Shown in pieces: positions 1 to 64,000 of a stretch of 64,000 nt of DNA. Numbering within the stretch: position 1 is the stretch's first letter; every line of letters begins with the position of its first letter. The position numbers and the translations under genes were made by a program. Source of the stretch: Fuscovulum ytuae (GTDB lineage Bacteria > Pseudomonadota > Alphaproteobacteria > Rhodobacterales > Rhodobacteraceae); NCBI RefSeq assembly GCF_029953595.1, contig NZ_CP124535.1:1768001-1832000 (forward strand), in the 5' to 3' direction. The notes beneath the pieces were generated by a model. That model was given only the letters and a program-made list of their open reading frames with translations, did no database searches and was not told where the DNA came from.

Positions 1-770
1 GCGGCGCGGGCCGGGTTCGGGGCGTCAGGGGCATGCAGGACCCAGACAGGATTTTCGCGTGCAGAGCGGCCAAGGCGGCCGTCGGGCGGGCTTTTCAACC
101 GGGCATCGGCCAGAAGGCGCAAGGGTTGGTGGGCCGCCCCCATGTCGCGCGCCGTCAGGTCCGGATCATCGGCAAGGGCTGTGGCCGATGAGGTCAGCAC
201 CGCATCATGCGTCATCCGCATCAGATGGACGCGGCGGCGCGCGGCAGGGCCGGTGATCCAGCGGCTTTCGCCCGTGCCCGTGGCGATGCGCCCGTCCAAT
301 GTGGCCGCGAGTTTCAGCGTGACGAAGGGCAGGCCTTGGGTGATGCGCTTGAGGAAGCCTGCCTGAAGCTGCCGCGCCCGCGCCTCAAGCACCGCTTCGG
401 TGACCTGCACCCCGTTTGCCCGCAAGCTGGCATGCCCCCGCCCCGAAACGCGGGGATCGGGATCGGTGAGCGCTGTCACCACGCGGGCCAGACCCGCAGC
501 AGAGAGCGCCTCGGCACAAGGCGGGGTCTTGCCATGATGGGCGCAGGGTTCCAGTGTGACATAGGCGGTCGCGCCCTGTGCCGTCGCCCCGGCCTGATCC
601 AGCGCCATGCGTTCGGCATGCGGACGCCCGCCCGGCTGCGTCCAGCCGCGCCCAATCACGCGGCCCTCCTTGACGATCACGCAGCCTACGGCAGGGTTTG
701 GCCATGTGCGCCCCAGCCCCCGCGCGGCCAGCGCGAGGGCGTGGGACATATGGACCTCGTCTTCGGTCAC
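1..770 (-). CDS. ribD: RibD bifunctional riboflavin deaminase/reductase (3' part cut off)
   Basis: Riboflavin synthesis: deaminates 2,5-diamino-6-ribosylamino-pyrimidinone phosphate and then reduces the ribose side chain. About 256 residues are visible; the family is usually about 360, so the end of the reductase domain lies outside the window. The deaminase zinc/catalytic motif is clear (PHAER, then PCAHHGKTPPC), followed by the start of the reductase domain (PFVTLKLAATLDGRIA, then SRWITG). I chose the GTG at 770 rather than the ATG at 749 because the residues between them (TEDEVHM) match the usual RibD N-terminus just before the ALxLAxRG segment. It starts 10 bp after the nrdR stop, so the two are probably co-transcribed, a common alphaproteobacterial arrangement. 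Confidence 0.93.
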   Translation of the reverse strand, partial: MTEDEVHMSHALALAARGLGRTWPNPAVGCVIVKEGRVIGRGWTQPGGRPHAERMALDQAGATAQGATAYVTLEPCAHHGKTPPCAEALSAAGLARVVTALTDPDPRVSGRGHASLRANGVQVTEAVLEARARQLQAGFLKRITQGLPFVTLKLAATLDGRIATGTGESRWITGPAARRRVHLMRMTHDAVLTSSATALADDPDLTARDMGAAHQPLRLLADARLKSPPDGRLGRSARENPVWVLHAPDAPNPARA

Positions 771-780
771 ATGCGGCCCG

Positions 781-1248
781 TCACTCGTCCGGCGAGGCGC
801 CGGGGCGCAGTTCGCTGACGAATTTGTCGAAATCGTCTGCGGCCTGGAAGTTCTTGTAGACGCTGGCAAAGCGCACATAGGCCACGGTGTCGATCCGGGC
901 GAGGGATTCCATCACGATCTCGCCGATCACCTTGGATTGGATATCGGTTTCGCCAAGGCTTTCCAGCCGGCGGACGATGCCCGAGATCATCTGATCGATG
1001 CGATCGGGATCGATGGGCCGCTTTTGCATTGCGATACGGATGGACCGTTCAAGCTTTGCGCGGTCGAAATCTTCGCGCTTGCCAGAGGATTTGATGACCA
1101 CAAGGTCACGCAGCTGCACCCGTTCATAGGTGGTGAAACGCCCCCCGCATGCCGGGCAAAAGCGCCGACGGCGGATGGAAACGTGGTCTTCGGCGGGACG
1201 GCTGTCCTTCACCTGGGTATCGATATTGCCGCAGAATGGGCAGCGCAT
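781..1248 (-). CDS. nrdR: Transcriptional repressor NrdR
   Basis: Nucleotide-sensing repressor of ribonucleotide reductase genes. The 155-residue protein has the family length. It shows the N-terminal zinc ribbon (Cys3, Cys6, Cys31, Cys34, with the [18 protein letters not shown] block) followed by an ATP-cone domain from about residue 49 ([20 protein letters not shown]). The start is fixed by a strong AGGAGGGGG ribosome binding site just upstream of the ATG. Upstream on this strand there is a TATAGT stretch near 1320 that could be a -10 element, but no convincing -35 or NrdR box was found. It is followed at once by ribD. Confidence 0.97.
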
Positions 1249-1475
1249 GGCCCCCTCCTTGCTTGTTGTTGGTTACGCCTGCCTCATGCCGGGGTGTTCC
1301 CCCCGGTTCGACGCAAACTATAGGGGCGCGGGCGAGGTTTCGGCTAGGGGGAAGTTAACGGCCCCATATGCAGGGGGCGTGATGTGTGGCGGCGGGGACT
1401 CAGGGGGTGGGGGTGAGGGGGGCGCCCACCTTCGGATGGGCATCGCGTAGGGCGGGGTTCTCCCCGCTGTTCGGA

Positions 1476-1730
1476 TCAATAGTGGTAGCGGTATTGGGCG
1501 ATGATCAGCGCCTCATCTTCCACCCGATAGACAAGGCGATGTTCGCGGTCGATGCGACGGGACCGATGGCCGGAAGAATCGCGTTTCAACGGCTCCGGTT
1601 TGCCCGCACCCTCAAAGGGATGCCGCTGACATTCCATGATCAGACGGTTCAGTTTGCGGAGCATCGCGCGGTCATTCTCGACCCGATGTTGATACTGGTC
1701 CCAGCCCTCGCCGTGAAACTCCAGCCTTAT
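1476..1730 (-). CDS. yoeB: YoeB-type mRNA-interferase toxin with an apparent ATA start codon
   Basis: Ribosome-dependent RelE-superfamily endoribonuclease. Read from the ATA at 1730 the product is 84 residues, exactly the length of E. coli YoeB, and aligns with it from recall without gaps (PFEGxGKPEPLK, SRRIxxEHRLVY, terminal RYHY with the catalytic His-Tyr). No ATG, GTG or TTG lies near that position; the first ATG is at 1664 and would remove 22 N-terminal residues. The antitoxin stop TAA (1729-1727) overlaps the ATA. A single G at the middle position would give the usual ATGA coupling (toxin ATG, antitoxin TGA). Either the toxin starts at a rare codon (ATA or the CTG two codons on), it is made truncated, or it is silenced. 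Confidence 0.8.
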   Translation of the reverse strand: MRLEFHGEGWDQYQHRVENDRAMLRKLNRLIMECQRHPFEGAGKPEPLKRDSSGHRSRRIDREHRLVYRVEDEALIIAQYRYHY

Positions 1731-1999
1731 TCTTCTTCGTAACGCAGAAGTTCTTCCATCGTCTTGACGACCACTTTGCCCTCGCGTCCTTCTTGGATCG
1801 CCCGGTCCGGCGCCGCCTTGTTGGCGGGGGAGGCGGTCAGATAGGTGGTTTCGTCCATACTGGACCAGTCTTCCAAGCTGACCATGACCACAGGCCGACC
1901 GCCCGCGCGGGTGACAATGACGGGTTCGAGGTCATCGTTCACGCGGCCCATGACACCGGAGAGATTGGCGCGGAGTTCGGTGGAGGTGAGGGTTTTCAT
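1727..1999 (-). CDS. yefM: YefM/Phd-family antitoxin
   Basis: Antidote and DNA-binding autoregulator of the YoeB toxin encoded just downstream, overlapping it by 4 bp. The 90-residue product starts MKTLTSTELRANLSGVMGRV, a standard Phd/YefM N-terminus, followed by EPVIVTRAGGRPVVMVSLEDW and a flexible acidic C-terminus (ELLRYEEE) that should wrap the toxin. I chose the ATG at 1999 because residues further upstream (open to 2143) have no family resemblance. The ribosome binding site is weak. The family assignment is firm; the operon probably autoregulates from the 2000-2140 interval, although no clear palindrome was seen there. Confidence 0.92.
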   Translation of the reverse strand: MKTLTSTELRANLSGVMGRVNDDLEPVIVTRAGGRPVVMVSLEDWSSMDETTYLTASPANKAAPDRAIQEGREGKVVVKTMEELLRYEEE

Positions 2000-2139
2000 G
2001 GGTAGCAATGCACGTGCGGGCGTACATTTTGGCAAGTCAGGGCGTGCACTGCACGCGCGGCGTCTTTGCCTGCGATCTGTATGCAGACAAAACAGCCAAG
2101 AGATGAAGCGCTTCGTCACGCGCATTTCACCGTCATAGG

Positions 2140-2700
2140 TCAACGTGATAGTTCAACTCTGCTCACAAACAGGCCGTACCGTGTCCCATGCCCAAACAGC
2201 GTTACACGTGCCGACGGAAAAAGATCCGCTTGCCGTTCAAGCGAGAGACCACAAACGCTATCAAAAAACGGACCAGCGCCAAATAACACAACTTGGTTCT
2301 GACAATATCTTGTGCTTCCCCAATTCTGTGCAACGGTGACAGTCAGTTCTGTCTGCCCCCCGAAAAGGACGGCGAAACCGAGAGGCCAGCCGTCCTTGAC
2401 CGAAATATAAGCGAATAGACCCACGAAAACGGGAAAGACGACGCAGAAAAGGCGTGATCGGAGGGCCAATGAACGCCGCGGTATCTCACGCCACAACACG
2501 ATGGCGGCTGGCAAGCATACCAGGGACCCAAAAAATCCCCAGGCACGGGCTGGCCAAACGCTGATCCGGTTCCATTCTGGCGCCGTCACGAAATCCGCGA
2601 TCAGGATAGCGAGTCCGATGGCGGACATAGGAACGATCACCAAAAAAACGGAAACTTGCATGGCCCGAATAGAAAACCGGTTCACTCGTTCCCAAACCAT
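2140..2700 (-). CDS. Orphan membrane protein of unknown function
   Basis: I do not recognise this 186-residue protein. It has an amphipathic start, then hydrophobic segments at about residues 15-38 (VSVFLVIVPMSAIGLAILIA), 53-70 and 84-104, then a non-hydrophobic tail. Three transmembrane helices are likely, with the C-terminal 80 residues outside the membrane. Base composition is visibly more AT-rich than the neighbours, and it sits between a toxin-antitoxin pair and the rpoD terminator. Both suggest recent acquisition with the toxin-antitoxin pair. No ribosome binding site or operon partner is convincing. It is probably a real gene because the open frame is long for this composition and the hydrophobic pattern is coherent. 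Confidence 0.55.
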   Translation of the reverse strand: MVWERVNRFSIRAMQVSVFLVIVPMSAIGLAILIADFVTAPEWNRISVWPARAWGFFGSLVCLPAAIVLWREIPRRSLALRSRLFCVVFPVFVGLFAYISVKDGWPLGFAVLFGGQTELTVTVAQNWGSTRYCQNQVVLFGAGPFFDSVCGLSLERQADLFPSARVTLFGHGTRYGLFVSRVELSR

Positions 2701-2711
2701 TTGGCACCGTT

Positions 2712-2744
2712 CATCAAAAGAAGGGGCGCCCCGCAGGGCGCCCT
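2712..2744 (-). terminator. Rho-independent terminator of rpoD
   Basis: Read on the minus strand, an 8-bp perfect stem GGGCGCCC / GGGCGCCC with a 4-nt loop (TGCG) is followed directly by CTTCTTTT. It begins 5 bp after the rpoD stop codon, so it is placed to end the rpoD transcript before the orphan membrane gene. Confidence 0.9.
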
Positions 2745-2748
2745 TACT

Positions 2749-4743
2749 TCACTGATCCAAGAAACTCCGCAGCTTCCGCGACCTGCTCGGATGCTTCAGC
2801 TTCCGCAGCGCCTTCGCCTCGATCTGGCGAATGCGTTCGCGCGTCACGCTGAACTGCTGACCCACCTCTTCCAGCGTGTGGTCGGTGTTCATCCCGATGC
2901 CAAAGCGCATCCGCAGAACCCGCTCCTCACGCGGTGTGAGGGAGGCCAGAACGCGGGTCGTGGTTTCTTTCAGGTTTTCCTGAATGGCGCTGTCCAAGGG
3001 CAGGATCGCGTTCTTGTCTTCGATGAAATCGCCAAGCTGGCTGTCTTCCTCGTCGCCGATCGGCGTCTCCAGCGAAATCGGTTCCTTGGCGATCTTCATC
3101 ACCTTGCGGACCTTTTCCAGCGGCATCTGGAGCTTTTCGGCCAGTTCCTCGGGCGTAGGCTCTCGCCCGATCTCGTGCAGCATCTGGCGGCCTGTCCGCA
3201 CCAGCTTGTTGATCGTTTCGATCATATGCACGGGGATACGGATCGTGCGCGCCTGATCGGCGATGGAGCGGGTGATGGCCTGCCGGATCCACCATGTCGC
3301 ATAGGTGGAGAATTTGTAGCCCCGGCGATATTCGAATTTATCCACCGCCTTCATCAGGCCGATATTGCCTTCCTGAATGAGGTCGAGGAATTGCAGGCCG
3401 CGGTTGGTGTATTTCTTGGCGATAGAGATCACGAGGCGGAGGTTCGCCTCCACCATTTCCTTCTTGGCCTGACGGGCCTCTTTCTCACCCTTTTGCACCT
3501 GATTGACGATGCGGCGGAACTCGGAAATGTCGACGCCGATATATTGGCCGACCTGCGCCATCTCGGCGCGCAACTCTTCGACTTTTTCGCGCGACTTTTC
3601 CATCAGCGCCTGCCAGCCGCGCCCCGATTTGGCGGCCATGCGGTCCAGCCATGTCGGGTCGAGTTCATAGCCCTGATATTCGTCGATGAATTCGCGGCGG
3701 TTGATGCGGGCGGCATCAGCGAGCTTCACCATGCCGGAATTGATCGACATGATGCGCTTGTTGATCCCGTAAAGCTGATCGATCAGCGCTTCGATGCGGT
3801 TGTTGTGCAGATGGAGCGCGTTGACCAGCGTCACGATTTCCGACCGCAGCTTTTGATAGGCGGCTTCATCGGCGGCGGAATAAGAGGTGGTTTCCGACAG
3901 GGTGGCCGACATGCGGCGGTCCTGCATCTGCGCCAGTTTCGCGTAATCGCGCGCGATGATTTCCAGCGTTTCAAGGACCTTGGGTTTCAGCGCCGCTTCC
4001 ATTGCCGCAAGCGACATGTTGGACGCCTCGTCATCGTCATCCTCTTCCTCGGCGCGCAGGATGGGGTTGCCATCGGCGTCAAGTTCGGGTTCGGACGCGC
4101 CACCGGCTGGACGGCGGGGGGCAGCGGCGGACATGTCCACGTCTTCCAGTGCCGGGCCATCCATATCGTCATCGCCATCAAGCGAGCGGCCAAAGGTCGC
4201 CTCAAGATCGATCACGTCACGCAGAAGGATGTCTTCGTTCAGAAGTTCGTCGCGCCAGATGGTGATGGCCTGAAAGGTCAGCGGGCTTTCGCACAGCCCA
4301 GCGATCATCGTGTTGCGGCCCGCCTCGATCCGTTTGGCGATGGCGATCTCGCCCTCGCGGGACAAAAGCTCCACCGACCCCATCTCGCGCAGATACATGC
4401 GCACCGGGTCATCGGTCCGGTCCAGCGTTTCGGTCGTGGCCCCGACAAGCGCCACCTCGCGCGAGGTGGAGGTTTCCACCAACTCGCCCCCGGCTTCGCC
4501 TTCCTCGGCCTCTTCATCCTCGATCACGTTGATGCCCATTTCCGAGAGCATCGACATCACATCTTCGATCTGCTCGGACGAGGCCTGATCGGGTGGCAGC
4601 ACGGAATTCAGCTGATCATAGGTGATATAGCCACGCTCGCGCGCGTCTGCGATCATCTTCTTGACGGCAGCTTGGCTCATATCGAGGGAGACATCGGCCT
4701 CCTGCTCGTCGGGCTTGGCGTCGTCAGTGTCCTTGAGTGCCAT
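2749..4743 (-). CDS. rpoD: RNA polymerase housekeeping sigma factor RpoD (sigma-70)
   Basis: Primary sigma factor; 664 residues from the ATG at 4743, which is preceded by an ideal AGGAGG site. Region 1.1 is near the N-terminus ([22 protein letters not shown]), followed by a long acidic non-conserved insert typical of alphaproteobacterial RpoD ([11 protein letters not shown]). Regions 2.1-2.4 ([57 protein letters not shown]), region 3 and the C-terminal region 4.2 helix-turn-helix ([20 protein letters not shown]) are all present. It lies 118 bp downstream of dnaG, the classic macromolecular-synthesis pair, and ends in its own terminator. The 118-bp gap could hold an additional rpoD promoter. 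Confidence 0.98.
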
Positions 4744-4861
4744 AAGTCCTCCTCGGGCGCGGGGGCGGGGGCAAGCGAATCGACTCGCGGTATGTCGAAT
4801 CAATAACGCGAATCACGTCAGGTGAAAGGGTGCGGGCGGTGATTCTTTTGTGTTTATGGGG

Positions 4862-6841
4862 TTAATGGCGGCGGTTTGGTCGTTCAAAGCGGATGCTGTC
4901 GAACACTTTGCGCGCCTCGGCGAGTTCCTCCTTGTCCAGCGCGACCCCATTGGGAGAGATCACCGCTTCGCCGGTTTTGTCCTGCGGGCCACGCTGTGCC
5001 TCGGCCCTTGCTTCATTGGCCTTGGCGATGCGCCATGTCAGGCCTTCATCCGCCACGCCTTCGATATCTTGCGTGGCCTCTTCAATTTCGCGCCGCATGC
5101 CGCGTTCGGCCTGAAGGATGAACAGGTCCTGCGCAACGGCGAATTCCGCCTTTTCGGCATCGGACAGGTTCAAAAGCGCAGGCGCATTTCGGACATGGGG
5201 ATGCGACAGAAGCGCGTCAAGCGGCGCAGGGGCAGAAGCCGCGATTTCGGCACGCGGATCGGACGCATCGGCATGGGCAAGGATCAGGTCGCGGATCAGG
5301 CTGTGATCGTCACCAGTGCAGTCCAGCCGCTCGAGCGCGGATTCGAAACGGCGGATCAGACCGGGATGGGCGATCAGGGTGGCAAGGATGACCGCCTCGC
5401 GCAGTCGTTCCTCGACCGGGGAGGTGGCAGAACCAAGGAGCGAGGCACGGGTCGTCGAAAGGGGCGCGACCGGCTGGAAGGGCTGCCGTCCCCCCCTGCC
5501 CTGCCCGCGCGGGGCGTAGGGGATAAAAGGCCGGGCGTTCTGACCGAAAAGCTCTAGCCGCAGGCGTTTGATATCCTCGCCGTAATGGGCGCGGATGGAC
5601 GGGTCGGCGATCTTTTTCAGCGCCGCGCGCAGCACCTTGTCGAGCGCGGCCTTGCGTTCGGGGCTGTCAAAGACCTTTCCTTCCGTCTCGCGCCGCCACA
5701 GAAGGTTGACCATGGGCTGGGCCGCATCCAGCACCTTTTGCATCGCGGGCGCGCCTTGCGCCTTGATCAGATCATCCGGGTCCATCCCCTGCGGCAGAAG
5801 GGCAAAGCGCAGGCCTTTGCCCGCCTCCAGCATTGGCAAGGCAAGGTCAATCACACGCAGCGCGGCACGAAACCCCGCCGTGTCGCCATCCAGCGCGATG
5901 ATCGGTTCGTCGCTGATGCGCCACAGAAGACGAAGCTGATCCTCGGTGACCGCCGTGCCCAAGGGGGCGACGGTGGCGCGGAACCCGGCCTCGGACAGGG
6001 CGATCACATCCATATAGCCTTCCGCCACGATCAGCGGCAGACCCTTCCCCGCCGCCTCGCGCGCGGGGCCGTGGTTGAAAAGGTTGCGGCCCTTGTCGAA
6101 AAGCTCCGTTTCGGGGCCGTTGAGGTATTTGGCCCGCGCATTGGGGTCCATCGCACGGCCGCCAAGGCTAATGGCACGGCCCCGTGCGTCGCGGATGGGA
6201 AAGATGATACGGCCCCGGAAGCGGTCATAAGGGGCGCCGCCCCCGCGCGCAGAGCCGTCGTCATCAGGTTTCGCGCAAAGACCTGCATCCACGATCAGAT
6301 CGGGGGCAATGCCCTTCTGGGTCAGGGCATGGAACAGGCCCTGCCTCTGGTCGGGGGCAAAGCCGATCTCCCACCGATCCTGCGCTGCGGGCGACATACG
6401 ACGCTTTTCCAGATAGGCGCGCGCTTCAGCGGCGGCAGAGGTCTTCAATTGCAGGCGGAACCATTTCACCGCCTCTTCCATCACCTGCGCAAGCTGTGTC
6501 CGGCGGTCTGCCTTCTCGGCGGCCCGTGGGTCGCGGGCGGGCATCTGCATCCCCGCCTCACGCGCAAGGATTTCGACCGCCTCCATGAAGGCCACGTTGT
6601 CGGCCTCTTTCACGAAGGTGACGGCATCGCCCTTCGCATGACAGCCGAAGCAATAATAAAACCCTTTCCGATCATCGACATGGAAGGAAGCGGATTTCTC
6701 CTGATGGAATGGGCAAGGCGCCCACCAATCGCCCTTGGCCATGTTGGACTTGCGCATGTCCCAAGTGACCTTGCGCCCCACGATCTGACTCAGGGACACA
6801 CGGGTGCGGAGTTCGTCAAGGAATCCGGGCGGCAGGGACAT
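4862..6841 (-). CDS. dnaG: DNA primase DnaG
   Basis: Makes RNA primers at the replication fork with DnaB helicase. The 659-residue product has the CHC2 zinc finger (Cys43, His46, Cys64, Cys67; CPFH and CFGC), the RNA polymerase core with the TOPRIM acidic residues (LIVAEGYMDVIALSE, ALDGDTAGFRAA), and a C-terminal helicase-binding region (about 450-659). The start MSLPPGFLDELRTRVSLSQIVG is the standard alphaproteobacterial N-terminus. It is transcribed ahead of rpoD. Confidence 0.98.
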   Translation of the reverse strand: MSLPPGFLDELRTRVSLSQIVGRKVTWDMRKSNMAKGDWWAPCPFHQEKSASFHVDDRKGFYYCFGCHAKGDAVTFVKEADNVAFMEAVEILAREAGMQMPARDPRAAEKADRRTQLAQVMEEAVKWFRLQLKTSAAAEARAYLEKRRMSPAAQDRWEIGFAPDQRQGLFHALTQKGIAPDLIVDAGLCAKPDDDGSARGGGAPYDRFRGRIIFPIRDARGRAISLGGRAMDPNARAKYLNGPETELFDKGRNLFNHGPAREAAGKGLPLIVAEGYMDVIALSEAGFRATVAPLGTAVTEDQLRLLWRISDEPIIALDGDTAGFRAALRVIDLALPMLEAGKGLRFALLPQGMDPDDLIKAQGAPAMQKVLDAAQPMVNLLWRRETEGKVFDSPERKAALDKVLRAALKKIADPSIRAHYGEDIKRLRLELFGQNARPFIPYAPRGQGRGGRQPFQPVAPLSTTRASLLGSATSPVEERLREAVILATLIAHPGLIRRFESALERLDCTGDDHSLIRDLILAHADASDPRAEIAASAPAPLDALLSHPHVRNAPALLNLSDAEKAEFAVAQDLFILQAERGMRREIEEATQDIEGVADEGLTWRIAKANEARAEAQRGPQDKTGEAVISPNGVALDKEELAEARKVFDSIRFERPNRRH

Positions 6842-7026
6842 GTATCCTATATCGGGTGCGGGCGGGCGGCTGTCCAGTGATCATAAGGACGGCGCATGCG
6901 CGCCGAAGCCTATTCTCCCCACCCCCGGCTGCGCCGGGCGCGGGGCCCGTTCAGGGGCCGTTCCGTCCCCCTTGGCGCCTTGCGCCAATTCACGCCCAAT
7001 TGGCTCCATGTGAGCATGTCCACCCA

Positions 7027-7063
7027 GATGAAGGGACTGGTCTTCATCTTGGCCCAAATACTC
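7027..7063 (-). repeat. Intergenic 22-bp element, copy a, with hairpin
   Basis: Copy of a 22-bp sequence that recurs five times in the window; the element is 7042-7063 and on the minus strand reads GAGTATTTGGG then CCAAGATGAAG. It lies 28 bp after the soxG stop codon in the sense orientation of soxG. Here the AAGATGAAG end is followed, after an 8-nt loop, by CTTCATCT, giving a perfect 8-bp stem (7028-7049) that could act as a 3'-end structure. The rest of the soxG-dnaG gap (6842-7026) shows only GC-rich sequence and no further gene. Confidence 0.75.
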
Positions 7064-7091
7064 ATCTTGCGACAGCGCCTCCTTGTGCCCG

Positions 7092-7643
7092 TCAGGACGC
7101 CTTGGCGCGGGCCTCCAGCACCTCCAGCGCCTCGGCCAGTTCGGACCAAGCCGTGCGGGCCATGGAGCGGAACACCATCAGATCGAAGTCCTGCGCGCCC
7201 CTTCGCGTGATGATCGCCTGCATATGATTAAGCGGCGCGCGCGTGGTGCGACCGATGGGGAAGGCAGACAGACGCAGGTCAAGCGGGACAGGGCGCATCA
7301 GCGCGGCCTCGGCCATGGGGCCGGACAGGCTGAGGATGGCCCAACCATCGGTCTGATCGGTCAGCGCAGCATGGTCGGCCAAAGCCGCAGGAGCCTCGGC
7401 TCCGATCAGGAAGGCCATGTCCCGGCCCGTCCAAAGAAGCCGCGTCTCACCCTGCGCGACCAAGCTGTTGGGTTCGGGAAAGGAAAGCCCCAGCGGCGCG
7501 AGGATCGCGCCGACTTGGGGCTTTCGGCCCGGATAGGGGGCGATGGAGGTGATGGGACCCACGGCAGCTTCGGCCAGCGTGGTGCCCGCGCAGGTCAGCG
7601 GGGCTTGGCCCGCAAGGGGCGATTTCGCAATAAGATCAGGCAC
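7092..7643 (-). CDS. soxG: Sarcosine oxidase gamma subunit
   Basis: Small structural subunit of the heterotetrameric sarcosine oxidase that demethylates sarcosine to glycine and passes the methyl group to tetrahydrofolate. The 183-residue product fits the family (about 180-200) and contains typical stretches (DGWAILSLSGP, MRPVPLDLR, HMQAIITRRGAQDFDLMVFRSMA). It is last in the soxB-soxD-soxA-soxG order and overlaps the soxA end by 8 bp, so it is translationally coupled to it. Sequence conservation in this subunit is low, so the assignment rests on these motifs plus position. Confidence 0.93.
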   Translation of the reverse strand: MPDLIAKSPLAGQAPLTCAGTTLAEAAVGPITSIAPYPGRKPQVGAILAPLGLSFPEPNSLVAQGETRLLWTGRDMAFLIGAEAPAALADHAALTDQTDGWAILSLSGPMAEAALMRPVPLDLRLSAFPIGRTTRAPLNHMQAIITRRGAQDFDLMVFRSMARTAWSELAEALEVLEARAKAS

Positions 7644-10551
7644 GGAGCTTCACTCCTTCCTTGTCGTGAAAGACGGGATCGGTGACTTCGGCCAAGATGT
7701 CGATCTTGCGCAGATGATCCACCACCCGGATCTTTTCCCCATGCCGGGCGCGGCCATTCTTGAGGAAGGCCAGCGCCAGATGGGCGTCGAAGGTGGGGCT
7801 ATAGCAGACCGACGTTACATAGCCCTGATCCGTTTCGCGATGCACGCGCTCGCCGGGGATGAAAAGATGTGCCCCCGCCCCCATCGCCCCGGTCGCTTTC
7901 AGGCCCACCAGCTGATCACGTTCCGCCCCAACCATGCCGGGTCGGGCAGCGGCGGCCTTGCCGATGCAATCCTTCTTGGCGCTCACCATCTTTTCCATGC
8001 CGATGTCGAAGGCAGTGGTGCGCCCGTGAATCTCGGCATGGGTGATGAAGCCCTTCTCGATGCGCAGGACGTTCAGCGCCTCCATCCCGTAGGGACCGCC
8101 TCCCATCGTCTCGGCCCGCGCCACGAGGTCGCGGAACAGCGCCTCGCCATAGCGGGTGGGGACCGCGATTTCATACCCCTGCTCGCCGCTGAACGAGATG
8201 CGGAAAAGCCGCGCCTTGACCTTGCCCAAGGTCACATCCGCCACACCCATGAAGGGAAGGTCGGGCATGTCACCCAAAAGCGTGGCGAGCAACGCCTTCG
8301 CCTTCGGCCCCGCCACGGCAAACTGCGCCCAAGCCTCGGTCACCGACGTGAACCGCACATCCCAATCGGCGCAGAATGCCTGATGCACGAAATCAAGATG
8401 CCGCATCACCAGACCCGCTGCCGCCGTGGTGGTGGTCATCAGGAAGTGGCTCTCGCCCAGACGCGCGGTGGTGCCGTCATCCAGCACATGCCCATCCTCC
8501 CGCAGCATCAGGCCATAGCGCACACGACCCATGGGAAGGGTCGAGAAGGTGTTGGTATAAACAAGGTCAAGGAACCGCGCTGCATCCTTCCCCTGGAGGT
8601 CGATCTTCCCAAGCGTAGAGACATCGGCCACGCCCACGCTTTCGCGCACCATGCGGGTTTCGCGGTTGCAGGCCTCAAGCCATGTCGTCTCGCCCGGTTT
8701 GGGGAAATAGCTGGGGCGATACCAAAGCCCCGCTTCGATCATCGGTGCGCCCCGGTCACGGCTGGCCTGATCGGAGGTGAGGAAGCGCTGCGGCGCAAAG
8801 CCCGCGCCCCGCCCCCCCGCGCCCATGGCAGCAATCGAGGTGGGCACGTAAGGCGGGCGGAAGGTCGTCGTCCCGGTCTGCGGGATGCCGCGCCCGGTGG
8901 CATCGGCCAGCACGGCCAGCGCGGCGACGTTCGAATTCTTGCCCTGATCGGGGGCCATGCCTTGGGTCGTATAACGCTTCATATGTTCGACGGAACGGAA
9001 GTTTTCCTGCGCGGACAGCTTCACATCCTTCGTCGTCACGTCATTGGCGAAATCAAGCCATTGCCGCCCCTCCACCCCCGGCGTTTCCCAGAAGGGGGTG
9101 ATGGCATAGGGCGCATCCTCGGCCTGCGGCAGGGGCAGATCGGGTGCCGTGCGGCCCAGCGCGGCAAGGGCCTTAATCGCCGCCTCTTGCCCATCGCGGA
9201 AGGCGCCCGCAGTGGAGAAGGTGCCGTTGCAAGCCCCGGCCGGGGTCAGGCGCGGGACGGCATCGGGCGCGGGAACGAAAGCCGCGATATCCTCGCGCCA
9301 CAAGGGCCGCCCGTTCATGTGGCAGGTCAGGTGAACCGTCGGGTTCCAGCCGCCCGAAACGGCCAGCGTATCCACCTCAAGCGTCGCTGTCCCGCCCGCA
9401 TGGCGGAAAGTGATTGAGGTCAGGCCCAGACGGCCCGCCGTCCCAGTGATCTGGGCGTTCAGATAGACGGGGCAATCCTCCACCACGCTGGCATCGGGGC
9501 GGGTGTCGAGGATCGCTGCCACCTGCACCCCCGCCGCCATCAGGTCGCGCGCCGTGGCGCGAGCGGCGTCATTATTGGCGATCAGCGCCACGCGCTTGCC
9601 CGGCACCACGCCATAGCGGTGCAGATAGGTGCGGATGGCCGAGGCCAGCATGATGCCGGGGCGGTCATTGTCAGGGAAGGCGATGGGGCGTTCCAAGGCC
9701 CCCGCCGCCAGCACGGCCTGCCCGGCCACGATCCGCCAGAAACATTCGCGCGGCAGATGCGGGGCGGGGGCGCGGTGCAGGCCCACACGCTCCAACGCGC
9801 CGAAAGTGCCATCGTCATAGGCCCCGGTCACGGTGGTGCGCGTCATCAGGCGGACATTGGGCATGGCCGCCAAATCGGCCAGCAGCCCATCCACCCAATC
9901 GGCCCCCGGCTGGCCATCGACGCGGATGTTATCCGCGACCAGCCGCCCGCCGATGCCAGCCTCTTCCTCGGCCAAGATCACATCGGCCCCGGACTGCGCC
10001 GCCGTCCATGCCGCCATCAACCCGGCAGGGCCAGACCCGATCACCAGCACGTCGCAGAAGGCCCAGGCCTTTTCATATTGCGCCTCGTCATGCCGGCCTG
10101 ACAGGCTGCCCAAGCCCGCCGCGCGGCGGATGAGCGGTTCGTAAAGCTTTTCCCAGAAGGGGCGCGGCCACATGAAGGTCTTGTAATAGAACCCCGCCGA
10201 CAGGAAGGGCGACAGCCGATCGTTGATCCCCAGCAGATCGAACTTCAAGGACGGAAAGCGGTTCTGGCTGCGCGCGGCCAGCCCTTCGAACACCTCCTGC
10301 ACCGTGGCGCGTACATTGGGCGTCTGCTGGTTGCCCTCAAGAATTTCCACCATCCCGTTGGGCTCTTCCGAACCCGCCGTCAGAATGCCGCGCGGGCGGT
10401 GATATTTGAAACTGCGCCCCACCAGCCGCACGTCATTGGCCAAAAGCGCCGAGGCCAGCGTATCGCCCCGGAACCCCTGATAGGACACACCGTCGAAGGT
10501 GAAGGTGACGGGCTGGCTGCGGTCAATCAGCCCCTTTCCGGCAAGCCTCAT
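7636..10551 (-). CDS. soxA: Sarcosine oxidase alpha subunit
   Basis: Large subunit of tetrameric sarcosine oxidase, 971 residues. The N-terminal part (1-100) holds the molybdopterin/2Fe-2S-like fold with FRGDTLASALLAND and RSFKYHRPRGILTAG. A dinucleotide-binding domain follows (VIGSGPAGLMAAWTAA near residue 170), and the C-terminal 380 residues are a GcvT-like folate-binding domain (YRPSYFPKPGE, GKIDLQGKDAARFLD, FSGEQGYEIAVPT, GMEALNVLRIEKG). The latter transfers the methyl group from sarcosine to tetrahydrofolate. The start overlaps the soxD stop (ATGA-type overlap, 10548-10551). Confidence 0.97.
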   Translation of the reverse strand: MRLAGKGLIDRSQPVTFTFDGVSYQGFRGDTLASALLANDVRLVGRSFKYHRPRGILTAGSEEPNGMVEILEGNQQTPNVRATVQEVFEGLAARSQNRFPSLKFDLLGINDRLSPFLSAGFYYKTFMWPRPFWEKLYEPLIRRAAGLGSLSGRHDEAQYEKAWAFCDVLVIGSGPAGLMAAWTAAQSGADVILAEEEAGIGGRLVADNIRVDGQPGADWVDGLLADLAAMPNVRLMTRTTVTGAYDDGTFGALERVGLHRAPAPHLPRECFWRIVAGQAVLAAGALERPIAFPDNDRPGIMLASAIRTYLHRYGVVPGKRVALIANNDAARATARDLMAAGVQVAAILDTRPDASVVEDCPVYLNAQITGTAGRLGLTSITFRHAGGTATLEVDTLAVSGGWNPTVHLTCHMNGRPLWREDIAAFVPAPDAVPRLTPAGACNGTFSTAGAFRDGQEAAIKALAALGRTAPDLPLPQAEDAPYAITPFWETPGVEGRQWLDFANDVTTKDVKLSAQENFRSVEHMKRYTTQGMAPDQGKNSNVAALAVLADATGRGIPQTGTTTFRPPYVPTSIAAMGAGGRGAGFAPQRFLTSDQASRDRGAPMIEAGLWYRPSYFPKPGETTWLEACNRETRMVRESVGVADVSTLGKIDLQGKDAARFLDLVYTNTFSTLPMGRVRYGLMLREDGHVLDDGTTARLGESHFLMTTTTAAAGLVMRHLDFVHQAFCADWDVRFTSVTEAWAQFAVAGPKAKALLATLLGDMPDLPFMGVADVTLGKVKARLFRISFSGEQGYEIAVPTRYGEALFRDLVARAETMGGGPYGMEALNVLRIEKGFITHAEIHGRTTAFDIGMEKMVSAKKDCIGKAAAARPGMVGAERDQLVGLKATGAMGAGAHLFIPGERVHRETDQGYVTSVCYSPTFDAHLALAFLKNGRARHGEKIRVVDHLRKIDILAEVTDPVFHDKEGVKLRA

Positions 10552-10820
10552 GCGGCACCGCCTTTCCGGTCGGCCACCGCCTCGACGGCCAAAATCTCAT
10601 GCGTCACGGTGTTGCGGGTGACGACCAGCCAGCTTGAACAGCCCATGTCGTGATACCAGAGGTCGCGCGTCACCCCGGCGGGGTTGTCGCGGTTGTGCAG
10701 GTAATCGTCCCATGCCTGCGGCGGGGCCTCGGCTGCGGGGCGGTTCAGGTAATCCTCGGACCCGTAGTAATAGAATTCGCGGCGGTCGCGCGCGCCGCAA
10801 AGCGGGCAAGTCAGGCGCAT
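10548..10820 (-). CDS. soxD: Sarcosine oxidase delta subunit
   Basis: Small zinc-binding subunit, 90 residues, family length. The zinc ligands Cys5, Cys8, His57 and Cys61 are visible (CPLCGARDRREF and WYHDMGCSSW), and the signature YYYGSEDYLNRP is present. The gene is separated from soxB by a 196-bp gap that holds a copy of the 22-bp element, which may set the ratio of soxB to soxDAG expression. It overlaps soxA by 4 bp. Confidence 0.95.
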   Translation of the reverse strand: MRLTCPLCGARDRREFYYYGSEDYLNRPAAEAPPQAWDDYLHNRDNPAGVTRDLWYHDMGCSSWLVVTRNTVTHEILAVEAVADRKGGAA

Positions 10821-10942
10821 GGGCGGGTCTTTCCCTGATGGTGCGGGGGGTTGGCGGCGGATAGGGGCGCTGCCCCTCGGTCTGCGGCCTCACCCCGGCG
10901 AATTTGGGCCAAGCCGGAGTCCTGCCAAAAGGAAGGCTGCGG

Positions 10943-10964
10943 CTTCATCTTGGCAAAAATACTC
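10943..10964 (-). repeat. Intergenic 22-bp element, copy b (inside sox operon)
   Basis: Second copy of the element; minus strand GAGTATTTTTG then CCAAGATGAAG, 52 bp after the soxB stop, sense to soxB. It is followed by an imperfect inverted copy (GCCAAAAGGAAG on the plus strand, 10924-10935), so a stem with two mismatches is possible. It lies within the otherwise continuous soxB-soxDAG transcript. Confidence 0.75.
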
Positions 10965-11016
10965 CCGCCGGAGGCGCAGATGGATGCGGGGCGCAGGGGG
11001 TGCGGAGTGGTCATGG

Positions 11017-12267
11017 TCAATGCAGGTTGTGCTGGCTGCCCGTGCCTTCCTCGTCGAGGATATGGCCCGTGGCAAAACGGTTAAGCTTGAAGCGCGCGGC
11101 GACGGGGTGGGACTCTCCGGTCGCCATCAGATGGGCCATGCAGTAGCCAGAGGCGGGCACCGCCTTGAAGCCCCCATAGTTCCAGCCGCAATCGATGAAA
11201 AGGCCATCGACATGCGTCTTGTCGATGATGGGGGACCCATCGGGCGACATGTCCATGATCCCACCCCAAGACCGCAGGACCTTGGCCCGCCCGATCATGG
11301 GCATAAGCGTCATGCCCGCCTCCATCACATGTTCCACCATCGGCAGGTTCCCGCGCGAGGCGTAAGAGGCGTAGAAGTCCAGATCGCCGCCGAACACCAG
11401 ACCGCCCTTGTCGGACTGGCTGATGTAGAAATGGCCCATGCCGAAGCTGACCACATGGTCGATAACGGGCTTCAGCCCTTCGGTCACGAAGGCCTGAAGA
11501 ATATGGGATTCAATCGGCAGGCGCATTCCGGCCATGGCGGCGACCTGAGACGAGCGGCCCGCGACCACGATCCCCACCTTCTTTGCCTTGATCGCGCCGC
11601 GCGTCGTCTGCACGCCCGTGACGCGACCGTTTTCAATGTCGATGCCGGTCACTTCGCAATTCTGGATCAAATCGACGCCGCGCCTGTCGGCCCCGCGCGC
11701 ATAGCCCCAAGCCACGGCATCATGCCGCGCCGTGCCGCCGCGCGGGTGGTAAAGCCCGCCATAGATGGGAAAGCGCGTTTGTTCGAAATCGAGATAGGGC
11801 AGCATCTCGCGCACCCCTTCCCGGTCCAAAAGGATCGCGTCATCCCCTTGATTGATCATGGAATTCCCGCGCCGGACAAAGGCATCGCGCTGGCCGTCGG
11901 AATGGAAAAGGTTGATCAACCCGCGCTGCGAATGCATCACGTTGTAGTTCAGGTCGATCTCCAACCCTTCCCACAGTTTCATCGAATGGCTGTAGAATTC
12001 GGAATTGCCGGGCAGGAAATAGTTCGCCCGCACGATGGTCGTGTTGCGCCCGATATTGCCGGACCCAAGATAGCCCTTTTCCAGCACCGCAACATTCGTC
12101 AGGCCGTGGTTCTTGGCCAGATAATAGGCCGTCGAAAGCCCATGCCCGCCCCCACCGATGATGATGGCGTCATATTCGGCCTTCGGGGCCGGATCGCGCC
12201 AAGCAGGCTTCCACCCTTTGTTGCCGAAAAGCCCTTCGGTGATGACCTTTAGCCCGGAGTAGCGCAT
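11017..12267 (-). CDS. soxB: Sarcosine oxidase beta subunit
   Basis: FAD subunit that oxidises sarcosine; 416 residues from the ATG at 12267, which gives the canonical N-terminus (MRYSGLKVITEGLFGNKGW). FAD-binding motif AIIIGGGGHGLSTAYYLAKN (about 34-53), then GSGNIGRNTTIVRANYF and the GGLYHPRGGTARHDAVAWGY block around residues 170-190. The His near 174 is the likely site of covalent FMN attachment known for this family. The C-terminus has DGLFIDCGWNYGGFKAVPASG. It is first in the sox operon. A 413-bp gap upstream carries a strong inverted repeat. Confidence 0.97.
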   Translation of the reverse strand: MRYSGLKVITEGLFGNKGWKPAWRDPAPKAEYDAIIIGGGGHGLSTAYYLAKNHGLTNVAVLEKGYLGSGNIGRNTTIVRANYFLPGNSEFYSHSMKLWEGLEIDLNYNVMHSQRGLINLFHSDGQRDAFVRRGNSMINQGDDAILLDREGVREMLPYLDFEQTRFPIYGGLYHPRGGTARHDAVAWGYARGADRRGVDLIQNCEVTGIDIENGRVTGVQTTRGAIKAKKVGIVVAGRSSQVAAMAGMRLPIESHILQAFVTEGLKPVIDHVVSFGMGHFYISQSDKGGLVFGGDLDFYASYASRGNLPMVEHVMEAGMTLMPMIGRAKVLRSWGGIMDMSPDGSPIIDKTHVDGLFIDCGWNYGGFKAVPASGYCMAHLMATGESHPVAARFKLNRFATGHILDEEGTGSQHNLH

Positions 12268-12355
12268 CCCACCTGTCCCGTTCGCGAAGCGTGCCCAGCA
12301 AAGCGCCGCGCGGCGGAGGATGCAACCCCCGCCCGGCAAAGCCATTGCCGCCTGC

Positions 12356-12386
12356 GACAGGAAGATGTCGCTTTTCGCGACCTGTC
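12356..12386. promoter_or_regulatory. Compound inverted repeat upstream of soxB (operator or leader hairpin)
   Basis: In the 413-bp gap (12268-12680) between soxB and glutamate dehydrogenase, the strongest structure is a stem GACAG (12356-12360) + GTCGC (12367-12371) pairing with GCGAC + CTGTC (12377-12386). It has a TTTTC loop and a 6-nt bulge. The left half also forms a separate perfect repeat GCGACA-N6-TGTCGC (12354-12371). It sits about 90-115 bp before the soxB start. It could be a regulator site or a 5'-leader hairpin. It does not match the glycine riboswitch consensus. The rest of the gap shows nothing gene-like. Confidence 0.5.
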
Positions 12387-12680
12387 CGCCGCCGATCTAG
12401 CGCGGGCCCCTTTGGCAAAGAACGGCGGCGGCGCGGCGAATCGCTGAACAGGCCGAAGAAAGGCTGCTTGTTTCACCAGCATGATCAGCAGCCGCGGAGC
12501 GAGCGGCTACGCCGCCCCGCCTGCCGATTTCTTGCGGCCGCCCAAAATTGCCTCGCTCAACGCGGCCTTTCAGGCGATTGCCATCCCTGTCACGCCTTTG
12601 AGGCTGACGAATTGACCGTCGCCGCCCGATCCATGCTTACCTATGGCGGGATGCGCGCAGGCACATCCCGCCCGCTGGGG

Positions 12681-14111
12681 TTACAACCCCTTGGACCGAT
12701 AGGTCTGGGCCACGCGGCTGATCGACACGATATAGGCCGCCGTGCGCAGGTCATCGACATCGTCCCGCCCATGCCAGACCTCACGCATCGCGGCATAGGC
12801 GCTGCGCATCGTGTCATCGAGGCCTGATCGCACCAGCGCCAATTCATCCGACCCCGTCAGGAATTTTTCCTTGAAATCGGGGGCCAGCGTCCAGCCAAGG
12901 CCCTTGTCGGCACTAAGGCGTTCCAGTTCTTCGACGATCAGACGCGACCGGGCCTCTTCAGCGCGGCGCTGCATCCGGCCAAAGCGGATATGGGACAGGT
13001 TCTTGACCCATTCGAAGTAACTGACCGTCACGCCGCCCGCATTGGCATACATGTCGGGGATGATGACGGCGCCCTTCTGGCGCAGGATTTCATCCGCGCC
13101 AAAGGTAACGGGGCCATTTGCCGCCTCGATGATCAGGGGGGCCGAAATGCGCGCGGCATTGCCCTGATGGATCACCCCTTCCATCGCGGCGGGGATCAGG
13201 ATGTCGCAGTCCTTTTCCAGAACCTTCGCGCCATCCTCGACATATTCTGCCCCGGCAAAGCCCTTCAGCCCCCCGGTTGCCACCATATGGGCGCGGACGG
13301 CCTCCACCTCCAGCCCGGTATCAGAGATCAGCGCCCCGTCGCGTTCGATAATGCCGGTGATCTTCACCCCATCTTCTTCCGACAGAAACTTGGCCGCGTG
13401 ATAGCCCACATTGCCAAGGCCCTGCACCACGGCGCGCTTGCCATCCAGCCCGCCGGAAAGACCTGCCTTGGCCACATCTTCCTTGTGCCGGAAGAATTCC
13501 CGCAGGGCGAATTGCACGCCGCGCCCCGTCGCCTCCACCCGGCCCTGAATGCCGCCGGCATGGGGCGGCTTGCCGGTCACGCAGGCCTTGGCGTTGATGT
13601 CGGTGGTGTTCATCCGGGCATATTGATCGGCGATCCACGCCATTTCCCGTTCGCCCGTGCCCATGTCGGGGGCAGGCACGTTCTGCGCGGGGTGGATCAG
13701 GTCACGCTTGATCAGTTCATAGGCAAAGCGGCGGGTGATCTGTTCCAGTTCATGTTCGTCCCATTGGCGCGGGTCGATGCACAGCCCGCCCTTCGATCCA
13801 CCAAACGGCGTTTCGACCAGCGCGCATTTATAGGTCATCAACGCGGCAAGCGCCTCGACCTCATCCTGACTGACCGACAGCGCATAGCGGATACCGCCTT
13901 TCACGGGTTCCATATGTTCGGAATGCACCGACCGATATCCCGTGAAGGTTTCGATCTTGCCCCGCAGGCGCACGCCAAAGCGAACGGTGTAGGTCGAGTT
14001 GCAGACGCGGATCTTGTTTTCCAGACCCGGCGACAAGTCCATCAGGCGCACGGCGCGATTGAACATAAGATCGACAGAGTCGCGGAAACTTGGCTCACCG
14101 GCGCGGATCAT
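12681..14111 (-). CDS. Glu/Leu/Phe/Val family glutamate dehydrogenase
   Basis: Oxidative deamination of glutamate to 2-oxoglutarate (or the reverse amination). The 476-residue product has the substrate-binding KGGIRYAL and catalytic Lys region (ETPFGGSKGGLCIDP), the PAPDMGTGEREMAWIAD loop with the catalytic Asp, and the nucleotide-binding motif VVQGLGNVGYHAAKFL. The C-terminal extension (RSRLIVEELERLSADKG onward) is typical of the alphaproteobacterial NAD-linked type. The next sequence feature downstream is the sox operon; a role in recycling nitrogen from glycine is plausible but not shown. Confidence 0.93.
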   Translation of the reverse strand: MIRAGEPSFRDSVDLMFNRAVRLMDLSPGLENKIRVCNSTYTVRFGVRLRGKIETFTGYRSVHSEHMEPVKGGIRYALSVSQDEVEALAALMTYKCALVETPFGGSKGGLCIDPRQWDEHELEQITRRFAYELIKRDLIHPAQNVPAPDMGTGEREMAWIADQYARMNTTDINAKACVTGKPPHAGGIQGRVEATGRGVQFALREFFRHKEDVAKAGLSGGLDGKRAVVQGLGNVGYHAAKFLSEEDGVKITGIIERDGALISDTGLEVEAVRAHMVATGGLKGFAGAEYVEDGAKVLEKDCDILIPAAMEGVIHQGNAARISAPLIIEAANGPVTFGADEILRQKGAVIIPDMYANAGGVTVSYFEWVKNLSHIRFGRMQRRAEEARSRLIVEELERLSADKGLGWTLAPDFKEKFLTGSDELALVRSGLDDTMRSAYAAMREVWHGRDDVDDLRTAAYIVSISRVAQTYRSKGL

Positions 14112-14665
14112 GGGTTCCTCCCTTCATGGCTCCTGCGGACCCGCACGCTGCCGCGGGCTGCGATGAGCATAGCACGGCGGGCGGCGGATCGGCGAAAGTC
14201 TAGAACGACAAGAGTTTCGCTTTGTTGAAGATCGCCCCAAGACCGTCCCCTTTCACACCCCCTTCCGGGCCTCTTTGCCCGCGATGCTGCCTCAATGCTG
14301 CCTAAAGAATAAATTAACCATTCTTACGTTCCGGAGCGTTTCTGGCGCGGGCCGAAGGGTCGAATGGACGGGGAAGATGACGAAAGCCATGCAATACAGC
14401 CGAAGGAATGGATTGCGCCCAGAAGAAGGGCGGCGCGAATCGTTCAAAAAGACAGGACTTGGGGCACCCCAAACACTGTCTGTGCGGCCATCACAATTAT
14501 GGCGAAACTCTGCCGACCGTTTCCTGTGGCCCAGCCAATTTACCAAGATTTACCGCCCAGTCTTGCTCCGTGCCCAGCGTCTGTGCAGCCTTCATCCGTG
14601 GGGGCATCACGCATTGGCAGACCGGACATCCGGGCTGCGATCTTTTTGGAATGGGACAGACCGTC
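14112..14665. other. 554-bp intergenic region before the pilus-like genes
   Basis: Between the start of glutamate dehydrogenase (minus) and the vWA gene (plus). An AT-rich patch at about 14300-14335 contains TTAACCATTCTTACG, which resembles a CtrA half-site (TTAACC). CtrA control of Tad-type genes is known in alphaproteobacteria, but only one half matches, so this is weak. A plus-strand frame is open from 14408 into the vWA gene but encodes nothing recognisable before the membrane segment. No RNA gene was seen. Confidence 0.35.
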
Positions 14666-16393
14666 ATGCCTAAATTTGCCCCCCGGCTTTTCGGCCATCC
14701 GTTCCGGCGCTTTATCAAGCGCGAGGATGGATCGCTTCTTGTGTTTGGCTTGTTTCTTTTTGCCACCTTCTTCCTGATGGGGGGCATGGCCGTCGATGTC
14801 ATGCGCGCCGAAAACAAGCGCACCGCGTTGTCGCAAGCGCTGGATCGCTGCGCGCTCAACGCGGCGGCCTTGCGCCAGACGCTGGACCCCGAAACGGTGG
14901 TCCGCGATTGCGTTGATCGGGTGGGCCTTCTGCCGCAACTGACCGATGTGAATGTCACAAACGGGACGGGCCAGCGCTCGGTCGAGGCGATCGGGGATTA
15001 CGAACTTGAAACCCTGTTCATGGGTGCCTCCGGGGTTGAAGAGCTTGACCTCCATGCCCGGTCTGTTGCCGAACAGCGCGCAACGAATATCGAGATCGCG
15101 ATGGTCCTTGACGTGTCGGGGTCCATGAACAGCAACAACCGCCTTTCCGGGCTTAAAACCGCCGCGCGGAACTTCGTCAGCACGGTACTTGCGAACAATA
15201 ACAACAAGATTTCGATCACCATGGTGCCCTATAACGGGCAGGTGAACCTTGGTCCCGCGCTGGCGGCCAAATACAACATCGCCAACCAGCATGGTCTGGG
15301 GGTTACGTCCAACGGCGACATGGCGACGGTAAACTGCGTCGACATGCCATCCTCCGTCTATGAAAGCACCGGGATTTCAACCTCGCTTCAGATGCAGGCG
15401 ACGGGTTGGGTGGATGCTTGGTCGACGATGGCGAACGAGTATGGAAGCAGTATGTCGAACTGGCCGACCACATATTCGTCAACCAGTCGCTCCCCGAATG
15501 GAAGCAACGTCTGGTGCCCGCCCTCTTCCAGCAACATCGTGCGCCTGCCGGATAACGACGTCTCGGCGCTGCATACCTATATCAACAACCTCTCGGCCAT
15601 TGGCGCCACCTCGATCAATGCCGGGATGAAATGGGGCGGTGCGCTGCTTGATCCGCAGGCGCGGTCGGTGGTGAATTCCTTCATCAGTGATGGCGAGGCC
15701 CCGCACCAAGCGCATGAGGTGGTGCCGAATGTCTTTACCGACCGCCCCTTCGATTACACCAAGCGGGACGCGCTGAAGATCATCCTTCTTCTGTCGGACG
15801 GCGAAAACTTTGGGGATGTGCGCTTGGGCGATGCCTACCGCACTGGCCTTTCGCCGATCTATAAGGGCAGCGACGGCCAATATTCCATCCGGCACGAAAC
15901 GGGCCGCCCCTCGACGGCCGGAACGAACGAATACTGGGTTCCCCATCGTAACAGCAACGCAGGACAATGGCGCGCAACCTCTTGGGGCGGCAGCACCTCG
16001 ACCGAAGGGGTTCAGATGACATGGCAAGAGGTCTGGCAGGAAATGCGCGTGTCCTATGTGGCATGGCACTTCTACGCCCGCGCCTTGGGCACAAGCTCCA
16101 GCTCGCGCCAAACCGTCTATAACACGTGGTGGGGCAATTTCCGTGACCAGCGCGGCACCAGCAGCTCGACCCCGGAAATGGACGCGGAACTGTCAGATAT
16201 CTGCACGCTGACCAAACAGCAGGGCGTGCTGGTCTATACGGTCGCCTTCTCGGCCCCCACACGCGGCGTGACGGCCCTGCGCAACTGCGCCTCGTCGGAT
16301 GGCCATTTCTTCCACTCCACCAACAACACGGCGCTGAACGCGGCTTTCCAATCCATCGCCACCAACATCACGCAGCTCAGGCTCGTGAACTGA
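14666..16393 (+). CDS. TadG-like pilus-associated protein with von Willebrand factor A domain
   Basis: 575 residues from the ATG at 14666. After a basic N-terminus (FRRFIKREDGSLLVFGLF) there is one transmembrane helix (about 23-45) of the TadE/TadG type, so the rest is periplasmic. A vWA domain starts near residue 141 with an intact metal-adhesion site (DVSGSMNS, Asp149-Ser151-Ser153) and the later LLLSDGEN segment. It contains a long Ser/Asn/Trp-rich central stretch. Two TadE-like genes follow within 16 and 12 bp. An upstream ATG at 14651 is possible. It probably works in surface assembly or sensing of a pilus; the secretion ATPase and prepilin peptidase are not in the window. Confidence 0.85.
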   Translation: MPKFAPRLFGHPFRRFIKREDGSLLVFGLFLFATFFLMGGMAVDVMRAENKRTALSQALDRCALNAAALRQTLDPETVVRDCVDRVGLLPQLTDVNVTNGTGQRSVEAIGDYELETLFMGASGVEELDLHARSVAEQRATNIEIAMVLDVSGSMNSNNRLSGLKTAARNFVSTVLANNNNKISITMVPYNGQVNLGPALAAKYNIANQHGLGVTSNGDMATVNCVDMPSSVYESTGISTSLQMQATGWVDAWSTMANEYGSSMSNWPTTYSSTSRSPNGSNVWCPPSSSNIVRLPDNDVSALHTYINNLSAIGATSINAGMKWGGALLDPQARSVVNSFISDGEAPHQAHEVVPNVFTDRPFDYTKRDALKIILLLSDGENFGDVRLGDAYRTGLSPIYKGSDGQYSIRHETGRPSTAGTNEYWVPHRNSNAGQWRATSWGGSTSTEGVQMTWQEVWQEMRVSYVAWHFYARALGTSSSSRQTVYNTWWGNFRDQRGTSSSTPEMDAELSDICTLTKQQGVLVYTVAFSAPTRGVTALRNCASSDGHFFHSTNNTALNAAFQSIATNITQLRLVN

Positions 16394-16408
16394 GACGAGT
16401 GTAAAGAG

Positions 16409-16945
16409 ATGATGAGTATCAAGCAGCTACTTCGGCGGTTCCGACGGGATGAGGACGGCAATGCGACGATCGAATTCGTCATTCTGATGCCGCTTGTCTT
16501 CACCATCTTTGCCGCCGCCTTGGAAAGCGGGTTGATGATGGTCCGCTGGACCAGCATCGACCGCGCGTCCGACATGGTGATCCGGTCGCTGCGTCTGGGC
16601 CAATACACCAACCCTGACGCGATCTTCCTGCGTCGCGAGATTTGCGACCGCACCTTCATGATCGAGAACTGCTTCGAAAACACCGTCGTCGACATCCGCA
16701 GGATCAACCGCACGACCTTTGTGATGCCGGATTTCAACGCCCCCTGCGTCACCCGGACCGACACGGTCATCCAGCCCGTCACCCAGATCGTGCCGGGCCA
16801 GCAGAATGACCTGATGCTGATCCGCGTCTGCGTGACGGTGGATGCGCTTTTTGCCGGGTCCACCTTTGCGGTTCCCATCACCTATGACGCGCAAGGCGGC
16901 TATGCGATCTCGGTCGCGTCCGTCTATGTCAACGAACCAAGCTGA
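16409..16945 (+). CDS. TadE/TadG-family pseudopilin
   Basis: 178 residues. Class III pseudopilin signature at the N-terminus: basic start, then DEDGNATIEFVILMPLVFTIFAAALESG, with the processing/TM segment at about 18-42 and the conserved Glu (IEF). The remainder is periplasmic, with four Cys (ICDRTFMIENC, APC, VCV) that may form disulfides. It lies 16 bp after the vWA gene and 12 bp before another TadE-like gene, so it is probably one transcript. It is a minor pilin of a Tad-type system rather than the major Flp subunit, which would be only about 60 residues. Confidence 0.85.
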   Translation: MMSIKQLLRRFRRDEDGNATIEFVILMPLVFTIFAAALESGLMMVRWTSIDRASDMVIRSLRLGQYTNPDAIFLRREICDRTFMIENCFENTVVDIRRINRTTFVMPDFNAPCVTRTDTVIQPVTQIVPGQQNDLMLIRVCVTVDALFAGSTFAVPITYDAQGGYAISVASVYVNEPS

Positions 16946-16957
16946 GGGGGCATTGTG

Positions 16958-17521
16958 ATGCCGCGCCTGTTTCGCCGCCTTCTTCTTCGCTTTCGCAAAA
17001 GCACCTCAGGCTCGCTGACGGTCGAGTCGGTCTTTGTGGTTCCCATGATGATGCTGGGCTTTTTTGGCTTTTTCGCCTTCTGGGATGCCTATCGCACGCA
17101 GAACACGGTGCAGAAGGCCGCCTATGCCGTTGCCGATATGCTGTCGCGCGAAATGGTCCCTGCGACGCAGCCTTTCCTTGATGGGCTGGAAGATACGCTG
17201 GAATTCCTGATCCGCCGGGATGCACGCATTCGCGTGACCAGCGTGCGCCGAATCTCCGACGGACCAACCGGTGTGACGGGACTTGAAGTGCTGTGGTCCT
17301 ACTCGCCGGGCAATGTCATGCTTCCCCTGACGGACACCACCCTGTCCCAGATTGAACCTGCCATTCCCATGATGTCGATCGGGTCGAACATGGTGATGTT
17401 CGAGGTGGTGGTCCCCTATACGGGCGTGACCGATATCCTAGAGCTTGAGTCGCTGAACGAAGTCGTGGCGATGCGGCCGCGTTTCCTGCCGACCTTGTGC
17501 ATGCAGGGCACGCTCTGCTGA
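16958..17521 (+). CDS. TadE-like pseudopilin, second copy
   Basis: 187 residues from the ATG at 16958, which has GAGGGGG at proper spacing (a GTG directly before it is an alternative). N-terminal pattern KSTSGSLTVESVFVVPMMMLGFFGFFAFWDAY: basic residues, TVE with the conserved Glu, then a hydrophobic helix (about 21-45). The periplasmic part has no catalytic motif. It is the last of three co-directional pilus-like genes. The stretch after it (17522-17653) contains only GC-rich repeats and no strong terminator. Confidence 0.82.
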   Translation: MPRLFRRLLLRFRKSTSGSLTVESVFVVPMMMLGFFGFFAFWDAYRTQNTVQKAAYAVADMLSREMVPATQPFLDGLEDTLEFLIRRDARIRVTSVRRISDGPTGVTGLEVLWSYSPGNVMLPLTDTTLSQIEPAIPMMSIGSNMVMFEVVVPYTGVTDILELESLNEVVAMRPRFLPTLCMQGTLC

Positions 17522-17653
17522 CCCTGAGCCGGAGCCGCGCCTTATGCGGCCCCGCGGGGCGGCTGTGCAGGGCGGCACGATCACCCTGCGCCACGCCGCC
17601 TTGAAGCGATGGGGGCGCAGGCCTAGCTTCCGGTCAGACCGCTAACCGGAGCC

Positions 17654-18571
17654 ATGCCGATGTCGATCCGCCCCGTTCTTCAGGAAAACCGCGCCCAACC
17701 CACCTATGAAGGGGCGGGCGTGCATCTGCACCGCGCCTTTGGCTTTGGCGATCCGACGCGGCTGGACCCGTTCCTTCTGTTCGACGATTTCCGCAACGAA
17801 GACCCGCGCGATTATATGCGCGGCTTTCCGTGGCACCCGCATCGGGGGATCGAAACGATCACCTATGTGCTGGCGGGCGCGGTGGAACATGGCGACAGCC
17901 TTGGCAATCATGGGATTCTGAAGGGCGGCGACGTGCAATGGATGACCGCCGGGTCGGGCATCCTGCATCAGGAAATGCCGCGCGGGAATGCCAAGGGGCA
18001 GATGCACGGCTTCCAGCTTTGGGCGAACCTGCCCTCCTCGCTGAAGATGACCGCGCCGCGCTATCAAGATGTGAAGGGCAAGGACATCCCCGAAATCATG
18101 GATGACGATGGCACCGTGGTGAAGGTGATCGTCGGGTCTTTCTGGGGCAAGACCGGCCCGGTAGATGGCATCGCCGCCGATCCGCAATACCTTGATATCT
18201 ATGTGCCCCCGAACCGCAAAAAGACCTTCAAGGTCGATACCTACCGCCGTGCCTTTGCCTATGTCTTTGAAGGTCGCGGCAATTTCCGCGATGCGGCCCC
18301 GCCCAAGGGTGTGCTGCTGGAAAAAGATCTGCGCGGGCAAGAGGTGAATATCCGCGACATGTCAGGCGACCGCACGCTCATCCAGTTCGGCACGGGCGAT
18401 GAGGTGACGGTGACGGCAGGGCCGGATGGCATCCGCTTCCTTCTGATTTCCGGCGCGCCGATTCAGGAACCGGTGGCATGGCATGGGCCCATCGTGATGA
18501 ACACGGATGCGGAAATCCGGCAGGCCATGGCCGATCTGAAGAACGGCACCTTCATCCGTCCCGCGCATTGA
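17654..18571 (+). CDS. Pirin family protein (bicupin)
   Basis: 305 residues with the pirin cupin signature in the first domain: DPFLLFDDFRNEDP, GFPWHPHRGIETITYVLAGAVEHGDSLGN, GDVQWMTAGSGILHQEMP. These supply the His/His/His/Glu metal ligands. Pirins are iron-binding bicupins, some with quercetin 2,3-dioxygenase activity; the bacterial role is often redox signalling or metabolite oxidation, so the substrate cannot be named. The first ATG (17654) and one two codons on (17660) are both possible. A terminator hairpin follows the stop directly, so this is probably a single-gene transcript. Confidence 0.92.
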   Translation: MPMSIRPVLQENRAQPTYEGAGVHLHRAFGFGDPTRLDPFLLFDDFRNEDPRDYMRGFPWHPHRGIETITYVLAGAVEHGDSLGNHGILKGGDVQWMTAGSGILHQEMPRGNAKGQMHGFQLWANLPSSLKMTAPRYQDVKGKDIPEIMDDDGTVVKVIVGSFWGKTGPVDGIAADPQYLDIYVPPNRKKTFKVDTYRRAFAYVFEGRGNFRDAAPPKGVLLEKDLRGQEVNIRDMSGDRTLIQFGTGDEVTVTAGPDGIRFLLISGAPIQEPVAWHGPIVMNTDAEIRQAMADLKNGTFIRPAH

Positions 18572-18596
18572 CGCCGCGCGAAGCGGCGTTTCCTTC
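18571..18596 (+). terminator. Terminator after the pirin gene
   Basis: Stem ACGCCGC / GCGGCGT with a 5-nt loop (GCGAA), overlapping the end of the stop codon, followed by TTTCCTT. It is a plausible intrinsic terminator with a short, imperfect T-tract. Confidence 0.65.
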
Positions 18597-18645
18597 CCCG
18601 GCGCGGGCGGCTAGACTGCCACCGTCACCGTCGTCGGAACCGCGC

Positions 18646-18891
18646 ATGATCCGCTTGCCCCTTGCCCTTTCGGCCCTGATCCTTATCGCGGGATGCAGCC
18701 AGCCCGGCTTTATCCAGACGGAAAATGTTGGCCCCGCCCCGCCGCTTTTGCCGGTCGAGGACATCCTTGCCGAGGAAAGCCCGCAGCTGGATGCAGAAGC
18801 CTCGGCTGCACTTGCCCTGCGCGCAGCTGCCTTGCGGGATCGGGCTGGGTTGCCCGCCGCCCCCACCACAAGCCCCGAAACGGACGGCTAG
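18646..18891 (+). CDS. Small predicted lipoprotein
   Basis: 81 residues. It has a typical lipoprotein signal: MIRLPLALSALILIAGC, with the lipobox LIAGC placing the lipidated Cys at residue 17. The mature part is about 65 residues, proline-rich then Ala-rich helical (LDAEASAALALRAAALRDRAG). No enzymatic motif is visible and I do not recognise the family. It lies between the pirin terminator and homoserine dehydrogenase, 65 bp before the latter; the two may be co-transcribed. Confidence 0.7.
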   Translation: MIRLPLALSALILIAGCSQPGFIQTENVGPAPPLLPVEDILAEESPQLDAEASAALALRAAALRDRAGLPAAPTTSPETDG

Positions 18892-18956
18892 GCCGCGTTG
18901 CAAGGCCCGCGCCGACGGGATAACAGGGCGGGGTCGCCCTGAAGATGGAGTCTCCC

Positions 18957-20252
18957 ATGCCCGCGCCCCTTCGCCTCGGTCTTGCCGGTCTGGGAACCGT
19001 TGGCATCGGGGTCGTCAAGATCGTCCAGCGCCATGCCGACCTGATCGCCGCCCGCGCCGGACGCCCGGTGACGATCACCGCCGTTTCGGCGCGCGACCGG
19101 GCCAAGAACCGCGATGCGGACCTGTCGGCCTATGCGTGGGAAACCGATCCCGTCGCGCTGGCCCGCCGTGACGATGTGGATGTCTTTGTCGAGGTGATGG
19201 GCGGCCATGACGGCCCCGCCAAGGCCGCAACCGAAGCCGCGATTGCCGCAGGCAAGGACGTGGTCACGGCGAATAAGGCACTGCTTGCCCATCACGGGCA
19301 GGCCCTTGCCGAAGCCGCCGAAGCTGCGGGCCGCGTGATCCGCTTCGAGGCCGCGGTGGCCGGCGGCATTCCCGTCATCAAGGCCCTGACCGAAGGCCTT
19401 GCCGGAAACCAGATGCGCCGCGTGATGGGCGTGATGAACGGCACCTGCAACTATATCCTCACCCGCATGCAGAATGCAGGCCTGCCCTATGAGACGGTCT
19501 TCGAAGAGGCGCGCCAACTGGGCTATCTGGAGGCCGACCCCAATCTTGACGTGGGCGGCATTGATGCGGGTCACAAACTGTCGCTGCTTGCCGCCATCGC
19601 CTTTGGCACCAAGGTCAGCTTTGATCGGGTGGAACTGGAAGGCATCGGCAATGTCTCGATCGACGATATCCGCATGGCCGATGACATGGGCTATCACATC
19701 AAGCTTTTGGGTGTGGCGCAGATGTCAGGCCGGGGGCTGGAACAACGCATGACCCCTTGCCTTGTTCCGGCGGAAAGCCCGCTTGGCCAATTGCAGGGCG
19801 GCACCAACATGGTTGTGCTGGAAGGCGACAGCGTGGGCCAGATCGTGCTGCGTGGCCCCGGCGCGGGCGAAGGCCCGACCGCCAGCGCCGTGATGGCCGA
19901 TGTGATCGACATCGCGCGCGGCTTCCGACTGTCGACCTTCGGGCGGCCCGCGGCCACACTGGTTGAACCGGTCGCCGCAAAATCGGCCACGCCTGCGCCC
20001 TATTACCTGCGCATGACGCTTTTGGACAAACCCGGTGCGCTGGCCAAGGTCGCGACCTGCATCGGCGAGGCGGGCATCTCGATCGACCAGATGCGGCAGA
20101 TCAACCAACCCGGCGAAGTGGATGACAAGGCCACGGTCCTGATCGTCACCCACAAGGCAGCACCCGCCGATATCGCCCATGCCCTGTCCACCTTTACCGC
20201 GACGGGCGTGGTGGTGGGCACCCCGGTGGCCATCCGCATCGAAGAGGTCTGA
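18957..20252 (+). CDS. hom: Homoserine dehydrogenase
   Basis: Reduces aspartate semialdehyde to homoserine, the branch point to threonine and methionine. 431 residues from the ATG at 18957, chosen because GGAG lies 6 nt upstream (an in-frame ATG at 18945 is weaker). It has the nucleotide-binding motif LGLAGLGTVGIGVVK, catalytic-domain hallmarks (ANKALLAHHG, EAAVAGGIPVIKAL, GVMNGTCNYILTRM, GYLEADPNLDVGGIDAGHKL) and a C-terminal ACT domain (about 350-431, YYLRMTLLDKPGALAKVA) for feedback inhibition by threonine. It is followed by a hairpin array and then glpX. hom and glpX are neighbours in many Rhodobacteraceae. Confidence 0.97.
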   Translation: MPAPLRLGLAGLGTVGIGVVKIVQRHADLIAARAGRPVTITAVSARDRAKNRDADLSAYAWETDPVALARRDDVDVFVEVMGGHDGPAKAATEAAIAAGKDVVTANKALLAHHGQALAEAAEAAGRVIRFEAAVAGGIPVIKALTEGLAGNQMRRVMGVMNGTCNYILTRMQNAGLPYETVFEEARQLGYLEADPNLDVGGIDAGHKLSLLAAIAFGTKVSFDRVELEGIGNVSIDDIRMADDMGYHIKLLGVAQMSGRGLEQRMTPCLVPAESPLGQLQGGTNMVVLEGDSVGQIVLRGPGAGEGPTASAVMADVIDIARGFRLSTFGRPAATLVEPVAAKSATPAPYYLRMTLLDKPGALAKVATCIGEAGISIDQMRQINQPGEVDDKATVLIVTHKAAPADIAHALSTFTATGVVVGTPVAIRIEEV

Positions 20253-20260
20253 CCCGCGCC

Positions 20261-20368
20261 CGAAAACTTTTCTCCGAAAAGTTTTCGCCCCCACAAATTT
20301 TTCATCCGAAAAATTTGCCCCCGCCCAGCAGGGCGGGCTGGGAAAATTCTTCGGACGAAGAATTTTCC
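20261..20368. repeat. Array of four perfect intergenic hairpins between hom and glpX
   Basis: Four back-to-back inverted repeats in 108 bp. (1) 20261-20287: 12-bp stem CGAAAACTTTTC with a 3-nt loop. (2) 20294-20317: 10-bp stem CAAATTTTTC with loop ATCC. (3) 20320-20337: 7-bp CCCGCCC with loop AGCA. (4) 20341-20368: 13-bp arms GGAAAATTCTTCG around GA. Three are AT-rich and share a pattern (A/T-rich arms meeting at a TCCGA or CGGAC centre), which suggests copies of one mobile palindrome family. The first could terminate hom transcription, but there is no T-tract distinct from the arms. Confidence 0.85.
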
Positions 20369-20453
20369 TGCCATGGCCACCGTTAGCGTCACCATGCTTG
20401 CCGCCCGCCCCGCCGGGCGCTAAGCGGGCGCAAATGGCATGGGAGAGGGACAC

Positions 20454-21419
20454 ATGGCCGATAGGGAAGAATTTCAGGATCGCCTGCTGTCGCTGGGCCT
20501 CGCCCGCGTGTCCGAGGCTGCAGCCCTCGCCTCGGCGGCGCTGATCGGGCGCGGCGACGAAAAGGCCGCCGATCAGGCCGCCGTGAATGCCATGCGCAAC
20601 CAGTTGAACCTTCTCGACATCGCGGGCGTCGTGGTCATCGGCGAGGGAGAGCGGGACGAGGCACCCATGCTCTATATCGGCGAAGAAGTGGGCACCGGGA
20701 ACGGCCCCGCCGTGGATATCGCGCTTGATCCCTTGGAAGGCACCACCCTGACGGCAAAGGACATGCCTAATGCCCTTACCGTGATCGCCATGGCCCCGCG
20801 CGGGACACTCTTGCATGCGCCTGACGTCTATATGGACAAGCTGGCGATCGGTCCGGGCTTCCGCCCCGGCACCGTGACGATGAGCATGAGCCCCTCGGAA
20901 CGCGTCTCGGCCCTTGCCGCCGCCAAGGGCTGCTCGACCGAAGATATCACCGTCTGCGTGCTAGAACGCCCCCGGCATGAAGAGATGATCAAGGAGATCC
21001 GCTCCACCGGCGCGGCGATCCGACTGATCACCGATGGCGATGTGGCGGGGGTGATGCATTGCGCCGAACCAGAGGTGACGGGGATCGACATGTATATGGG
21101 GTCGGGCGGGGCACCCGAAGGGGTGCTGGCGGCGGCGGCGCTCAAATGCATGGGCGGGCAGTTCTTCGGCAAGCTGCTGTTCCGCAATGAGGATGAGAAA
21201 GCCCGCGCCCGCAAAGCCGGCATCACCAATTTCGACCGCGTCTATACCCGCGACGATCTGGTGCGCGGCGATGTGATCTTTGCCGCGACGGGGGTGACGA
21301 ATGGCTCGCTTCTGTCTGGGATCAAGCGCGAGCCGAAGATGGTGACGACCGAAACCATCCTGATGCGGTCAAAGACCGGATCGGTGCGGCGCGTGACCTA
21401 TCGCAGCCCGATCCGCTGA
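20454..21419 (+). CDS. glpX: Class II fructose-1,6-bisphosphatase GlpX
   Basis: Gluconeogenic removal of the 1-phosphate from fructose 1,6-bisphosphate. 321 residues from the ATG at 20454 with GAGAGGGA upstream. Family motifs: AALIGRGDEKAADQAAVNAMR, GVVVIGEGERDEAPMLYIGE (metal-binding Glu/Asp), DIALDPLEGTTLTAKDMPNA and MYMGSGGAPEGVLAAAALKC. Length is right for GlpX (about 320-335). Many Rhodobacteraceae use GlpX-type enzymes as a main FBPase. Confidence 0.96.
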   Translation: MADREEFQDRLLSLGLARVSEAAALASAALIGRGDEKAADQAAVNAMRNQLNLLDIAGVVVIGEGERDEAPMLYIGEEVGTGNGPAVDIALDPLEGTTLTAKDMPNALTVIAMAPRGTLLHAPDVYMDKLAIGPGFRPGTVTMSMSPSERVSALAAAKGCSTEDITVCVLERPRHEEMIKEIRSTGAAIRLITDGDVAGVMHCAEPEVTGIDMYMGSGGAPEGVLAAAALKCMGGQFFGKLLFRNEDEKARARKAGITNFDRVYTRDDLVRGDVIFAATGVTNGSLLSGIKREPKMVTTETILMRSKTGSVRRVTYRSPIR

Positions 21420-21422
21420 TCG

Positions 21423-21479
21423 AATTTACGTAATTTACGTAATCACAGGCATTGCAAGCCCTTTCCCGAAGGGCTTGCA
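21423..21479. repeat. Direct repeat plus 11-bp hairpin between glpX and recJ
   Basis: AATTTACGT is directly repeated (21423-21440) right after the glpX stop. It is followed by an 11-bp perfect stem TGCAAGCCCTT / AAGGGCTTGCA with loop TCCCG (21453-21479). The hairpin could end the glpX transcript, although no T-tract follows on the plus strand. Confidence 0.6.
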
Positions 21480-21509
21480 GCCAGCGCCGCTTTGCGGCAC
21501 TTCCGCTAT

Positions 21510-23261
21510 ATGACAGGTCGCGCCTTTCTTGATGTCGATGCCTCGCTTACGGGCCGCCGCTGGGTTGGGCCCACGGCAGAAGAGGACCGTCTGGCCGAAG
21601 CAATGGCCCAGCAGACGCGCCTTCCCCTTGCCCTGTGCCACACCCTCGTGCGCCGGGGGGTTGCGCCGCAGGATGCGGCATCCTTCCTTGCCCCGGCGCT
21701 GCGCGACCTCTTGCCCGACCCGCTGACCCTGCGCGACATGGGGCCAGCCGCTGCCCGCTTTCTGCGCGCGCTCAAGACCCGCGAAACCATCGCCGTCTTT
21801 GCCGATTACGATGTGGATGGCGGCACCTCGGCCGCGCTTTTGATCACATGGCTGCGCGCCATGGGCCATGGCGCAACGCTTTACATCCCCGACCGGATCG
21901 ACGAAGGCTATGGCCCCAACATCCCCGCGATGGAGGCCTTGGCCAATAGCCACCGCCTGATCCTCTGCGTGGATTGCGGCACGCTTTCCCATGACCCGAT
22001 CGCAGCCGCCGTAGCCAAGGGGGCGGATGTCGTCGTCCTTGACCACCATCTGGGGGCCGAAACGCTGCCCCCGGCGCTGGCCGTGGTGAACCCGAACCGT
22101 CAGGATGAGGATGGGTCGCTTGGCCATCTCTGTGCGGCCTCGGTTGTCTTTCTGATGCTGGTCGAGGCGAACCGCCAGCTGCGGGCCGAGGGCGTGCAAG
22201 GGCCGGACCTGATGGCGCTGCTCGATCTGGTGGCGCTGGCGACGGTGGCAGATGTGGCCCCGCTGATCGGCGTCAACCGCGCGCTGGTGCGGCAGGGACT
22301 GAAGGTCATGGCGCGACGCGAAAGAGTGGGCCTGCGGGCGCTGGCCGACGTGGCGCGGATGGATCAGGCCCCGAACAGCTATGCCTTGGGCTTTCTGCTT
22401 GGCCCGCGGGTCAATGCAGGCGGGCGGATCGGCGCGGCCGATCTGGGCGCGCGGCTTCTCTGCGCAACGGACGAGGCCGAGGCGCAGGCCCTTGCCGCCC
22501 GGCTGGACGAACTGAACACCGAACGGCGCGAGATCGAGATGCGCGTCCGCGACGCCGCCATGGCGCAGGCCGAGGCGCGGGGTCTGGATGCCCCCCTCGT
22601 CTGGGCGGCGGGCGAAGGCTGGCATCCCGGCGTGGTGGGCATCGTCGCAAGCCGTTTGAAAGAGGCGACCAACCGCCCCGCCGTGGTGATCGGGCTGGAG
22701 GGCGGGATGGGCAAGGGATCGGGACGCTCGGTCACTGGTGTCGATCTGGGTGCCTGCGTACATCGACTGGCTTCCGAAGGGCTTCTTGTTAAGGGCGGCG
22801 GCCATCGCATGGCCGCAGGCCTGACGGTCGAGGAGGGCAAGCTTGAGGCGGCGATGGCGCGGCTGTCCGACCTGCTGGCCCGCCAAGGCGCGGGCAGTGC
22901 CGGACCTGCGGACCTAAAGCTTGATGGGCTTTTGATGCCCTCCGCCGCTGACCGCGCCCTAGTGGAGCGGCTGGAAGAGGCGGGGCCCTTCGGTGCCTCT
23001 GCCCCTGCGCCGCGCTTTGCCTTTGCCGCCATGTCGCTGCGCGCCCGCCGCGTGGGGGAAACCCATCTGCGCGTCAGTTTCGGCGATGGCACAGGCCCCA
23101 CGCTGGAAGCGATGGCCTTTGGTGCCTTTGACGGCCCCCTGGGCCCCGCGCTGATGGAGGCAGGGCATCAGAGGTTCCACCTTGCGGGCCGTCTGGAACT
23201 GAACACGTGGAACGGCAGCACCAAGGTGCAGCTGCGTCTGGAAGACGCCGCCCGCGCCTAA
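21510..23261 (+). CDS. recJ: Single-stranded-DNA exonuclease RecJ
   Basis: 5'-3' exonuclease of recombination and mismatch repair. 583 residues from the ATG at 21510. DHH-family motifs are intact: motif I FADYDVDGGTSAALL, motif III VVVLDHHLGAE, then the DHHA1 domain (GAGEGWHPGVVGIVASRLKE, KGSGRSVTGVDLGACV, LLVKGGGHRMAAGLTVEEGK) and the C-terminal OB-fold (RVGETHLRVSFGDG). One residue is unusual: the usual cysteine motif reads VDCGTLSHDPI, as in other alphaproteobacterial RecJ. The tRNA-Glu gene follows 72 bp downstream. Confidence 0.96.
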   Translation: MTGRAFLDVDASLTGRRWVGPTAEEDRLAEAMAQQTRLPLALCHTLVRRGVAPQDAASFLAPALRDLLPDPLTLRDMGPAAARFLRALKTRETIAVFADYDVDGGTSAALLITWLRAMGHGATLYIPDRIDEGYGPNIPAMEALANSHRLILCVDCGTLSHDPIAAAVAKGADVVVLDHHLGAETLPPALAVVNPNRQDEDGSLGHLCAASVVFLMLVEANRQLRAEGVQGPDLMALLDLVALATVADVAPLIGVNRALVRQGLKVMARRERVGLRALADVARMDQAPNSYALGFLLGPRVNAGGRIGAADLGARLLCATDEAEAQALAARLDELNTERREIEMRVRDAAMAQAEARGLDAPLVWAAGEGWHPGVVGIVASRLKEATNRPAVVIGLEGGMGKGSGRSVTGVDLGACVHRLASEGLLVKGGGHRMAAGLTVEEGKLEAAMARLSDLLARQGAGSAGPADLKLDGLLMPSAADRALVERLEEAGPFGASAPAPRFAFAAMSLRARRVGETHLRVSFGDGTGPTLEAMAFGAFDGPLGPALMEAGHQRFHLAGRLELNTWNGSTKVQLRLEDAARA

Positions 23262-23333
23262 GCGGAAGGTTTGCCGTCATTTTCCCTCTTGCACCCGCCC
23301 CGCCCCGCGATTAGACACCCGCGCACTGACTGT

Positions 23334-23408
23334 GGCCCGTTCGTCTATCGGTTAGGACACCAGGTTTTCAACCTGGGAAGAGGGGTTCGACTCCCCTACG
23401 GGCTGCCA
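23334..23408 (+). tRNA. tRNA-Glu, anticodon TTC
   Basis: 75-nt cloverleaf: acceptor GGCCCGT paired with ACGGGCT (one G-U at the end), D-arm with GGTTAGGA, anticodon stem CCAGG/CCTGG around loop TTTTCAA (anticodon TTC), T-arm AGGGG-TTCGACT-CCCCT, and an encoded CCA end. It has the G-rich, short-variable-loop form usual for tRNA-Glu. Confidence 0.97.
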
Positions 23409-23428
23409 GCTTTCCCAATATCTTCCTG

Positions 23429-24625
23429 TCATGGCTGGCCAATCGCGGCAGGATCGTCTGCGGCCTTGGGCTGCACGGATGTTAGGCGATGCGGCAGACC
23501 ATGCTTGTTCAGATAGGCCTGAAAGCGGGCGAAATTCTCGGGATAGCGGCGGTCGAATTCAGAGGTGTCGAAATGTCTTTCGACAAGATGGCGCAACGGC
23601 CTTTCCGATTGCAGTGCCTTGAGCGACAGATGCGGCAAGCCAAGGAGATCGCAAAACTCTTGTGTGCGCATGTCATGCACGACCCACATCGTCGCTATGC
23701 CGGCCTGAAAGGATGCCATGTTGCCGTGAAACCGAGTGCCGATACAGAAATTGAACCCTTGGCGCAGGAAGGCGAACCATTCCGGCACATTGTAGAACTG
23801 GCGAAACCTGTCCCGCATCCAATTCTGATAGTCTGCCAGAGCTATCCCCTGTGCCGTGATGATCCGCAGAAGGCTGGGATCGATCAGCGATCCGATGTCG
23901 TCGGGGATGTCCTCCAGCTGCGTCACCGGGGGCAATCTGCACAAAGCCTCTTCAAAGTATGAAGTCTGCCCGATCATGGTCGCGCGCGCTGTCATCGCGG
24001 CTTTGAACAGGGCCGATTCTCGCGCCTGCCGCGTGAAGTTCACGATGCTGCGTGACAGATCGAACGCAGCCACAGGGCGCGGCGCGCGGAAATCTGACCG
24101 ACCGCTCATATAACAGGACTGGCAGCCGATCACCTCGACATTATGGATGCCCAGCTTGCGGCACAGATCCGCAGTAAAGGCCCCCCGAACCGCGATGGTC
24201 GATGTATGGTCGGCGATCACATGCAACAGCCGCTGGGTGGATGGATGCACGGCAGCATCGGCCAAGGATTGGCCAAGGGGCGCGCGCGACCCAAGCCCGA
24301 AGACCACCACCGGCAGACCCAGCCGCTTGATGCGTTCTGCATGCGCTTCATGCCCTTCGGAGGGGCTATTGTCGACGGCAAGCGTCGTCGCGGTGACAAA
24401 GGCCAGATGCGTCAGCCGCGCGCGATACTCTTCGACCATCGCATCGGTCAGCACGCGCGCTCCGATATTGACATGCTCTCCAACGACATGCCTCGCCGCA
24501 TAGCCGTGAATGTAATTGCCCGTATTCCCGCGCGATCCCTTCCTGCCTTCGGCGGCAACGCCGATAAAGCCGACACGCCCGCCCTCTGGCGGAAGGGGGC
24601 CATAGGCTTGGTCGATCCCAGCCAC
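23429..24625 (-). CDS. Polysaccharide pyruvyl transferase family protein
   Basis: 398 residues; the family adds ketal-linked pyruvate to exopolysaccharide sugars. Diagnostic segments are GNTGNYIHGYAA near the N-terminus, VVVFGLGSRAP, STIAVRGAFTADLCRKLGIHNVEVIGC in the middle, and GTRFHGNMASFQAGIATMWV with the conserved Arg-His near residue 300. It reads toward the tRNA-Glu gene (21 bp from its 3' end), has no glycan genes around it, and appears slightly lower in GC than its neighbours. A lone insertion next to a tRNA is therefore possible, although no integrase or attachment repeat was found. The acceptor sugar is unknown. Confidence 0.85.
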   Translation of the reverse strand: MAGIDQAYGPLPPEGGRVGFIGVAAEGRKGSRGNTGNYIHGYAARHVVGEHVNIGARVLTDAMVEEYRARLTHLAFVTATTLAVDNSPSEGHEAHAERIKRLGLPVVVFGLGSRAPLGQSLADAAVHPSTQRLLHVIADHTSTIAVRGAFTADLCRKLGIHNVEVIGCQSCYMSGRSDFRAPRPVAAFDLSRSIVNFTRQARESALFKAAMTARATMIGQTSYFEEALCRLPPVTQLEDIPDDIGSLIDPSLLRIITAQGIALADYQNWMRDRFRQFYNVPEWFAFLRQGFNFCIGTRFHGNMASFQAGIATMWVVHDMRTQEFCDLLGLPHLSLKALQSERPLRHLVERHFDTSEFDRRYPENFARFQAYLNKHGLPHRLTSVQPKAADDPAAIGQP

Positions 24626-24696
24626 TGCGCGGCTCCTTGCACTCGTTACGATGGAGATGAAGACATAGCGCCTTCAACGCGTCAATTGCCCCGCGC

Positions 24697-25104
24697 TCAG
24701 GCCGGGATCACAGCCGTCGCCTCTATCTCCACCTTCGCACGATCCTCGACCAAGGCCACCACCTGCACCAAAGCCATGGCCGGGTAATGCCGCCCGATCA
24801 CCGCCTTATAGGCACGGCCAAGCTCTTTCAGGCGACCCAGATATTCCCGCTTGTCCGTGACATACCAGGTCAGCCGCACCAGATGCTCGGGCCGCGCGCC
24901 GGCACAGGCCAGCACCTCGACAATAGACCGCAGCGCCTGTTCGGCCTGCCCGACGAAATCATCCGTTTCAAAGACCTGATCGGCATTCCAGCCGATGATC
25001 CCCCCGGTGAATACCATCCGCCCAGTCGCCGCCACCCCGTTGGAATAGCCGATAGCGGGCTTCCAATGCGCGGGATGCAGGAATTCCAACCCCGTCTCGG
25101 TCAT
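24697..25104 (-). CDS. RidA-family protein (reactive enamine/imine deaminase-like)
   Basis: 135 residues, YjgF/YER057c/UK114 fold: GRMVFTGGIIGWNA, QAEQALRSIVEVLACAGARPEHLVRLTWYVTD, YPAMALVQVVALVEDRAKVEIEATAV. The Arg of canonical RidA (VARL, near residue 105) is Ala here (VVAL), which places it among the non-RidA subgroups. It is the last gene of the minus-strand operon containing the 2-aminobenzoyl-CoA monooxygenase/reductase and overlaps the thioesterase by 4 bp. Since the product of that monooxygenase is an enamine, a role in hydrolysing or protecting against the amine intermediate is a sensible inference. Confidence 0.88.
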   Translation of the reverse strand: MTETGLEFLHPAHWKPAIGYSNGVAATGRMVFTGGIIGWNADQVFETDDFVGQAEQALRSIVEVLACAGARPEHLVRLTWYVTDKREYLGRLKELGRAYKAVIGRHYPAMALVQVVALVEDRAKVEIEATAVIPA

Positions 25105-25514
25105 GCCTCCGCCTCCTCTTGATGCGCCACCAGCATCGCGCGCACCCGATCGGGCCAACGCGCGGGCCGCCCCTCGGGCGTGATCCAGACCAGAACCAAC
25201 CGCGCCACAAGGCGCATTGCACCGCCACAACGCGCCTCAAGCCGGATCGTCACGGATGACCCACCGACCCGCTCCACGACCAAGAGCCAATCCAGCACTT
25301 CGCCAAGACGCGAGGGCGCGCGGAAATCCGTCTCCACCCGCGCCGTTGGCACGCCGATCCCGTCATCCATCATCGCATGGTAGGAATAGCCCACCACTTC
25401 GCGGAAGAAATTCTCGCAGACCGAATTCGTCATCTCGAAATAGCGGGGATAAAAGACGATCCCCGCCGGGTCGCAATGGTTGAACTCGATGCGGATGCTG
25501 CGGGCATAGCTCAT
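25101..25514 (-). CDS. Hotdog-fold acyl-CoA thioesterase (4-hydroxybenzoyl-CoA thioesterase-like)
   Basis: 137 residues. The family hallmark [20 protein letters not shown] (about 9-28) carries the catalytic Asp in HCDPAGIVF, as in 4-hydroxybenzoyl-CoA thioesterase and YbgC. It overlaps both neighbours by 4 bp (acyl-CoA dehydrogenase upstream, RidA-like downstream). In an aromatic acyl-CoA pathway such an enzyme usually releases CoA from dead-end thioesters; the exact substrate is unknown. Confidence 0.9.
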
Positions 25515-26647
25515 CCCAGCACGCTCCGCGCGATGACCACGCGCTGCACATCCGACGCGCCTTCATAGATGCGCAAGGCCCGGATCTCGCGGTACAGGCT
25601 TTCCACCACCGATCCGTGGCGCACCCCATCCCCGCCATGCAATTGAACAGCCATATCAATCACCTCCTGCGCGGCCTCGGTGGCGTAAAGCTTGGCCATC
25701 GCCGCCTCGCGCGTGACCCGCGCCGCGCCATTGTCCTTTGTCCAGGCCGCGCGATAGACCAGCAGCGCCGCCGCGTCGATCTTCACCGCCATATCGGCCA
25801 GATGGCCCTGCACCATCTGCAGCCCCGCCAGCGGCTCCCCCTGAATCCGCCGCGCCTTCACCCGCGCCAGCGCCTCATCCAGCGCCCGCCGCGCAAAGCC
25901 CAGCGCCGCCGCCCCCACGGTAGAGCGGAACACATCCAAGACGGACATGGCGATCTTGAACCCCTCGCCCGGTGCGCCGATCAGCGCCTCTTCCGGCAAA
26001 ACCATCCCCCGCATCCGCAAAGTGGCCAAAGGATGGGGCGCGATCACTTCCAACCGCTCCACCGTCTCTAGCCCAGCCGCATCAGCGGGCATCAGAAAGG
26101 CCGAAAGCCCCTTGGCCCCCGGCGCCTCACCCGTCCGGGCAAAAAGCACATGGATATCCGCGATCCCACCATTTGAAATCCAGGTCTTCTCCCCTTCGAT
26201 CAGCCAACCGCCCTGCACCCGGGTCGCCGTGGTGGCCGTCGCCGCCACATCCGACCCCGATCCCGGCTCGGTCAGGGCAAAAGCCGCAATCGCCGCCCCC
26301 GTCCGCGTCTTCTCCAGCCATGCCTTTTGCGCGGGCGTGCCAAACAGGCTCACCGCCCCCATCCCCAGCCCCTGCATGGCAAAGGCGAAATCGGCCAAAC
26401 CATCATGCCGCGCCAATGTCTCGCGGATCAGACACAGCGTGCGGACATCCAGCCGCTCCCCTTCCCCGGCCCCGGAATGCCGCAGCCAGCCGCCCGCCCC
26501 CAGCATCGCCACCAGCGCGCGGCAGGCCGCATCCACATCACCATGATCCACCGGCAGATGCGCGGCGCACCACGTCTCAAGCGCCGCTGCCAGTTCGCGA
26601 TGCCGCGCCTCGAAAAAAGGCCAGTCCAGAAAGCTTCTATCGCTCAT
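25511..26647 (-). CDS. Acyl-CoA dehydrogenase
   Basis: 378 residues from the ATG at 26647. FAD/acyl-CoA motifs: [55 protein letters not shown], and the C-terminal [22 protein letters not shown] with the catalytic Glu in YEGAS. It sits between the GC-rich hairpin/repeat module and the thioesterase (4-bp overlap). In the proposed pathway it would oxidise the saturated ring-derived CoA ester; related dehydrogenases also work in branched-chain degradation, so substrate is inferred only from context. Confidence 0.93.
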
Positions 26648-26703
26648 GTCACCTTCATCTCGCTGCAATCCCCCGATCTGAACCCCATCTCGCGCCGTGC
26701 TGG

Positions 26704-26821
26704 CTTCATCTTTGCAAAAATACTCATCTTACGCCCTCTCCGCCCACGCGACGCCACAAGGAACCGGTCAACGCCAACACCAAACCGGGGGGGTGCGGGG
26801 GGGACGGCACGTCCCCCCCGC
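26704..26821 (-). repeat. 22-bp element copy c with GC-rich hairpin
   Basis: In the 179-bp gap between enoyl-CoA hydratase and acyl-CoA dehydrogenase. Read on the minus strand: 5 bp after the hydratase stop comes a perfect 11-bp stem (26795-26805 with 26811-26821, arms containing seven consecutive G or C, loop of 5). After about 70 bp the 22-bp element follows (26704-26725; GAGTATTTTTG then CAAAGATGAAG, one change from copy b). The order stop codon, hairpin, element is the same as at 46458-46555. Confidence 0.75.
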
Positions 26822-26826
26822 CGACC

Positions 26827-27639
26827 TCAATCCCCTTGAAACACCGGGGTCTCCTTGGCGACGAAGGCACGGTAGGCCCGTTCGAAATCGCGGGTCTGCA
26901 TGCAGATCGCCTGCGCCTGCGCCTCGGCCTCGATGGCCTGATCCAGCCCCATGTTCCATTCCTGATTTAACTGGGTCTTCGTCATGCCATGGGCGAAAGT
27001 CGGCCCCGCTGCCAGACTGCGTGCAAGCTCCATCGCCGCCGCCTCCAGCGCCTCAGGGGCATGCAGCGCGTTCCAGAAACCCCATCTTTCGCCTTCCTCC
27101 GCCCGCATCACCCGGCCCGTATACAACAGTTCCGCCGCCCGCCCCTGCCCGATGATGCGCGGCAGCATCGCGCAAGCCCCCATGTCGCAACCCGCAAGGC
27201 CGACGCGGGTGAAAAGAAAGGCGCATTTCGCCCCATGGCTGGCCAGCCGCAGGTCGGACGCCATCGCCATGATCGCCCCCGCCCCCACACAGACGCCATC
27301 CACCGCCGCAATGACAGGCTTGCCGCAGCCGATCATCGCCTTGACCAGATCACCGGTCATCCGGGTGAAGGCCAGCAACTCCTTCATCTCCAGGCCCACC
27401 AGCGGGCCGATGATGTCATGTACATCGCCCCCGGAACAGAAATTCCCCCCGTTTGACGCGATCACCACCACATCCACATCCGTGGCATAGGGCAAGGCAC
27501 GAAAGGTGTCGCGCAACTCGGCATAGGACTCGAAGGTCAGGGGGTTCTTCCGTTCCGGTCGATTCAGCCGGATCACAGCGACCCGCTCCACCACCTCCCA
27601 CAGGAAATGTTCGGGCCGCAGCCCCGCCATCGCGCCCAT
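26827..27639 (-). CDS. Enoyl-CoA hydratase/isomerase family protein
   Basis: 270 residues from the ATG at 27639, which overlaps the MarR stop (TGATG); a GTG one codon earlier is possible. Crotonase fold: [21 protein letters not shown], then the oxyanion-hole segments [16 protein letters not shown] and [23 protein letters not shown], and [19 protein letters not shown] Gly-Cys-Asp replaces the usual catalytic Glu region (GLxPexGg), so the reaction may differ from simple hydration. It is grouped with the ring monooxygenase/reductase operon. Such crotonases often take part in ring hydrolysis or hydration of non-aromatic CoA esters. Confidence 0.9.
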
Positions 27640-28070
27640 CACGCCCCCATCCGTTTCAAAATATCCGTCAGCGCATCCAAATCGGCCTCAGAAAGCCCGC
27701 CGAAGATCCGCGCCACCTCTGCCACATGCCCTTCGGCCAGCCCTTCGAACTGCTGAAGCCCCGCCGCCGTCAGCGCGACGAACACCGTCCGTCGATCGTT
27801 CTCCGAAGGCGTCCGCCGCACCAGACCATCGGCTTCCAGCCGATCCACCACCGTGGTGGCATTCCCGTTCGAAACCAGCAGCATGCGGGACAACTCGCTC
27901 ATCGTCACGCCGTCGCGCCTGCGATAGAGCGCGGCCATCACGTCGAAACGCGGCAGGGTCGTGCCATGTTTCACCCGCAGGAATTCGCGCAACTCGCCCT
28001 CTGCCGCGCGGGTGACGCCCAGCAGGCGGATCCACATCTTCAACCGCCGCTTGGAAAGGGTATCGCTCAC
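27639..28070 (-). CDS. MarR-family transcriptional regulator (first)
   Basis: 143 residues from a GTG at 28070 that overlaps the SDR stop (GTGA). Winged helix-turn-helix: [63 protein letters not shown], with the wing DRR motif typical of MarR repressors. It is embedded in the operon encoding the 2-aminobenzoyl-CoA monooxygenase/reductase, so it is probably an aryl-CoA-responsive repressor of that operon. The 18-bp palindrome at 31158-31175 is the best candidate operator. Confidence 0.93.
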
Positions 28071-28810
28071 ACCTCGCCCCCCGAAATCACGATCCCCTGC
28101 CCGTTCACGCCAGCCGCGCCATCCGAACACAGCCACAGCGCCGCCGAGGTCACCTCATCGGGCCGATAAAGCCGCCCTTGCGGGGACATTCCCTCCAGCG
28201 CCGCGCGCGCCTCTGCCGTCGTCCGGCCTGTCTTTTCCGAAATCACCCGGATCGAGGTTTCCGTCATCTCGGTCTCCAGAAAGCCGGGGCAGATCGCATT
28301 GGCCGTCACCGGCCCCTTCGCCACCTCAAGCGCGACCGACCGCACCAGCCCCATCACCCCATGTTTCGCCGCCGCATAGGGCGCGACCTTGGCATAGCCC
28401 TTCACCCCGGCGGTCGAGGCCACGGCAATCAACCGACCCCAGCCGTCGAACTGCCGCAGCCCTTCGCGAAAGGTCAGGAACACCCCCGTCAGGTTCACCG
28501 CGATCATCGCATTCCATTGCGCGAGGCTTGTCTTGGCCAGCACGGCGCTATCCGCCGCGCCCGCATTGGCCACCACCACATCCACCCGCCCCGCCTGCGC
28601 GAAAAGCGCCTGAACCGATGCCTCATCCGTCACATCGCAGGGCAGCGCCCGGATCGCCCCATGCCGTGCCGCGACCGTCGCCAGCGCATCGGCCCGCCGC
28701 CCGCAGATCACCACCTCTGCCGCGCCCGCCAGCGCAAAGCCCAAGGCAAGGTCCGCCCCCGCGCCCGACCCGCCACCCGTGACCAGAACCCGCCGCCCCT
28801 CCACGCTCAT
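28067..28810 (-). CDS. Short-chain dehydrogenase/reductase
   Basis: 247 residues. Classical SDR: cofactor motif [30 protein letters not shown], catalytic Ser in [19 protein letters not shown] active site, and [12 protein letters not shown]. It overlaps the preceding monooxygenase/reductase stop by 4 bp and the MarR start by 4 bp. A 3-hydroxyacyl-CoA or ring-alcohol dehydrogenase role in the same catabolic route is likely; the basic cofactor-binding CGRRAD after strand 2 is compatible with NADP(H) or NAD(H). Confidence 0.93.
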
Positions 28811-31092
28811 GCCCGGATCACCTCTGCCGCCTTCTCGCGCAAACGCCGCATCTGGTCGCGCCCCGCCAGATAGGGTAGCGGCCATTCCGTCGCAGCATCG
28901 CCCATGGCAACAGCGGCGTGCAATGTCCAATAGGGATTGGCCAGATGCGGCCGCGCAAGGCAAACCAGATCGGCCCGCCCCGCCAAGAGGATGGAATTCA
29001 CATGGTCCGGTTCGGTGATGTTCCCCACCGCCATCGTGGCCAGCCCCGCCTCATTGCGGATGCGGTCCGAAAACGGCGTCTGGAACATCCGCCCATAAAC
29101 AGGCCTTGCATCAACCGAGGTCTGGCCCGCACTCACGTCGATGATATCCGCCCCCGCCTGCGCGAACAGGCCCGCGATCTTTACCGCCTCATCCGGTGTG
29201 ACGCCCTCATCCCCCACCCAATCCGTGGCCGAGATGCGGACCGACAGGGGCTTTTCCTCGCCCCAAGCCGCCCGCATCGCCCGCAGCACCTCCAAGGGCC
29301 AGCGCATGCGGTTCTCCAACGAACCACCATAGCCATCCGTCCGCCTGTTCGATTTCGGGCTAATGAAAGACGACAGCAGATAGCCATGCGCTGCATGCAG
29401 TTCGATCATGTCAAACCCCGCGCGCTTTGCCATCTGGGTTGCCGCCACGAATTCCGCCGTCACCGCCTCCATATCGCCCCGCGTCATCTCACGTGGGATG
29501 GCGTTGCGGGGCGACCACGGCAGGGACGATGGCCCGATGATCTCCCAATTCCCGGCAGGCAGGGGGGCATCCCCGTCTTCCCAACCGACCTGAGTCGATG
29601 CCTTCCGCCCTGCATGGCCGATCTGGCAGCAGATCTTCGCCTCCGTCTCGGCATGCACAAAATCGACGATCCGCTTCCACGCCGCCTCATGTTCCGGCGC
29701 ATAGAGCCCCGGGCAACCCGGCGTGATGCGGCCTTGCGCCGAGGTGCAGGTCATCTCTGTGTAAACCAGCCCCGCGCCGCCCTTGGCGCGCTCACCGTAA
29801 TGGACAAGATGCCAATCGGTCGGGCAGCCCTCCACCGCCTTGTATTGCGCCATGGGCGACACCACGACCCGGTTCTTCAGCGCCATATCCCGCAAGCGAT
29901 AGGGGGCGAACATCGGCGCGCGGCCTTCCTCACCGCCTGCCTGACGCTGAAACCAATCTTCCGCCCGCCGCAGCCACGCCGGATCACGCAGCCGCAGGTT
30001 TTCATGGCTGATCCGCTGGCTGCGCGTCAGCAGCGAATAAGCGAATTGTTCGGGCGGCAGGTCCAGATACCTCTCCACCTGCTCAAACCATTCCAGCGAA
30101 TTGCGCGCCGCCGATTGCAGGCGCAGCACCTCCACCCGCCGCTCCTCCTGATAACGGGCAAAGGCCGCCTCTAGCGTCGGTTCCGAATGCAGATATTCGG
30201 CCAGCGCGATGGCGCTATCAAAGGCCAGCCGCGTCCCCGACCCGATGGAAAAATGCCCCGTCGCCGCCGCATCCCCCATCAAGACCACGTTTTCATGATA
30301 CCACGTCCCGCAGATCACGCGGGGGAAGTTCATCCACACCGCCGACCCACGCAGATGCGCGGCATTCGACATCAGGTCATGCCCGCCAAGATGCCGTTCA
30401 AAGATCCGGCGGCAGGTTTCCACCGTCTCTTCCTTGGACATATCGGCAAAGCCCCACCTGTCCCATGTCTCTTGCGCGCATTCCACGATGAAGGTCGCGG
30501 TCTGGTCGTCGAATTGATAGGCATGCGCCCAGACCCAGCCATGCGCCGTCTTCTCAAAGATGAAGGTGAAGGCGTCGTCAAATTTCTGATGCGTGCCCAG
30601 CCAAACGAACTTGCACAGGCGCATGTCGATATCGGGCTGGAACACCGCCTCATATTCCCGCCGCACCGCCGAATTGATCCCGTCCGAGGCGACGACCAGA
30701 TCGTAATCCCGCCGATAGTCTTCGGCCGTCTTGAACTCCGTTTCAAAGCGCAGATCGACGCCCAATTCCCGCGCCCGCGCCTGCAACAGGATCAACATCT
30801 GCTTCCTGCCGATCCCCGCAAAGCCATGCCCGCCCGACACGGTGCGCACGCCGTCATGCACCACGGCGATATCGTCCCAATAGGCGAAATGATCGCGGAT
30901 CGCCTGGGTCGAGACAGGATCGTTCCGCGCCATCCGCCCCAGCGCGTCATCCGACAGAACCACGCCCCATCCGAAGGTGTCATTGGCGCGGTTCCGCTCC
31001 AGCACCGTCACCTCATGCCCCGGATCGCGCAGCTTCATCGAGATGGCGAAGTAAAGCCCGGCAGGGCCACCCCCAAGGCAGAGAATCTTCAT
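28807..31092 (-). CDS. 2-aminobenzoyl-CoA monooxygenase/reductase-like two-domain flavoprotein
   Basis: 761 residues from the ATG at 31092. The N-terminal half (1-390) is an aromatic-ring FAD monooxygenase ([54 protein letters not shown]). The C-terminal half (about 395-761) is an old-yellow-enzyme reductase ([46 protein letters not shown]). This fusion is known from the aerobic anthranilate pathway of Azoarcus evansii, where it hydroxylates and reduces 2-aminobenzoyl-CoA to a non-aromatic amino-oxo-cyclohexene ester. Salicylyl-CoA 5-hydroxylase fusions are the closest alternative. It is first in a seven-gene minus-strand operon and divergent from three beta-oxidation genes. Confidence 0.88.
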
Positions 31093-31157
31093 CGACCGAC
31101 ATCCCCTTTTCGGCGCAATCCGCGCCTTTGCAACAAAGGCTGACATCCCCCCGTAAC

Positions 31158-31192
31158 AATTTCAAGCTTGAAATTTTTGGGCTTGAAATTTT
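31158..31192. promoter_or_regulatory. MarR-type operator palindrome between divergent operons
   Basis: A perfect 18-bp palindrome AATTTCAAGCTTGAAATT (31158-31175), followed 15 bp on by a second half-site CTTGAAATTTT (31182-31192). It lies in the 124-bp gap between the monooxygenase/reductase (minus) and the enoyl-CoA hydratase (plus), so it can serve both promoters. Palindromes of this size and AT-content are typical for MarR dimers, and a MarR gene lies in the minus operon. No other sequence in the gap stands out. Confidence 0.7.
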
Positions 31193-31216
31193 GTCGCAGC
31201 CCGCGAAGATGCCCGC

Positions 31217-31984
31217 ATGGACCTGTTGATCGAACGCCAAAATGGCTGGGCGCAGCTGACCTTGAACCGTCCCGCGCAGAAGAACGCGCTGAACACCGCG
31301 CTTCTGGGGGCGGTGGCGGCTGCCTTGTCGGAGATGGCCGCCGATCCTGCGATCCGCGCGGTGATGGTGACAGGGGCCGGGGGCCATTTCGCCGCCGGGG
31401 CAGATATTGGCGAAATCGAACACAAGACCGCCGCCGAAGGGTCCATTGATCCAAGAAAAACGCATTGGGCCGCGATCCGTGCCTTTCCCAAACCGCTCAT
31501 CGCGGCGGTCGAGGGGTTTGCTCTGGGTGGCGGCTTTGAACTGGCGCTGATGGCCGATCTGATGGTGCTAGGCCCGACCGCCCGCCTTGGCTTGCCGGAA
31601 ACCAACCTTGGCCTCATCCCCGGCGCGGGCGGGGGGCAGCGCCTGATGGCGCTGGCGGGTCGGGCGCGGGCCATGCGCATGGTGCTGATGGGCGAGGTGA
31701 TCGATGCCCGCACCGCCCATGACTGGGGCATCGCATCTTACCTGATTACTGACGAAGCGCCCGCTGCGTGCCCACAGTTTGCGGCACAAATCGCGGCACA
31801 AATCTCTGAACGTGCGCCGCTGGCCCTGATGGCCGCCAAAGCCGCAGTTCTGGCGGGCGAAGCGCGCAGCCTTGCCTTGGCCGAGGAGCGCCAAGCCTTT
31901 GAAAGGCTTCTCGATTCAGCGGATAAATCCATCGGCATCGCAGCCTTCCGCGCCCGAACCAAGGCGGAGTTTACGGGAAAATGA
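31217..31984 (+). CDS. Enoyl-CoA hydratase (PaaF-like)
   Basis: 255 residues of the crotonase family: LTLNRPAQKNALNTALLGAV, oxyanion segments TGAGGHFAAGADIGEI and AAVEGFALGGGFELALMADLMV, and LPETNLGLIPGAGGGQRL with the two catalytic Glu regions intact, unlike the other hydratase of this locus. First gene of a three-gene plus-strand operon (hydratase, dehydrogenase, thiolase) with 4-bp overlaps, the standard terminal part of a beta-oxidation route such as phenylacetate or ring-opened benzoyl-CoA products. Confidence 0.94.
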   Translation: MDLLIERQNGWAQLTLNRPAQKNALNTALLGAVAAALSEMAADPAIRAVMVTGAGGHFAAGADIGEIEHKTAAEGSIDPRKTHWAAIRAFPKPLIAAVEGFALGGGFELALMADLMVLGPTARLGLPETNLGLIPGAGGGQRLMALAGRARAMRMVLMGEVIDARTAHDWGIASYLITDEAPAACPQFAAQIAAQISERAPLALMAAKAAVLAGEARSLALAEERQAFERLLDSADKSIGIAAFRARTKAEFTGK

Positions 31985-33093
31985 CCATCGGGATCATAGG
32001 CTTGGGTGCCATGGGCCTTGGCATCGCGCAAGTCTTTGCGCAGGCTGGATTTTCCGTCCGCGCGACCGATGCCAACGCGGACACCCGCGCCTCTGCCCCC
32101 ACCCGCCTTGCCGATGCTCTGGCCGCCCGCGTGGCCAAGGGTGCGCTGACCGAAGCCGATAAAACCGCGATCCTTCAAAGGCTTGTGATCCTCAATCGGA
32201 TCGAAGACATCCCCCCCGCCGATCTGGTGATCGAGGCGGTTCTGGAGCGGGCCGAGGTGAAGCATCAGGTCTTTTCCCTTCTCGAACAGGGACTTGCCCC
32301 TGATGCCGTGCTGGCCAGCAATACCTCGTCCCTGTCGATCACAGCCCTGGCCAAAGGGCTGCGCCACCCCGAGCGTCTGGTCGGTTTACACTTCTTCAAC
32401 CCGGCCCCGGTAATGCGTCTGGTGGAACTGATCCCCCATGCCGGAACCTCCACCGATGCCCTGAACACCGCCCGCAGCTTGACCGAACGCGCAGGAAAAA
32501 CCGTTATCCAATGCGCCGACCGCCCGGGTTTCATCGTCAACCGCTGCGCCCGCCCCTTTTACGGAGAGGCGTTGGCAATGCTGGAAGAGGGGCGGACCGC
32601 AGGCGAGGTCGACGCCGCGATGATGGCGGCGGGCTATCGCCTTGGCCCCTTCGCGCTGATTGATCTGATCGGGGCCGACATCAACCTTGCCGCCACCGAA
32701 GGCCTTGCCGCCGCGATGGGAAACCATCCGCGTTATCACGTCTTTGATGCGCTGAAGGCCCAAGTGGCAAGCGGCTACATTGGGCGTAAGTCATTGAAAG
32801 GTTTCATATTTCCAGAAGACGCGCCACCCCCGCCCAATGATGCCGCAGCCATCGCCCTGCGCATCGAGGCCACCCTCGTGAACGAGGCGGCATGGCTGCT
32901 GGCCGAAGGCGGCACCACTGCCGAAGGGATCGACAGCGCAATGAAACTCGGCCTCAACTTCCCGCGCGGTCCGTTTGAGGCGATGGCCCGCCATGGCCAA
33001 ATGAACATCCTGCAAACCCTTGCAAAGCTGGAAGAAAACGCCCCCCCTCATCTGCGGACCCGCTACATACCCGCCCCCGGACTCATGCCATGA
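31981..33093 (+). CDS. 3-hydroxyacyl-CoA dehydrogenase (PaaH-like)
   Basis: 370 residues. NAD-binding motif IGIIGLGAMGLGIAQVFAQAG; LVIEAVLERAEVKHQVF; LASNTSSLSITALA; the catalytic His-containing GLHFFNPAPVMRLVELI; GFIVNRCARPFYGEAL; and the C-terminal domain repeated (about 180-260 and 285-360), as expected for the single-function enzyme. It is coupled to the hydratase before it and the thiolase after it by ATGA overlaps. Confidence 0.95.
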   Translation: MTIGIIGLGAMGLGIAQVFAQAGFSVRATDANADTRASAPTRLADALAARVAKGALTEADKTAILQRLVILNRIEDIPPADLVIEAVLERAEVKHQVFSLLEQGLAPDAVLASNTSSLSITALAKGLRHPERLVGLHFFNPAPVMRLVELIPHAGTSTDALNTARSLTERAGKTVIQCADRPGFIVNRCARPFYGEALAMLEEGRTAGEVDAAMMAAGYRLGPFALIDLIGADINLAATEGLAAAMGNHPRYHVFDALKAQVASGYIGRKSLKGFIFPEDAPPPPNDAAAIALRIEATLVNEAAWLLAEGGTTAEGIDSAMKLGLNFPRGPFEAMARHGQMNILQTLAKLEENAPPHLRTRYIPAPGLMP

Positions 33094-34265
33094 CCGACGT
33101 CTTCCTCTGCGCCCATCGCCGCACCCCCATTGGCCGCCACGGTGGTGCTCTGGCCATGGTCCGGCCTGATGACATGGCCGCCCATGTGATCGACGGCCTT
33201 CTCGATCTGCATCCCGGTCTTGCGGTGGATGAGGTCATCTTCGGCTGCGCCAATCAGGCGGGCGAGGATAACCGCAACGTCGCGCGCATGGCGGTCTTGC
33301 TGTCACGCCTGCCTGAAACCGTGCCTGCCCTGACGGTGAACCGCCTCTGCGCCAGCGGTCTGGATGCCGTGATCCTTGGCGCGCGGGCCATCCGCGACGG
33401 GGCAGACGTGGTGATCGCAGGCGGCGTGGAAAGCATGACGCGCGCGCCCTTCGTGCTGGGCAAGGCTGAAACAGCCTTTGCGCGTCAGGCGGAAATGCAT
33501 GACACAACAATAGGTTGGCGCTTCATCAACGACCACATCGCCCGCGCGTACGGCACTGACTCGATGCCCGAGACGGCCGAGAATGTCGCCACCGAACATG
33601 GCATCTCGCGCGCCGATCAGGATGCTTTCGCCCTGCGCTCGCAGTCGCGCTACAGCGCCGAATGGCATGCGGCAGATATCCTTCCTGTCACGATCCGAGG
33701 CCGCAAGGGCGACACGCGGGTCACCACAGACGAACATCCCCGCCCGACGACGTTTGAGAAACTGGCCACCCTGCCCACCCCCTTCCGCAGCGATGGCACC
33801 GTCACGGCGGGGAATGCGGCGGGCATCAATGACGGGGCCTCGGCCCTGATCCTTGCCTCTGCGGCCGGGATAAGGCGCCACAGCCTCACCCCCCTCGCCC
33901 GGATCGGCGCGGCGGCCACAGCAGGGGTCGCCCCGCGGATCATGGGCCTGGGCCCTATCGCCGCGGGCGAAAGGCTGATGGCGCGAACGGGGCGAGCACC
34001 TGCGGACCATGACGTGATCGAGGTGAACGAAGCCTTCGCCGCACAGGTTCTGGCCTGCCTGCGCGCATGGCGCATCCCCGATGATGCCGCGCAGGTGAAT
34101 GCCTATGGTGGCGGGATCAGCATGGGCCACCCCTTGGGCATGTCCGGCGCGCGGATCGCCGGAACGGCGGCGAGGCGGCTGGCGGAAACAAGCGGTCGGT
34201 CGGCCCTTGTCGCGCTTTGCGTGGGTGTGGGCCAAGGCGTGGCGCTGGAACTGCTTGCCCTGTAG
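33090..34265 (+). CDS. Thiolase (3-oxoadipyl-CoA/acetyl-CoA acyltransferase type)
   Basis: 391 residues. Active-site Cys87 in VNRLCASGLDAV, GGVESMTRAPFV, GNAAGINDGASALILAS, the His motif NAYGGGISMGHPLGMSGAR and the second Cys in ALCVGVGQGVALEL. Sequence style resembles PcaF/PaaJ 3-oxoadipyl-CoA thiolases. It would cleave the last C6-C7 dicarboxyl- or oxoacyl-CoA into acetyl-CoA plus a shorter acyl-CoA. Last in its operon; a 7-bp GGATGGG/CCCATCC stem (34265-34286) at the stop may be a bidirectional terminator against the convergent MarR gene. Confidence 0.95.
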   Translation: MTDVFLCAHRRTPIGRHGGALAMVRPDDMAAHVIDGLLDLHPGLAVDEVIFGCANQAGEDNRNVARMAVLLSRLPETVPALTVNRLCASGLDAVILGARAIRDGADVVIAGGVESMTRAPFVLGKAETAFARQAEMHDTTIGWRFINDHIARAYGTDSMPETAENVATEHGISRADQDAFALRSQSRYSAEWHAADILPVTIRGRKGDTRVTTDEHPRPTTFEKLATLPTPFRSDGTVTAGNAAGINDGASALILASAAGIRRHSLTPLARIGAAATAGVAPRIMGLGPIAAGERLMARTGRAPADHDVIEVNEAFAAQVLACLRAWRIPDDAAQVNAYGGGISMGHPLGMSGARIAGTAARRLAETSGRSALVALCVGVGQGVALELLAL

Positions 34266-34286
34266 GATGGGAAATATTGCCCATCC
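34265..34286. terminator. Possible bidirectional terminator hairpin
   Basis: GGATGGG-N8-CCCATCC stem with an AT-rich loop (AAATATTG) in the 29-bp gap between the convergent thiolase and MarR genes. There is no T-tract on either side, so function is uncertain. Confidence 0.45.
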
Positions 34287-34294
34287 GACCTAGA

Positions 34295-34849
34295 TCATCC
34301 CCGACGATGCGTCGCCGCAACGCGCGAGATTTCCTCGTAAATCCCCGACAAAAGGTTCAACGTCCGCGTCGCTTCGGCCAGCCGGTCCGAAAACCCCGGC
34401 ACCGTCTGCACCGCCTGTATCAGTAGTCTCCGCCGCACCGCGCCATAGTCATCCGTCACACGGCGGCCCTCTTCTGTCACCTCATAGGTCACACCCGACC
34501 GTCCTGATCCTTTGCGCAATATCAGCCCGGCACTGATCAATTTGCGCAAGGAATATTGGATGTTCGGCACATCGTCCCGGTTGGTCAGCCGCGCAAGGTC
34601 CTTGATGCTTTTCGGTCTCTCGTTCATCCGGATGATGTGGAGAAGCGCATTTTCCGGCCCCGTCGCCGCAAGGTCGCAGACCGAGGCAAGGCATTCCGAT
34701 TGCCAGCGCCCGAATCCCTCAAAGGTCCGCATGAGGGCGAATTCCAACTCCGTCGTGTCGACCTCGACCGCGCTTTCCGCAAGGTGCCAGTGCCAATCAA
34801 GCCCCGGCGTCACGGCATCGTTTTGAGTTTGAACATTTTTCCGCGTCAT
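34295..34849 (-). CDS. MarR-like winged-helix regulator (second)
   Basis: 184 residues. A longer N-terminus than usual is followed by a helical segment (VDTTELEFALMRTFEGFGRWQSECL), then the winged helix (LLHIIRMNERPKSIKDLARLTNRDDVPNIQYSLRKLISAGLILRKGSGRSGVTYEVTEEGRRV). It is divergent from the luciferase-like monooxygenase with 116 bp between them, which contain a promoter-like and inverted-repeat sequence. It is therefore the likely local regulator of the monooxygenase/flavin-reductase pair. Confidence 0.88.
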   Translation of the reverse strand: MTRKNVQTQNDAVTPGLDWHWHLAESAVEVDTTELEFALMRTFEGFGRWQSECLASVCDLAATGPENALLHIIRMNERPKSIKDLARLTNRDDVPNIQYSLRKLISAGLILRKGSGRSGVTYEVTEEGRRVTDDYGAVRRRLLIQAVQTVPGFSDRLAEATRTLNLLSGIYEEISRVAATHRRG

Positions 34850-34892
34850 TGGCTTTCCCCTTCACCGCAATGACCTTCACCGCAGCAGGGCG

Positions 34893-34934
34893 TTGACGCA
34901 AATGGATTTTACGATAGACTTTCAATCATAAAAT
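34893..34934 (+). promoter_or_regulatory. Promoter and inverted repeat before the luciferase-like monooxygenase
   Basis: TTGACG (34893-34898), 16 bp, TAGACT (34915-34920) is a plausible -35/-10 pair. Overlapping it is an inverted repeat ATTTTACGAT (34906-34915), 9 bp, ATCATAAAAT (34925-34934), with one mismatch. This position over the -10 region would suit repression by the divergent MarR-like protein. It differs in sequence from the palindrome at 31158. Confidence 0.55.
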
Positions 34935-34965
34935 ACTTCCAAAACTCCAACAGGGACAAACCGAC

Positions 34966-36057
34966 ATGCCACAACACCCGATGCTCTCGGGCGAACGCTT
35001 TCGCCTTGGCACTTTCTCGACCAATTGCTCATCGGGCATGACGCCCACCAAGGCCCCGGAACGCTGGGTCAACAGCTGGGACAATAACCTGAAGTTGGCA
35101 CAGATGCTGGACGAGGCAGGGATCGACTTCATGCTGCCCATCGCCCGCTGGATCGGCTATGGCGGCGAGACGGATTTCCATGGCGGCGTGCTGGAGACGA
35201 TGACATGGGCGGCGGGCCTTCTGGCCGCCACCAAGAATATCGCTGTCTTTGCCACCATCCACACCGCCGCGAACCACCCGGTCGTTGTGGCCAAGCAGAT
35301 GGCCACGATCGACCAGATCGGCCATGGCCGCGCCGGGCTGAACATCGTGGCGGGCTGGAACAAGCCGGAATATGAGGCGCTGGGTCTGACCCTGCCCGAT
35401 GATCACGAAACGCGCTATGCCTATGCGCAGGAATGGTTTGACCTGATCCGCAAGCTTTGGACATCGGACGATCATTTCGATTGGGACGGCGCCTATTTCA
35501 AAGCCAAGCGTGTGAAGGGTGACCCGAAACCAATCCGGGGATCGGTTCCCATCATCAACGCCGCAGGCAGCCCGCAGGGCCGCGAATTCGCGACCGACAA
35601 TGCCGATTTTCTCTTCACCCCTGCCATCGACCTTGATCGGTCAAAGGGCGAGATTGCCGATCTCAAGGCGCAGGCGGCGGCCAAGGGGCGCAAGGTCAAT
35701 GTGCTGACCTTCAGCCATGTCATCTGCCGGCCGACCGAGGCAGAGGCCAAGGCCTATGCCGACTACACTGCTGTGCAGAACGCCGATACCGATGCGGTGG
35801 ACAATCTGGTGCGGCTGCAATTCGCCCATGCCCACAGCTTTCCGCATGACCTTCTGGCACAGATCAAACACCTTTTCGCGCTGGGGCATGGCGGATTTCC
35901 TCTGATCGGGACGCCGGATCAGGTGGCAGAGGGCATCTTGAAGCTGCACGCCGCGGGCTTTGCGGGAACCACCCTCTCTTTCGTCGATTATGTCGAGGAA
36001 TTCCCCTATTTCCGCGATACGGTGCTGCCCAAACTGGCAGCGGCAGGGATCAGGTAA
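34966..36057 (+). CDS. FMNH2-dependent luciferase-like monooxygenase (RutA/SfnG-type)
   Basis: 363 residues of the bacterial luciferase-like superfamily: FRLGTFSTNCSSGMTPTKAPERW, DEAGIDFMLPIARWIGYGGETDFHGGVLETMTWAAGLLAATKNI, TIDQIGHGRAGLNIVAGWNKPEYEALG, INAAGSPQGREFA and FPLIGTPDQVAEGILKLHAAG. The closest types I can name are RutA (pyrimidine ring opening) and SfnG (dimethylsulfone). It is followed 10 bp later by its probable flavin reductase partner. In this locus it could oxidise a heterocyclic ring or a C-N bond; the substrate is not evident from sequence. Confidence 0.9.
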   Translation: MPQHPMLSGERFRLGTFSTNCSSGMTPTKAPERWVNSWDNNLKLAQMLDEAGIDFMLPIARWIGYGGETDFHGGVLETMTWAAGLLAATKNIAVFATIHTAANHPVVVAKQMATIDQIGHGRAGLNIVAGWNKPEYEALGLTLPDDHETRYAYAQEWFDLIRKLWTSDDHFDWDGAYFKAKRVKGDPKPIRGSVPIINAAGSPQGREFATDNADFLFTPAIDLDRSKGEIADLKAQAAAKGRKVNVLTFSHVICRPTEAEAKAYADYTAVQNADTDAVDNLVRLQFAHAHSFPHDLLAQIKHLFALGHGGFPLIGTPDQVAEGILKLHAAGFAGTTLSFVDYVEEFPYFRDTVLPKLAAAGIR

Positions 36058-36067
36058 GGGGGCAGGG

Positions 36068-36559
36068 ATGGCCGAGGAACCGACGGGCAAGGATTTCCGC
36101 GATGCAATGCGCGCCTTCGTGGGCAATTGCAGCGTCATTACCGTGGGCGATGGGGATGAGGCGTCGGGCCTTGTCGTGACCTCGGCCATCTCGCTTTCGG
36201 CCGATCCGCCGCGCCTTTTGGCCTGCGTGAACCGGACGGCGTCCAGCCACCCTTTGCTGGTCAAATATGGCAGGTTCGGCTGGTCCTCGCTTGGTGCCGC
36301 GCATCAGGCGGTGGCGGAACGTTTCTCAGGTTTTGGCGGGGTGAAGGGGGCGGCGCGCTATGACGGGGCGGAATGGGAAACCGCTGTCACTGGCGCGCGC
36401 CTTCTGAAAGGCGCTCCTGCCGCCTTTGATTGCACCGTCGAAGAGATGATCGACCGCGACACCCATTCCATCCTGATCGGGCGGGTGCAGGCAATCCGCA
36501 CCGCGCCGGATACGGGGGCGCTGATCTATTGGAACGGGGCCTATCGGACCATCGATTAA
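36068..36559 (+). CDS. Flavin reductase (RutF/HpaC-type)
   Basis: 163 residues from the ATG at 36068 with GGGGCAGGG upstream. Flavin-reductase-like FMN-binding split-barrel: DFRDAMRAFVGNCSVITVGDG, GLVVTSAISLSADPPRLLACVNRTASSHPLL, and a C-terminal HSILIGRVQAIRTAPDTGALIYWNGAYRTI. It supplies reduced FMN to the preceding monooxygenase. Together they form a two-component system like RutA/RutF. A copy of the 22-bp element follows 43 bp after the stop. Confidence 0.93.
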   Translation: MAEEPTGKDFRDAMRAFVGNCSVITVGDGDEASGLVVTSAISLSADPPRLLACVNRTASSHPLLVKYGRFGWSSLGAAHQAVAERFSGFGGVKGAARYDGAEWETAVTGARLLKGAPAAFDCTVEEMIDRDTHSILIGRVQAIRTAPDTGALIYWNGAYRTID

Positions 36560-36602
36560 AAGGCGATGCTGCCCCGCCGACCGTTCTGGTCGTCTCCCCA
36601 GC

Positions 36603-36624
36603 AAGTATTTGGGCCAAGATGAAG
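36603..36624 (+). repeat. Intergenic 22-bp element, copy d
   Basis: Plus strand AAGTATTTGGG then CCAAGATGAAG, one change at the first base from the common form. It lies 43 bp after the flavin reductase stop, sense to it, and 6 bp from the stop of the convergent IorB gene. Confidence 0.75.
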
Positions 36625-36630
36625 GGGCGG

Positions 36631-38193
36631 TCAGGCGAAACTTTCGATCGTCCGGATCGCGCCCTCCAGCGCCTTGCCCTCCTCATCCTTTAGCGCCGCC
36701 TCGCGCAAGCGGCGGCACCAGTCGGCGGCATCCTCGCGCGTCGCGATGCGGGCCGAGGCCGCAAGCACGCGGTCGAATTTCGAATGGCCCCGCGCATGGG
36801 TGTCGGAATAGCCCTTGATCAAGCGGCGGCATCGGATCAGTTCTACTGCCAGATCGTAATTCTGTCCCGCTTGCCCCAATGCGGTATCCAGCCAACGGTC
36901 AAGATGGGCCACCTCTTGCGCATGACGCAGCGTGCGCCGCCGCCAGAACCGCAACCCGCCCAAACCATGCAGCACAAGGAAGGACGGAAGGCTGTCAGTC
37001 CGCAGACGCCGCCCCTTGTTGAACCAGCGATCCAGCCGCGCCATCCATTTCGGATCGGCCTCAAGCTTCGCGCCAAGGCGAGCGGGGAACAGGCCCACAA
37101 CCTCTTCGGCCCGAGGATGGAAGAATTCGGTCAATTGCAGGACATTGGCCTCTTTCACCCGCATCTCTTGCCGGATGCGGGCAAAGCGGCTGCCCCGCGT
37201 CTTTAGGTCGGCCACCCGGATGATATCGTCATAGGCCATGGCATTGGCGATGTGTTTCGCAGCCTCGCGCGACAGCGCCCAGCCTTGCGCTTCCGTATCG
37301 CGGGACAGGACGGCCGCCAGACGGCCTAGGTAATCCGCCCCATAGGCAAGGTCCTGAAATTCCACCACCTTGCGCAGGCCGGGCAGCGCCATTTCAGCCA
37401 CCGGCGCAGGCAAACCCGCCACCTGCGCCGCCAGCCTGTTCCATTCCGCGACCAGCCGCGCCGGACCCTGCACCGATGGCGCGGCAGGTGCGGCGGCCAG
37501 AGGTGCCACCTTTGCCAAGGGCGTCACGGCCAGATCATAGGCCGCCGCGAAGGCGCGCAGCGACCCGTCCACCCCTTTGCCGCCAGCCTTGATCGCCGCC
37601 TCGAAAGCCGCGCGCGGGAAGGGCAGCACCCCCGCCCCCGCCAAGGCCCCAAAGAGCGAGGCCGAGATCACCGATCCATTCGCCACGGCCAGCGCATCGA
37701 AATCTGCTGCGATCACCCGCCGCGCCGCGACCTCTGCCGCAGCCATCACCTCTTCGGATGAGGCGATGCCATCCCCCGGCACCATCTTTTCCGAAACCGC
37801 CAAGGCACGGTGGGTAGAGGTGATCAGCACCGTCCGATCCGGTGTCACGAAACCGCGCAGGATGGCGCGGCCTGCCTCCATCATCTCGGCGGTGACCATG
37901 ATATCCACATCGCCCGCCGCCGGCATCAGCGAGAATACCGGCACCGGGTCGCCCGGCTGGCACGGGGCCATTTCGATGTAATAGACCGTCGCCCCCGTCC
38001 GTTGTGCCACGCCTGCAACCGATGTCGCCTGCGCGGCATAGCCATTGGCCCGCGCCAGATCCTCGATCCAGCCCGTCAGGACGCCGCCGCCCTGCCCGCC
38101 CACGGCAAGGATCGCCAGCTTGATGATCCCCGACAGGCGGGGATCAGCGGCGCGCGCGCCCAGTTCAGCGCCAAGGCTTTCCTGCACGGTCAT
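36631..38193 (-). CDS. Indolepyruvate ferredoxin oxidoreductase beta subunit (IorB-like, long form)
   Basis: 520 residues from the ATG at 38193, overlapping the alpha subunit by 4 bp. The N-terminal 200 residues are the gamma-type 2-oxoacid oxidoreductase domain (IKLAILAVGGQGGGVLTGWIEDLARANGYAAQATSVAGVAQRTGAT, abbreviated here by its GGQGGGVLTGW core). The C-terminal 300 residues are a helical extension found in the proteobacterial long-form Ior proteins and absent from archaeal IorB. With IorA it would convert an aryl-2-oxoacid, CoA and oxidised ferredoxin to aryl-acyl-CoA and CO2. Confidence 0.9.
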   Translation of the reverse strand: MTVQESLGAELGARAADPRLSGIIKLAILAVGGQGGGVLTGWIEDLARANGYAAQATSVAGVAQRTGATVYYIEMAPCQPGDPVPVFSLMPAAGDVDIMVTAEMMEAGRAILRGFVTPDRTVLITSTHRALAVSEKMVPGDGIASSEEVMAAAEVAARRVIAADFDALAVANGSVISASLFGALAGAGVLPFPRAAFEAAIKAGGKGVDGSLRAFAAAYDLAVTPLAKVAPLAAAPAAPSVQGPARLVAEWNRLAAQVAGLPAPVAEMALPGLRKVVEFQDLAYGADYLGRLAAVLSRDTEAQGWALSREAAKHIANAMAYDDIIRVADLKTRGSRFARIRQEMRVKEANVLQLTEFFHPRAEEVVGLFPARLGAKLEADPKWMARLDRWFNKGRRLRTDSLPSFLVLHGLGGLRFWRRRTLRHAQEVAHLDRWLDTALGQAGQNYDLAVELIRCRRLIKGYSDTHARGHSKFDRVLAASARIATREDAADWCRRLREAALKDEEGKALEGAIRTIESFA

Positions 38194-40337
38194 GGCGCCC
38201 CCCCGAATGTCAACCGCCGCCCTGCGCGGCGCGATTGCAACCAGCTGATCACCCGGGCGCGGAACGCGGCCATCCGCGCCTCCCACCCCGTCGGGTTATG
38301 GACCACATCGGCGCGGTAGAAAGACGGGCACAGCACCGCCGCATCCGCCACCTCGCCGCAATTGCCGCAACCCACGCAGGACTGGTCGATGCTGGCCACC
38401 GGATCATCGCGCAGGGGATCATCCAGCTTTTTCAAGGACAAGGACGGGCAGCCCGACAGCCGGATACAGGCGTGATCGCCCGTACAGATATCCTCATCCA
38501 CGCCGAAACGCGGTGCCTCGACCCGACGCCCCTCCTTGATCGCCTTCTGGGTCAGGGGTTTTTCCCGCCGCTGCTTGTTCAGCATGCATTCGGATGAGGC
38601 AACGATGACCTTCGGCCCCGGCGCGTCCGTTGTCAGCGCCTCGCGCAGCACGTCGCGCATGCGACCCACGTCATAGGTCCGATCCACCTCGCGCACCCAA
38701 TCGATCCCAATACCCTTCAGCGCCTTGGAAATCGGGTGTTTCGTGGCCTTCGTCGGATTGTCGGCACGGGAGGACATGATGTCCTGCCCTCCCGTCGCGG
38801 CGGAATAATAGTTATCCACGATCACCGCCACGCCATCTGATTTGTTGAAGGCCATGTTGGTAAAGCTGGACGACAGCCCGTTATGCCAGAACCCGCCATC
38901 GCCGATGATGGACACAGGCCGCCGTTCCCCCCCGCCATCGAAGGCAGCATTGGCGGCGGGGCCAAGGCCATATCCCATGGTCGCCCCACCAATCTCAAAC
39001 GGCGGCAAGGCCGCGAAGAGATGGCAGCCGATATCGGCGCTGATCTGAAGCTTGCCGGTTTCCTTCTGCACCAGTTTCATCGCGGCAAAGATGGGCCGTT
39101 CCGGGCAACCCGTGCAAAATCCCGGCGGGCGGATCGGCACGGTTTTCGACAGGTCGGGGATCTGCGGTTTGTCCTCATTCGGTGCGCGCACCAACGCGGG
39201 GAGCATCTGGGGCGCGGCCTCTTTCAGAAAGGCGGTGATCCCGTCCAGCATCACCTGCCCGGTATATTCCCCCGCCATCGGCAGGATGCCCTTGCCGCGC
39301 AGTTTCACGGTGGACCCCGCGCGATAGAGAAAGGTCGTCAATTGCTGTTCGATGAATTCCGGTTGGCCTTCCTCGATCACCAGCACCTGATCCTTGCCGT
39401 CGCAGAACTCCAAAAACTCGGACGCAAGCAGGGGATAGGTCACGTTCAGAACGTAAAGCGGAACCTGCGTGTTGCCCCAGATATCGGCCAGCCCAAGCCG
39501 CTGCAGCGCGCGGATGACGCCATTATACATCCCCCCCTGCAAGACCAGCCCGACAGGCGCGGCCCTTGGCCCGAACACCTCGTTCAAGCCGCGCTCGCGG
39601 ATGAATTTCTCGGCATTGGGCCAGCGGTTGCGGATCTTGTCCTGCTCATGCGCATAGGACATCGGCGGCAGCACGACGCGGGCGAAATCGGATTGCGGGT
39701 TCGACAACGCGTCGCGCACGGTCAGCTTTGGGCGCTGGTTGTCGCGCGTGGCAAAGGACCCCGTCACATGGCAAGACCGGATGCGCACCATCAGCATGAC
39801 GGGCGTGTTGGACGCCTCTGACAATTCGAACCCGTCCCTCACCGCTTTGGTGATCGACGGCAGGTTGGGACGCGGGTCCAGCAACCAGAACTGCGATTTC
39901 ATGGCAAAAGCATGGGACCGCTCTTGCATGATGGAAGAGCCTTCGCCGTAATCTTCGCCCACGATGATCAGGGCGCCGCCATTCACACCCGATGAGGCAA
40001 GGTTGGCCAGCGCGTCCGAGGCGACATTCACCCCCACCGATCCCTTGAATGTCACCGCACCCCGGATCGGATAATGCACGCTCGCCGCCAACATGGCCGC
40101 CGCGGCCGCCTCATTCGCATTCGCCTCAAACCGGATGCCAAGCTCGGCCAGCAATTCCTCGGCATCGGCCAGCACGTCCATCAGATGGGAAATCGGCGCG
40201 CCCTGATAGCCGCCGACATAGCCGACCCCGTTTTCCAAAAGCGCCTTGGTGATGGCAAGGATACCTTCGCCGGTAAAGGTATCCCCCTCGCCCTTGCGCA
40301 GATGCGCCACCTCTGCCTTGAAAGACCGCTCGGCCAT
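38190..40337 (-). CDS. Indolepyruvate ferredoxin oxidoreductase alpha subunit (IorA-like)
   Basis: 715 residues. N-terminal pyrimidine-binding and transketolase-C-like domains (GVGYVGGYQGAPISHLMD, FEANANEAAAAAMLAAS), the thiamine diphosphate domain (PGFCTGCPERPIFAAM, ISADIGCHLFAALPPFEIG, SIIGDGGFWHNG with VIVDNYYSA), and a C-terminal ferredoxin-like segment with Cys motifs (CTGDHACIRLSGCP, CVGCGNCGEVADAAVLCP). Ior enzymes act on aryl pyruvates, but relatives accept arylglyoxylates. It is four bp from the MarR stop and coupled to the beta subunit. Being in an operon with a cyclase/isatin-hydrolase-like gene is the basis for proposing isatinate as a substrate. Confidence 0.93.
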   Translation of the reverse strand: MAERSFKAEVAHLRKGEGDTFTGEGILAITKALLENGVGYVGGYQGAPISHLMDVLADAEELLAELGIRFEANANEAAAAAMLAASVHYPIRGAVTFKGSVGVNVASDALANLASSGVNGGALIIVGEDYGEGSSIMQERSHAFAMKSQFWLLDPRPNLPSITKAVRDGFELSEASNTPVMLMVRIRSCHVTGSFATRDNQRPKLTVRDALSNPQSDFARVVLPPMSYAHEQDKIRNRWPNAEKFIRERGLNEVFGPRAAPVGLVLQGGMYNGVIRALQRLGLADIWGNTQVPLYVLNVTYPLLASEFLEFCDGKDQVLVIEEGQPEFIEQQLTTFLYRAGSTVKLRGKGILPMAGEYTGQVMLDGITAFLKEAAPQMLPALVRAPNEDKPQIPDLSKTVPIRPPGFCTGCPERPIFAAMKLVQKETGKLQISADIGCHLFAALPPFEIGGATMGYGLGPAANAAFDGGGERRPVSIIGDGGFWHNGLSSSFTNMAFNKSDGVAVIVDNYYSAATGGQDIMSSRADNPTKATKHPISKALKGIGIDWVREVDRTYDVGRMRDVLREALTTDAPGPKVIVASSECMLNKQRREKPLTQKAIKEGRRVEAPRFGVDEDICTGDHACIRLSGCPSLSLKKLDDPLRDDPVASIDQSCVGCGNCGEVADAAVLCPSFYRADVVHNPTGWEARMAAFRARVISWLQSRRAGRRLTFGGAP

Positions 40338-40340
40338 GGA

Positions 40341-40829
40341 TCAAATCTCGTGCTTGCGGATATTGGTCAGCATCTTTTGCAGCGTGGCGACAAAGGCACG
40401 TCGCTCCTCTTCAGGTATGCCCCTGAACATACGCGCCTGCGCCTCGGCCATCCGGGGCCAGAGCGTTTCGAACGTCGTGCGGCCCGCCTCGGAAATATAG
40501 ACCCGCGTCGCGCGGCTGTCGGTGGTATCCGCTTCGCGCCGGATCAAACCTTCGCCCGCCAACTGGTCCAGCGCGCGCGACAGGGTGGACTGTTCCACCA
40601 CCGAATAGACAGCAAGTTCCCGGATCAGCGGCCCCTCGATCACCGACAGCACGGCCAAGGCCCGCATCTTGGGCGTGGTCAGGCCCAGACCCGCCATCTC
40701 ATCCCGGAGGCTTGCATTATACCGCCCCATGATGCGGTTCATCAGGTAAGGCGCATAATTCGTAAGCCCGATCTCACCCAAACGGGGCAGGCTGGCGGGG
40801 GGCTTTTCGGGGGGCGATTGGTCCGTCAT
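40341..40829 (-). CDS. MarR-family transcriptional regulator (third)
   Basis: 162 residues from the ATG at 40829. Winged helix: LTTPKMRALAVLSVIEGPLIRELAVYSVVEQSTLSRALDQLAGEGLIRREADTTDSRATRVYISEAGR, with the D-SR wing motif. It lies inside the operon (cyclase, FAD enzyme, this gene, iorA, iorB) and overlaps the FAD enzyme stop by 4 bp. It probably represses this operon through the AT-rich palindromes at 43274-43289. Confidence 0.93.
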   Translation of the reverse strand: MTDQSPPEKPPASLPRLGEIGLTNYAPYLMNRIMGRYNASLRDEMAGLGLTTPKMRALAVLSVIEGPLIRELAVYSVVEQSTLSRALDQLAGEGLIRREADTTDSRATRVYISEAGRTTFETLWPRMAEAQARMFRGIPEEERRAFVATLQKMLTNIRKHEI

Positions 40830-42391
40830 GCGCCCAACGCCTTTGCCGCAAGGAACCCCGACCCGCCGCCAAGGCCGGGGCCGGGATGGGTGGACGCCCC
40901 GATATGACGCAAGCCCCGCACCAGCCCTGTGCCATTGGTGGAATGGGCATAGGGGCGGAAAATGAAGAACTGGTCGATCGTGCATAGCCCGCCATAGGGA
41001 TCGCCACCGACAAGGTTGATGTTCATCGCCTCAAGATCGGCTGGGGAATAGGCCCGGCGGGCCAGTTTGATGGCATCGAAATCCTTGATATGCTGGGCAA
41101 GGATCGTCTCGATCCGGTCGGCAAAGGCCTCGCGCACAGTGTCTGACCACGCGCCATCGGTGGCAACCTCGCCCGCCGCGTCGCCCTTTACCACGCGCGG
41201 CGCATCAGGGATTTGCAGCCAAAGCACGGCTTTCCCCTCTGGGCAGCGCGAAGGGTCCAACCGATGCGGTTGGCCCACACAGATCGTGGGGACGGCGGGC
41301 AGCATCCCCCGTTCCGCCTCATTCGATGCTTTCGACACGCTGTCGATCCCATCTGCAAGATGGATCAGTGCCACATCGTCCAGCCCCGGCGAAAGCCATT
41401 CGGGATGGCGATCCAGCGCATAATGCAGTTGGAAATTCCCCCGCCCATGCCGGAAAGTCTCCGCTGCCGCCTGATCCTCTGGCAGGTTCACCTCGCGCAG
41501 CAGTCGCCCCTGCAACTGCCCCGGCGCGACCGACGCAAGGACGGACCCGCAGGCGATCTCTTCCCCGCCCGCCAGCGCCACGCCCCGCACATGGCCATCT
41601 TTCACGATGATCCGGTCCACATCTGCATTGCAGCGGATCTCGCCGCCCTTTTCCTCGATCAAAGCGCGAAAGGCCGCGACCCCCGCCCCCGATCCGCCTT
41701 TCACAACCGGCGCCCCGGCGGCCTCTAATGCGAAGGCGATGACCTTACCCATCTGGCCGGAATAGGTGCTTTCCGGCGTCAGCCCGCAATGCAGCACCCA
41801 AGGCGCATAAAGCGCCCGCACAAGGGGGGATGCATAGGTCGTCTCCAACCACCCGCGCGCCGGAACCAGCGCGCGGCCAAACCATGCGGCAAGCCCCCGC
41901 AAGCCCCGCTTGCGCACCTGCCCCCACAGCAATTTCGCCATGGGCCAAGACCAAAGCGCACCGCCCAGCAGCGCAAAAAGGAAAGGTGCATCCGCCTCTA
42001 CCCCACCCACGTCGCGACCGTGGGCGTCACCATCCCCCGGCGACAGCGCGTTGAAGGCCGCCACGTTCCGCGCCCGATCCATCGTAAGGACCAGTGCCGA
42101 TCCATCAGGGCGCAGCACGGCGGTCGGATGTGAAGTATGGGCATAGTCGAACCCATGCCGCGCCAAATGGGGGCCAAGCGCGGCCCCCGCAGGCGATGTC
42201 ATGAACAGAACCCATGTCGCCGCCATCACATCATGCCGGAAACCGGGGAGGGTGATCTCTTCGGTCCGCAGACAACCACCCGGCACCGCCGCGCGCTCCA
42301 ACAAAAGCACGCGGTCCCCCTTCAGCGCCAGCATCGCCCCAGCGACCAGCGCATTGATCCCAGACCCGATGATGACGTGATCCGGCCGCAT
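40826..42391 (-). CDS. Phytoene-dehydrogenase-like FAD oxidoreductase (first paralogue)
   Basis: 521 residues from the ATG at 42391 (AAGG 6 nt upstream). COG1233-type: dinucleotide motif HVIIGSGINALVAGAMLALKG, ERAAVPGGCLRTEEITLPGF, a middle segment KVIAFALEAAGAPVVKGGSGAGVAAFRA, and a C-terminal FAD motif region HIGASTHPGPGLGGGSGFLAA. It starts 5 bp after the cyclase stop. It is clearly paralogous to the product of 43318-44886, which is divergent. Proteins of this group oxidise or desaturate C-C or C-N bonds; they are not all carotenoid enzymes, and no carotenoid genes are nearby. Confidence 0.88.
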   Translation of the reverse strand: MRPDHVIIGSGINALVAGAMLALKGDRVLLLERAAVPGGCLRTEEITLPGFRHDVMAATWVLFMTSPAGAALGPHLARHGFDYAHTSHPTAVLRPDGSALVLTMDRARNVAAFNALSPGDGDAHGRDVGGVEADAPFLFALLGGALWSWPMAKLLWGQVRKRGLRGLAAWFGRALVPARGWLETTYASPLVRALYAPWVLHCGLTPESTYSGQMGKVIAFALEAAGAPVVKGGSGAGVAAFRALIEEKGGEIRCNADVDRIIVKDGHVRGVALAGGEEIACGSVLASVAPGQLQGRLLREVNLPEDQAAAETFRHGRGNFQLHYALDRHPEWLSPGLDDVALIHLADGIDSVSKASNEAERGMLPAVPTICVGQPHRLDPSRCPEGKAVLWLQIPDAPRVVKGDAAGEVATDGAWSDTVREAFADRIETILAQHIKDFDAIKLARRAYSPADLEAMNINLVGGDPYGGLCTIDQFFIFRPYAHSTNGTGLVRGLRHIGASTHPGPGLGGGSGFLAAKALGA

Positions 42392-42396
42392 GCGCC

Positions 42397-43191
42397 TTAG
42401 GCCCGCGGAACCAGCGCCAGCGCGCGGATGGGCGAGCCTGTCCCCTGCTTGATCTTGAGCGGTGCCGCAATCAGGATCGCGCCCTTGGCGGGCAGCTTGT
42501 CCAGATTGGCAAGCGAAGCCAGACCGAAACAATTATGCTTGTGCAACAGGTTATGCGCCGGGAAGGGCGGCGTCATCCCGCCCGCCTGCCCCGCATCGGT
42601 GCCGATGCACTGGCTGCCCCAGCCGACGATACCCTTGCCGAGCAGGTATTCGATCACCTCTGCCGTCGGCCCCGGCGTATGCGGCCCGGTTTCGTTGGCG
42701 TTCAGGAACAGCGCCTCGTCATGCGCGCGCTTGTCCCAATCGGACCGCAGGACGACCCATTCGCCCTTGCCGATCGCGCCATGCTTGGCCTCCCATGCCG
42801 TCACATGGTCGATGGTCAGCAGGAAATCCGGGTCGGCGGCGCATTCCGCGCTGAAATCCAGAACGTTCACAGGTGCCACCAGCCGCTGCACATCCAGCGT
42901 ATCGGTGTAGCCGTCGGCGTAGTCCTTGCCGGTGATCCAGTGATGCGGCGCATCGAAATGGGTGCCGCTATGTTCGCCCAGTTCCAGCCAGTTCCACGCC
43001 CAGAACGGCCCGTCCTTGTCATATTCGCTGATGCGGTGAATCTTGATTGGCGGGGTGTCCTTGGCGAAATCCGGCGGCAGCTTCAGAAGGGGCGTTTCCG
43101 GGCCAAGCACGCCCGAGCAATCCACCACCTCAATCCCGCCCGAGGCGAGCATCCCCGCCAAGGATGAAAGCACGCTTGCAGAGGTCATCAT
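42397..43191 (-). CDS. Cyclase-family metal hydrolase (isatin hydrolase / kynurenine formamidase type)
   Basis: 264 residues from the ATG at 43191 (GGGAGAAG upstream; the next codon is also ATG). The metal-binding motif HxGTHxDxPxH is complete: EHSGTHFDAPHH, His74, His78, Asp80, His84. Family members include kynurenine formamidase and isatin hydrolase (known from Labrenzia, also Rhodobacterales), which opens isatin to isatinate. It is the first gene of the operon that ends with iorAB. An isatin hydrolase function would link an indole precursor to 2-aminobenzoyl-CoA; other amide- or lactone-cleaving roles are possible. Confidence 0.85.
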   Translation of the reverse strand: MMTSASVLSSLAGMLASGGIEVVDCSGVLGPETPLLKLPPDFAKDTPPIKIHRISEYDKDGPFWAWNWLELGEHSGTHFDAPHHWITGKDYADGYTDTLDVQRLVAPVNVLDFSAECAADPDFLLTIDHVTAWEAKHGAIGKGEWVVLRSDWDKRAHDEALFLNANETGPHTPGPTAEVIEYLLGKGIVGWGSQCIGTDAGQAGGMTPPFPAHNLLHKHNCFGLASLANLDKLPAKGAILIAAPLKIKQGTGSPIRALALVPRA

Positions 43192-43258
43192 CTTCTCCCT
43201 ATTGGCCGGTCCAACCCGGCAAAACCCGCGCCGGTTGTTCTCCCGGCCGTCCGGAATC

Positions 43259-43291
43259 ATGCTAGACAGATTTAAATGCATTTGCAAATAT
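43259..43291. promoter_or_regulatory. Overlapping divergent promoters with nested palindromes
   Basis: Two -35/-10 pairs face each other. Plus strand: TAGACA (43263-43268), 17 bp, AAATAT (43286-43291). Minus strand: TTGCAA (43282-43287), 17 bp, TAGCAT (43264-43259). The shared centre contains two overlapping 10-bp palindromes, AAATGCATTT (43274-43283) and ATTTGCAAAT (43280-43289), a good site for a MarR-type repressor to block both. The gap serves the cyclase operon (minus) and the second FAD enzyme plus importer (plus). Confidence 0.65.
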
Positions 43292-43317
43292 CCCTGCGTC
43301 AATCTGGGCGGGGGGTC

Positions 43318-44886
43318 ATGGGCACAGAGTTCGACGCAATCCTGATCGGGGCGGGCCACAACACGCTGGCCGCCGCCTTGCACCTGTCGGCCAAAGGCTG
43401 GCGGGTGGGCGTGTTCGAACAGGCCTCCGTCGCGGGCGGTGCGGTCAAGAGCGGGGAATATACGCTGCCGGGGTTCCGCCATGACTGGGCAGCGATGAAC
43501 CTGTCTCTCTTTGCGGGAAGTGCGTTTTTCAAGGCATATGGGGCAGAACTTGGCCGTCACGGATGCGATTTCATGCCCGTGAACCGCCCCTTCGCCTCAT
43601 CCTTCCCGGATGGCACATGGGCGGGTGTTTCGACCGACATGGCCGAAACACTGGCCGCCTTCCGCGCCCTCTCGCGCGCCGATGCGGAGAAGTGGCAAGC
43701 GCTTGTCGCGCGATTCGGGGAAGAGGCGCCGCATCTTTTCGGCCTTCTCGGATCGCCGATGAAATTGCGTGCGCTTGCATATTTCGCCTTCAAGACATTG
43801 CGCGCCAAAGGGGCCAGCGGCACCTTGGATTTCGGGCGTTTCCTGCTGTCTTCACCACGCGCTTGGCTAGAGGAAACCTTTGAACATCCCCATATCCGCG
43901 CCATGCTGGCAGCCTGGGGGATGCATCTCGACTTCGCTCCCGATGTCGCGGGGGGCGCGATGTTTCCCTATCTTGAAGGCATGGCAGGGCAGGCTTTCGG
44001 CATGGCGCTGGGCAAAGGGGGCGCGGATGTGATCATCCGGGCGCTGACCTCTGCCATCGCGGCGCGTGGCGGGGTGGTGGAAACCGGGGCACCTGTCGCC
44101 CGCATCCTGCGGGATGGCATCCGTGCGACCGGGGTAGAACTTGCCGATGGCCGCCGCATCACGGCCGGCCGCGCCGTGATTGCCGGGGTCGCGCCAAAGG
44201 CACTTGCGCGGCTGACGGGGGGTACGACGCCCGCCTTTGATGCCGCGATGGACAAATTCCGCCACGCCCCCGGGACAATGATGATCCACCTTGCGATGGA
44301 CGCCCTGCCAGATTGGCGCGCGGCGTCCGCATTGCAAGGCTTTGCCTATGTCCACCTTGCCCCCAGCCTTGATCAGATGGCGCGCACCTATCAGCAGGCG
44401 CAAGCGGGGCTGCTGCCGGATGAACCGATCCTCGTTGTGGGCCAACCTACGGTTTTTGATCCCGCACGCGCGCCGGACGGCAAGCATATCCTTTGGGTTC
44501 AGGTCCGCATGGCCCCCGGCACGATTACGGGCGATGCCAAGGGTGAGATTTCGGCAACCGACTGGCCCAGCGCCGCCGCGCCTTTCGCCGATCGTGCGCT
44601 GGCGATCCTTGAGGCGCATGCCCCCGGTACGCGGACCAAGATCATCGGCCAGCGCATCGTGACGCCGCTGGAGCTTGAGGCCGACAACCCTAACCTCATC
44701 GGCGGCGATCAGGTCTGTGGCAGTCACCACCTGTCACAGCATTTCCTTTTCCGTCCCGCGCGCGGCCATGCCGATGGGTCCACGCCCGTGCAGGGCCTGC
44801 ACCTGACCGGGGCCGCCGTCTGGCCCGGCGCGGGCACCGGGGCGGGATCTGGGTATTTACTGGCCCAAAACCTTGCCGGACAGTGA
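43318..44886 (+). CDS. Phytoene-dehydrogenase-like FAD oxidoreductase (second paralogue)
   Basis: 522 residues from the ATG at 43318 (GGGGGG upstream). Same architecture as the protein encoded at 40826-42391: AILIGAGHNTLAAALHLSAKG, FEQASVAGGAVKSGEYTLPGF, then KGGADVIIRALTSAIAARGG, and a C-terminal HLTGAAVWPGAGTGAGSGYLLA. It is first in the operon with the ABC importer (37 bp before the binding-protein gene). Both paralogues probably catalyse successive oxidations of the imported compound. Confidence 0.88.
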   Translation: MGTEFDAILIGAGHNTLAAALHLSAKGWRVGVFEQASVAGGAVKSGEYTLPGFRHDWAAMNLSLFAGSAFFKAYGAELGRHGCDFMPVNRPFASSFPDGTWAGVSTDMAETLAAFRALSRADAEKWQALVARFGEEAPHLFGLLGSPMKLRALAYFAFKTLRAKGASGTLDFGRFLLSSPRAWLEETFEHPHIRAMLAAWGMHLDFAPDVAGGAMFPYLEGMAGQAFGMALGKGGADVIIRALTSAIAARGGVVETGAPVARILRDGIRATGVELADGRRITAGRAVIAGVAPKALARLTGGTTPAFDAAMDKFRHAPGTMMIHLAMDALPDWRAASALQGFAYVHLAPSLDQMARTYQQAQAGLLPDEPILVVGQPTVFDPARAPDGKHILWVQVRMAPGTITGDAKGEISATDWPSAAAPFADRALAILEAHAPGTRTKIIGQRIVTPLELEADNPNLIGGDQVCGSHHLSQHFLFRPARGHADGSTPVQGLHLTGAAVWPGAGTGAGSGYLLAQNLAGQ

Positions 44887-44923
44887 CCATAAGCAAACAA
44901 AACAACCAACAGGGAAAACGACC

Positions 44924-46447
44924 ATGAACCTTAACCGACGGAGCCTTCTGAAGCTCTCAGCCGCCACGATGGCCGCAGGCACGATCGGCCTGCCCACTTT
45001 CGCGCAACAGATCGACGAACTGGTCATCGCCTATAACGTCAATCTGCCCTCTTGGGACCCGACGGTCGGGCCCAGCGCGGTGAACCCGACGATTCAGGGC
45101 ATCTATCAGTCGGTCTTTGACCAATACATCCTGCAACAGCCTGACCTGTCGCCCGCCCCCGGCCTGCTGACGGAATGGGGTTGGAACGAGGATCGGACGC
45201 AGGTCTGGATGACGGTGCGCGAGGGCGTCACATGGCATGACGGATCGCCCTTCACGGCCGAAGACGTGGCATGGAACCTTGCCCGCGTGGCCAACCCGGA
45301 AACCGGCAGCCCGATCCAGTTCGTCTGGGGCACGCTGACCAACCACCGCGTCGACGGCAACAAGGTCATCGCCGATGTGGCGCAGTTCGACCCCACGATT
45401 TTCAAGTGGATGTATTTCCTGACCGGCTATGTCCTGCCCAAGGCCTATTACGAAAAGGTGGGCGCCGAAGGGTTCGAGGCCGCGCCCATCGGCACCGGCC
45501 CCTATATGGTCGACAAGTTCGAAAGGAACGCCTTCGTCCGCCTGAAGGCCAATGCGAATTACTGGGGCGGGAAGCCCGATTTCGAAACGGTCACGATCAA
45601 GTTCGTCCCCGATGCCGCGGCCCGCGTGGCCGAGGTGGAAAGTGGCAACAGCCATGTCACCCTTGAAATGCCCTATGAGGAATATGACCGCCTGAAGGGC
45701 GGCCCATTGGCGGGCGTGGCTGCGCCCATCTCGGATATCGGGATGATCTTCCTGAATGATATCGAGGTGATGACCGACCCGAATGTCCGCATGGCTGCGG
45801 CCCATGCCATCGACAAACAGGCGATCATCGACCGTCTGCTGTCGGGCTATGGCGTCAAGATCGACACGCTGCAAACCCCGGAATACGACGCCTTCGACGC
45901 CTCGGTCAGCGTGGCCTATGACGAGGCGAAGGCCGTAGAACTGCTGGCAGCCTCTGGCTATGGCCCCGACAATCCGGTGAAATTCAAGATCCAGACGACG
46001 CGCGGCTTCAAACCCAAGGATTACGAGATGATCCAGGCCATTGTCGGCCTGTGGCGCAGGGTCGGGATCGAGGCCGAGATCGAGGTCTACGAAATCGCCA
46101 AACACTACGAACTCCGCGCCGCCGACCAACTGGCCCCCGCCGCCTTCTATAATTGGGGCAATTCGGTGGGTGATCCCACCACCTCGACCGGCTTTGCGAT
46201 GTTCGGTCCCTCGCCCCATTCCGTCTGGGATGGCGAGGATCTGATCGGCATGATCGGCCCGCTCTGGGGTGAGGCGGATGAGGCCAAGCGGATCGAAGGC
46301 TGGAAGGCCGTGGATCGCTATATCGCCGAGAACGCGCTGGTGATCCCACTTTTGCAATATGTCCAGCCGATCCTGCACGCGCCCGGCGTTGCGGTGACGC
46401 CGCATGCCTCGGGCGCGCTTTTGCCGCATCTGATGAAACGGGCCTGA
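44924..46447 (+). CDS. ABC transporter substrate-binding protein, peptide/opine family (Tat-exported)
   Basis: 507 residues from the ATG at 44924 (AGGGAA upstream). N-terminal twin-arginine signal NRRSLLKLSAATMAAGTIGL with cleavage likely after PTFA. SBP family 5 features: ITWHDGSPFTAEDVAWNLARV-type block (here VTWHDGSPFTAEDV), GTGPYMVDKFERNAFVRLKANANYWGG, and VRMAAAHAIDKQAIIDRLLSGYG. It is the first of five importer genes. The family name says peptide, but many members bind other organic solutes, so a heteroaromatic or opine-like ligand is possible. Confidence 0.95.
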   Translation: MNLNRRSLLKLSAATMAAGTIGLPTFAQQIDELVIAYNVNLPSWDPTVGPSAVNPTIQGIYQSVFDQYILQQPDLSPAPGLLTEWGWNEDRTQVWMTVREGVTWHDGSPFTAEDVAWNLARVANPETGSPIQFVWGTLTNHRVDGNKVIADVAQFDPTIFKWMYFLTGYVLPKAYYEKVGAEGFEAAPIGTGPYMVDKFERNAFVRLKANANYWGGKPDFETVTIKFVPDAAARVAEVESGNSHVTLEMPYEEYDRLKGGPLAGVAAPISDIGMIFLNDIEVMTDPNVRMAAAHAIDKQAIIDRLLSGYGVKIDTLQTPEYDAFDASVSVAYDEAKAVELLAASGYGPDNPVKFKIQTTRGFKPKDYEMIQAIVGLWRRVGIEAEIEVYEIAKHYELRAADQLAPAAFYNWGNSVGDPTTSTGFAMFGPSPHSVWDGEDLIGMIGPLWGEADEAKRIEGWKAVDRYIAENALVIPLLQYVQPILHAPGVAVTPHASGALLPHLMKRA

Positions 46448-46457
46448 TCCGCAAGGG

Positions 46458-46555
46458 CCGGGGGGGCAACCGCCCCCCCGGACCCCCCTTTTGCCCCAAT
46501 GCCGAAAGCAGGTTCCCGGTCGGGCCGTCTTTTGAGTATTTGGGCCAAGATGAAG
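46458..46555 (+). repeat. GC-rich hairpin plus 22-bp element, copy e (inside importer operon)
   Basis: Ten bp after the binding-protein stop there is a perfect 10-bp stem (46458-46467 with 46472-46481; CCGGGGGGGC, loop AACC), then ACCCCCCTTTT. After 52 bp the 22-bp element follows (46534-46555; GAGTATTTGGG then CCAAGATGAAG). The order and orientation match the copy at 26704-26821. The position between the binding protein and permease genes suits partial termination or 3'-end protection, to make more binding protein than permease. Confidence 0.78.
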
Positions 46556-46595
46556 ACAGCCGATTGCGCAAGAGGCTCGCGCGCAGCGGTCAATA

Positions 46596-47615
46596 ATGAC
46601 GGGCAGGGCAGTGATCCGAATACTGGCAACGCGATTGGCGACGACGCTTGTCACCCTTGCAGGGGTGGCGGTGATCGTCTTTTTCGTGATCCGGGTCGTG
46701 CCCGGCAATCCCATCGCGATGATGCTGCCCCCCGGCGCGACGGAAGAGGATATCGCGCGCCTCTCCGCGCTTTACGGTTTGGACAAGCCGTTGGTGACGC
46801 AGTTCGGCATCTGGGTCGCGGGGGTCATGCAGGGGGATTTCGGCACCTCGATCACCACGCGGCAACCGGTGCTTGATCTGGTGCTGGGGCGGCTGCCCGC
46901 GACCTTGGAACTTGCGATCATGGCGCTGGTCATGGCGGTGATCCTTGGAGGCACCGCCGCCTTGATTGGCACGCGGTATCGCGGCGGGCGGCGCGAGGGG
47001 GCGATCGACGTGGCCAATGGCGTGGCGCTTTCGGTGCCGGATTTCCTATGGGGTCTGGTGCTGATCCTTCTCTTTGGCGTGTTCTGGCCGGTCTTCCATA
47101 TCTCGGGCCGGGTGACACCTTCGTTGGACCTGCCCTTCACCACGGAATTCTACCTGTTCGAAAGCCTGATCCGCCTGCGTTTCGACCTTTGGGCCGATAT
47201 CGTGGCGCATATGTTCATGCCGGCCTTAGCGCTGGCCATCCCCTTGGCGGCAATCATCGGGCAGCTTTTGAAGCAAAGCCTGAAAGAGACGATGAACCTT
47301 GACTACGTCACCCTTGCCCGGACCAAGGGCTATGGCGAGACGCGGGTCATCCTGCGAGAGGCGCTGCGCAATGCCGCCCTGCCCACGCTGACGCTGGTGG
47401 GGGTGCAATTCACCTTCCTCATCGGCGGCACCGTCATCATCGAACGGCTGTTTTCCTATGAAGGCCTTGGCAATATGGCCATCGATGCCGTGATCAACCG
47501 CGACCTGCCGCTGATCCAAGGGATCGTGCTGTTGTTCGCCCTGATCTTCACGGTCGTGAACCTGATTGTCGATCTGCTTTATGCCGTCCTGAACCCGAGG
47601 CTGCGCCATGCTTGA
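46596..47615 (+). CDS. ABC transporter permease (DppB-type)
   Basis: 339 residues, inner-membrane permease with six predicted helices: first helix LATTLVTLAGVAVIVFFVI, then RVVPGNPIAMMLPPGATEED, DKPLVTQFGIWVAGVMQGDFGTSI, and the EAA-loop region LKQSLKETMNLDYVTLARTKG, which contacts the ATPase. It overlaps the next permease gene by 8 bp. It starts 148 bp after the binding protein, across the hairpin/repeat module. Confidence 0.96.
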   Translation: MTGRAVIRILATRLATTLVTLAGVAVIVFFVIRVVPGNPIAMMLPPGATEEDIARLSALYGLDKPLVTQFGIWVAGVMQGDFGTSITTRQPVLDLVLGRLPATLELAIMALVMAVILGGTAALIGTRYRGGRREGAIDVANGVALSVPDFLWGLVLILLFGVFWPVFHISGRVTPSLDLPFTTEFYLFESLIRLRFDLWADIVAHMFMPALALAIPLAAIIGQLLKQSLKETMNLDYVTLARTKGYGETRVILREALRNAALPTLTLVGVQFTFLIGGTVIIERLFSYEGLGNMAIDAVINRDLPLIQGIVLLFALIFTVVNLIVDLLYAVLNPRLRHA

Positions 47616-48459
47616 TGGGCGGTCCCTGATCCGGCGTCGCACGGGGCTGCGGCTTTGGCTTTCGGGCGGATGGCTGGCGTTTCTTTGCCTCGCCGCCCTC
47701 TTGGCACCATGGATCGCGCCAAAGGACCCGCTGGCGCAGGATCTGTTCCTTGGCCGTCTGCCGCCCTTCTGGATGGCGGGGGCGGAACCGGGTTATTGGC
47801 TGGGAACCGATAGCCTTGGCCGGGACGTGCTGTCGCGCATCATTCATGGCGCGCGGGTCGCGTTGGCCGTGGCGCTGACCGCAGGCGTGATCACCTGCCT
47901 GATCGGCGCGACGCTGGGCCTGCTGGCGGGCTTCCTGCGTGGCTGGGTGGATATGGTCATCTCGCGCCTGATCGACATATGGATGGCCTTTCCGCCTGTC
48001 CTTTTCTCTATCCTCCTGATCGCCGTCCTTGGCCCCGGGCTGGTGTCGATCATCATCGCCATCGTCGTGATCGACTGGACACGCTTTGCCCGCGTCGTCC
48101 GGGCCGAGGCCATGGCACAGGGCGCGATGGATTATGTCGCCTCTGCCCGCGTGGCCGGGCGCGGGCGCATCGGGATCATGCTGCGCGAGATTTTGCCCAA
48201 TGTCCTGCCCACCATCGGGGTTCTTTTGACGCTGGAAATGGGCATCGCGGTGATCGTTGAGGCAATCCTAAGTTTCGTGAACCTGTCGATCTCGACCGAT
48301 GATCCGACTTGGGGAGGGATGATCTCGGAAGGACGCACCTCTATCCATCAGGCGTGGTGGGTGCTGGTCTTTCCGCTGATCACGCTCTTCCTCACCGTTC
48401 TGTCCTTTTCCCAATTGGGTGAAGGCCTGAAGGACCGTTTCGATCCGGTGCTGAGATGA
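47608..48459 (+). CDS. ABC transporter permease (DppC-type)
   Basis: 283 residues. N-terminal helix then AEPGYWLGTDSLGRDVLSRIIHGARVALAVAL, a DppC hallmark, five to six hydrophobic segments, and the EAA loop VVRAEAMAQGAMDYVASARVAGRG. It pairs with the DppB-type permease to form the channel. The start overlaps the previous gene by 8 bp; the stop overlaps the first ATPase by 4 bp. Confidence 0.96.
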   Translation: MLDGRSLIRRRTGLRLWLSGGWLAFLCLAALLAPWIAPKDPLAQDLFLGRLPPFWMAGAEPGYWLGTDSLGRDVLSRIIHGARVALAVALTAGVITCLIGATLGLLAGFLRGWVDMVISRLIDIWMAFPPVLFSILLIAVLGPGLVSIIIAIVVIDWTRFARVVRAEAMAQGAMDYVASARVAGRGRIGIMLREILPNVLPTIGVLLTLEMGIAVIVEAILSFVNLSISTDDPTWGGMISEGRTSIHQAWWVLVFPLITLFLTVLSFSQLGEGLKDRFDPVLR

Positions 48460-49334
48460 GCTTTCTGTCCATCCGCAACCTTTCCGTTCGCCTGAAGGGT
48501 GGCCCGCCCCTTCTGCGCCGCGTGTCGTTGGATGTGGGGGCGGGAGAGGTGCGGGGGTTGGTGGGGGAATCCGGCGCGGGCAAGTCGATGATCGGCAAAG
48601 CCGTGCTGGGCATCCTGCCCCCTTCGGTCGAGATCACGGAGGGGCAGGTGCTGCTGGACGGAACCGATCTTCTGTCCCTCCCCCCCAAGGACCGCCGCCG
48701 CCGCATCGGGGCCAGTTGCGCGCTGATCCCGCAGGACCCGCTGACCGCCCTGAACCCGTCCCATCGCATCGGGCCGCAGATCACCGACCGTCTTGTCGAT
48801 ATCCTCGGCTGGACACGCGCAAATGCCGAGGCCCGCGCCCGCGACCTGCTGGCCGAGGTGCAGATCCCCGATCCCGACCGCGTGCTGCGCGCCTATCCGC
48901 ATGAACTGTCGGGCGGGATGCGCCAGCGCATCCTGATTGCTTCTGCCTTTGCCGCCGAACCCAAGCTGATCGTCGCGGATGAACCCACCACCGCGCTGGA
49001 TGTGACCGTCCAGAAGCAAATCCTGAAGCTGATTGCTGGGATGCAGGCGCGACATGGCACCGCGCTTTTGTTTGTCACCCATGACCTCGGCGTAGTGTCC
49101 AAGGTCTGCCAGCGTCTTTCGGTCCTTTACGCCGGAATGGTGGTCGAAGATGCGGCGGTGGCCGATTTCTTCGCCGCCCCGCGCCACGCCTATTCCAAGG
49201 CCCTACTGGCCGCGACGCCGAAATACACCGATCCCGCCGCAGGCCTGCACCCCGTGCCCGATGCGGTGATTGAGGCGGTCCGTGCCGAAGTCGCGGCCTT
49301 CGATGCCCTTTCCGCAAAAGGAGGCGGGGCATGA
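48456..49334 (+). CDS. ABC transporter ATPase (DppD-type)
   Basis: 292 residues. Walker A VGESGAGKSMIGKAVLG, signature HELSGGMRQRILIASA, Walker B PKLIVADEPTTALDVTVQ and switch His in LLFVTHDLGVV. The C-terminal oligopeptide-transporter extension is present but short. It overlaps the neighbours by 4 bp on both sides. Confidence 0.96.
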   Translation: MSFLSIRNLSVRLKGGPPLLRRVSLDVGAGEVRGLVGESGAGKSMIGKAVLGILPPSVEITEGQVLLDGTDLLSLPPKDRRRRIGASCALIPQDPLTALNPSHRIGPQITDRLVDILGWTRANAEARARDLLAEVQIPDPDRVLRAYPHELSGGMRQRILIASAFAAEPKLIVADEPTTALDVTVQKQILKLIAGMQARHGTALLFVTHDLGVVSKVCQRLSVLYAGMVVEDAAVADFFAAPRHAYSKALLAATPKYTDPAAGLHPVPDAVIEAVRAEVAAFDALSAKGGGA

Positions 49335-50131
49335 CCGATCTTTACAGCGTGGAAAACCTGCGCCTGTCGCTGGCCGACATGACCACCAAGCCGCTGTTCG
49401 GCCCTGCGCCAAGGATCGAAATCCTCAAAGGGCTAAGCTTCACCATCCCCAAGGGGGCCGTGGTGGGCATCGTGGGTGGGTCAGGTTCCGGCAAATCCAC
49501 CCTGGGCCGCGCACTTGTGCGGCTGCTGGAACCGTCGGGCGGCAGCATCCGCTTTGACGGGACCGACATCACCCACTTGCCCGAACCCGCCCTGCGCCCA
49601 CTGCGGCGACGCTTTCAGATGATCTTTCAGGACCCGATGTCGTCCCTCAACCCGCGCCACCGTGTTGGCACGATCATCGCGGAACCCCTGCGCCTGCACG
49701 GTTTGGACAGGATCCCCAAGCGCGTCGCCCGCGCCCTGGATCATGTTGGCCTGCCACAACCCTTCGCGGCCCGCTTTCCGCATGAACTGTCAGGCGGTCA
49801 GCGTCAGCGTGTGGGCATCGCCCGCGCCATCGCGCTGGAACCAGACTTCATCCTTGCCGATGAAATCGTGTCGGGGCTTGACGTGTCATCGCAGGCGCAG
49901 GTTCTGAACCTGCTGGAACGGTTGGTGGCCGATCTGGGCCTGACCTTGGCCTTCATCAGCCATGACCTGTCGGTCATCCGCCGCCTTTGCCAGCGCACCA
50001 TCGTCCTGCACCGGGGGGAGATCGTCGAGGATCGCCCCACCGCCGAACTTTTCGCCACCCCCAGTGCCGCCTACACGCGCGACCTGTTAGAGGCGATCCC
50101 CCTGCCGGACCCCGCTCAGCCCTGGGTCTGA
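49331..50131 (+). CDS. ABC transporter ATPase (DppF-type)
   Basis: 266 residues. Walker A IVGGSGSGKSTLGRALVRLL, FQDPMSSLNPRHRVG, signature HELSGGQRQRVGIARAI, Walker B DFILADEIVSGLDVSSQ and LAFISHDLSVIRR. The extended start with a PRIEILKGLSF segment is usual for DppF. The 3' end overlaps the 3' end of the convergent thioesterase gene by 16 bp, which is tight packing. Confidence 0.96.
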   Translation: MTDLYSVENLRLSLADMTTKPLFGPAPRIEILKGLSFTIPKGAVVGIVGGSGSGKSTLGRALVRLLEPSGGSIRFDGTDITHLPEPALRPLRRRFQMIFQDPMSSLNPRHRVGTIIAEPLRLHGLDRIPKRVARALDHVGLPQPFAARFPHELSGGQRQRVGIARAIALEPDFILADEIVSGLDVSSQAQVLNLLERLVADLGLTLAFISHDLSVIRRLCQRTIVLHRGEIVEDRPTAELFATPSAAYTRDLLEAIPLPDPAQPWV

Positions 50132-50574
50132 GGCGGGGCGACGGGCCGCCGCTCGGCCGCATCCGGCGTCATCAGGCTTTCCAACTTGGCCTTCACCTCT
50201 TCTGGCCAAGGCATCGACGTGTGGCTGTCCAGCCAGCTTGCCGCCAAGACCTGTTCCACCGACCAGCGATGTTCCTCGCCGCAATGGATGGTATGCTTCA
50301 GGCGGACCGAAGATTTCCCCACCTTCAGCACCGTCAGCCGGAAGGTCAGCTTATCGCCAAAGAAGGACGGCTTCGAGAAATCGCAAGAAAGATGCACTGT
50401 GGGCGTGCCCCAGCGTTCTTTCCAGATGATTTCATGCCAAGGCCAGCCGATATGGGCCCAGAATTCCTCCACCACCCCATTCAGGATGTTCAGGTAGGCC
50501 GGGTAATAGGCGGTGCCGGATATGTCGCAATCCCCAAAATGCAGCATCCGGTCGGTCGTGAAACAGACGGTCAT
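50116..50574 (-). CDS. Hotdog-fold acyl-CoA thioesterase (second)
   Basis: 152 residues from the ATG at 50574. The 4-hydroxybenzoyl-CoA thioesterase-like signature is FGDCDISGTAYYPAYLNILNGVVEEF, with the catalytic Asp in DCDISG. The middle segment (LTFRLTVLKVGKSSVRLKHTIHCGEEHR) is the long central beta strands of the hotdog fold. It is only distantly like the thioesterase at 25101. It ends inside the 3' end of the importer operon and reads toward it. It probably belongs to the same aromatic acyl-CoA locus. Confidence 0.88.
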   Translation of the reverse strand: MTVCFTTDRMLHFGDCDISGTAYYPAYLNILNGVVEEFWAHIGWPWHEIIWKERWGTPTVHLSCDFSKPSFFGDKLTFRLTVLKVGKSSVRLKHTIHCGEEHRWSVEQVLAASWLDSHTSMPWPEEVKAKLESLMTPDAAERRPVAPPQTQG

Positions 50575-50618
50575 ATCATCCTCCCTTTTGCCCGACCGTC
50601 CCATATCGGGGGCGAAGG

Positions 50619-51524
50619 TCAAGCCCCCGCCCGCTGCGCCAACCCAGCGGCGCGCACCACCTCGGCCACCTGCATCAGCTGTTTGGACAGGGGCGAAGAC
50701 CGCCGCCACACCATCCCGATCCGCCGCGACGGCTGCGCACCGTTGAACCGCGCGATGGCGACATGGGCCGACCGGGTTTCCACCGCCACGGCCATTTCGG
50801 GGATCAAGGTCACCCCGATCCCCGCCCCCACCATCTGCACCAACGTGGACAGGCTGCTGCCATCCAGCAATTCGCGCGGCGCGGCCTGCCCAGCATAGCA
50901 GAAGGACAGCGCCTGATCGCGGAAGCAATGGCCTTCTTCCAAAAGCAAAAGCCGCATCTCGCGCAGCATTTCTGGCGCAGGCACGGGCTTTTCGGCATCT
51001 GCGCCGGGGCGGACCAGAACGAAATCCTCGGCAAACAGATCAACCTCGGTGAGAAAGCTCTCCGACACCGGCAGCGCAACGATGGCCGTGTCTAGCCGCC
51101 CTTCCTCCAACTCGCGGATCAGTTTCGGCGTCACCGTTTCGCGTAGGTGGATATCAAGCCCCTCATTCGCCGCATTCAGCCGGGCGATGATTGCGGGCAA
51201 CAGATAGGGTGCAATGGTCGGAATCACCCCAATCCGCAGCCGCCCTGACAGGCTACCCCGCGCGGCCCGCGCCATATCGGCCAATTCCTCGACCTCGCGC
51301 AAAATCTCGCGCGCGCGGACCAGCACATCCTCGCCGAACCCTGTCAGCCGGACCTGCCGCGCGCCGCGTTCAAACAGCTCGGACCCAAGCACGGCCTCCA
51401 TCTCGCGGATCTGCATCGACAAGGCGGGTTGCGAGATGGCGCAGACCTCTGCCGCCCGCCCAAAATGGCCATGCCGGGCCAAGGCATCGAAATAGCGCAA
51501 TTGTTTCAGCGTCAGGTTCAACAT
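50619..51524 (-). CDS. oxyR: Hydrogen-peroxide regulator OxyR (LysR family)
   Basis: 301 residues. LysR helix-turn-helix at the N-terminus (FDALARHGHFGRAAEVCAISQPALSMQIREME), then the regulatory domain with the peroxide-sensing pair Cys200 and Cys209 (LLEEGHCFRDQALSFC), matching Cys199/Cys208 of E. coli OxyR. It is divergent from katG, the usual target, with 138 bp between the start codons. Confidence 0.96.
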   Translation of the reverse strand: MLNLTLKQLRYFDALARHGHFGRAAEVCAISQPALSMQIREMEAVLGSELFERGARQVRLTGFGEDVLVRAREILREVEELADMARAARGSLSGRLRIGVIPTIAPYLLPAIIARLNAANEGLDIHLRETVTPKLIRELEEGRLDTAIVALPVSESFLTEVDLFAEDFVLVRPGADAEKPVPAPEMLREMRLLLLEEGHCFRDQALSFCYAGQAAPRELLDGSSLSTLVQMVGAGIGVTLIPEMAVAVETRSAHVAIARFNGAQPSRRIGMVWRRSSPLSKQLMQVAEVVRAAGLAQRAGA

Positions 51525-51537
51525 AAGTTCATCTTAT
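51523..51537. promoter_or_regulatory. Likely OxyR binding site (autoregulation / katG)
   Basis: Perfect inverted repeat ATAAG-TTCAT-CTTAT (51523-51537), which overlaps the oxyR start codon, within an AT-rich 51520-51590 stretch that also contains CAACTTAAACTAATCACTT. LysR-type proteins bind interrupted dyads of this kind, and the position fits autorepression with activation of the divergent katG. The exact OxyR consensus was not matched in full. Confidence 0.5.
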
Positions 51538-51563
51538 CGTTGCAATCAGAAAATCCAACTTAA

Positions 51564-53828
<2,265 letters not shown>

Positions 53829-53916
53829 TCGGCACTGGCAAGCGATCGGGACGCTCCGGGAAACCGGGGCGTATCCCGACCGGTGGGAGAGACCTCACTC
53901 CTGCAACGAACAGACA

Positions 53917-53950
53917 AAACCCGCCGCAATTCTGCGGCGGGTTTATTTTT
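53917..53950 (+). terminator. Rho-independent terminator of katG
   Basis: Perfect 12-bp stem AAACCCGCCGCA / TGCGGCGGGTTT with loop ATTC, followed by ATTTTTG, 88 bp after the katG stop. It also borders the convergent MFS gene. Confidence 0.95.
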
Positions 53951-54004
53951 GCGCACTTGTGCCATGTCGTTCATCCGGAACGCGGGGAAAGCTGTCCGCG
54001 ACCT

Positions 54005-55327
54005 TCAGGATTGCGGTCTCGCCGTACCCTTTGGCCACTTCCGATGCAGCCCGTCGATGACCAAAGCGTGCGAATGCACAACCCCATGTTCCCGCAGATG
54101 TGGATGGTCTGCGGGCAAGTCCGGATGGACATGTGGGACGATGATGGGGTCCAGCGCGGGCCAAAGACGCAGGACTGCGGCCAGACCAACCGCTCCTACC
54201 GCCGCAAGCGTCATGGCCGCAGCCGACAGCCCCGCCTCTGCCCCGATCCATCCCGCCAGTGGATAGGTGACCAGCCAGCAGGCATGCGACAAGGCGAATT
54301 GCGCCGCAAAAACTGCGCCGCGATCCACATCGCGCGCGGAACGGTTGATGATCCGTCCGATGGGTGTCTGGGTCAGCGAAAAGCCAAATCCGATCATCGC
54401 CCATAGCGCGACCAAGACGGCGAAACTGTCAGCCACTGGAACAGCCGCCACCCCCGCAACCATAAGCCCAGCGCCACCGATCATCACTGGCCTTTCCGCC
54501 ACACGCGCAAGCAAGCGGGGCAGGACAAAGGCCGCAACCATCGACCCCGCGCCAAAGGCGGCGAAGGCCAAGGCGACTGCTTCTTCCCCCATACCCAACC
54601 TGTCCTTCACCAGAACAACCGTGTTCACATAGACCATCGCCCCTGCCGCCGCGACCGCCGCCTCCATCACCATCAACCCGCGCAGGCGCGGTGTGCGGAT
54701 ATAGATACGCACCCCCTTCGTCACATCGGCCCAGAACTGCCCGCCCTCTGCTTGCGCCCGCTGCGGCAGCCGCGCCGTCACGACAAGCAGCGCCGAACCG
54801 ATGAAACCCGCAACCGTTCCGGCAAACAGCACGGGAAAGCCCACGACCGTCAACAGCGCCGCAGCAAGGATGGGCGAGGCAACCTGTTCCAGATCCTCCG
54901 CCAGACGCAGCAGGGACAGAGCGTTGGTATAATCGTCCTCGTCCTTCAGCACATCGGGGATCACGGCTTGGAACGCAGGCGTAAACCCCGCCGAGGCAGC
55001 CTGAAGCGCGAAGATCAGCACATAGACCTGCCAGACTTGATCGACAAAGGGCAGGAAGGCGATCACCCCCGCGCGGATCAGGTCCAGCGCCACGAGGAAG
55101 GCGCGGCGCGGCAACCGCTCCGCCACCGCCGCCGCGACAGGGGCCAGCGTCACATAGGCCACCATCTTGATCGCAAGCGCCGTGCCAAGCACCGCCCCTG
55201 CATCCTCCCCCGCCAACTCCCATGCCAGAAGGCCAAGCGCCACGGTCGCAAGACCCGTGCCGACCAACGCCACCACTTGCGCGGCGAAGAGATGGCGGAA
55301 TGCCGGGTTCTTCAGTGTCAAAAGCAT
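54005..55327 (-). CDS. MFS metal exporter (NreB-like, nickel/cobalt)
   Basis: 440 residues with about 12 hydrophobic segments, starting MLLTLKNPAFRHLFAAQVVALVGTGLATVALG. The C-terminus is His-rich (PHVHPDLPADHPHLREHGVVHSHALVIDGLH), as in NreB/NrsD-type nickel exporters. It overlaps the DmeR-type repressor gene by one base (TGATG), so the two form one operon, with the metal-responsive operator upstream. Metal specificity is inferred from the regulator type and the His tail; cobalt or zinc is possible. Confidence 0.87.
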   Translation of the reverse strand: MLLTLKNPAFRHLFAAQVVALVGTGLATVALGLLAWELAGEDAGAVLGTALAIKMVAYVTLAPVAAAVAERLPRRAFLVALDLIRAGVIAFLPFVDQVWQVYVLIFALQAASAGFTPAFQAVIPDVLKDEDDYTNALSLLRLAEDLEQVASPILAAALLTVVGFPVLFAGTVAGFIGSALLVVTARLPQRAQAEGGQFWADVTKGVRIYIRTPRLRGLMVMEAAVAAAGAMVYVNTVVLVKDRLGMGEEAVALAFAAFGAGSMVAAFVLPRLLARVAERPVMIGGAGLMVAGVAAVPVADSFAVLVALWAMIGFGFSLTQTPIGRIINRSARDVDRGAVFAAQFALSHACWLVTYPLAGWIGAEAGLSAAAMTLAAVGAVGLAAVLRLWPALDPIIVPHVHPDLPADHPHLREHGVVHSHALVIDGLHRKWPKGTARPQS

Positions 55328-55584
55328 CAGAGCAATTTCGTCAGTGCCTTGATCTCGGCCATGTCATGCCCATGCCCGTCCGAAAGGCAGTGGTCGATAT
55401 GATCATGAATCAGCGCCCGCTTCGCCTCGGCCACCGCGCGCTCCACCGCGTGGAGTTGCGTGGCAAGGTCGAGGCAGGGCTGGCCCTCCTCGATCATGGC
55501 GACGACCCGCCGAAGATGCCCTTCGGCGCGTTTCAGCCGAGTGGCGATGGCAGGGTGGCTTGCATGGCGGTGCGGTTCTGTCAT
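55327..55584 (-). CDS. DmeR/RcnR-type metal-responsive repressor
   Basis: 85 residues of the CsoR/RcnR/FrmR family. All-helical fold: RLKRAEGHLRRVVAMIEEGQPCLDLATQLHAVERAVAEAKRALIHDHIDHCL. Potential ligands are an N-terminal His cluster (HRHASH), the conserved Cys in GQPCLDL, and the His residues in IHDHIDHC. This matches the nickel/cobalt-sensing DmeR group of Agrobacterium and Rhizobium better than the copper-sensing CsoR group. A near-perfect palindrome 8 bp upstream of its start is its likely operator. Confidence 0.9.
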   Translation of the reverse strand: MTEPHRHASHPAIATRLKRAEGHLRRVVAMIEEGQPCLDLATQLHAVERAVAEAKRALIHDHIDHCLSDGHGHDMAEIKALTKLL

Positions 55585-55591
55585 AGAACCA

Positions 55592-55616
55592 CCCTAACCC
55601 CCCCGGGGGGATAGGG
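55592..55616. promoter_or_regulatory. Operator palindrome of the DmeR-type repressor
   Basis: 25-bp near-perfect dyad: CCCTA at the left end, TAGGG at the right end, and a centre of seven C followed by six G (55598-55610). CsoR/RcnR-family operators are typically G-tract-containing inverted repeats with A/T flanks such as this. The site lies in the 67-bp gap between the divergent dmeR-mfs and the His-rich protein genes, so it can control both sides. Confidence 0.8.
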
Positions 55617-55651
55617 CAAGGCAGGGCGTGGAAATCACGCCGAAGGGGCAG

Positions 55652-55987
55652 ATGAGCGGAAAGCGTGCCATGGTCACGTGGATGACAGCACTTGTGCTGA
55701 CGCTGTCGCTTGCTTTCGCGCCGCTTTTATCCGCGGCAACGCACGGCCCCGGTCAGACCGCGATAGAGGCGGACCATGCCGCGTGGCATGCCGAACAGGG
55801 TGAACATTGGCACGCGACCGACCACGGCCACCATGACAGCGCCGATCACGACCACACACCGACCGTCATCCTGCCCGCCGCCAGTGACCTTGAGCCGCCG
55901 CCGCCCGCAGGCCTTCGGGCAGCACAGGCAACCGGCACCTACGGCATCATCCGCGACGGCCCGCGCCGCCCACCGCGCTTGACCTGA
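55652..55987 (+). CDS. Secreted His-rich small protein
   Basis: 111 residues from the ATG at 55652 (AAGGGGCAG upstream). A Sec signal or anchor is followed by a His/Asp stretch: WMTALVLTLSLAFAPLLSA, then HAAWHAEQGEHWHATDHGHHDSADHDH. The second half is proline-rich. It is probably a periplasmic metal-binding protein of the nickel/cobalt cassette. No enzymatic motif was seen. It is first of three plus-strand genes that follow the operator. Confidence 0.78.
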   Translation: MSGKRAMVTWMTALVLTLSLAFAPLLSAATHGPGQTAIEADHAAWHAEQGEHWHATDHGHHDSADHDHTPTVILPAASDLEPPPPAGLRAAQATGTYGIIRDGPRRPPRLT

Positions 55988-56055
55988 CCGACCCTTCGCT
56001 GCGGCGGACCCTTGCCCGCTCCGCACCATCCGTCAGTCAATCAACGGTACATCAC

Positions 56056-56763
56056 ATGACATTCCTCCACCCGACGCCCCGGCGCGTCTGGACGGCACTC
56101 GCCATATTCTGCCTCACGCTCCTTTGGGCGGGGGTCGCGCTGGCACATGCCGTCACCCTTGGCGACAAGGGCTATATTCAGGAAATCACCGGCCCGCATG
56201 TCCTGCCCTTCCTCTATCTGGGGGCAAAGCACATGGTCACGGGCTACGACCACATCCTCTTTCTCTTCGGCGTGATCTTCTTCCTCTACGGGATGCGCGA
56301 GATCGGGCTTTACGTTACCCTCTTCGCCATCGGCCATTCGACGACGATGATCCTTGGCGTCTGGTTCAACTTCGGCATCAACGCCTACATCATCGACGCC
56401 ATCATCGGCTTCTCGGTCATCTACAAAGCGCTCGACAACCTCGGGGCCTTCCGCCTGTGGTTCGGGGTGCAGCCCGATACGCGGGTGGCGACGCTGGTCT
56501 TCGGCTTCCTGCACGGCTTCGGCCTTGCCTCGAAGATCATCGAATACAACATCGCGCCCGACGGCCTGCTTGTGAACCTCATCGCCTTCAATGTGGGCGT
56601 TGAAATCGGCCAACTCACCGCCCTCGCGCTCATCCTCTTGTTCATGCAGCGCTGGCGCGCGTCACCCTCCTTTGGTCGACAGGCCTATACCGCAAACGTC
56701 ATCATGATCGGCCTTGGCGCCTACCTGATGGGCTTTCAGCTCATCGGTCTGGCACTGGCTTGA
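56056..56763 (+). CDS. HupE/UreJ-family membrane protein
   Basis: 235 residues. A signal-like N-terminus, then at least five hydrophobic helices. Family motifs: HMVTGYDHILFLFGVIFFLY with the conserved His-x-x-x-GYDH, FAIGHSTTMILG, FGFLHGFGLASKI and FNVGVEIGQLTAL. HupE/UreJ proteins are linked with nickel or cobalt movement across membranes. It lies in the nickel/cobalt cassette, 11 bp before the membrane-anchor gene. Confidence 0.9.
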   Translation: MTFLHPTPRRVWTALAIFCLTLLWAGVALAHAVTLGDKGYIQEITGPHVLPFLYLGAKHMVTGYDHILFLFGVIFFLYGMREIGLYVTLFAIGHSTTMILGVWFNFGINAYIIDAIIGFSVIYKALDNLGAFRLWFGVQPDTRVATLVFGFLHGFGLASKIIEYNIAPDGLLVNLIAFNVGVEIGQLTALALILLFMQRWRASPSFGRQAYTANVIMIGLGAYLMGFQLIGLALA

Positions 56764-56774
56764 GGGAGCATCCC

Positions 56775-57638
56775 ATGAACACCAAATTCGACATCACCCG
56801 CGCCCCGCAGACCCCGCGTCCTGAACGGGCGCAGACACGTGACGCCGCAGGCCATATCCGAGGGGTAGAGGCGACGTCCGGCGGCCTGATCCGCTCCACC
56901 CTCCTCGCTTCTGGGGCAGCGGCGGCCATGCTCACCATCGTCTACCTGCCCGCCGAATACGGCATAGACCCGACCGGCTTCGGCGCGGTGCTGGGCCTGA
57001 CCGAGATGGGTCAGATCAAGCAACAACTCTACGCCGAGGCCGAGGCGGACGAGGCTGCAACCGCCAACGCCCCCGTGACGCTTGACCCCGACACGCTGGC
57101 ACGGCTGGACCGGATCGAGGCACAACTGGCTACCATCAGCGCGGTGATTGGCGCGCCCTCGGCCCTGACCGAGACACCGACACCGCCCGCAACAGAGGCG
57201 GCGGCAGCCCCCGCACCGGAACCCGCACCCGCTCCGACAGCCGAAGCGATGGCCGAACCCGCAGCCGAAGTCGCCCCTGCCGCAACCGCCGATGCCGTCG
57301 AGGCCGCCGTCGCCGAGGCCAACTCCAACTGGCGCGACGAAGTCAGCTACACCCTAGCGCCCGGCGAAGGGATCGAGGTGAAGCTCGCCATGCAGGAAGG
57401 CCAGACCGCCCGCTTTGAATGGACGGCCAATGGCGCAGTCGTGAACTACGACACGCATGGCGACGGCAGCGGCCAAAAGGTCAGTTACGAACAGGGCCGC
57501 GGCGTGCCGGAACAGGACGGCGAACTCACCGCCGCATTCACCGGCAACCACGGCTGGTTCTGGCGCAACCGCACCGATGCGCCGGTCACCGTGACGCTCC
57601 GCACAGCGGGCGACTATGCCGAGATGAAGGCACCGTGA
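56775..57638 (+). CDS. Membrane-anchored periplasmic protein, Pro/Ala-rich linker
   Basis: 287 residues from the ATG at 56775 (GAGGGAGC upstream). An approximately 40-residue cytoplasmic N-terminus, one helix (about 42-62, TLLASGAAAAMLTIVYLPAE), a region that may be coiled coil (LARLDRIEAQLATISAVIG), a Pro/Ala/Glu-rich linker (about 135-185), and a folded C-terminal domain (YTLAPGEGIEVKLAMQEG, FEWTANGAVVNYDTHGDG, AFTGNHGWFWRNRTDAP). The last domain has a beta-sandwich look. Such proteins are often annotated as a transmembrane anchor beside HupE/UreJ genes. Its role in the metal cassette is unknown. Confidence 0.82.
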   Translation: MNTKFDITRAPQTPRPERAQTRDAAGHIRGVEATSGGLIRSTLLASGAAAAMLTIVYLPAEYGIDPTGFGAVLGLTEMGQIKQQLYAEAEADEAATANAPVTLDPDTLARLDRIEAQLATISAVIGAPSALTETPTPPATEAAAAPAPEPAPAPTAEAMAEPAAEVAPAATADAVEAAVAEANSNWRDEVSYTLAPGEGIEVKLAMQEGQTARFEWTANGAVVNYDTHGDGSGQKVSYEQGRGVPEQDGELTAAFTGNHGWFWRNRTDAPVTVTLRTAGDYAEMKAP

Positions 57639-57915
57639 CAAAGACGCCACCTCTGGCGGCCCGAATGGGCTGTCAGGGCAAATCTGCCATTCGGCACTTG
57701 GGACGCGGCGCCCACCCAAAAGCAGCAGGATGCCGTCATCGGCCGCATGGCGACCTTTCGACACGGTTGGCAAATGCAGGGTCAGAAAAGGGCCGCGCGG
57801 CAAGGCAGCCCTCCGGCCGCAATCACTCGCGGGCCGGACGGCATTAGGAGAACCAAAGGCAAGGTTTTCTTGTTGCGGTGCTGCGATCGGCTCGACAGCC
57901 CCGCCCCCGCCTGCA

Positions 57916-58483
57916 TCATGTCTGCCCCCATCCCGAAGGATCATGCGGGTCCTGCATGCGCAGGAAGGCGTAGCCTATCCTTGCCCAGGGCCGAATGCGT
58001 TTGGTCAGGACGTCCAGCACGAAATCCCCCACATCGCTGCGCAGAACCCGCACCGCAAGTGGCGCGCGCTTTTGGTCCAGCACCACCGCGATCAGCAGGC
58101 GGTTCGGCGCCCCCCCGCCGCGATCAGCTGCTGTTTCTTGCAAAGCGCATCATCTTCACAATCACCGCCGCATGCCGTTGGCTGGGACCAGCGTTCCGCC
58201 ACGGAAAACAGGCGTTGGTCGCCGATCGGGCGGATTGCGGCATTGGCCACGCTGTTCACCTGGGCCGCCACCTTCAGAACATCCGCCTCGGCGGGCGACA
58301 GGCCCCCAGATACACAAGCCCAATCATAGCCACGACAGATTGATGACGCCCCTTCCGGGTCTGGGGCCGCTTGTTTCACAGGCAATAAGGCATCGGCACC
58401 CACAGTATCGACGGCTATGGCTGCCCCAGCCAAAGGGGGCAGAAGATGACGGCGGCGGCGATCACGGTGCGGATGGGGCGCAT
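57916..58483 (-). pseudogene. Transglutaminase-like cysteine peptidase (BTLCP) gene with two frameshifts
   Basis: Three successive frames on the minus strand add up to one BTLCP-family protein of about 190 residues: a signal peptide starting at 58483 (MRPIRTVIAAAVIFCPLWLG), the middle (AAIAVDTVGADALLPV to GDCEDDALCKKQQLIAAGG) and the end (APNRLLIAVVLDQ, DVGDFVLDVLTKRIRPWARI). Each jump is repaired by adding one G to a G run: GGGG near 58432 and seven G at about 58109-58115. The expected catalytic His (GHAV in relatives) is Leu here (PLAV), and DCEDYAL reads DCEDDAL, so decay is likely rather than only sequencing error. The 277 bp downstream (57639-57915) hold no gene. Confidence 0.75.
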
Positions 58484-58641
58484 AGCGTGGACTTCGGACG
58501 TTAGCCAGATCGGGATAGGCCGCAGGCGCACCGACTGTCCTTTTCACATCGCAAGACAGCAGCCCAGAACGGGTAGGCCCCTTACCCCGGCGTATGGCCC
58601 CGCGTGGCCCTGCCCTTATCCATTCCGACGCTCCCCCGACA

Positions 58642-59637
58642 CTAGCCAGCCCCTTCCCCTGCGATCAGGTCGGGGTGCCACAGCACGGCCTGCCCACGCC
58701 CCGCTCGCTTGGCCGCATAAAGCATGGCATCGGCCCGCGCCAAAAGGTCGGGCCCCGAAAGGCCGGGGGCCATGGCGGAAAGGATCACCCCGGCGCTGGC
58801 GCCGACCGAAAGCCCGATCCCCCGCCATTCCACCGCCTCGCCCAAGGTGACAAGGATCGTCGCCACCCGTGACAGCGCCACCTCGTCCCGATCCATCCCC
58901 GGCATCAGGATGACAAACTCATCCCCCCCGATCCGCGCGACGAAATCTTCGCGCCGACTATGGGCCAGCAAACGGCGCCCCACCTCGGCCAAAAGATGAT
59001 CCCCCGCCGCATGGCCCAGCGCATCATTCACCTCTTTGAAACGATCAAGGTCCAGATGCACCACCGCCATAGGCTCCGGCCCCAAACCCTCCAGCGCAAG
59101 GTCCAGCGCGCGACGGTTCCTCAGTCCTGTCAGCGTATCGGTCAGGGCCTGTTCCTCTGCCACGACCTTGTCGCCCTGCAGGCGGTGGTTCAGAGCACGC
59201 AACTCGTCCAGCACCGCCGTCTTCGCCTCATAGAGGTAAAGCAGTTCGACCGTCAGGTCGGTAGGGGCGAAATCCGCCTCCGTCAGGTCATGCCGACGCA
59301 CGGCATCCACCACCCCGATCCCGAAGGAAAGGTTGATCAGCGCCCCCTCGCCCAAGGGCACCGCGATCCCGCGCAAGGCCAAATCGCCCCGCCCGCGGCA
59401 GGCGATCTGCAACCGGCCCTGCGCCGCCAGAAGATCGGCCACAGCCGCCAGCGGCGGGCCATGCCGCAGGGTGAACAGGTCGGAAAAAAGCCGACCCGCT
59501 GGATCGCCCATCGCCAAAAGGCGCGTCAGCGTCGGCCCACAGGACCGGATGATCCCCGCGCCATCCACAGCCACATACATCGGCATCAACTGCGCCAAGG
59601 CGCCCGCCGTGATGCCCCCTATCGCACCGCCGATCAT
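58642..59637 (-). CDS. Diguanylate cyclase (GGDEF) with N-terminal H-NOX-associated-type sensor
   Basis: 331 residues. The C-terminal GGDEF domain (about 165-325) has an intact active site, FVARIGGDEFVILMPGMD, with LTDTLTGLRNRRALDLAL and HLDLDRFKEVNDALGHAAGDHLL upstream, so it should make cyclic di-GMP. An RxxD inhibitory site is not clear. The N-terminal 140 residues look like a PAS-like/H-NOX-associated region (MYVAVDGAGIIRSCGPTLTRLL), and a short coiled coil joins the two (about 135-165, AKTAVLDELRALNHRLQ). It overlaps the H-NOX-like gene by 4 bp, which suggests that the two proteins act together. Confidence 0.93.
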   Translation of the reverse strand: MIGGAIGGITAGALAQLMPMYVAVDGAGIIRSCGPTLTRLLAMGDPAGRLFSDLFTLRHGPPLAAVADLLAAQGRLQIACRGRGDLALRGIAVPLGEGALINLSFGIGVVDAVRRHDLTEADFAPTDLTVELLYLYEAKTAVLDELRALNHRLQGDKVVAEEQALTDTLTGLRNRRALDLALEGLGPEPMAVVHLDLDRFKEVNDALGHAAGDHLLAEVGRRLLAHSRREDFVARIGGDEFVILMPGMDRDEVALSRVATILVTLGEAVEWRGIGLSVGASAGVILSAMAPGLSGPDLLARADAMLYAAKRAGRGQAVLWHPDLIAGEGAG

Positions 59638-60221
59638 TCCGCCCGACCCAAACTGAAGGCCCGCCCCGCGCCATGGGCCTGATCCAGCAGGCGGATCGTC
59701 ACCGCCCCCGCGCCATCCTTCCCGCGCCGCGCAAGGCCCAGCGTGACCAGCGCGCCGTAATCATCCGCCATGGCCCGCAATAGGCCCAAAGCCACCTCTG
59801 CCAAGCCCGGCATGCCGGGACCGATCTCAAGCCGGAAACGGCCACGTGCCGCCTCGCGCAACCGCAAGTCAGGCAGCACCAGATCGGGCAAGGCCAACCG
59901 CGCCCGCGCAGGCAAATCTTCTAACGAGCAAAGGAAATCGCGATAGTCCGATCCGCCGAACCGCAACAGCCGCCGCACCCCCGCCCGTGCGGGATGGGAC
60001 ACGAGGTAGGTTCCCAGATCTTCCAAAAGACAGCCGCGGTCGCGGTCCAGCCGTGTGGCGGCGGCGGCAAGCAGGCGATCCGTCACCTCCGCCGGATAGG
60101 GCAGTAAGGGTTCAAACCCCTGTACCGACACCCCAGCTGCCCGTGCCGTATCCTCCCAGACGCCCGCGCCCCAGCCATCGCGCAAAAAGCACTGGATCGA
60201 CCGATTGATCAGCCCGTTCAT
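59634..60221 (-). CDS. H-NOX-like heme-NO-binding domain protein lacking the proximal His
   Basis: 195 residues with the H-NOX fold pattern: MNGLINRSIQCFLRDGWGAGVWEDTARAAG, LLEDLGTYLVSHPARAGVRRLLRFGG, DYRDFLCSLEDL. The position of the heme-ligating His (about 102) is Pro104 (SLEDLPARARL), and the YxSxR heme-propionate motif is replaced (LEIGPGMPGL). A heme-free or differently ligated version is therefore indicated. It is coupled to the diguanylate cyclase by an ATGA overlap. My recollection is that other Rhodobacterales have similar Pro-containing forms, so this may be a subgroup feature rather than decay. Confidence 0.82.
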   Translation of the reverse strand: MNGLINRSIQCFLRDGWGAGVWEDTARAAGVSVQGFEPLLPYPAEVTDRLLAAAATRLDRDRGCLLEDLGTYLVSHPARAGVRRLLRFGGSDYRDFLCSLEDLPARARLALPDLVLPDLRLREAARGRFRLEIGPGMPGLAEVALGLLRAMADDYGALVTLGLARRGKDGAGAVTIRLLDQAHGAGRAFSLGRAE

Positions 60222-60287
60222 CGCCCCCTCGACACATCCGGGCCCGTCGCCCGGTGCAAAGGTTGCTCGATTCGGATGAACGAAGGC

Positions 60288-62036
60288 TTAGGGCAGCAGC
60301 AAAAGCCCCCCCGCCACCCCCAACAGGTTCATCGGCACTGGAGTCAGGGCGGCAGGGGCGTCCTGCAAAGCCGCGATCAGGGCTTCACCCGCGGCACGGT
60401 CTGGCAGCATCCCCGTCAGTGCCGCCACCGATCGGCGCTGCACCTTGCCTGCCACCATCCCCAAACCTTCATACCGCACGAAACCCTGCGGCTCGCGCAG
60501 CAGGATCAGCGCCTCCTCCCCCGGCTCTGCCGTCCAGAAATCGGCCACCACAAAGACGCAACCCGCCCTTTCGGTTCCCGGCAACGGCGTCCGGCAGGCA
60601 TCGATCCAACTTTGCAATTCCACCGCCGGGATGGCGCGCAAAAGCAGATCACGCGTCGCCGTCGCCCCTTCGGGTTGCAGGGGCATCACCTCTCGCAGAT
60701 TGGCAAGCAGCGCCTCGGCATCGTCAGCCATCACCAAGGCCCCGGCCTCACCGCCCGCCGCCCGTGCGGCCAGCCGCTGCGCCAACATGGCATGATCAGG
60801 CTCTGCCGCCAATTCCTCCAGCTGCACCAATGCGGCCTCGCCCGACCGCCCCCAACGTTCAAGGGCGGAAAGGTCCAGGTCCTGCACCTCCACTGCGCCA
60901 CCTGCATAGCGCGCGAGTTGCGACCGCGCCGAAATCCCTTCGGCATCTATGACAGGGGTCAGCCAAAGCACGGCCAAGCCCACCACCATCAGGGCCAGCA
61001 CCCGGTTTGCCTGCCGCACATGCGCAGCCCAGCCCGCGCCGCGCAGCACAGCCCCAAGATAGGCCAACCCATAGCCTGCCCCCGCCAGAACCGCCAAAGC
61101 GGCAAAAACCCGTTCAGGCGTCCAGCCATGCTGACCCACCCTTTCGGCCAGTGCCATGCCTGCCAAGGCCACAGGCAGCGGCAACAGCCCCGCCATCACC
61201 CGCGCCGAGATTTGCAGAAGTGGGTTGCTGCTTGCCTCGTCATCCGTCTGGTCGATCACCACCGCAATCAACCCCGCCGCCGCCATGGCCAGCGCCAAAA
61301 GGACCCCGGTCGCAGACACCCCGCCCGGCAATTGCGACAACCCCCGCAGCGGCAGCGCAACAAGGAACAGGATCATCACCGCCAGCACAGGCACCGTCAG
61401 CAGCCGCAACAGCCGCAGGATCACCATGGGCGACAGGACATCCGACAATTCCCAGGCCACCGCCACACCAACGCCCAGCATGGCCCCCGTCGCCATCCCG
61501 GCCAAGGGGCCACCCGCGCGCATCACCCAATCCAGAAACCCCAATCCCACCAAAGCCAGCGCTGCATCAGCCAGCCAGATCACAGCCCAGACCAGCCCGA
61601 CAAAGATCCAGCCCGCGGTCACGCGCACCGCCAATTGCCAACTTGACGTGAACAGCGCCGGATAAGACGTGCCGCCCGTCGCCCCGCGCGCGATCAGATA
61701 GGGCAGCGGCAAGACCGCGATCAGGAACCCCGCGATCCAGTGCAGACCCTCCATCCGCACCGCATCCGGCATCGGATAGCGCAGCGCCACCAGCGCAATC
61801 AGCCCCGCCACCAACGCGGCCAGCGGCACCGCGCTGACCGCCGCCTGCCGCAGCCGTAACGGCCCTGCCATCCCCAGAACTGCCCCGAAAAAGACCACGG
61901 CGAATGCCGAAAGGGGCAAATGCAGCCGCACCGTCAGGGCGCCCCGCAACGCGGCATCCTCCAACATCCATAGCGACAGCCCCGCGATCGCCCCCGTCAG
62001 CGCGAGAAGCCCGCGCCTCAGCGTCAGGATGTCCAT
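60288..62036 (-). CDS. DUF4153 multi-pass membrane protein
   Basis: 582 residues from the ATG at 62036. About 10-11 hydrophobic helices in the first 370 residues (for example LRRGLLALTGAIAGLSLWML, LHWIAGFLIAVLPLPYLIA, ILRLLRLLTVPVLAVMILFL), then a soluble C-terminal part (about 375-560, DAEGISARSQLARYAGG, CVFVVADFWTAEPGEEALILL). The arrangement fits the DUF4153 family, whose function is unknown. It is followed on the same strand by the H-NOX/GGDEF pair after a 66-bp gap. Confidence 0.82.
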   Translation of the reverse strand: MDILTLRRGLLALTGAIAGLSLWMLEDAALRGALTVRLHLPLSAFAVVFFGAVLGMAGPLRLRQAAVSAVPLAALVAGLIALVALRYPMPDAVRMEGLHWIAGFLIAVLPLPYLIARGATGGTSYPALFTSSWQLAVRVTAGWIFVGLVWAVIWLADAALALVGLGFLDWVMRAGGPLAGMATGAMLGVGVAVAWELSDVLSPMVILRLLRLLTVPVLAVMILFLVALPLRGLSQLPGGVSATGVLLALAMAAAGLIAVVIDQTDDEASSNPLLQISARVMAGLLPLPVALAGMALAERVGQHGWTPERVFAALAVLAGAGYGLAYLGAVLRGAGWAAHVRQANRVLALMVVGLAVLWLTPVIDAEGISARSQLARYAGGAVEVQDLDLSALERWGRSGEAALVQLEELAAEPDHAMLAQRLAARAAGGEAGALVMADDAEALLANLREVMPLQPEGATATRDLLLRAIPAVELQSWIDACRTPLPGTERAGCVFVVADFWTAEPGEEALILLREPQGFVRYEGLGMVAGKVQRRSVAALTGMLPDRAAGEALIAALQDAPAALTPVPMNLLGVAGGLLLLP

Positions 62037-62181
62037 TGCCCCTCCGTCCCGCCAAAGGCGGGTATCCCCCGTCACAGCCCGACTTGCGCGGACTTTTCCC
62101 CGAAAAGCAGGCTAGCCGCCACATCGCTGGACGCAAAGAAAAAATCCTGTGGCCTATGCAGAAGAGTGCGCGGAACGCCGA

Positions 62182-63735
62182 TCAGAAATCCGTCGGCGCG
62201 CCGCCTTCCTGCTTGCGGCGGGCCACGAAGCGGCGCAACTCCTCTTGGTCGTCGCCGTTCATCGCCGGGGCCTCGAACTCTGCAAGGATCTGCTTATAGA
62301 TCCGATGCGCCCGCTCCGGCGTCCAGACCGATCCGTCGATCTGCCACGCCTCATAATTGCGCCAATCGCTGACAAAGGGCGCATAGAAGGCGGTGGTATA
62401 GCGTTCCTGTGTATGCTGGCAGCCGAAGTAATGGCCGTTCGGCCCCACTTCCTTGATGGCATCAAAGGCGATGTCATCTTCCGTCGTGGCAAACGTCGCC
62501 TCTTCGAAATAGCGCTGGATCATCTGGAGGACTTCGCAATCCATCACGAATTTCTCGGGGCTAGCGATCAACCCGCCTTCAAGCCACCCGGCCGCGTGAT
62601 AGACCATGTTGGTGCGCGACTGCACCGCCGCCCACAGGCTGTTTGATGTCTCCCACATCGCTTGCCCATCGGGGATATTCGCCGCGCAAACGCCCGATGA
62701 CCGCATGGGCAGCTTGTAATGGCGCACCAATTGCCCGGTCATCTGCGTGGCGCGCATATATTCCGGCGTCCCAAAGGCGGGCGCGCCCGATTTCATGTCC
62801 ACATTCGATGTAAAAGTGCCAATCGCCACCGGACAGCCCGGCGCGATATATTGCAACAGGGCAATCGCCGCCAAGGCCTCGGCCAAGGACAGGGCCACCG
62901 CTCCCGCCATCGTCACCGGGGCCATCGCCCCTGCCAGCGTGAAAGGCGTCACCACCACGGGCTGCCCCCGCTTGGCAAGGCGCATCGCCCCGTCCAGCAT
63001 CGGGAAGTCATGCTTCAACGGGCTAACCGAGTTGATGTTGGTATACATCCGCGGTTTGGCCTGAAACTCCTCTTCCGTCAGGCCGCCCGCGATGCGGGTC
63101 ATTTCCATGACGTCTTCCACCCGCTCCGCGCCAAGCGAATAGGCATGCACGACCTTGTCCGTCAGCGTCAGCTTTTCATACAGGCAATCCAGATGGCGCA
63201 CCGACGGGTGAATATCGATCGGCTCTACCGGATAGCCACCCGCGATATGGATGCAGTTGAAATACTGCGTCAGCTTCATGAATTCCTTGAACGTTTCAAA
63301 GTCCCCCGACCGCTTGCCGCGCTCAAGGTCCCACGCATTGGGCGGGGATGAGACGTTCACAAAGACCATATGCTTGCCGCCGATGATCAGTTCCCGGTCC
63401 GGATTGCGCGGCGTGATGGTGAATTCGGATGGCGCATGCGACAGCATCTCCATCACGAAATCCTCGTCCATCTTCACATTGGTGCCCGTGACCTTGCAGC
63501 CCGCGCGCTTCAGATGCGCCACGGCGTCGGGGTTCAGAAATTCGATGCCGATCTCGCTCAGGATCCGCATTGCGCCTTTGTGGATGCGCTGCACGCCCTC
63601 GGCATCCAACGGCTCTACGGGGGCGTCCGGGTTTACCGGAATACGCCACGGCATCTGGTCGATGACGGCGGTGCCCGCGCGCTGCTTGTTTCCTGCCCGT
63701 CCCCCGGCGCGGCGCTTGCGCGGCTCTTCGTTCAT
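62182..63735 (-). CDS. MttB-family methyltransferase (non-pyrrolysine)
   Basis: 517 residues. Trimethylamine-methyltransferase-like TIM barrel: RIHKGAMRILSEIGIEFLNPDAV, MVFVNVSSPPNAWDLERGKRSG, PFTLAGAMAPVTMAGAVALSLAEALA, and FFAAT-region equivalents near the C-terminus (EATFATTEDDIAFDAIKEVGP, GHYFGCQHTQERYTTAFYAP). There is no in-frame TAG, so it lacks pyrrolysine; relatives without it (MtgB-type) demethylate quaternary amines such as glycine betaine using a corrinoid protein. A corrinoid protein gene is not in the window. The start MNEEPRKRRAGGRAG matches related proteins. Confidence 0.93.
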   Translation of the reverse strand: MNEEPRKRRAGGRAGNKQRAGTAVIDQMPWRIPVNPDAPVEPLDAEGVQRIHKGAMRILSEIGIEFLNPDAVAHLKRAGCKVTGTNVKMDEDFVMEMLSHAPSEFTITPRNPDRELIIGGKHMVFVNVSSPPNAWDLERGKRSGDFETFKEFMKLTQYFNCIHIAGGYPVEPIDIHPSVRHLDCLYEKLTLTDKVVHAYSLGAERVEDVMEMTRIAGGLTEEEFQAKPRMYTNINSVSPLKHDFPMLDGAMRLAKRGQPVVVTPFTLAGAMAPVTMAGAVALSLAEALAAIALLQYIAPGCPVAIGTFTSNVDMKSGAPAFGTPEYMRATQMTGQLVRHYKLPMRSSGVCAANIPDGQAMWETSNSLWAAVQSRTNMVYHAAGWLEGGLIASPEKFVMDCEVLQMIQRYFEEATFATTEDDIAFDAIKEVGPNGHYFGCQHTQERYTTAFYAPFVSDWRNYEAWQIDGSVWTPERAHRIYKQILAEFEAPAMNGDDQEELRRFVARRKQEGGAPTDF

Positions 63736-63853
63736 CGCATCCTCCGTCGGGCACCCATCTGCACCCCGTCCGGCGCAGGATGACGAAGGCTATGGGCAAA
63801 TGACACTCTGCCCACGACGCATTCATGTCGTTTTTCGCAATGGGCCGCGCGCC

Positions 63854-64000
63854 TCAGGCCCTCAGACCGTCGATCCAGCCGCCCAGATGCCCGATATCGG
63901 GCAAGACGACATCGGCATGCGGGGCCAGTTCATCGGCCCCTGCGATCCCGGTCAGCACGGCCACGGCGCGCATCCCCGCGCGACGGCCCGCCTCAAGGTC
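63854..64000 (-). CDS. HAD-superfamily hydrolase, C-terminal fragment
   Basis: The last 48 residues of a protein whose start lies beyond the window: DLEAGRRAGMRAVAVLTG, GADELAPHADVVLPDIGHLGGWI, ending GLRA. This is the motif IV and C-terminal cap of phosphoglycolate-phosphatase-like HAD proteins (ADxVL.DI..L). The substrate cannot be judged from this part. The stop is 118 bp before the MttB-family gene start. Confidence 0.75.
   Translation of the reverse strand, partial: DLEAGRRAGMRAVAVLTGIAGADELAPHADVVLPDIGHLGGWIDGLRA

Follow-up and report, generated by a model that had tools for sequence, protein, structure and literature searches.

Both the hydrolysis of isatin and the breakdown of 2-aminobenzoyl-CoA by a monooxygenase/reductase (ACMR) are established, and the abm cluster of Azoarcus evansii combines ACMR with beta-oxidation enzymes, RidA and a thioesterase. 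A locus of Fuscovulum ytuae, located in a stretch of 64,000 nucleotides of contig NZ_CP124535.1 that we analysed as a whole (the window), holds genes for both processes and raises the question of how isatinate becomes a CoA ester. An original prediction, made from the letters of the window, had placed the metabolites in the order isatin, isatinate, 2-aminobenzoyl-CoA. This order is right, but the step from isatinate to the CoA ester had been left unexplained. IorAB, an Ior-type 2-oxoacid oxidoreductase, is the likely answer.

A composite of two conserved units

Open reading frame calls together with profile and domain scans of the window place 25 genes between 24697 and 50574 (Table 1). Their types are those named beforehand: ACMR, beta-oxidation enzymes, RidA, two thioesterases, an Ior pair, two CrtO-type proteins, a cyclase, an importer and three regulators. 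The locus is a composite of two conserved units. The core (36631-50131) is made up of two divergent arms, iorB-iorA-marR-crtO1-isatin hydrolase on one strand and crtO2 with a Dpp-type ABC importer on the other. The ACMR and beta-oxidation cluster (24697-34265) forms the second unit and often lies elsewhere in the genomes of relatives. From at least 583 relatives 80 were kept; the 53 loci of at least 20 kb were counted and the 27 shorter ones left out. All 11 core genes recur in identical order and orientation in 49 of the 53 and, because of this fixed arrangement, the core is more than a chance grouping. Near some cores, clustering of gene neighbours also revealed a gene for a VOC protein and one distantly resembling kynureninase, with no clear role. 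A genomic island at tRNA-Glu was considered and is unsupported: the adjoining gene of 398 amino acids encodes a polysaccharide pyruvyl transferase, no integrase.

Table 1. Genes of the locus, with coordinates in the window, strand and supporting matches
Gene product	Coordinates	Strand	Evidence and remarks
RidA-family imine/enamine deaminase	24697..25230	-	PF01042 72.6 bits; true start probably near 25101
YbgC-type acyl-CoA thioesterase	25101..25514	-	TIGR00051 40.1 bits, below cut-off of 68.7
Acyl-CoA dehydrogenase	25511..26668	-	NF042972 237.8 bits, under equivalog cut-off
Enoyl-CoA hydratase, ACMR unit	26827..27642	-	NF006107 480.4 bits, cut-off 330
marR1, MarR-family regulator, ACMR unit	27639..28136	-	Profile match; accompanies acmr in relatives
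SDR oxidoreductase, ACMR unit	28067..28963	-	Profile match; true start probably near 28810
ACMR, 2-aminobenzoyl-CoA monooxygenase/reductase-type two-domain flavoprotein	28807..31146	-	NF006101 1280.2 bits, cut-off 1078
Enoyl-CoA hydratase, PaaF-like	31217..31984	+	Under equivalog cut-off
3-Hydroxyacyl-CoA dehydrogenase	31981..33093	+	Profile match
3-Oxoadipyl-CoA-type thiolase	33090..34265	+	NF006551 555.6 bits, below cut-off of 605
marR2, winged-helix regulator, adjoins luciferase-like monooxygenase	34295..34849	-	PF13463
Luciferase-like flavin-dependent monooxygenase (SfnG/RutA type), accessory by its looks	34966..36057	+	PF00296 208 bits; PDB 8t0u, 5wan
Flavin reductase partner	35960..36559	+	PF01613; domain from residue 50, true start later
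iorB, Ior-type 2-oxoacid oxidoreductase beta subunit with DUF6537	36631..38193	-	NF006179 677.4 bits; PF01558, PF20169
iorA, TPP-binding alpha subunit, C-terminal cysteine clusters	38190..40337	-	PF02775; sequence inspection
marR3, MarR-family regulator of core	40341..40985	-	Homology from residue 65, true start later
crtO1, CrtI/CrtO-fold FAD oxidoreductase	40826..42421	-	NF045689 145 bits, under cut-off
Isatin hydrolase, IHB type (PF04199 cyclase)	42397..43293	-	PDB 4j0n match; true start near 43188
crtO2, second CrtO-type FAD oxidoreductase	43276..44886	+	NF045689 174 bits, under cut-off
SBP of Dpp/Nik-type ABC importer	44873..46447	+	Profile match
ABC permease B	46596..47615	+	Profile match
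ABC permease C	47608..48459	+	Profile match
ABC ATPase D	48456..49334	+	Profile match
ABC ATPase F	49331..50131	+	Profile match
4HBT thioesterase, accessory	50116..50574	-	PF13279 on longer ORF 50116-50928; 15/53 relatives

Proposed pathway

We consider it fairly likely that the two units are joined in one indole-type pathway, leading from isatin to isatinate, by way of IorAB to 2-aminobenzoyl-CoA, and on to ACMR and beta-oxidation. The Dpp-type importer would take up the substrate, and CrtO-type flavoproteins (CrtO1 at least) would dehydrogenate an oxindole- or dioxindole-type intermediate to isatin, the lactam of which would be opened by the hydrolase to give isatinate. IorAB, a thiamine-diphosphate enzyme, would then form 2-aminobenzoyl-CoA and CO2 from isatinate and CoA by oxidative decarboxylation, bypassing free anthranilate and an ATP-consuming ligase. 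ACMR would hydroxylate and reduce the ring of 2-aminobenzoyl-CoA; hydratase, dehydrogenases, RidA, thiolase and thioesterase would complete beta-oxidation. Gene content, conserved order, co-occurrence and the strong resemblance between the hydrolase and an isatin hydrolase already characterised are direct observations.

Isatin hydrolase and ACMR

Judged by its sequence, the cyclase is an isatin hydrolase of the IHB type. It matches PDB 4j0n, the isatin hydrolase B from Labrenzia aggregata, with 494 bits (E 1e-147) over 263 residues; nothing notable differs in sequence, and here the enzyme stands within a pathway. The metal motif is kept as HSGTHFDAPHH and fits HxG[T/A]HxDxPxH, the pattern given, together with the isatin hydrolase activity of the family, in the accessible text of PMC6117287. 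ACMR reaches 1280.2 bits (residues 19-775) with NF006101, a model that does not separate 2-amino- from 2-hydroxybenzoyl-CoA. The analysis supports what had been predicted, namely catabolism of an indole- or anthranilate-type compound with an importer, isatin hydrolysis and entry through 2-aminobenzoyl-CoA. Three other ACMR clusters, at L039, L267 and L272, include RidA as well. All nine hydrolase-carrying genomes in a sample of 289 have IorA as well, and the hydrolase is found on 40 of 50 IorA-bearing plasmid records, 19 of the 50 being from Sulfitobacter.

IorAB and the fate of isatinate

Since isatinate is a 2-oxoacid (2-aminophenylglyoxylate), IorAB is likely the enzyme that forms its CoA ester, with IorA as a putative CoA-acylating isatinate:acceptor oxidoreductase; we know of no IorAB activity on isatinate. 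IorB exceeds the cut-off of NF006179 (677.4 bits against 348), which names a subfamily and not a function, and falls short of the equivalog TIGR03334 (35.5, cut-off 205.8).

It is unlikely, in our estimate, that other enzymes turn isatinate into free anthranilate, which a distant CoA ligase then activates, and that IorAB serves elsewhere, e.g. in indolepyruvate oxidation. For the latter role IorA scores far too low with TIGR03336, indolepyruvate ferredoxin oxidoreductase alpha (281.8, cut-off 650.9). Free anthranilate has precedents: it is the end product reported for iad loci in the accessible part of PMC9613470, and a set of nine Variovorax genes, iadC to K2, which names neither iadA nor iadB, is enough for its formation (PMC12633357, accessible part), so that IorAB is not needed for isatinate use there. 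The prediction had noted that there is no CoA ligase. This holds for the locus, where no linked 2-aminobenzoate-CoA ligase is present among the genes scanned, but the genome does encode one. At a distance of about 316 kb there is a gene whose product shares 88% identity with the ligase linked to ACMR in the relative G528, and the absence of a CoA ligase from the genome is thereby rejected. The presence of this ligase favours the anthranilate route; its position outside the ACMR cluster argues against it, as does the finding of no isatinate decarboxylase among the locus genes scanned.

A further argument against free anthranilate is positional: across several orders, in two phyla, IorAB lies near ACMR and a cyclase. 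In Azospirillum thermophilum, IorA-IorB-reductase-Rieske alpha-beta-AMP ligase-SDR-ACMR-SDR-ECH-ACAD-TE-RidA form a run on one strand, with the cyclase about 15 kb from it. Caballeronia has IorAB-thioesterase-ACMR and the cyclase about 8 kb on; among the genes listed, which cover part of this 40-kb stretch, there is no AMP ligase. Tsukamurella, a member of another phylum, has ACMR together with IorAB, the cyclase and a single protein resembling CrtO1 (41%). In G202, IorAB and ACMR are accompanied by a ligase, a thiolase, the Rieske pair and a cyclase. Co-occurrence points the same way: ACMR is present in 32 of 42 IorA genomes, but in just 21 of the 247 genomes that have no IorA (p 6e-20 by Fisher's test, uncorrected for kinship).

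A tree of 47 hand-labelled IorA sequences picked from the examined loci, a subset of known IorA, unites all 20 copies labelled as hydrolase-linked in one branch. IorA from the iad locus of Paracoccus saliphilus is 88% identical to iorA here and nests with it; the front end therefore changes while hydrolase and IorAB stay. IorAB as a strict isatin marker was rejected, as 33 of the 42 IorA genomes of the class are without hydrolase at E 1e-50. G279 and G281 have a hydrolase elsewhere in the genome and an IorA outside the hydrolase-linked branch. Hydantoinase A/B replaces the hydrolase at five IorA loci, three of them inside the branch; two such loci outside it (G160, G029) also contain tryptophan dioxygenase-like and kynureninase genes. 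Because of these genes at IorA loci, some IorAB may act on another 2-oxoacid. In Rhodococcus a TPP-binding protein directly follows the cyclase, with an aldehyde dehydrogenase further on, possibly another use of isatinate as a 2-oxoacid.

G160 and G029, like the distant kynureninase-like gene near some cores, would suit a pathway starting from kynurenine or tryptophan, in which 2-aminobenzoylpyruvate or a similar aryl-2-oxoacid would be the substrate of IorAB, and the cyclase would serve as kynurenine formamidase. Such a start is very improbable: the cyclase scores just 28 bits with kynurenine formamidase against 494 with isatin hydrolase, IorA of G160 and G029 stands outside the branch of hydrolase-linked copies, and the locus genes scanned include no tryptophan dioxygenase, kynureninase or aminotransferase.

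Association of the ACMR unit with the core

The prediction of a single locus is correct here, but does not describe the typical case. ACMR lies inside the 10-kb flanks of the core in only 10 of the 53 relatives, and in the examined stretches of 5 of 30; linked copies occur repeatedly, to one side of the core or to the other. The prediction had counted operons kept apart in homologous loci and used in different pathways as evidence against itself. Apart they often are, but use in unrelated pathways is not suggested by the order-level sample of 390 genomes, in which ACMR is present in 29 of 29 crtO1 genomes versus 124 of 361 others. G393, with a 37% CrtO match only, is excluded from the 29 and counted among the 361, and two order-level samples were treated as the same 390 genomes because their handles match. 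A point against one joint pathway is the low identity of ACMR in the core carriers G154 and G001 (48% and 52%, respectively). That core and ACMR unit are chance neighbours acting on different compounds, as their separation in most relatives might suggest, is the least probable explanation in view of the presence of ACMR in every crtO1 genome of the sample, the linkage on both sides of the core and the IorAB-ACMR linkage in other orders and another phylum.

Comparison with known systems

The locus is a variant of known auxin and indole catabolism. The accessible parts of the literature searched are in line with the expectation that this is no standard cluster, although iad loci containing iorAB-type genes are on record. 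Like the iad auxin loci of Variovorax, Bradyrhizobium and Achromobacter, it shows an isatin/isatinate route, an isatin-hydrolase-family enzyme, MarR control and IorAB-type genes, which are marker genes of iad loci (PMC9613470, accessible part). Unlike them, it has neither a Rieske IadDE pair nor an AMP-forming ligase among the genes scanned; IadDE encoded elsewhere in the genome was rejected, as no IadD homologue is found there at E 1e-60. Further differences are CrtO1/CrtO2, the attached ACMR cluster and the Dpp-type importer, whereas IadK2 of iad is a B-III SBP; moreover, our reading assigns IorAB a role. ACMR, beta-oxidation enzymes, RidA and thioesterase are shared with the abm pathway (Azoarcus evansii; Cupriavidus, PMC6221969, accessible part). 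Here, in contrast, the CoA ligase lies outside the cluster, and the CoA ester is proposed to arise from isatinate through IorAB. The iif/ind clusters (Acinetobacter, Cupriavidus; same source) resemble some relatives in which SDR, flavin reductase, an AraC regulator and a gene of the indole-monooxygenase type lie near the core; they differ from our locus, which has CrtO1 and isatin hydrolase and in which no IifA-type gene was identified.

A wider proposal, to which we give even chances, is that IorAB of this clade, IadAB included, are isatinate:acceptor oxidoreductases yielding 2-aminobenzoyl-CoA, that CrtO1 is a dioxindole dehydrogenase, and that together with the hydrolase they form an exchangeable hub. 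This hub would accept auxin and indole as well as one more, imported indole compound, and would hand on a CoA ester with no anthranilate stage. If true, a function would be assigned to the iad marker genes, which are left without an assigned function in the accessible parts of the literature examined, and the entry of isatinate into central metabolism without a ligase would be explained. PMC6221969, in its accessible part, asks if indole degradation really passes through isatin; under this proposal isatin would be a true intermediate and not a dead end. Auxin and indole degradation would have an exchangeable middle section in common in Rhodobacteraceae, Rhizobiaceae, Azospirillum, Caballeronia and Tsukamurella, and for this reason CoA esters would be end products of auxin degradation to measure besides anthranilate.

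Regulators, entry enzymes and CrtO proteins

marR3 is present in all 53 relatives. Its PDB matches are 3cjn (188.8 bits), 7kym (73.7), 3cdh (52.3) and the auxin-binding 7kfo (27.8); with 7kfo and 3cdh scoring below 3cjn and 7kym, it gives no case for auxin as its ligand. marR2 has no PDB match below E 0.6.

The two-component monooxygenase was considered as a conserved entry enzyme. This was rejected: the luciferase-like (RutA/SfnG) monooxygenase occurs in 20 of the 53 relatives, in 7 of them together with an indole-monooxygenase-type gene, and looks like an accessory. The indole-monooxygenase-type gene lies near the core in 13 of 53 (trimmed query); this genome has no indole monooxygenase of the iif type at E 1e-60.

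CrtO1 probably makes isatin, as proposed dioxindole-to-isatin dehydrogenase. An Azospirillum run (L257) reads SDR-styrene/indole monooxygenase-flavin reductase-transporter-CrtO1-isatin hydrolase. The AlphaFold model of CrtO1 (pLDDT 81) has 4rep as best PDB fold match, and the fold search returns the CrtI/amine-oxidase superfamily only, which indicates no substrate. Two CrtO-like proteins in Tsukamurella were considered and rejected: of the two FAD oxidoreductases annotated there, a single one has a match to crtO1/crtO2, while the second has none at E 1e-3. crtO2, 38% identical to crtO1, accompanies the importer in 51 of 53 relatives. Two cases count against the proposed pathway: a Mesorhizobium loti plasmid carries crtO2/importer and crtO1 without hydrolase or IorAB, and in Sulfitobacter indolifex crtO2/importer and crtO1 lie apart from hydrolase/IorAB.

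The catabolic locus and its conserved core

The original prediction of a locus of about 25 genes was confirmed by ORF listing and family scans, which give 25 genes with the named functions. In the host genome (4.19 Mb, 3 contigs) the locus is flanked on one side by recJ, a tRNA-Glu gene and a polysaccharide pyruvyl transferase gene and on the other by oxyR and katG. The window also encodes a trimethylamine methyltransferase (MTTB) family protein (738 bits).

The cyclase of the locus scores 494 bits across 263 residues with Labrenzia aggregata isatin hydrolase B (PDB 4j0n) vs 28 bits with kynurenine formamidase, and contains the isatin hydrolase metal motif as given in the accessible text of PMC6117287. 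It belongs to a core in which abcF, abcD, abcC, abcB, the substrate-binding protein (SBP) gene and crtO2 lie on one strand and the isatin hydrolase gene, crtO1, marR3, iorA and iorB on the opposite one. Scanning named genomes with crtO1 gave 583 or more relatives. The 80 retained are mostly Rhodobacteraceae, together with Hoeflea, Mesorhizobium, Oricola and Pannonibacter. Of their loci, 53 span 20 kb or more, and 49 of these have all 11 core genes in the same order, the exceptions being L161, L189, L215 and L227. Among 390 genomes of the order, 30 have crtO1 matches; omission of G393, whose sole match is 37% identical and crtO2-like, leaves 29. In the scan of named genomes, the closest relatives of crtO1 among the matches listed are Rhodobacteraceae, e.g. 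Tabrizicola and Rhodobacter. Plasmid-borne crtO1 was found in 19 records at E 1e-80, ten of them from Sulfitobacter. In a minority of core loci a VOC/glyoxalase-family protein is encoded between marR3 and iorA, and a distant kynureninase-like PLP enzyme (72 bits vs a cut-off of 246) is found near the core, likewise in a minority.

Coordinates of features in the window and at related loci
Feature	Location	Remark
Polysaccharide pyruvyl transferase	window 23334-24625	adjoins tRNA-Glu at locus edge
Catabolic locus	window 24697-50574	
Isatin hydrolase (cyclase)	window 42397-43293	
MTTB family protein	window 62182-63735	
Hydantoinase A/B, tryptophan dioxygenase-like and kynureninase genes	L041 (G160) 3678-7431, 13376-15480	beside IorAB and ACMR-set genes
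Same gene types	L048 (G029)	beside IorAB and ACMR-set genes
FMO-type flavin monooxygenase	L179 15686-17176	near core
Cyclase, then TPP-binding protein	L276 5315-7773	
VOC/glyoxalase-family protein	L225 4516-5115	
Kynureninase-like PLP enzyme	L177 366-1553	

IorAB as a candidate link between isatin hydrolase and ACMR

Isatinate (2-aminophenylglyoxylate) is a 2-oxoacid, and the IorAB family comprises TPP-dependent 2-oxoacid:acceptor oxidoreductases with acyl-CoA products. We propose that isatinate, the hydrolase product, would be the substrate of IorAB, which would then stand between isatin hydrolase and the 2-aminobenzoyl-CoA monooxygenase/reductase-type flavoprotein (ACMR). The window's IorA scores below the cut-off of the curated indolepyruvate model (281.8 vs 650.9 bits). 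In a tree of 47 IorA rows from examined loci, with hydrolase-linked labels assigned by hand, one branch of 27 rows (SH-aLRT 100) contains all 20 hydrolase-labelled rows; IorA from an auxin-degradation (iad) locus of Paracoccus saliphilus, 88% identical to that of the window, nests with it.

The same enzymes recur behind different front ends. On Azospirillum thermophilum plasmid 3 a single same-strand run begins with IorA, includes a Rieske pair, a ligase and ACMR, and ends with RidA; a cyclase lies about 15 kb away. Caballeronia sp. SBC1 has IorAB-thioesterase-ACMR and a cyclase about 8 kb further; no AMP ligase was found among the genes listed in 40 kb, a list incomplete by design. Tsukamurella tyrosinosolvens combines IorAB, cyclase and ACMR with an AMP ligase and a single CrtO1-like protein; its other FAD oxidoreductase is unrelated and thus no second CrtO. 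An iad-type set (ligase, thiolase, SDR, Rieske pair) accompanies cyclase, IorAB and ACMR at L039. Since hydrolase and IorAB stay constant while front ends vary, the hydrolase product is the simplest shared substrate. On a Rhodococcus erythropolis R138 plasmid (L276) a TPP-binding protein is encoded immediately after an isatin-hydrolase-family cyclase, and genes for a thiolase, a ligase and an aldehyde dehydrogenase (the last on the cyclase strand) come further along; this could possibly be a non-oxidative counterpart converting isatinate to anthranilate.

In 289 genomes of the class, all nine with hydrolase (E 1e-50) also have IorA, and hydrolase occurs on 40 of 50 plasmid records with IorA (E 1e-40 and E 1e-100, respectively; 19 of the 50 from Sulfitobacter). 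Against the link to isatinate counts that hydrolase is missing from 33 of the 42 IorA genomes of the class sample. In two of the nine genomes with both, G279 and G281, the hydrolase is distant from IorA, which falls outside the 27-row branch. Hydantoinase A/B is encoded at five IorA loci, three of them within the branch; the two outside (L041, L048) also carry tryptophan dioxygenase and kynureninase genes and perhaps feed this pathway through an alternative way of opening a lactam. Because of these hydrolase-less genomes, unlinked cases and hydantoinase loci, some IorAB may serve other 2-oxoacids or be fed by a different lactam-opening enzyme.

Published auxin degradation in Variovorax also counts against isatinate as the IorAB substrate. 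As far as the accessible text of a Variovorax preprint goes (PMC12633357), the nine-gene region iadC-K2 is enough for anthranilate, iadA and iadB do not appear, and C7H7NO lies between the isatin-hydrolase-type step and anthranilate. By our reading this formula fits 2-aminobenzaldehyde, so that anthranilate may be a by-product there. Mutants of Pseudomonas sp. LY1 in iadA and iadB are described, in the part of PMC8383072 available, as still transforming auxin and not growing on it; gene naming differs and these may not be IorAB. The accessible part of PMC9613470 gives iorB and iotA as exclusive iad-locus markers, without function. Among titles and abstract openings no paper was found in which IorAB/IadAB are given isatinate as substrate or in which this gene set is described, which is not proof of novelty because most subscription journals lie outside the search coverage.

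The ACMR unit and CoA ligase

ACMR (779 aa) reaches 1280 bits vs a cut-off of 1078 with the NCBIfam two-domain monooxygenase/reductase model. The model takes its name from salicylyl-CoA and cannot distinguish between 2-amino- and 2-hydroxybenzoyl-CoA. Because of RidA and the isatin context we favour 2-aminobenzoyl-CoA over 2-hydroxybenzoyl-CoA as substrate. ACMR lies inside the flanks of 10 of 53 core relatives and inside the examined stretches of 5 of 30 genomes. Anywhere in the genome, it is present in 29/29 crtO1 carriers of the order vs 124/361 others (Fisher p 3e-13, kinship ignored), at 63% identity or more in 28 and at 48% in G154. In the class sample it occurs in 32/42 IorA genomes vs 21/247 without IorA (p 6e-20, kinship ignored); G001, also a core carrier, has ACMR at 52% identity.

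Family scans found no CoA ligase among the locus genes. IorAB would provide an ATP-free entry parallel to the ligase route. Anthranilate is probably still usable, as a protein sharing 88% identity with the ACMR-cluster ligase of G528 is encoded in the genome at a distance of about 316 kb from ACMR.

CrtO1, CrtO2 and the importer

The CrtO1 structure model (pLDDT 81) has a CrtI/amine-oxidase fold. Thirteen of the 53 relatives encode a styrene/indole-type monooxygenase close to the core, and seven of them also have the luciferase-like gene; the monooxygenase scores 669 bits with PDB 7z4x, which we take to be Acinetobacter indole monooxygenase, and 115 with styrene monooxygenase 3ihm. Five other loci of the 53 have an FMO-type monooxygenase, and none has both types; as at the indole-type loci, the same SDR (5/5) and usually an AraC gene are present. 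A run on A. thermophilum plasmid 2 comprises SDR, styrene/indole monooxygenase, flavin reductase, transporter, a CrtO1 homologue (60%) and isatin hydrolase (51%); within 37.5 kb crtO2 and IorAB were not found, and ABC genes further on are distant (at most 34%). Since the indole-degradation (iif) pathway reaches 3-hydroxyindolin-2-one, according to the accessible text of PMC6221969, CrtO1 would most simply oxidise this compound to isatin.

crtO2 and the importer occur together in 51 of 53 relatives. On Mesorhizobium loti NZP2037 pML2037 both lie in the same region as crtO1, and hydrolase and IorAB were not found in this record at the thresholds used. Given this joint occurrence, CrtO2 probably works with the importer in the preparation of a single imported compound. 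The SBP of the importer belongs to the Dpp/Nik type, whereas IadK2 of the iad systems is given as a B-III SBP in the available part of PMC10374108. The pML2037 region also has molybdenum-hydroxylase-like, Ldh, RidA and FAH genes.
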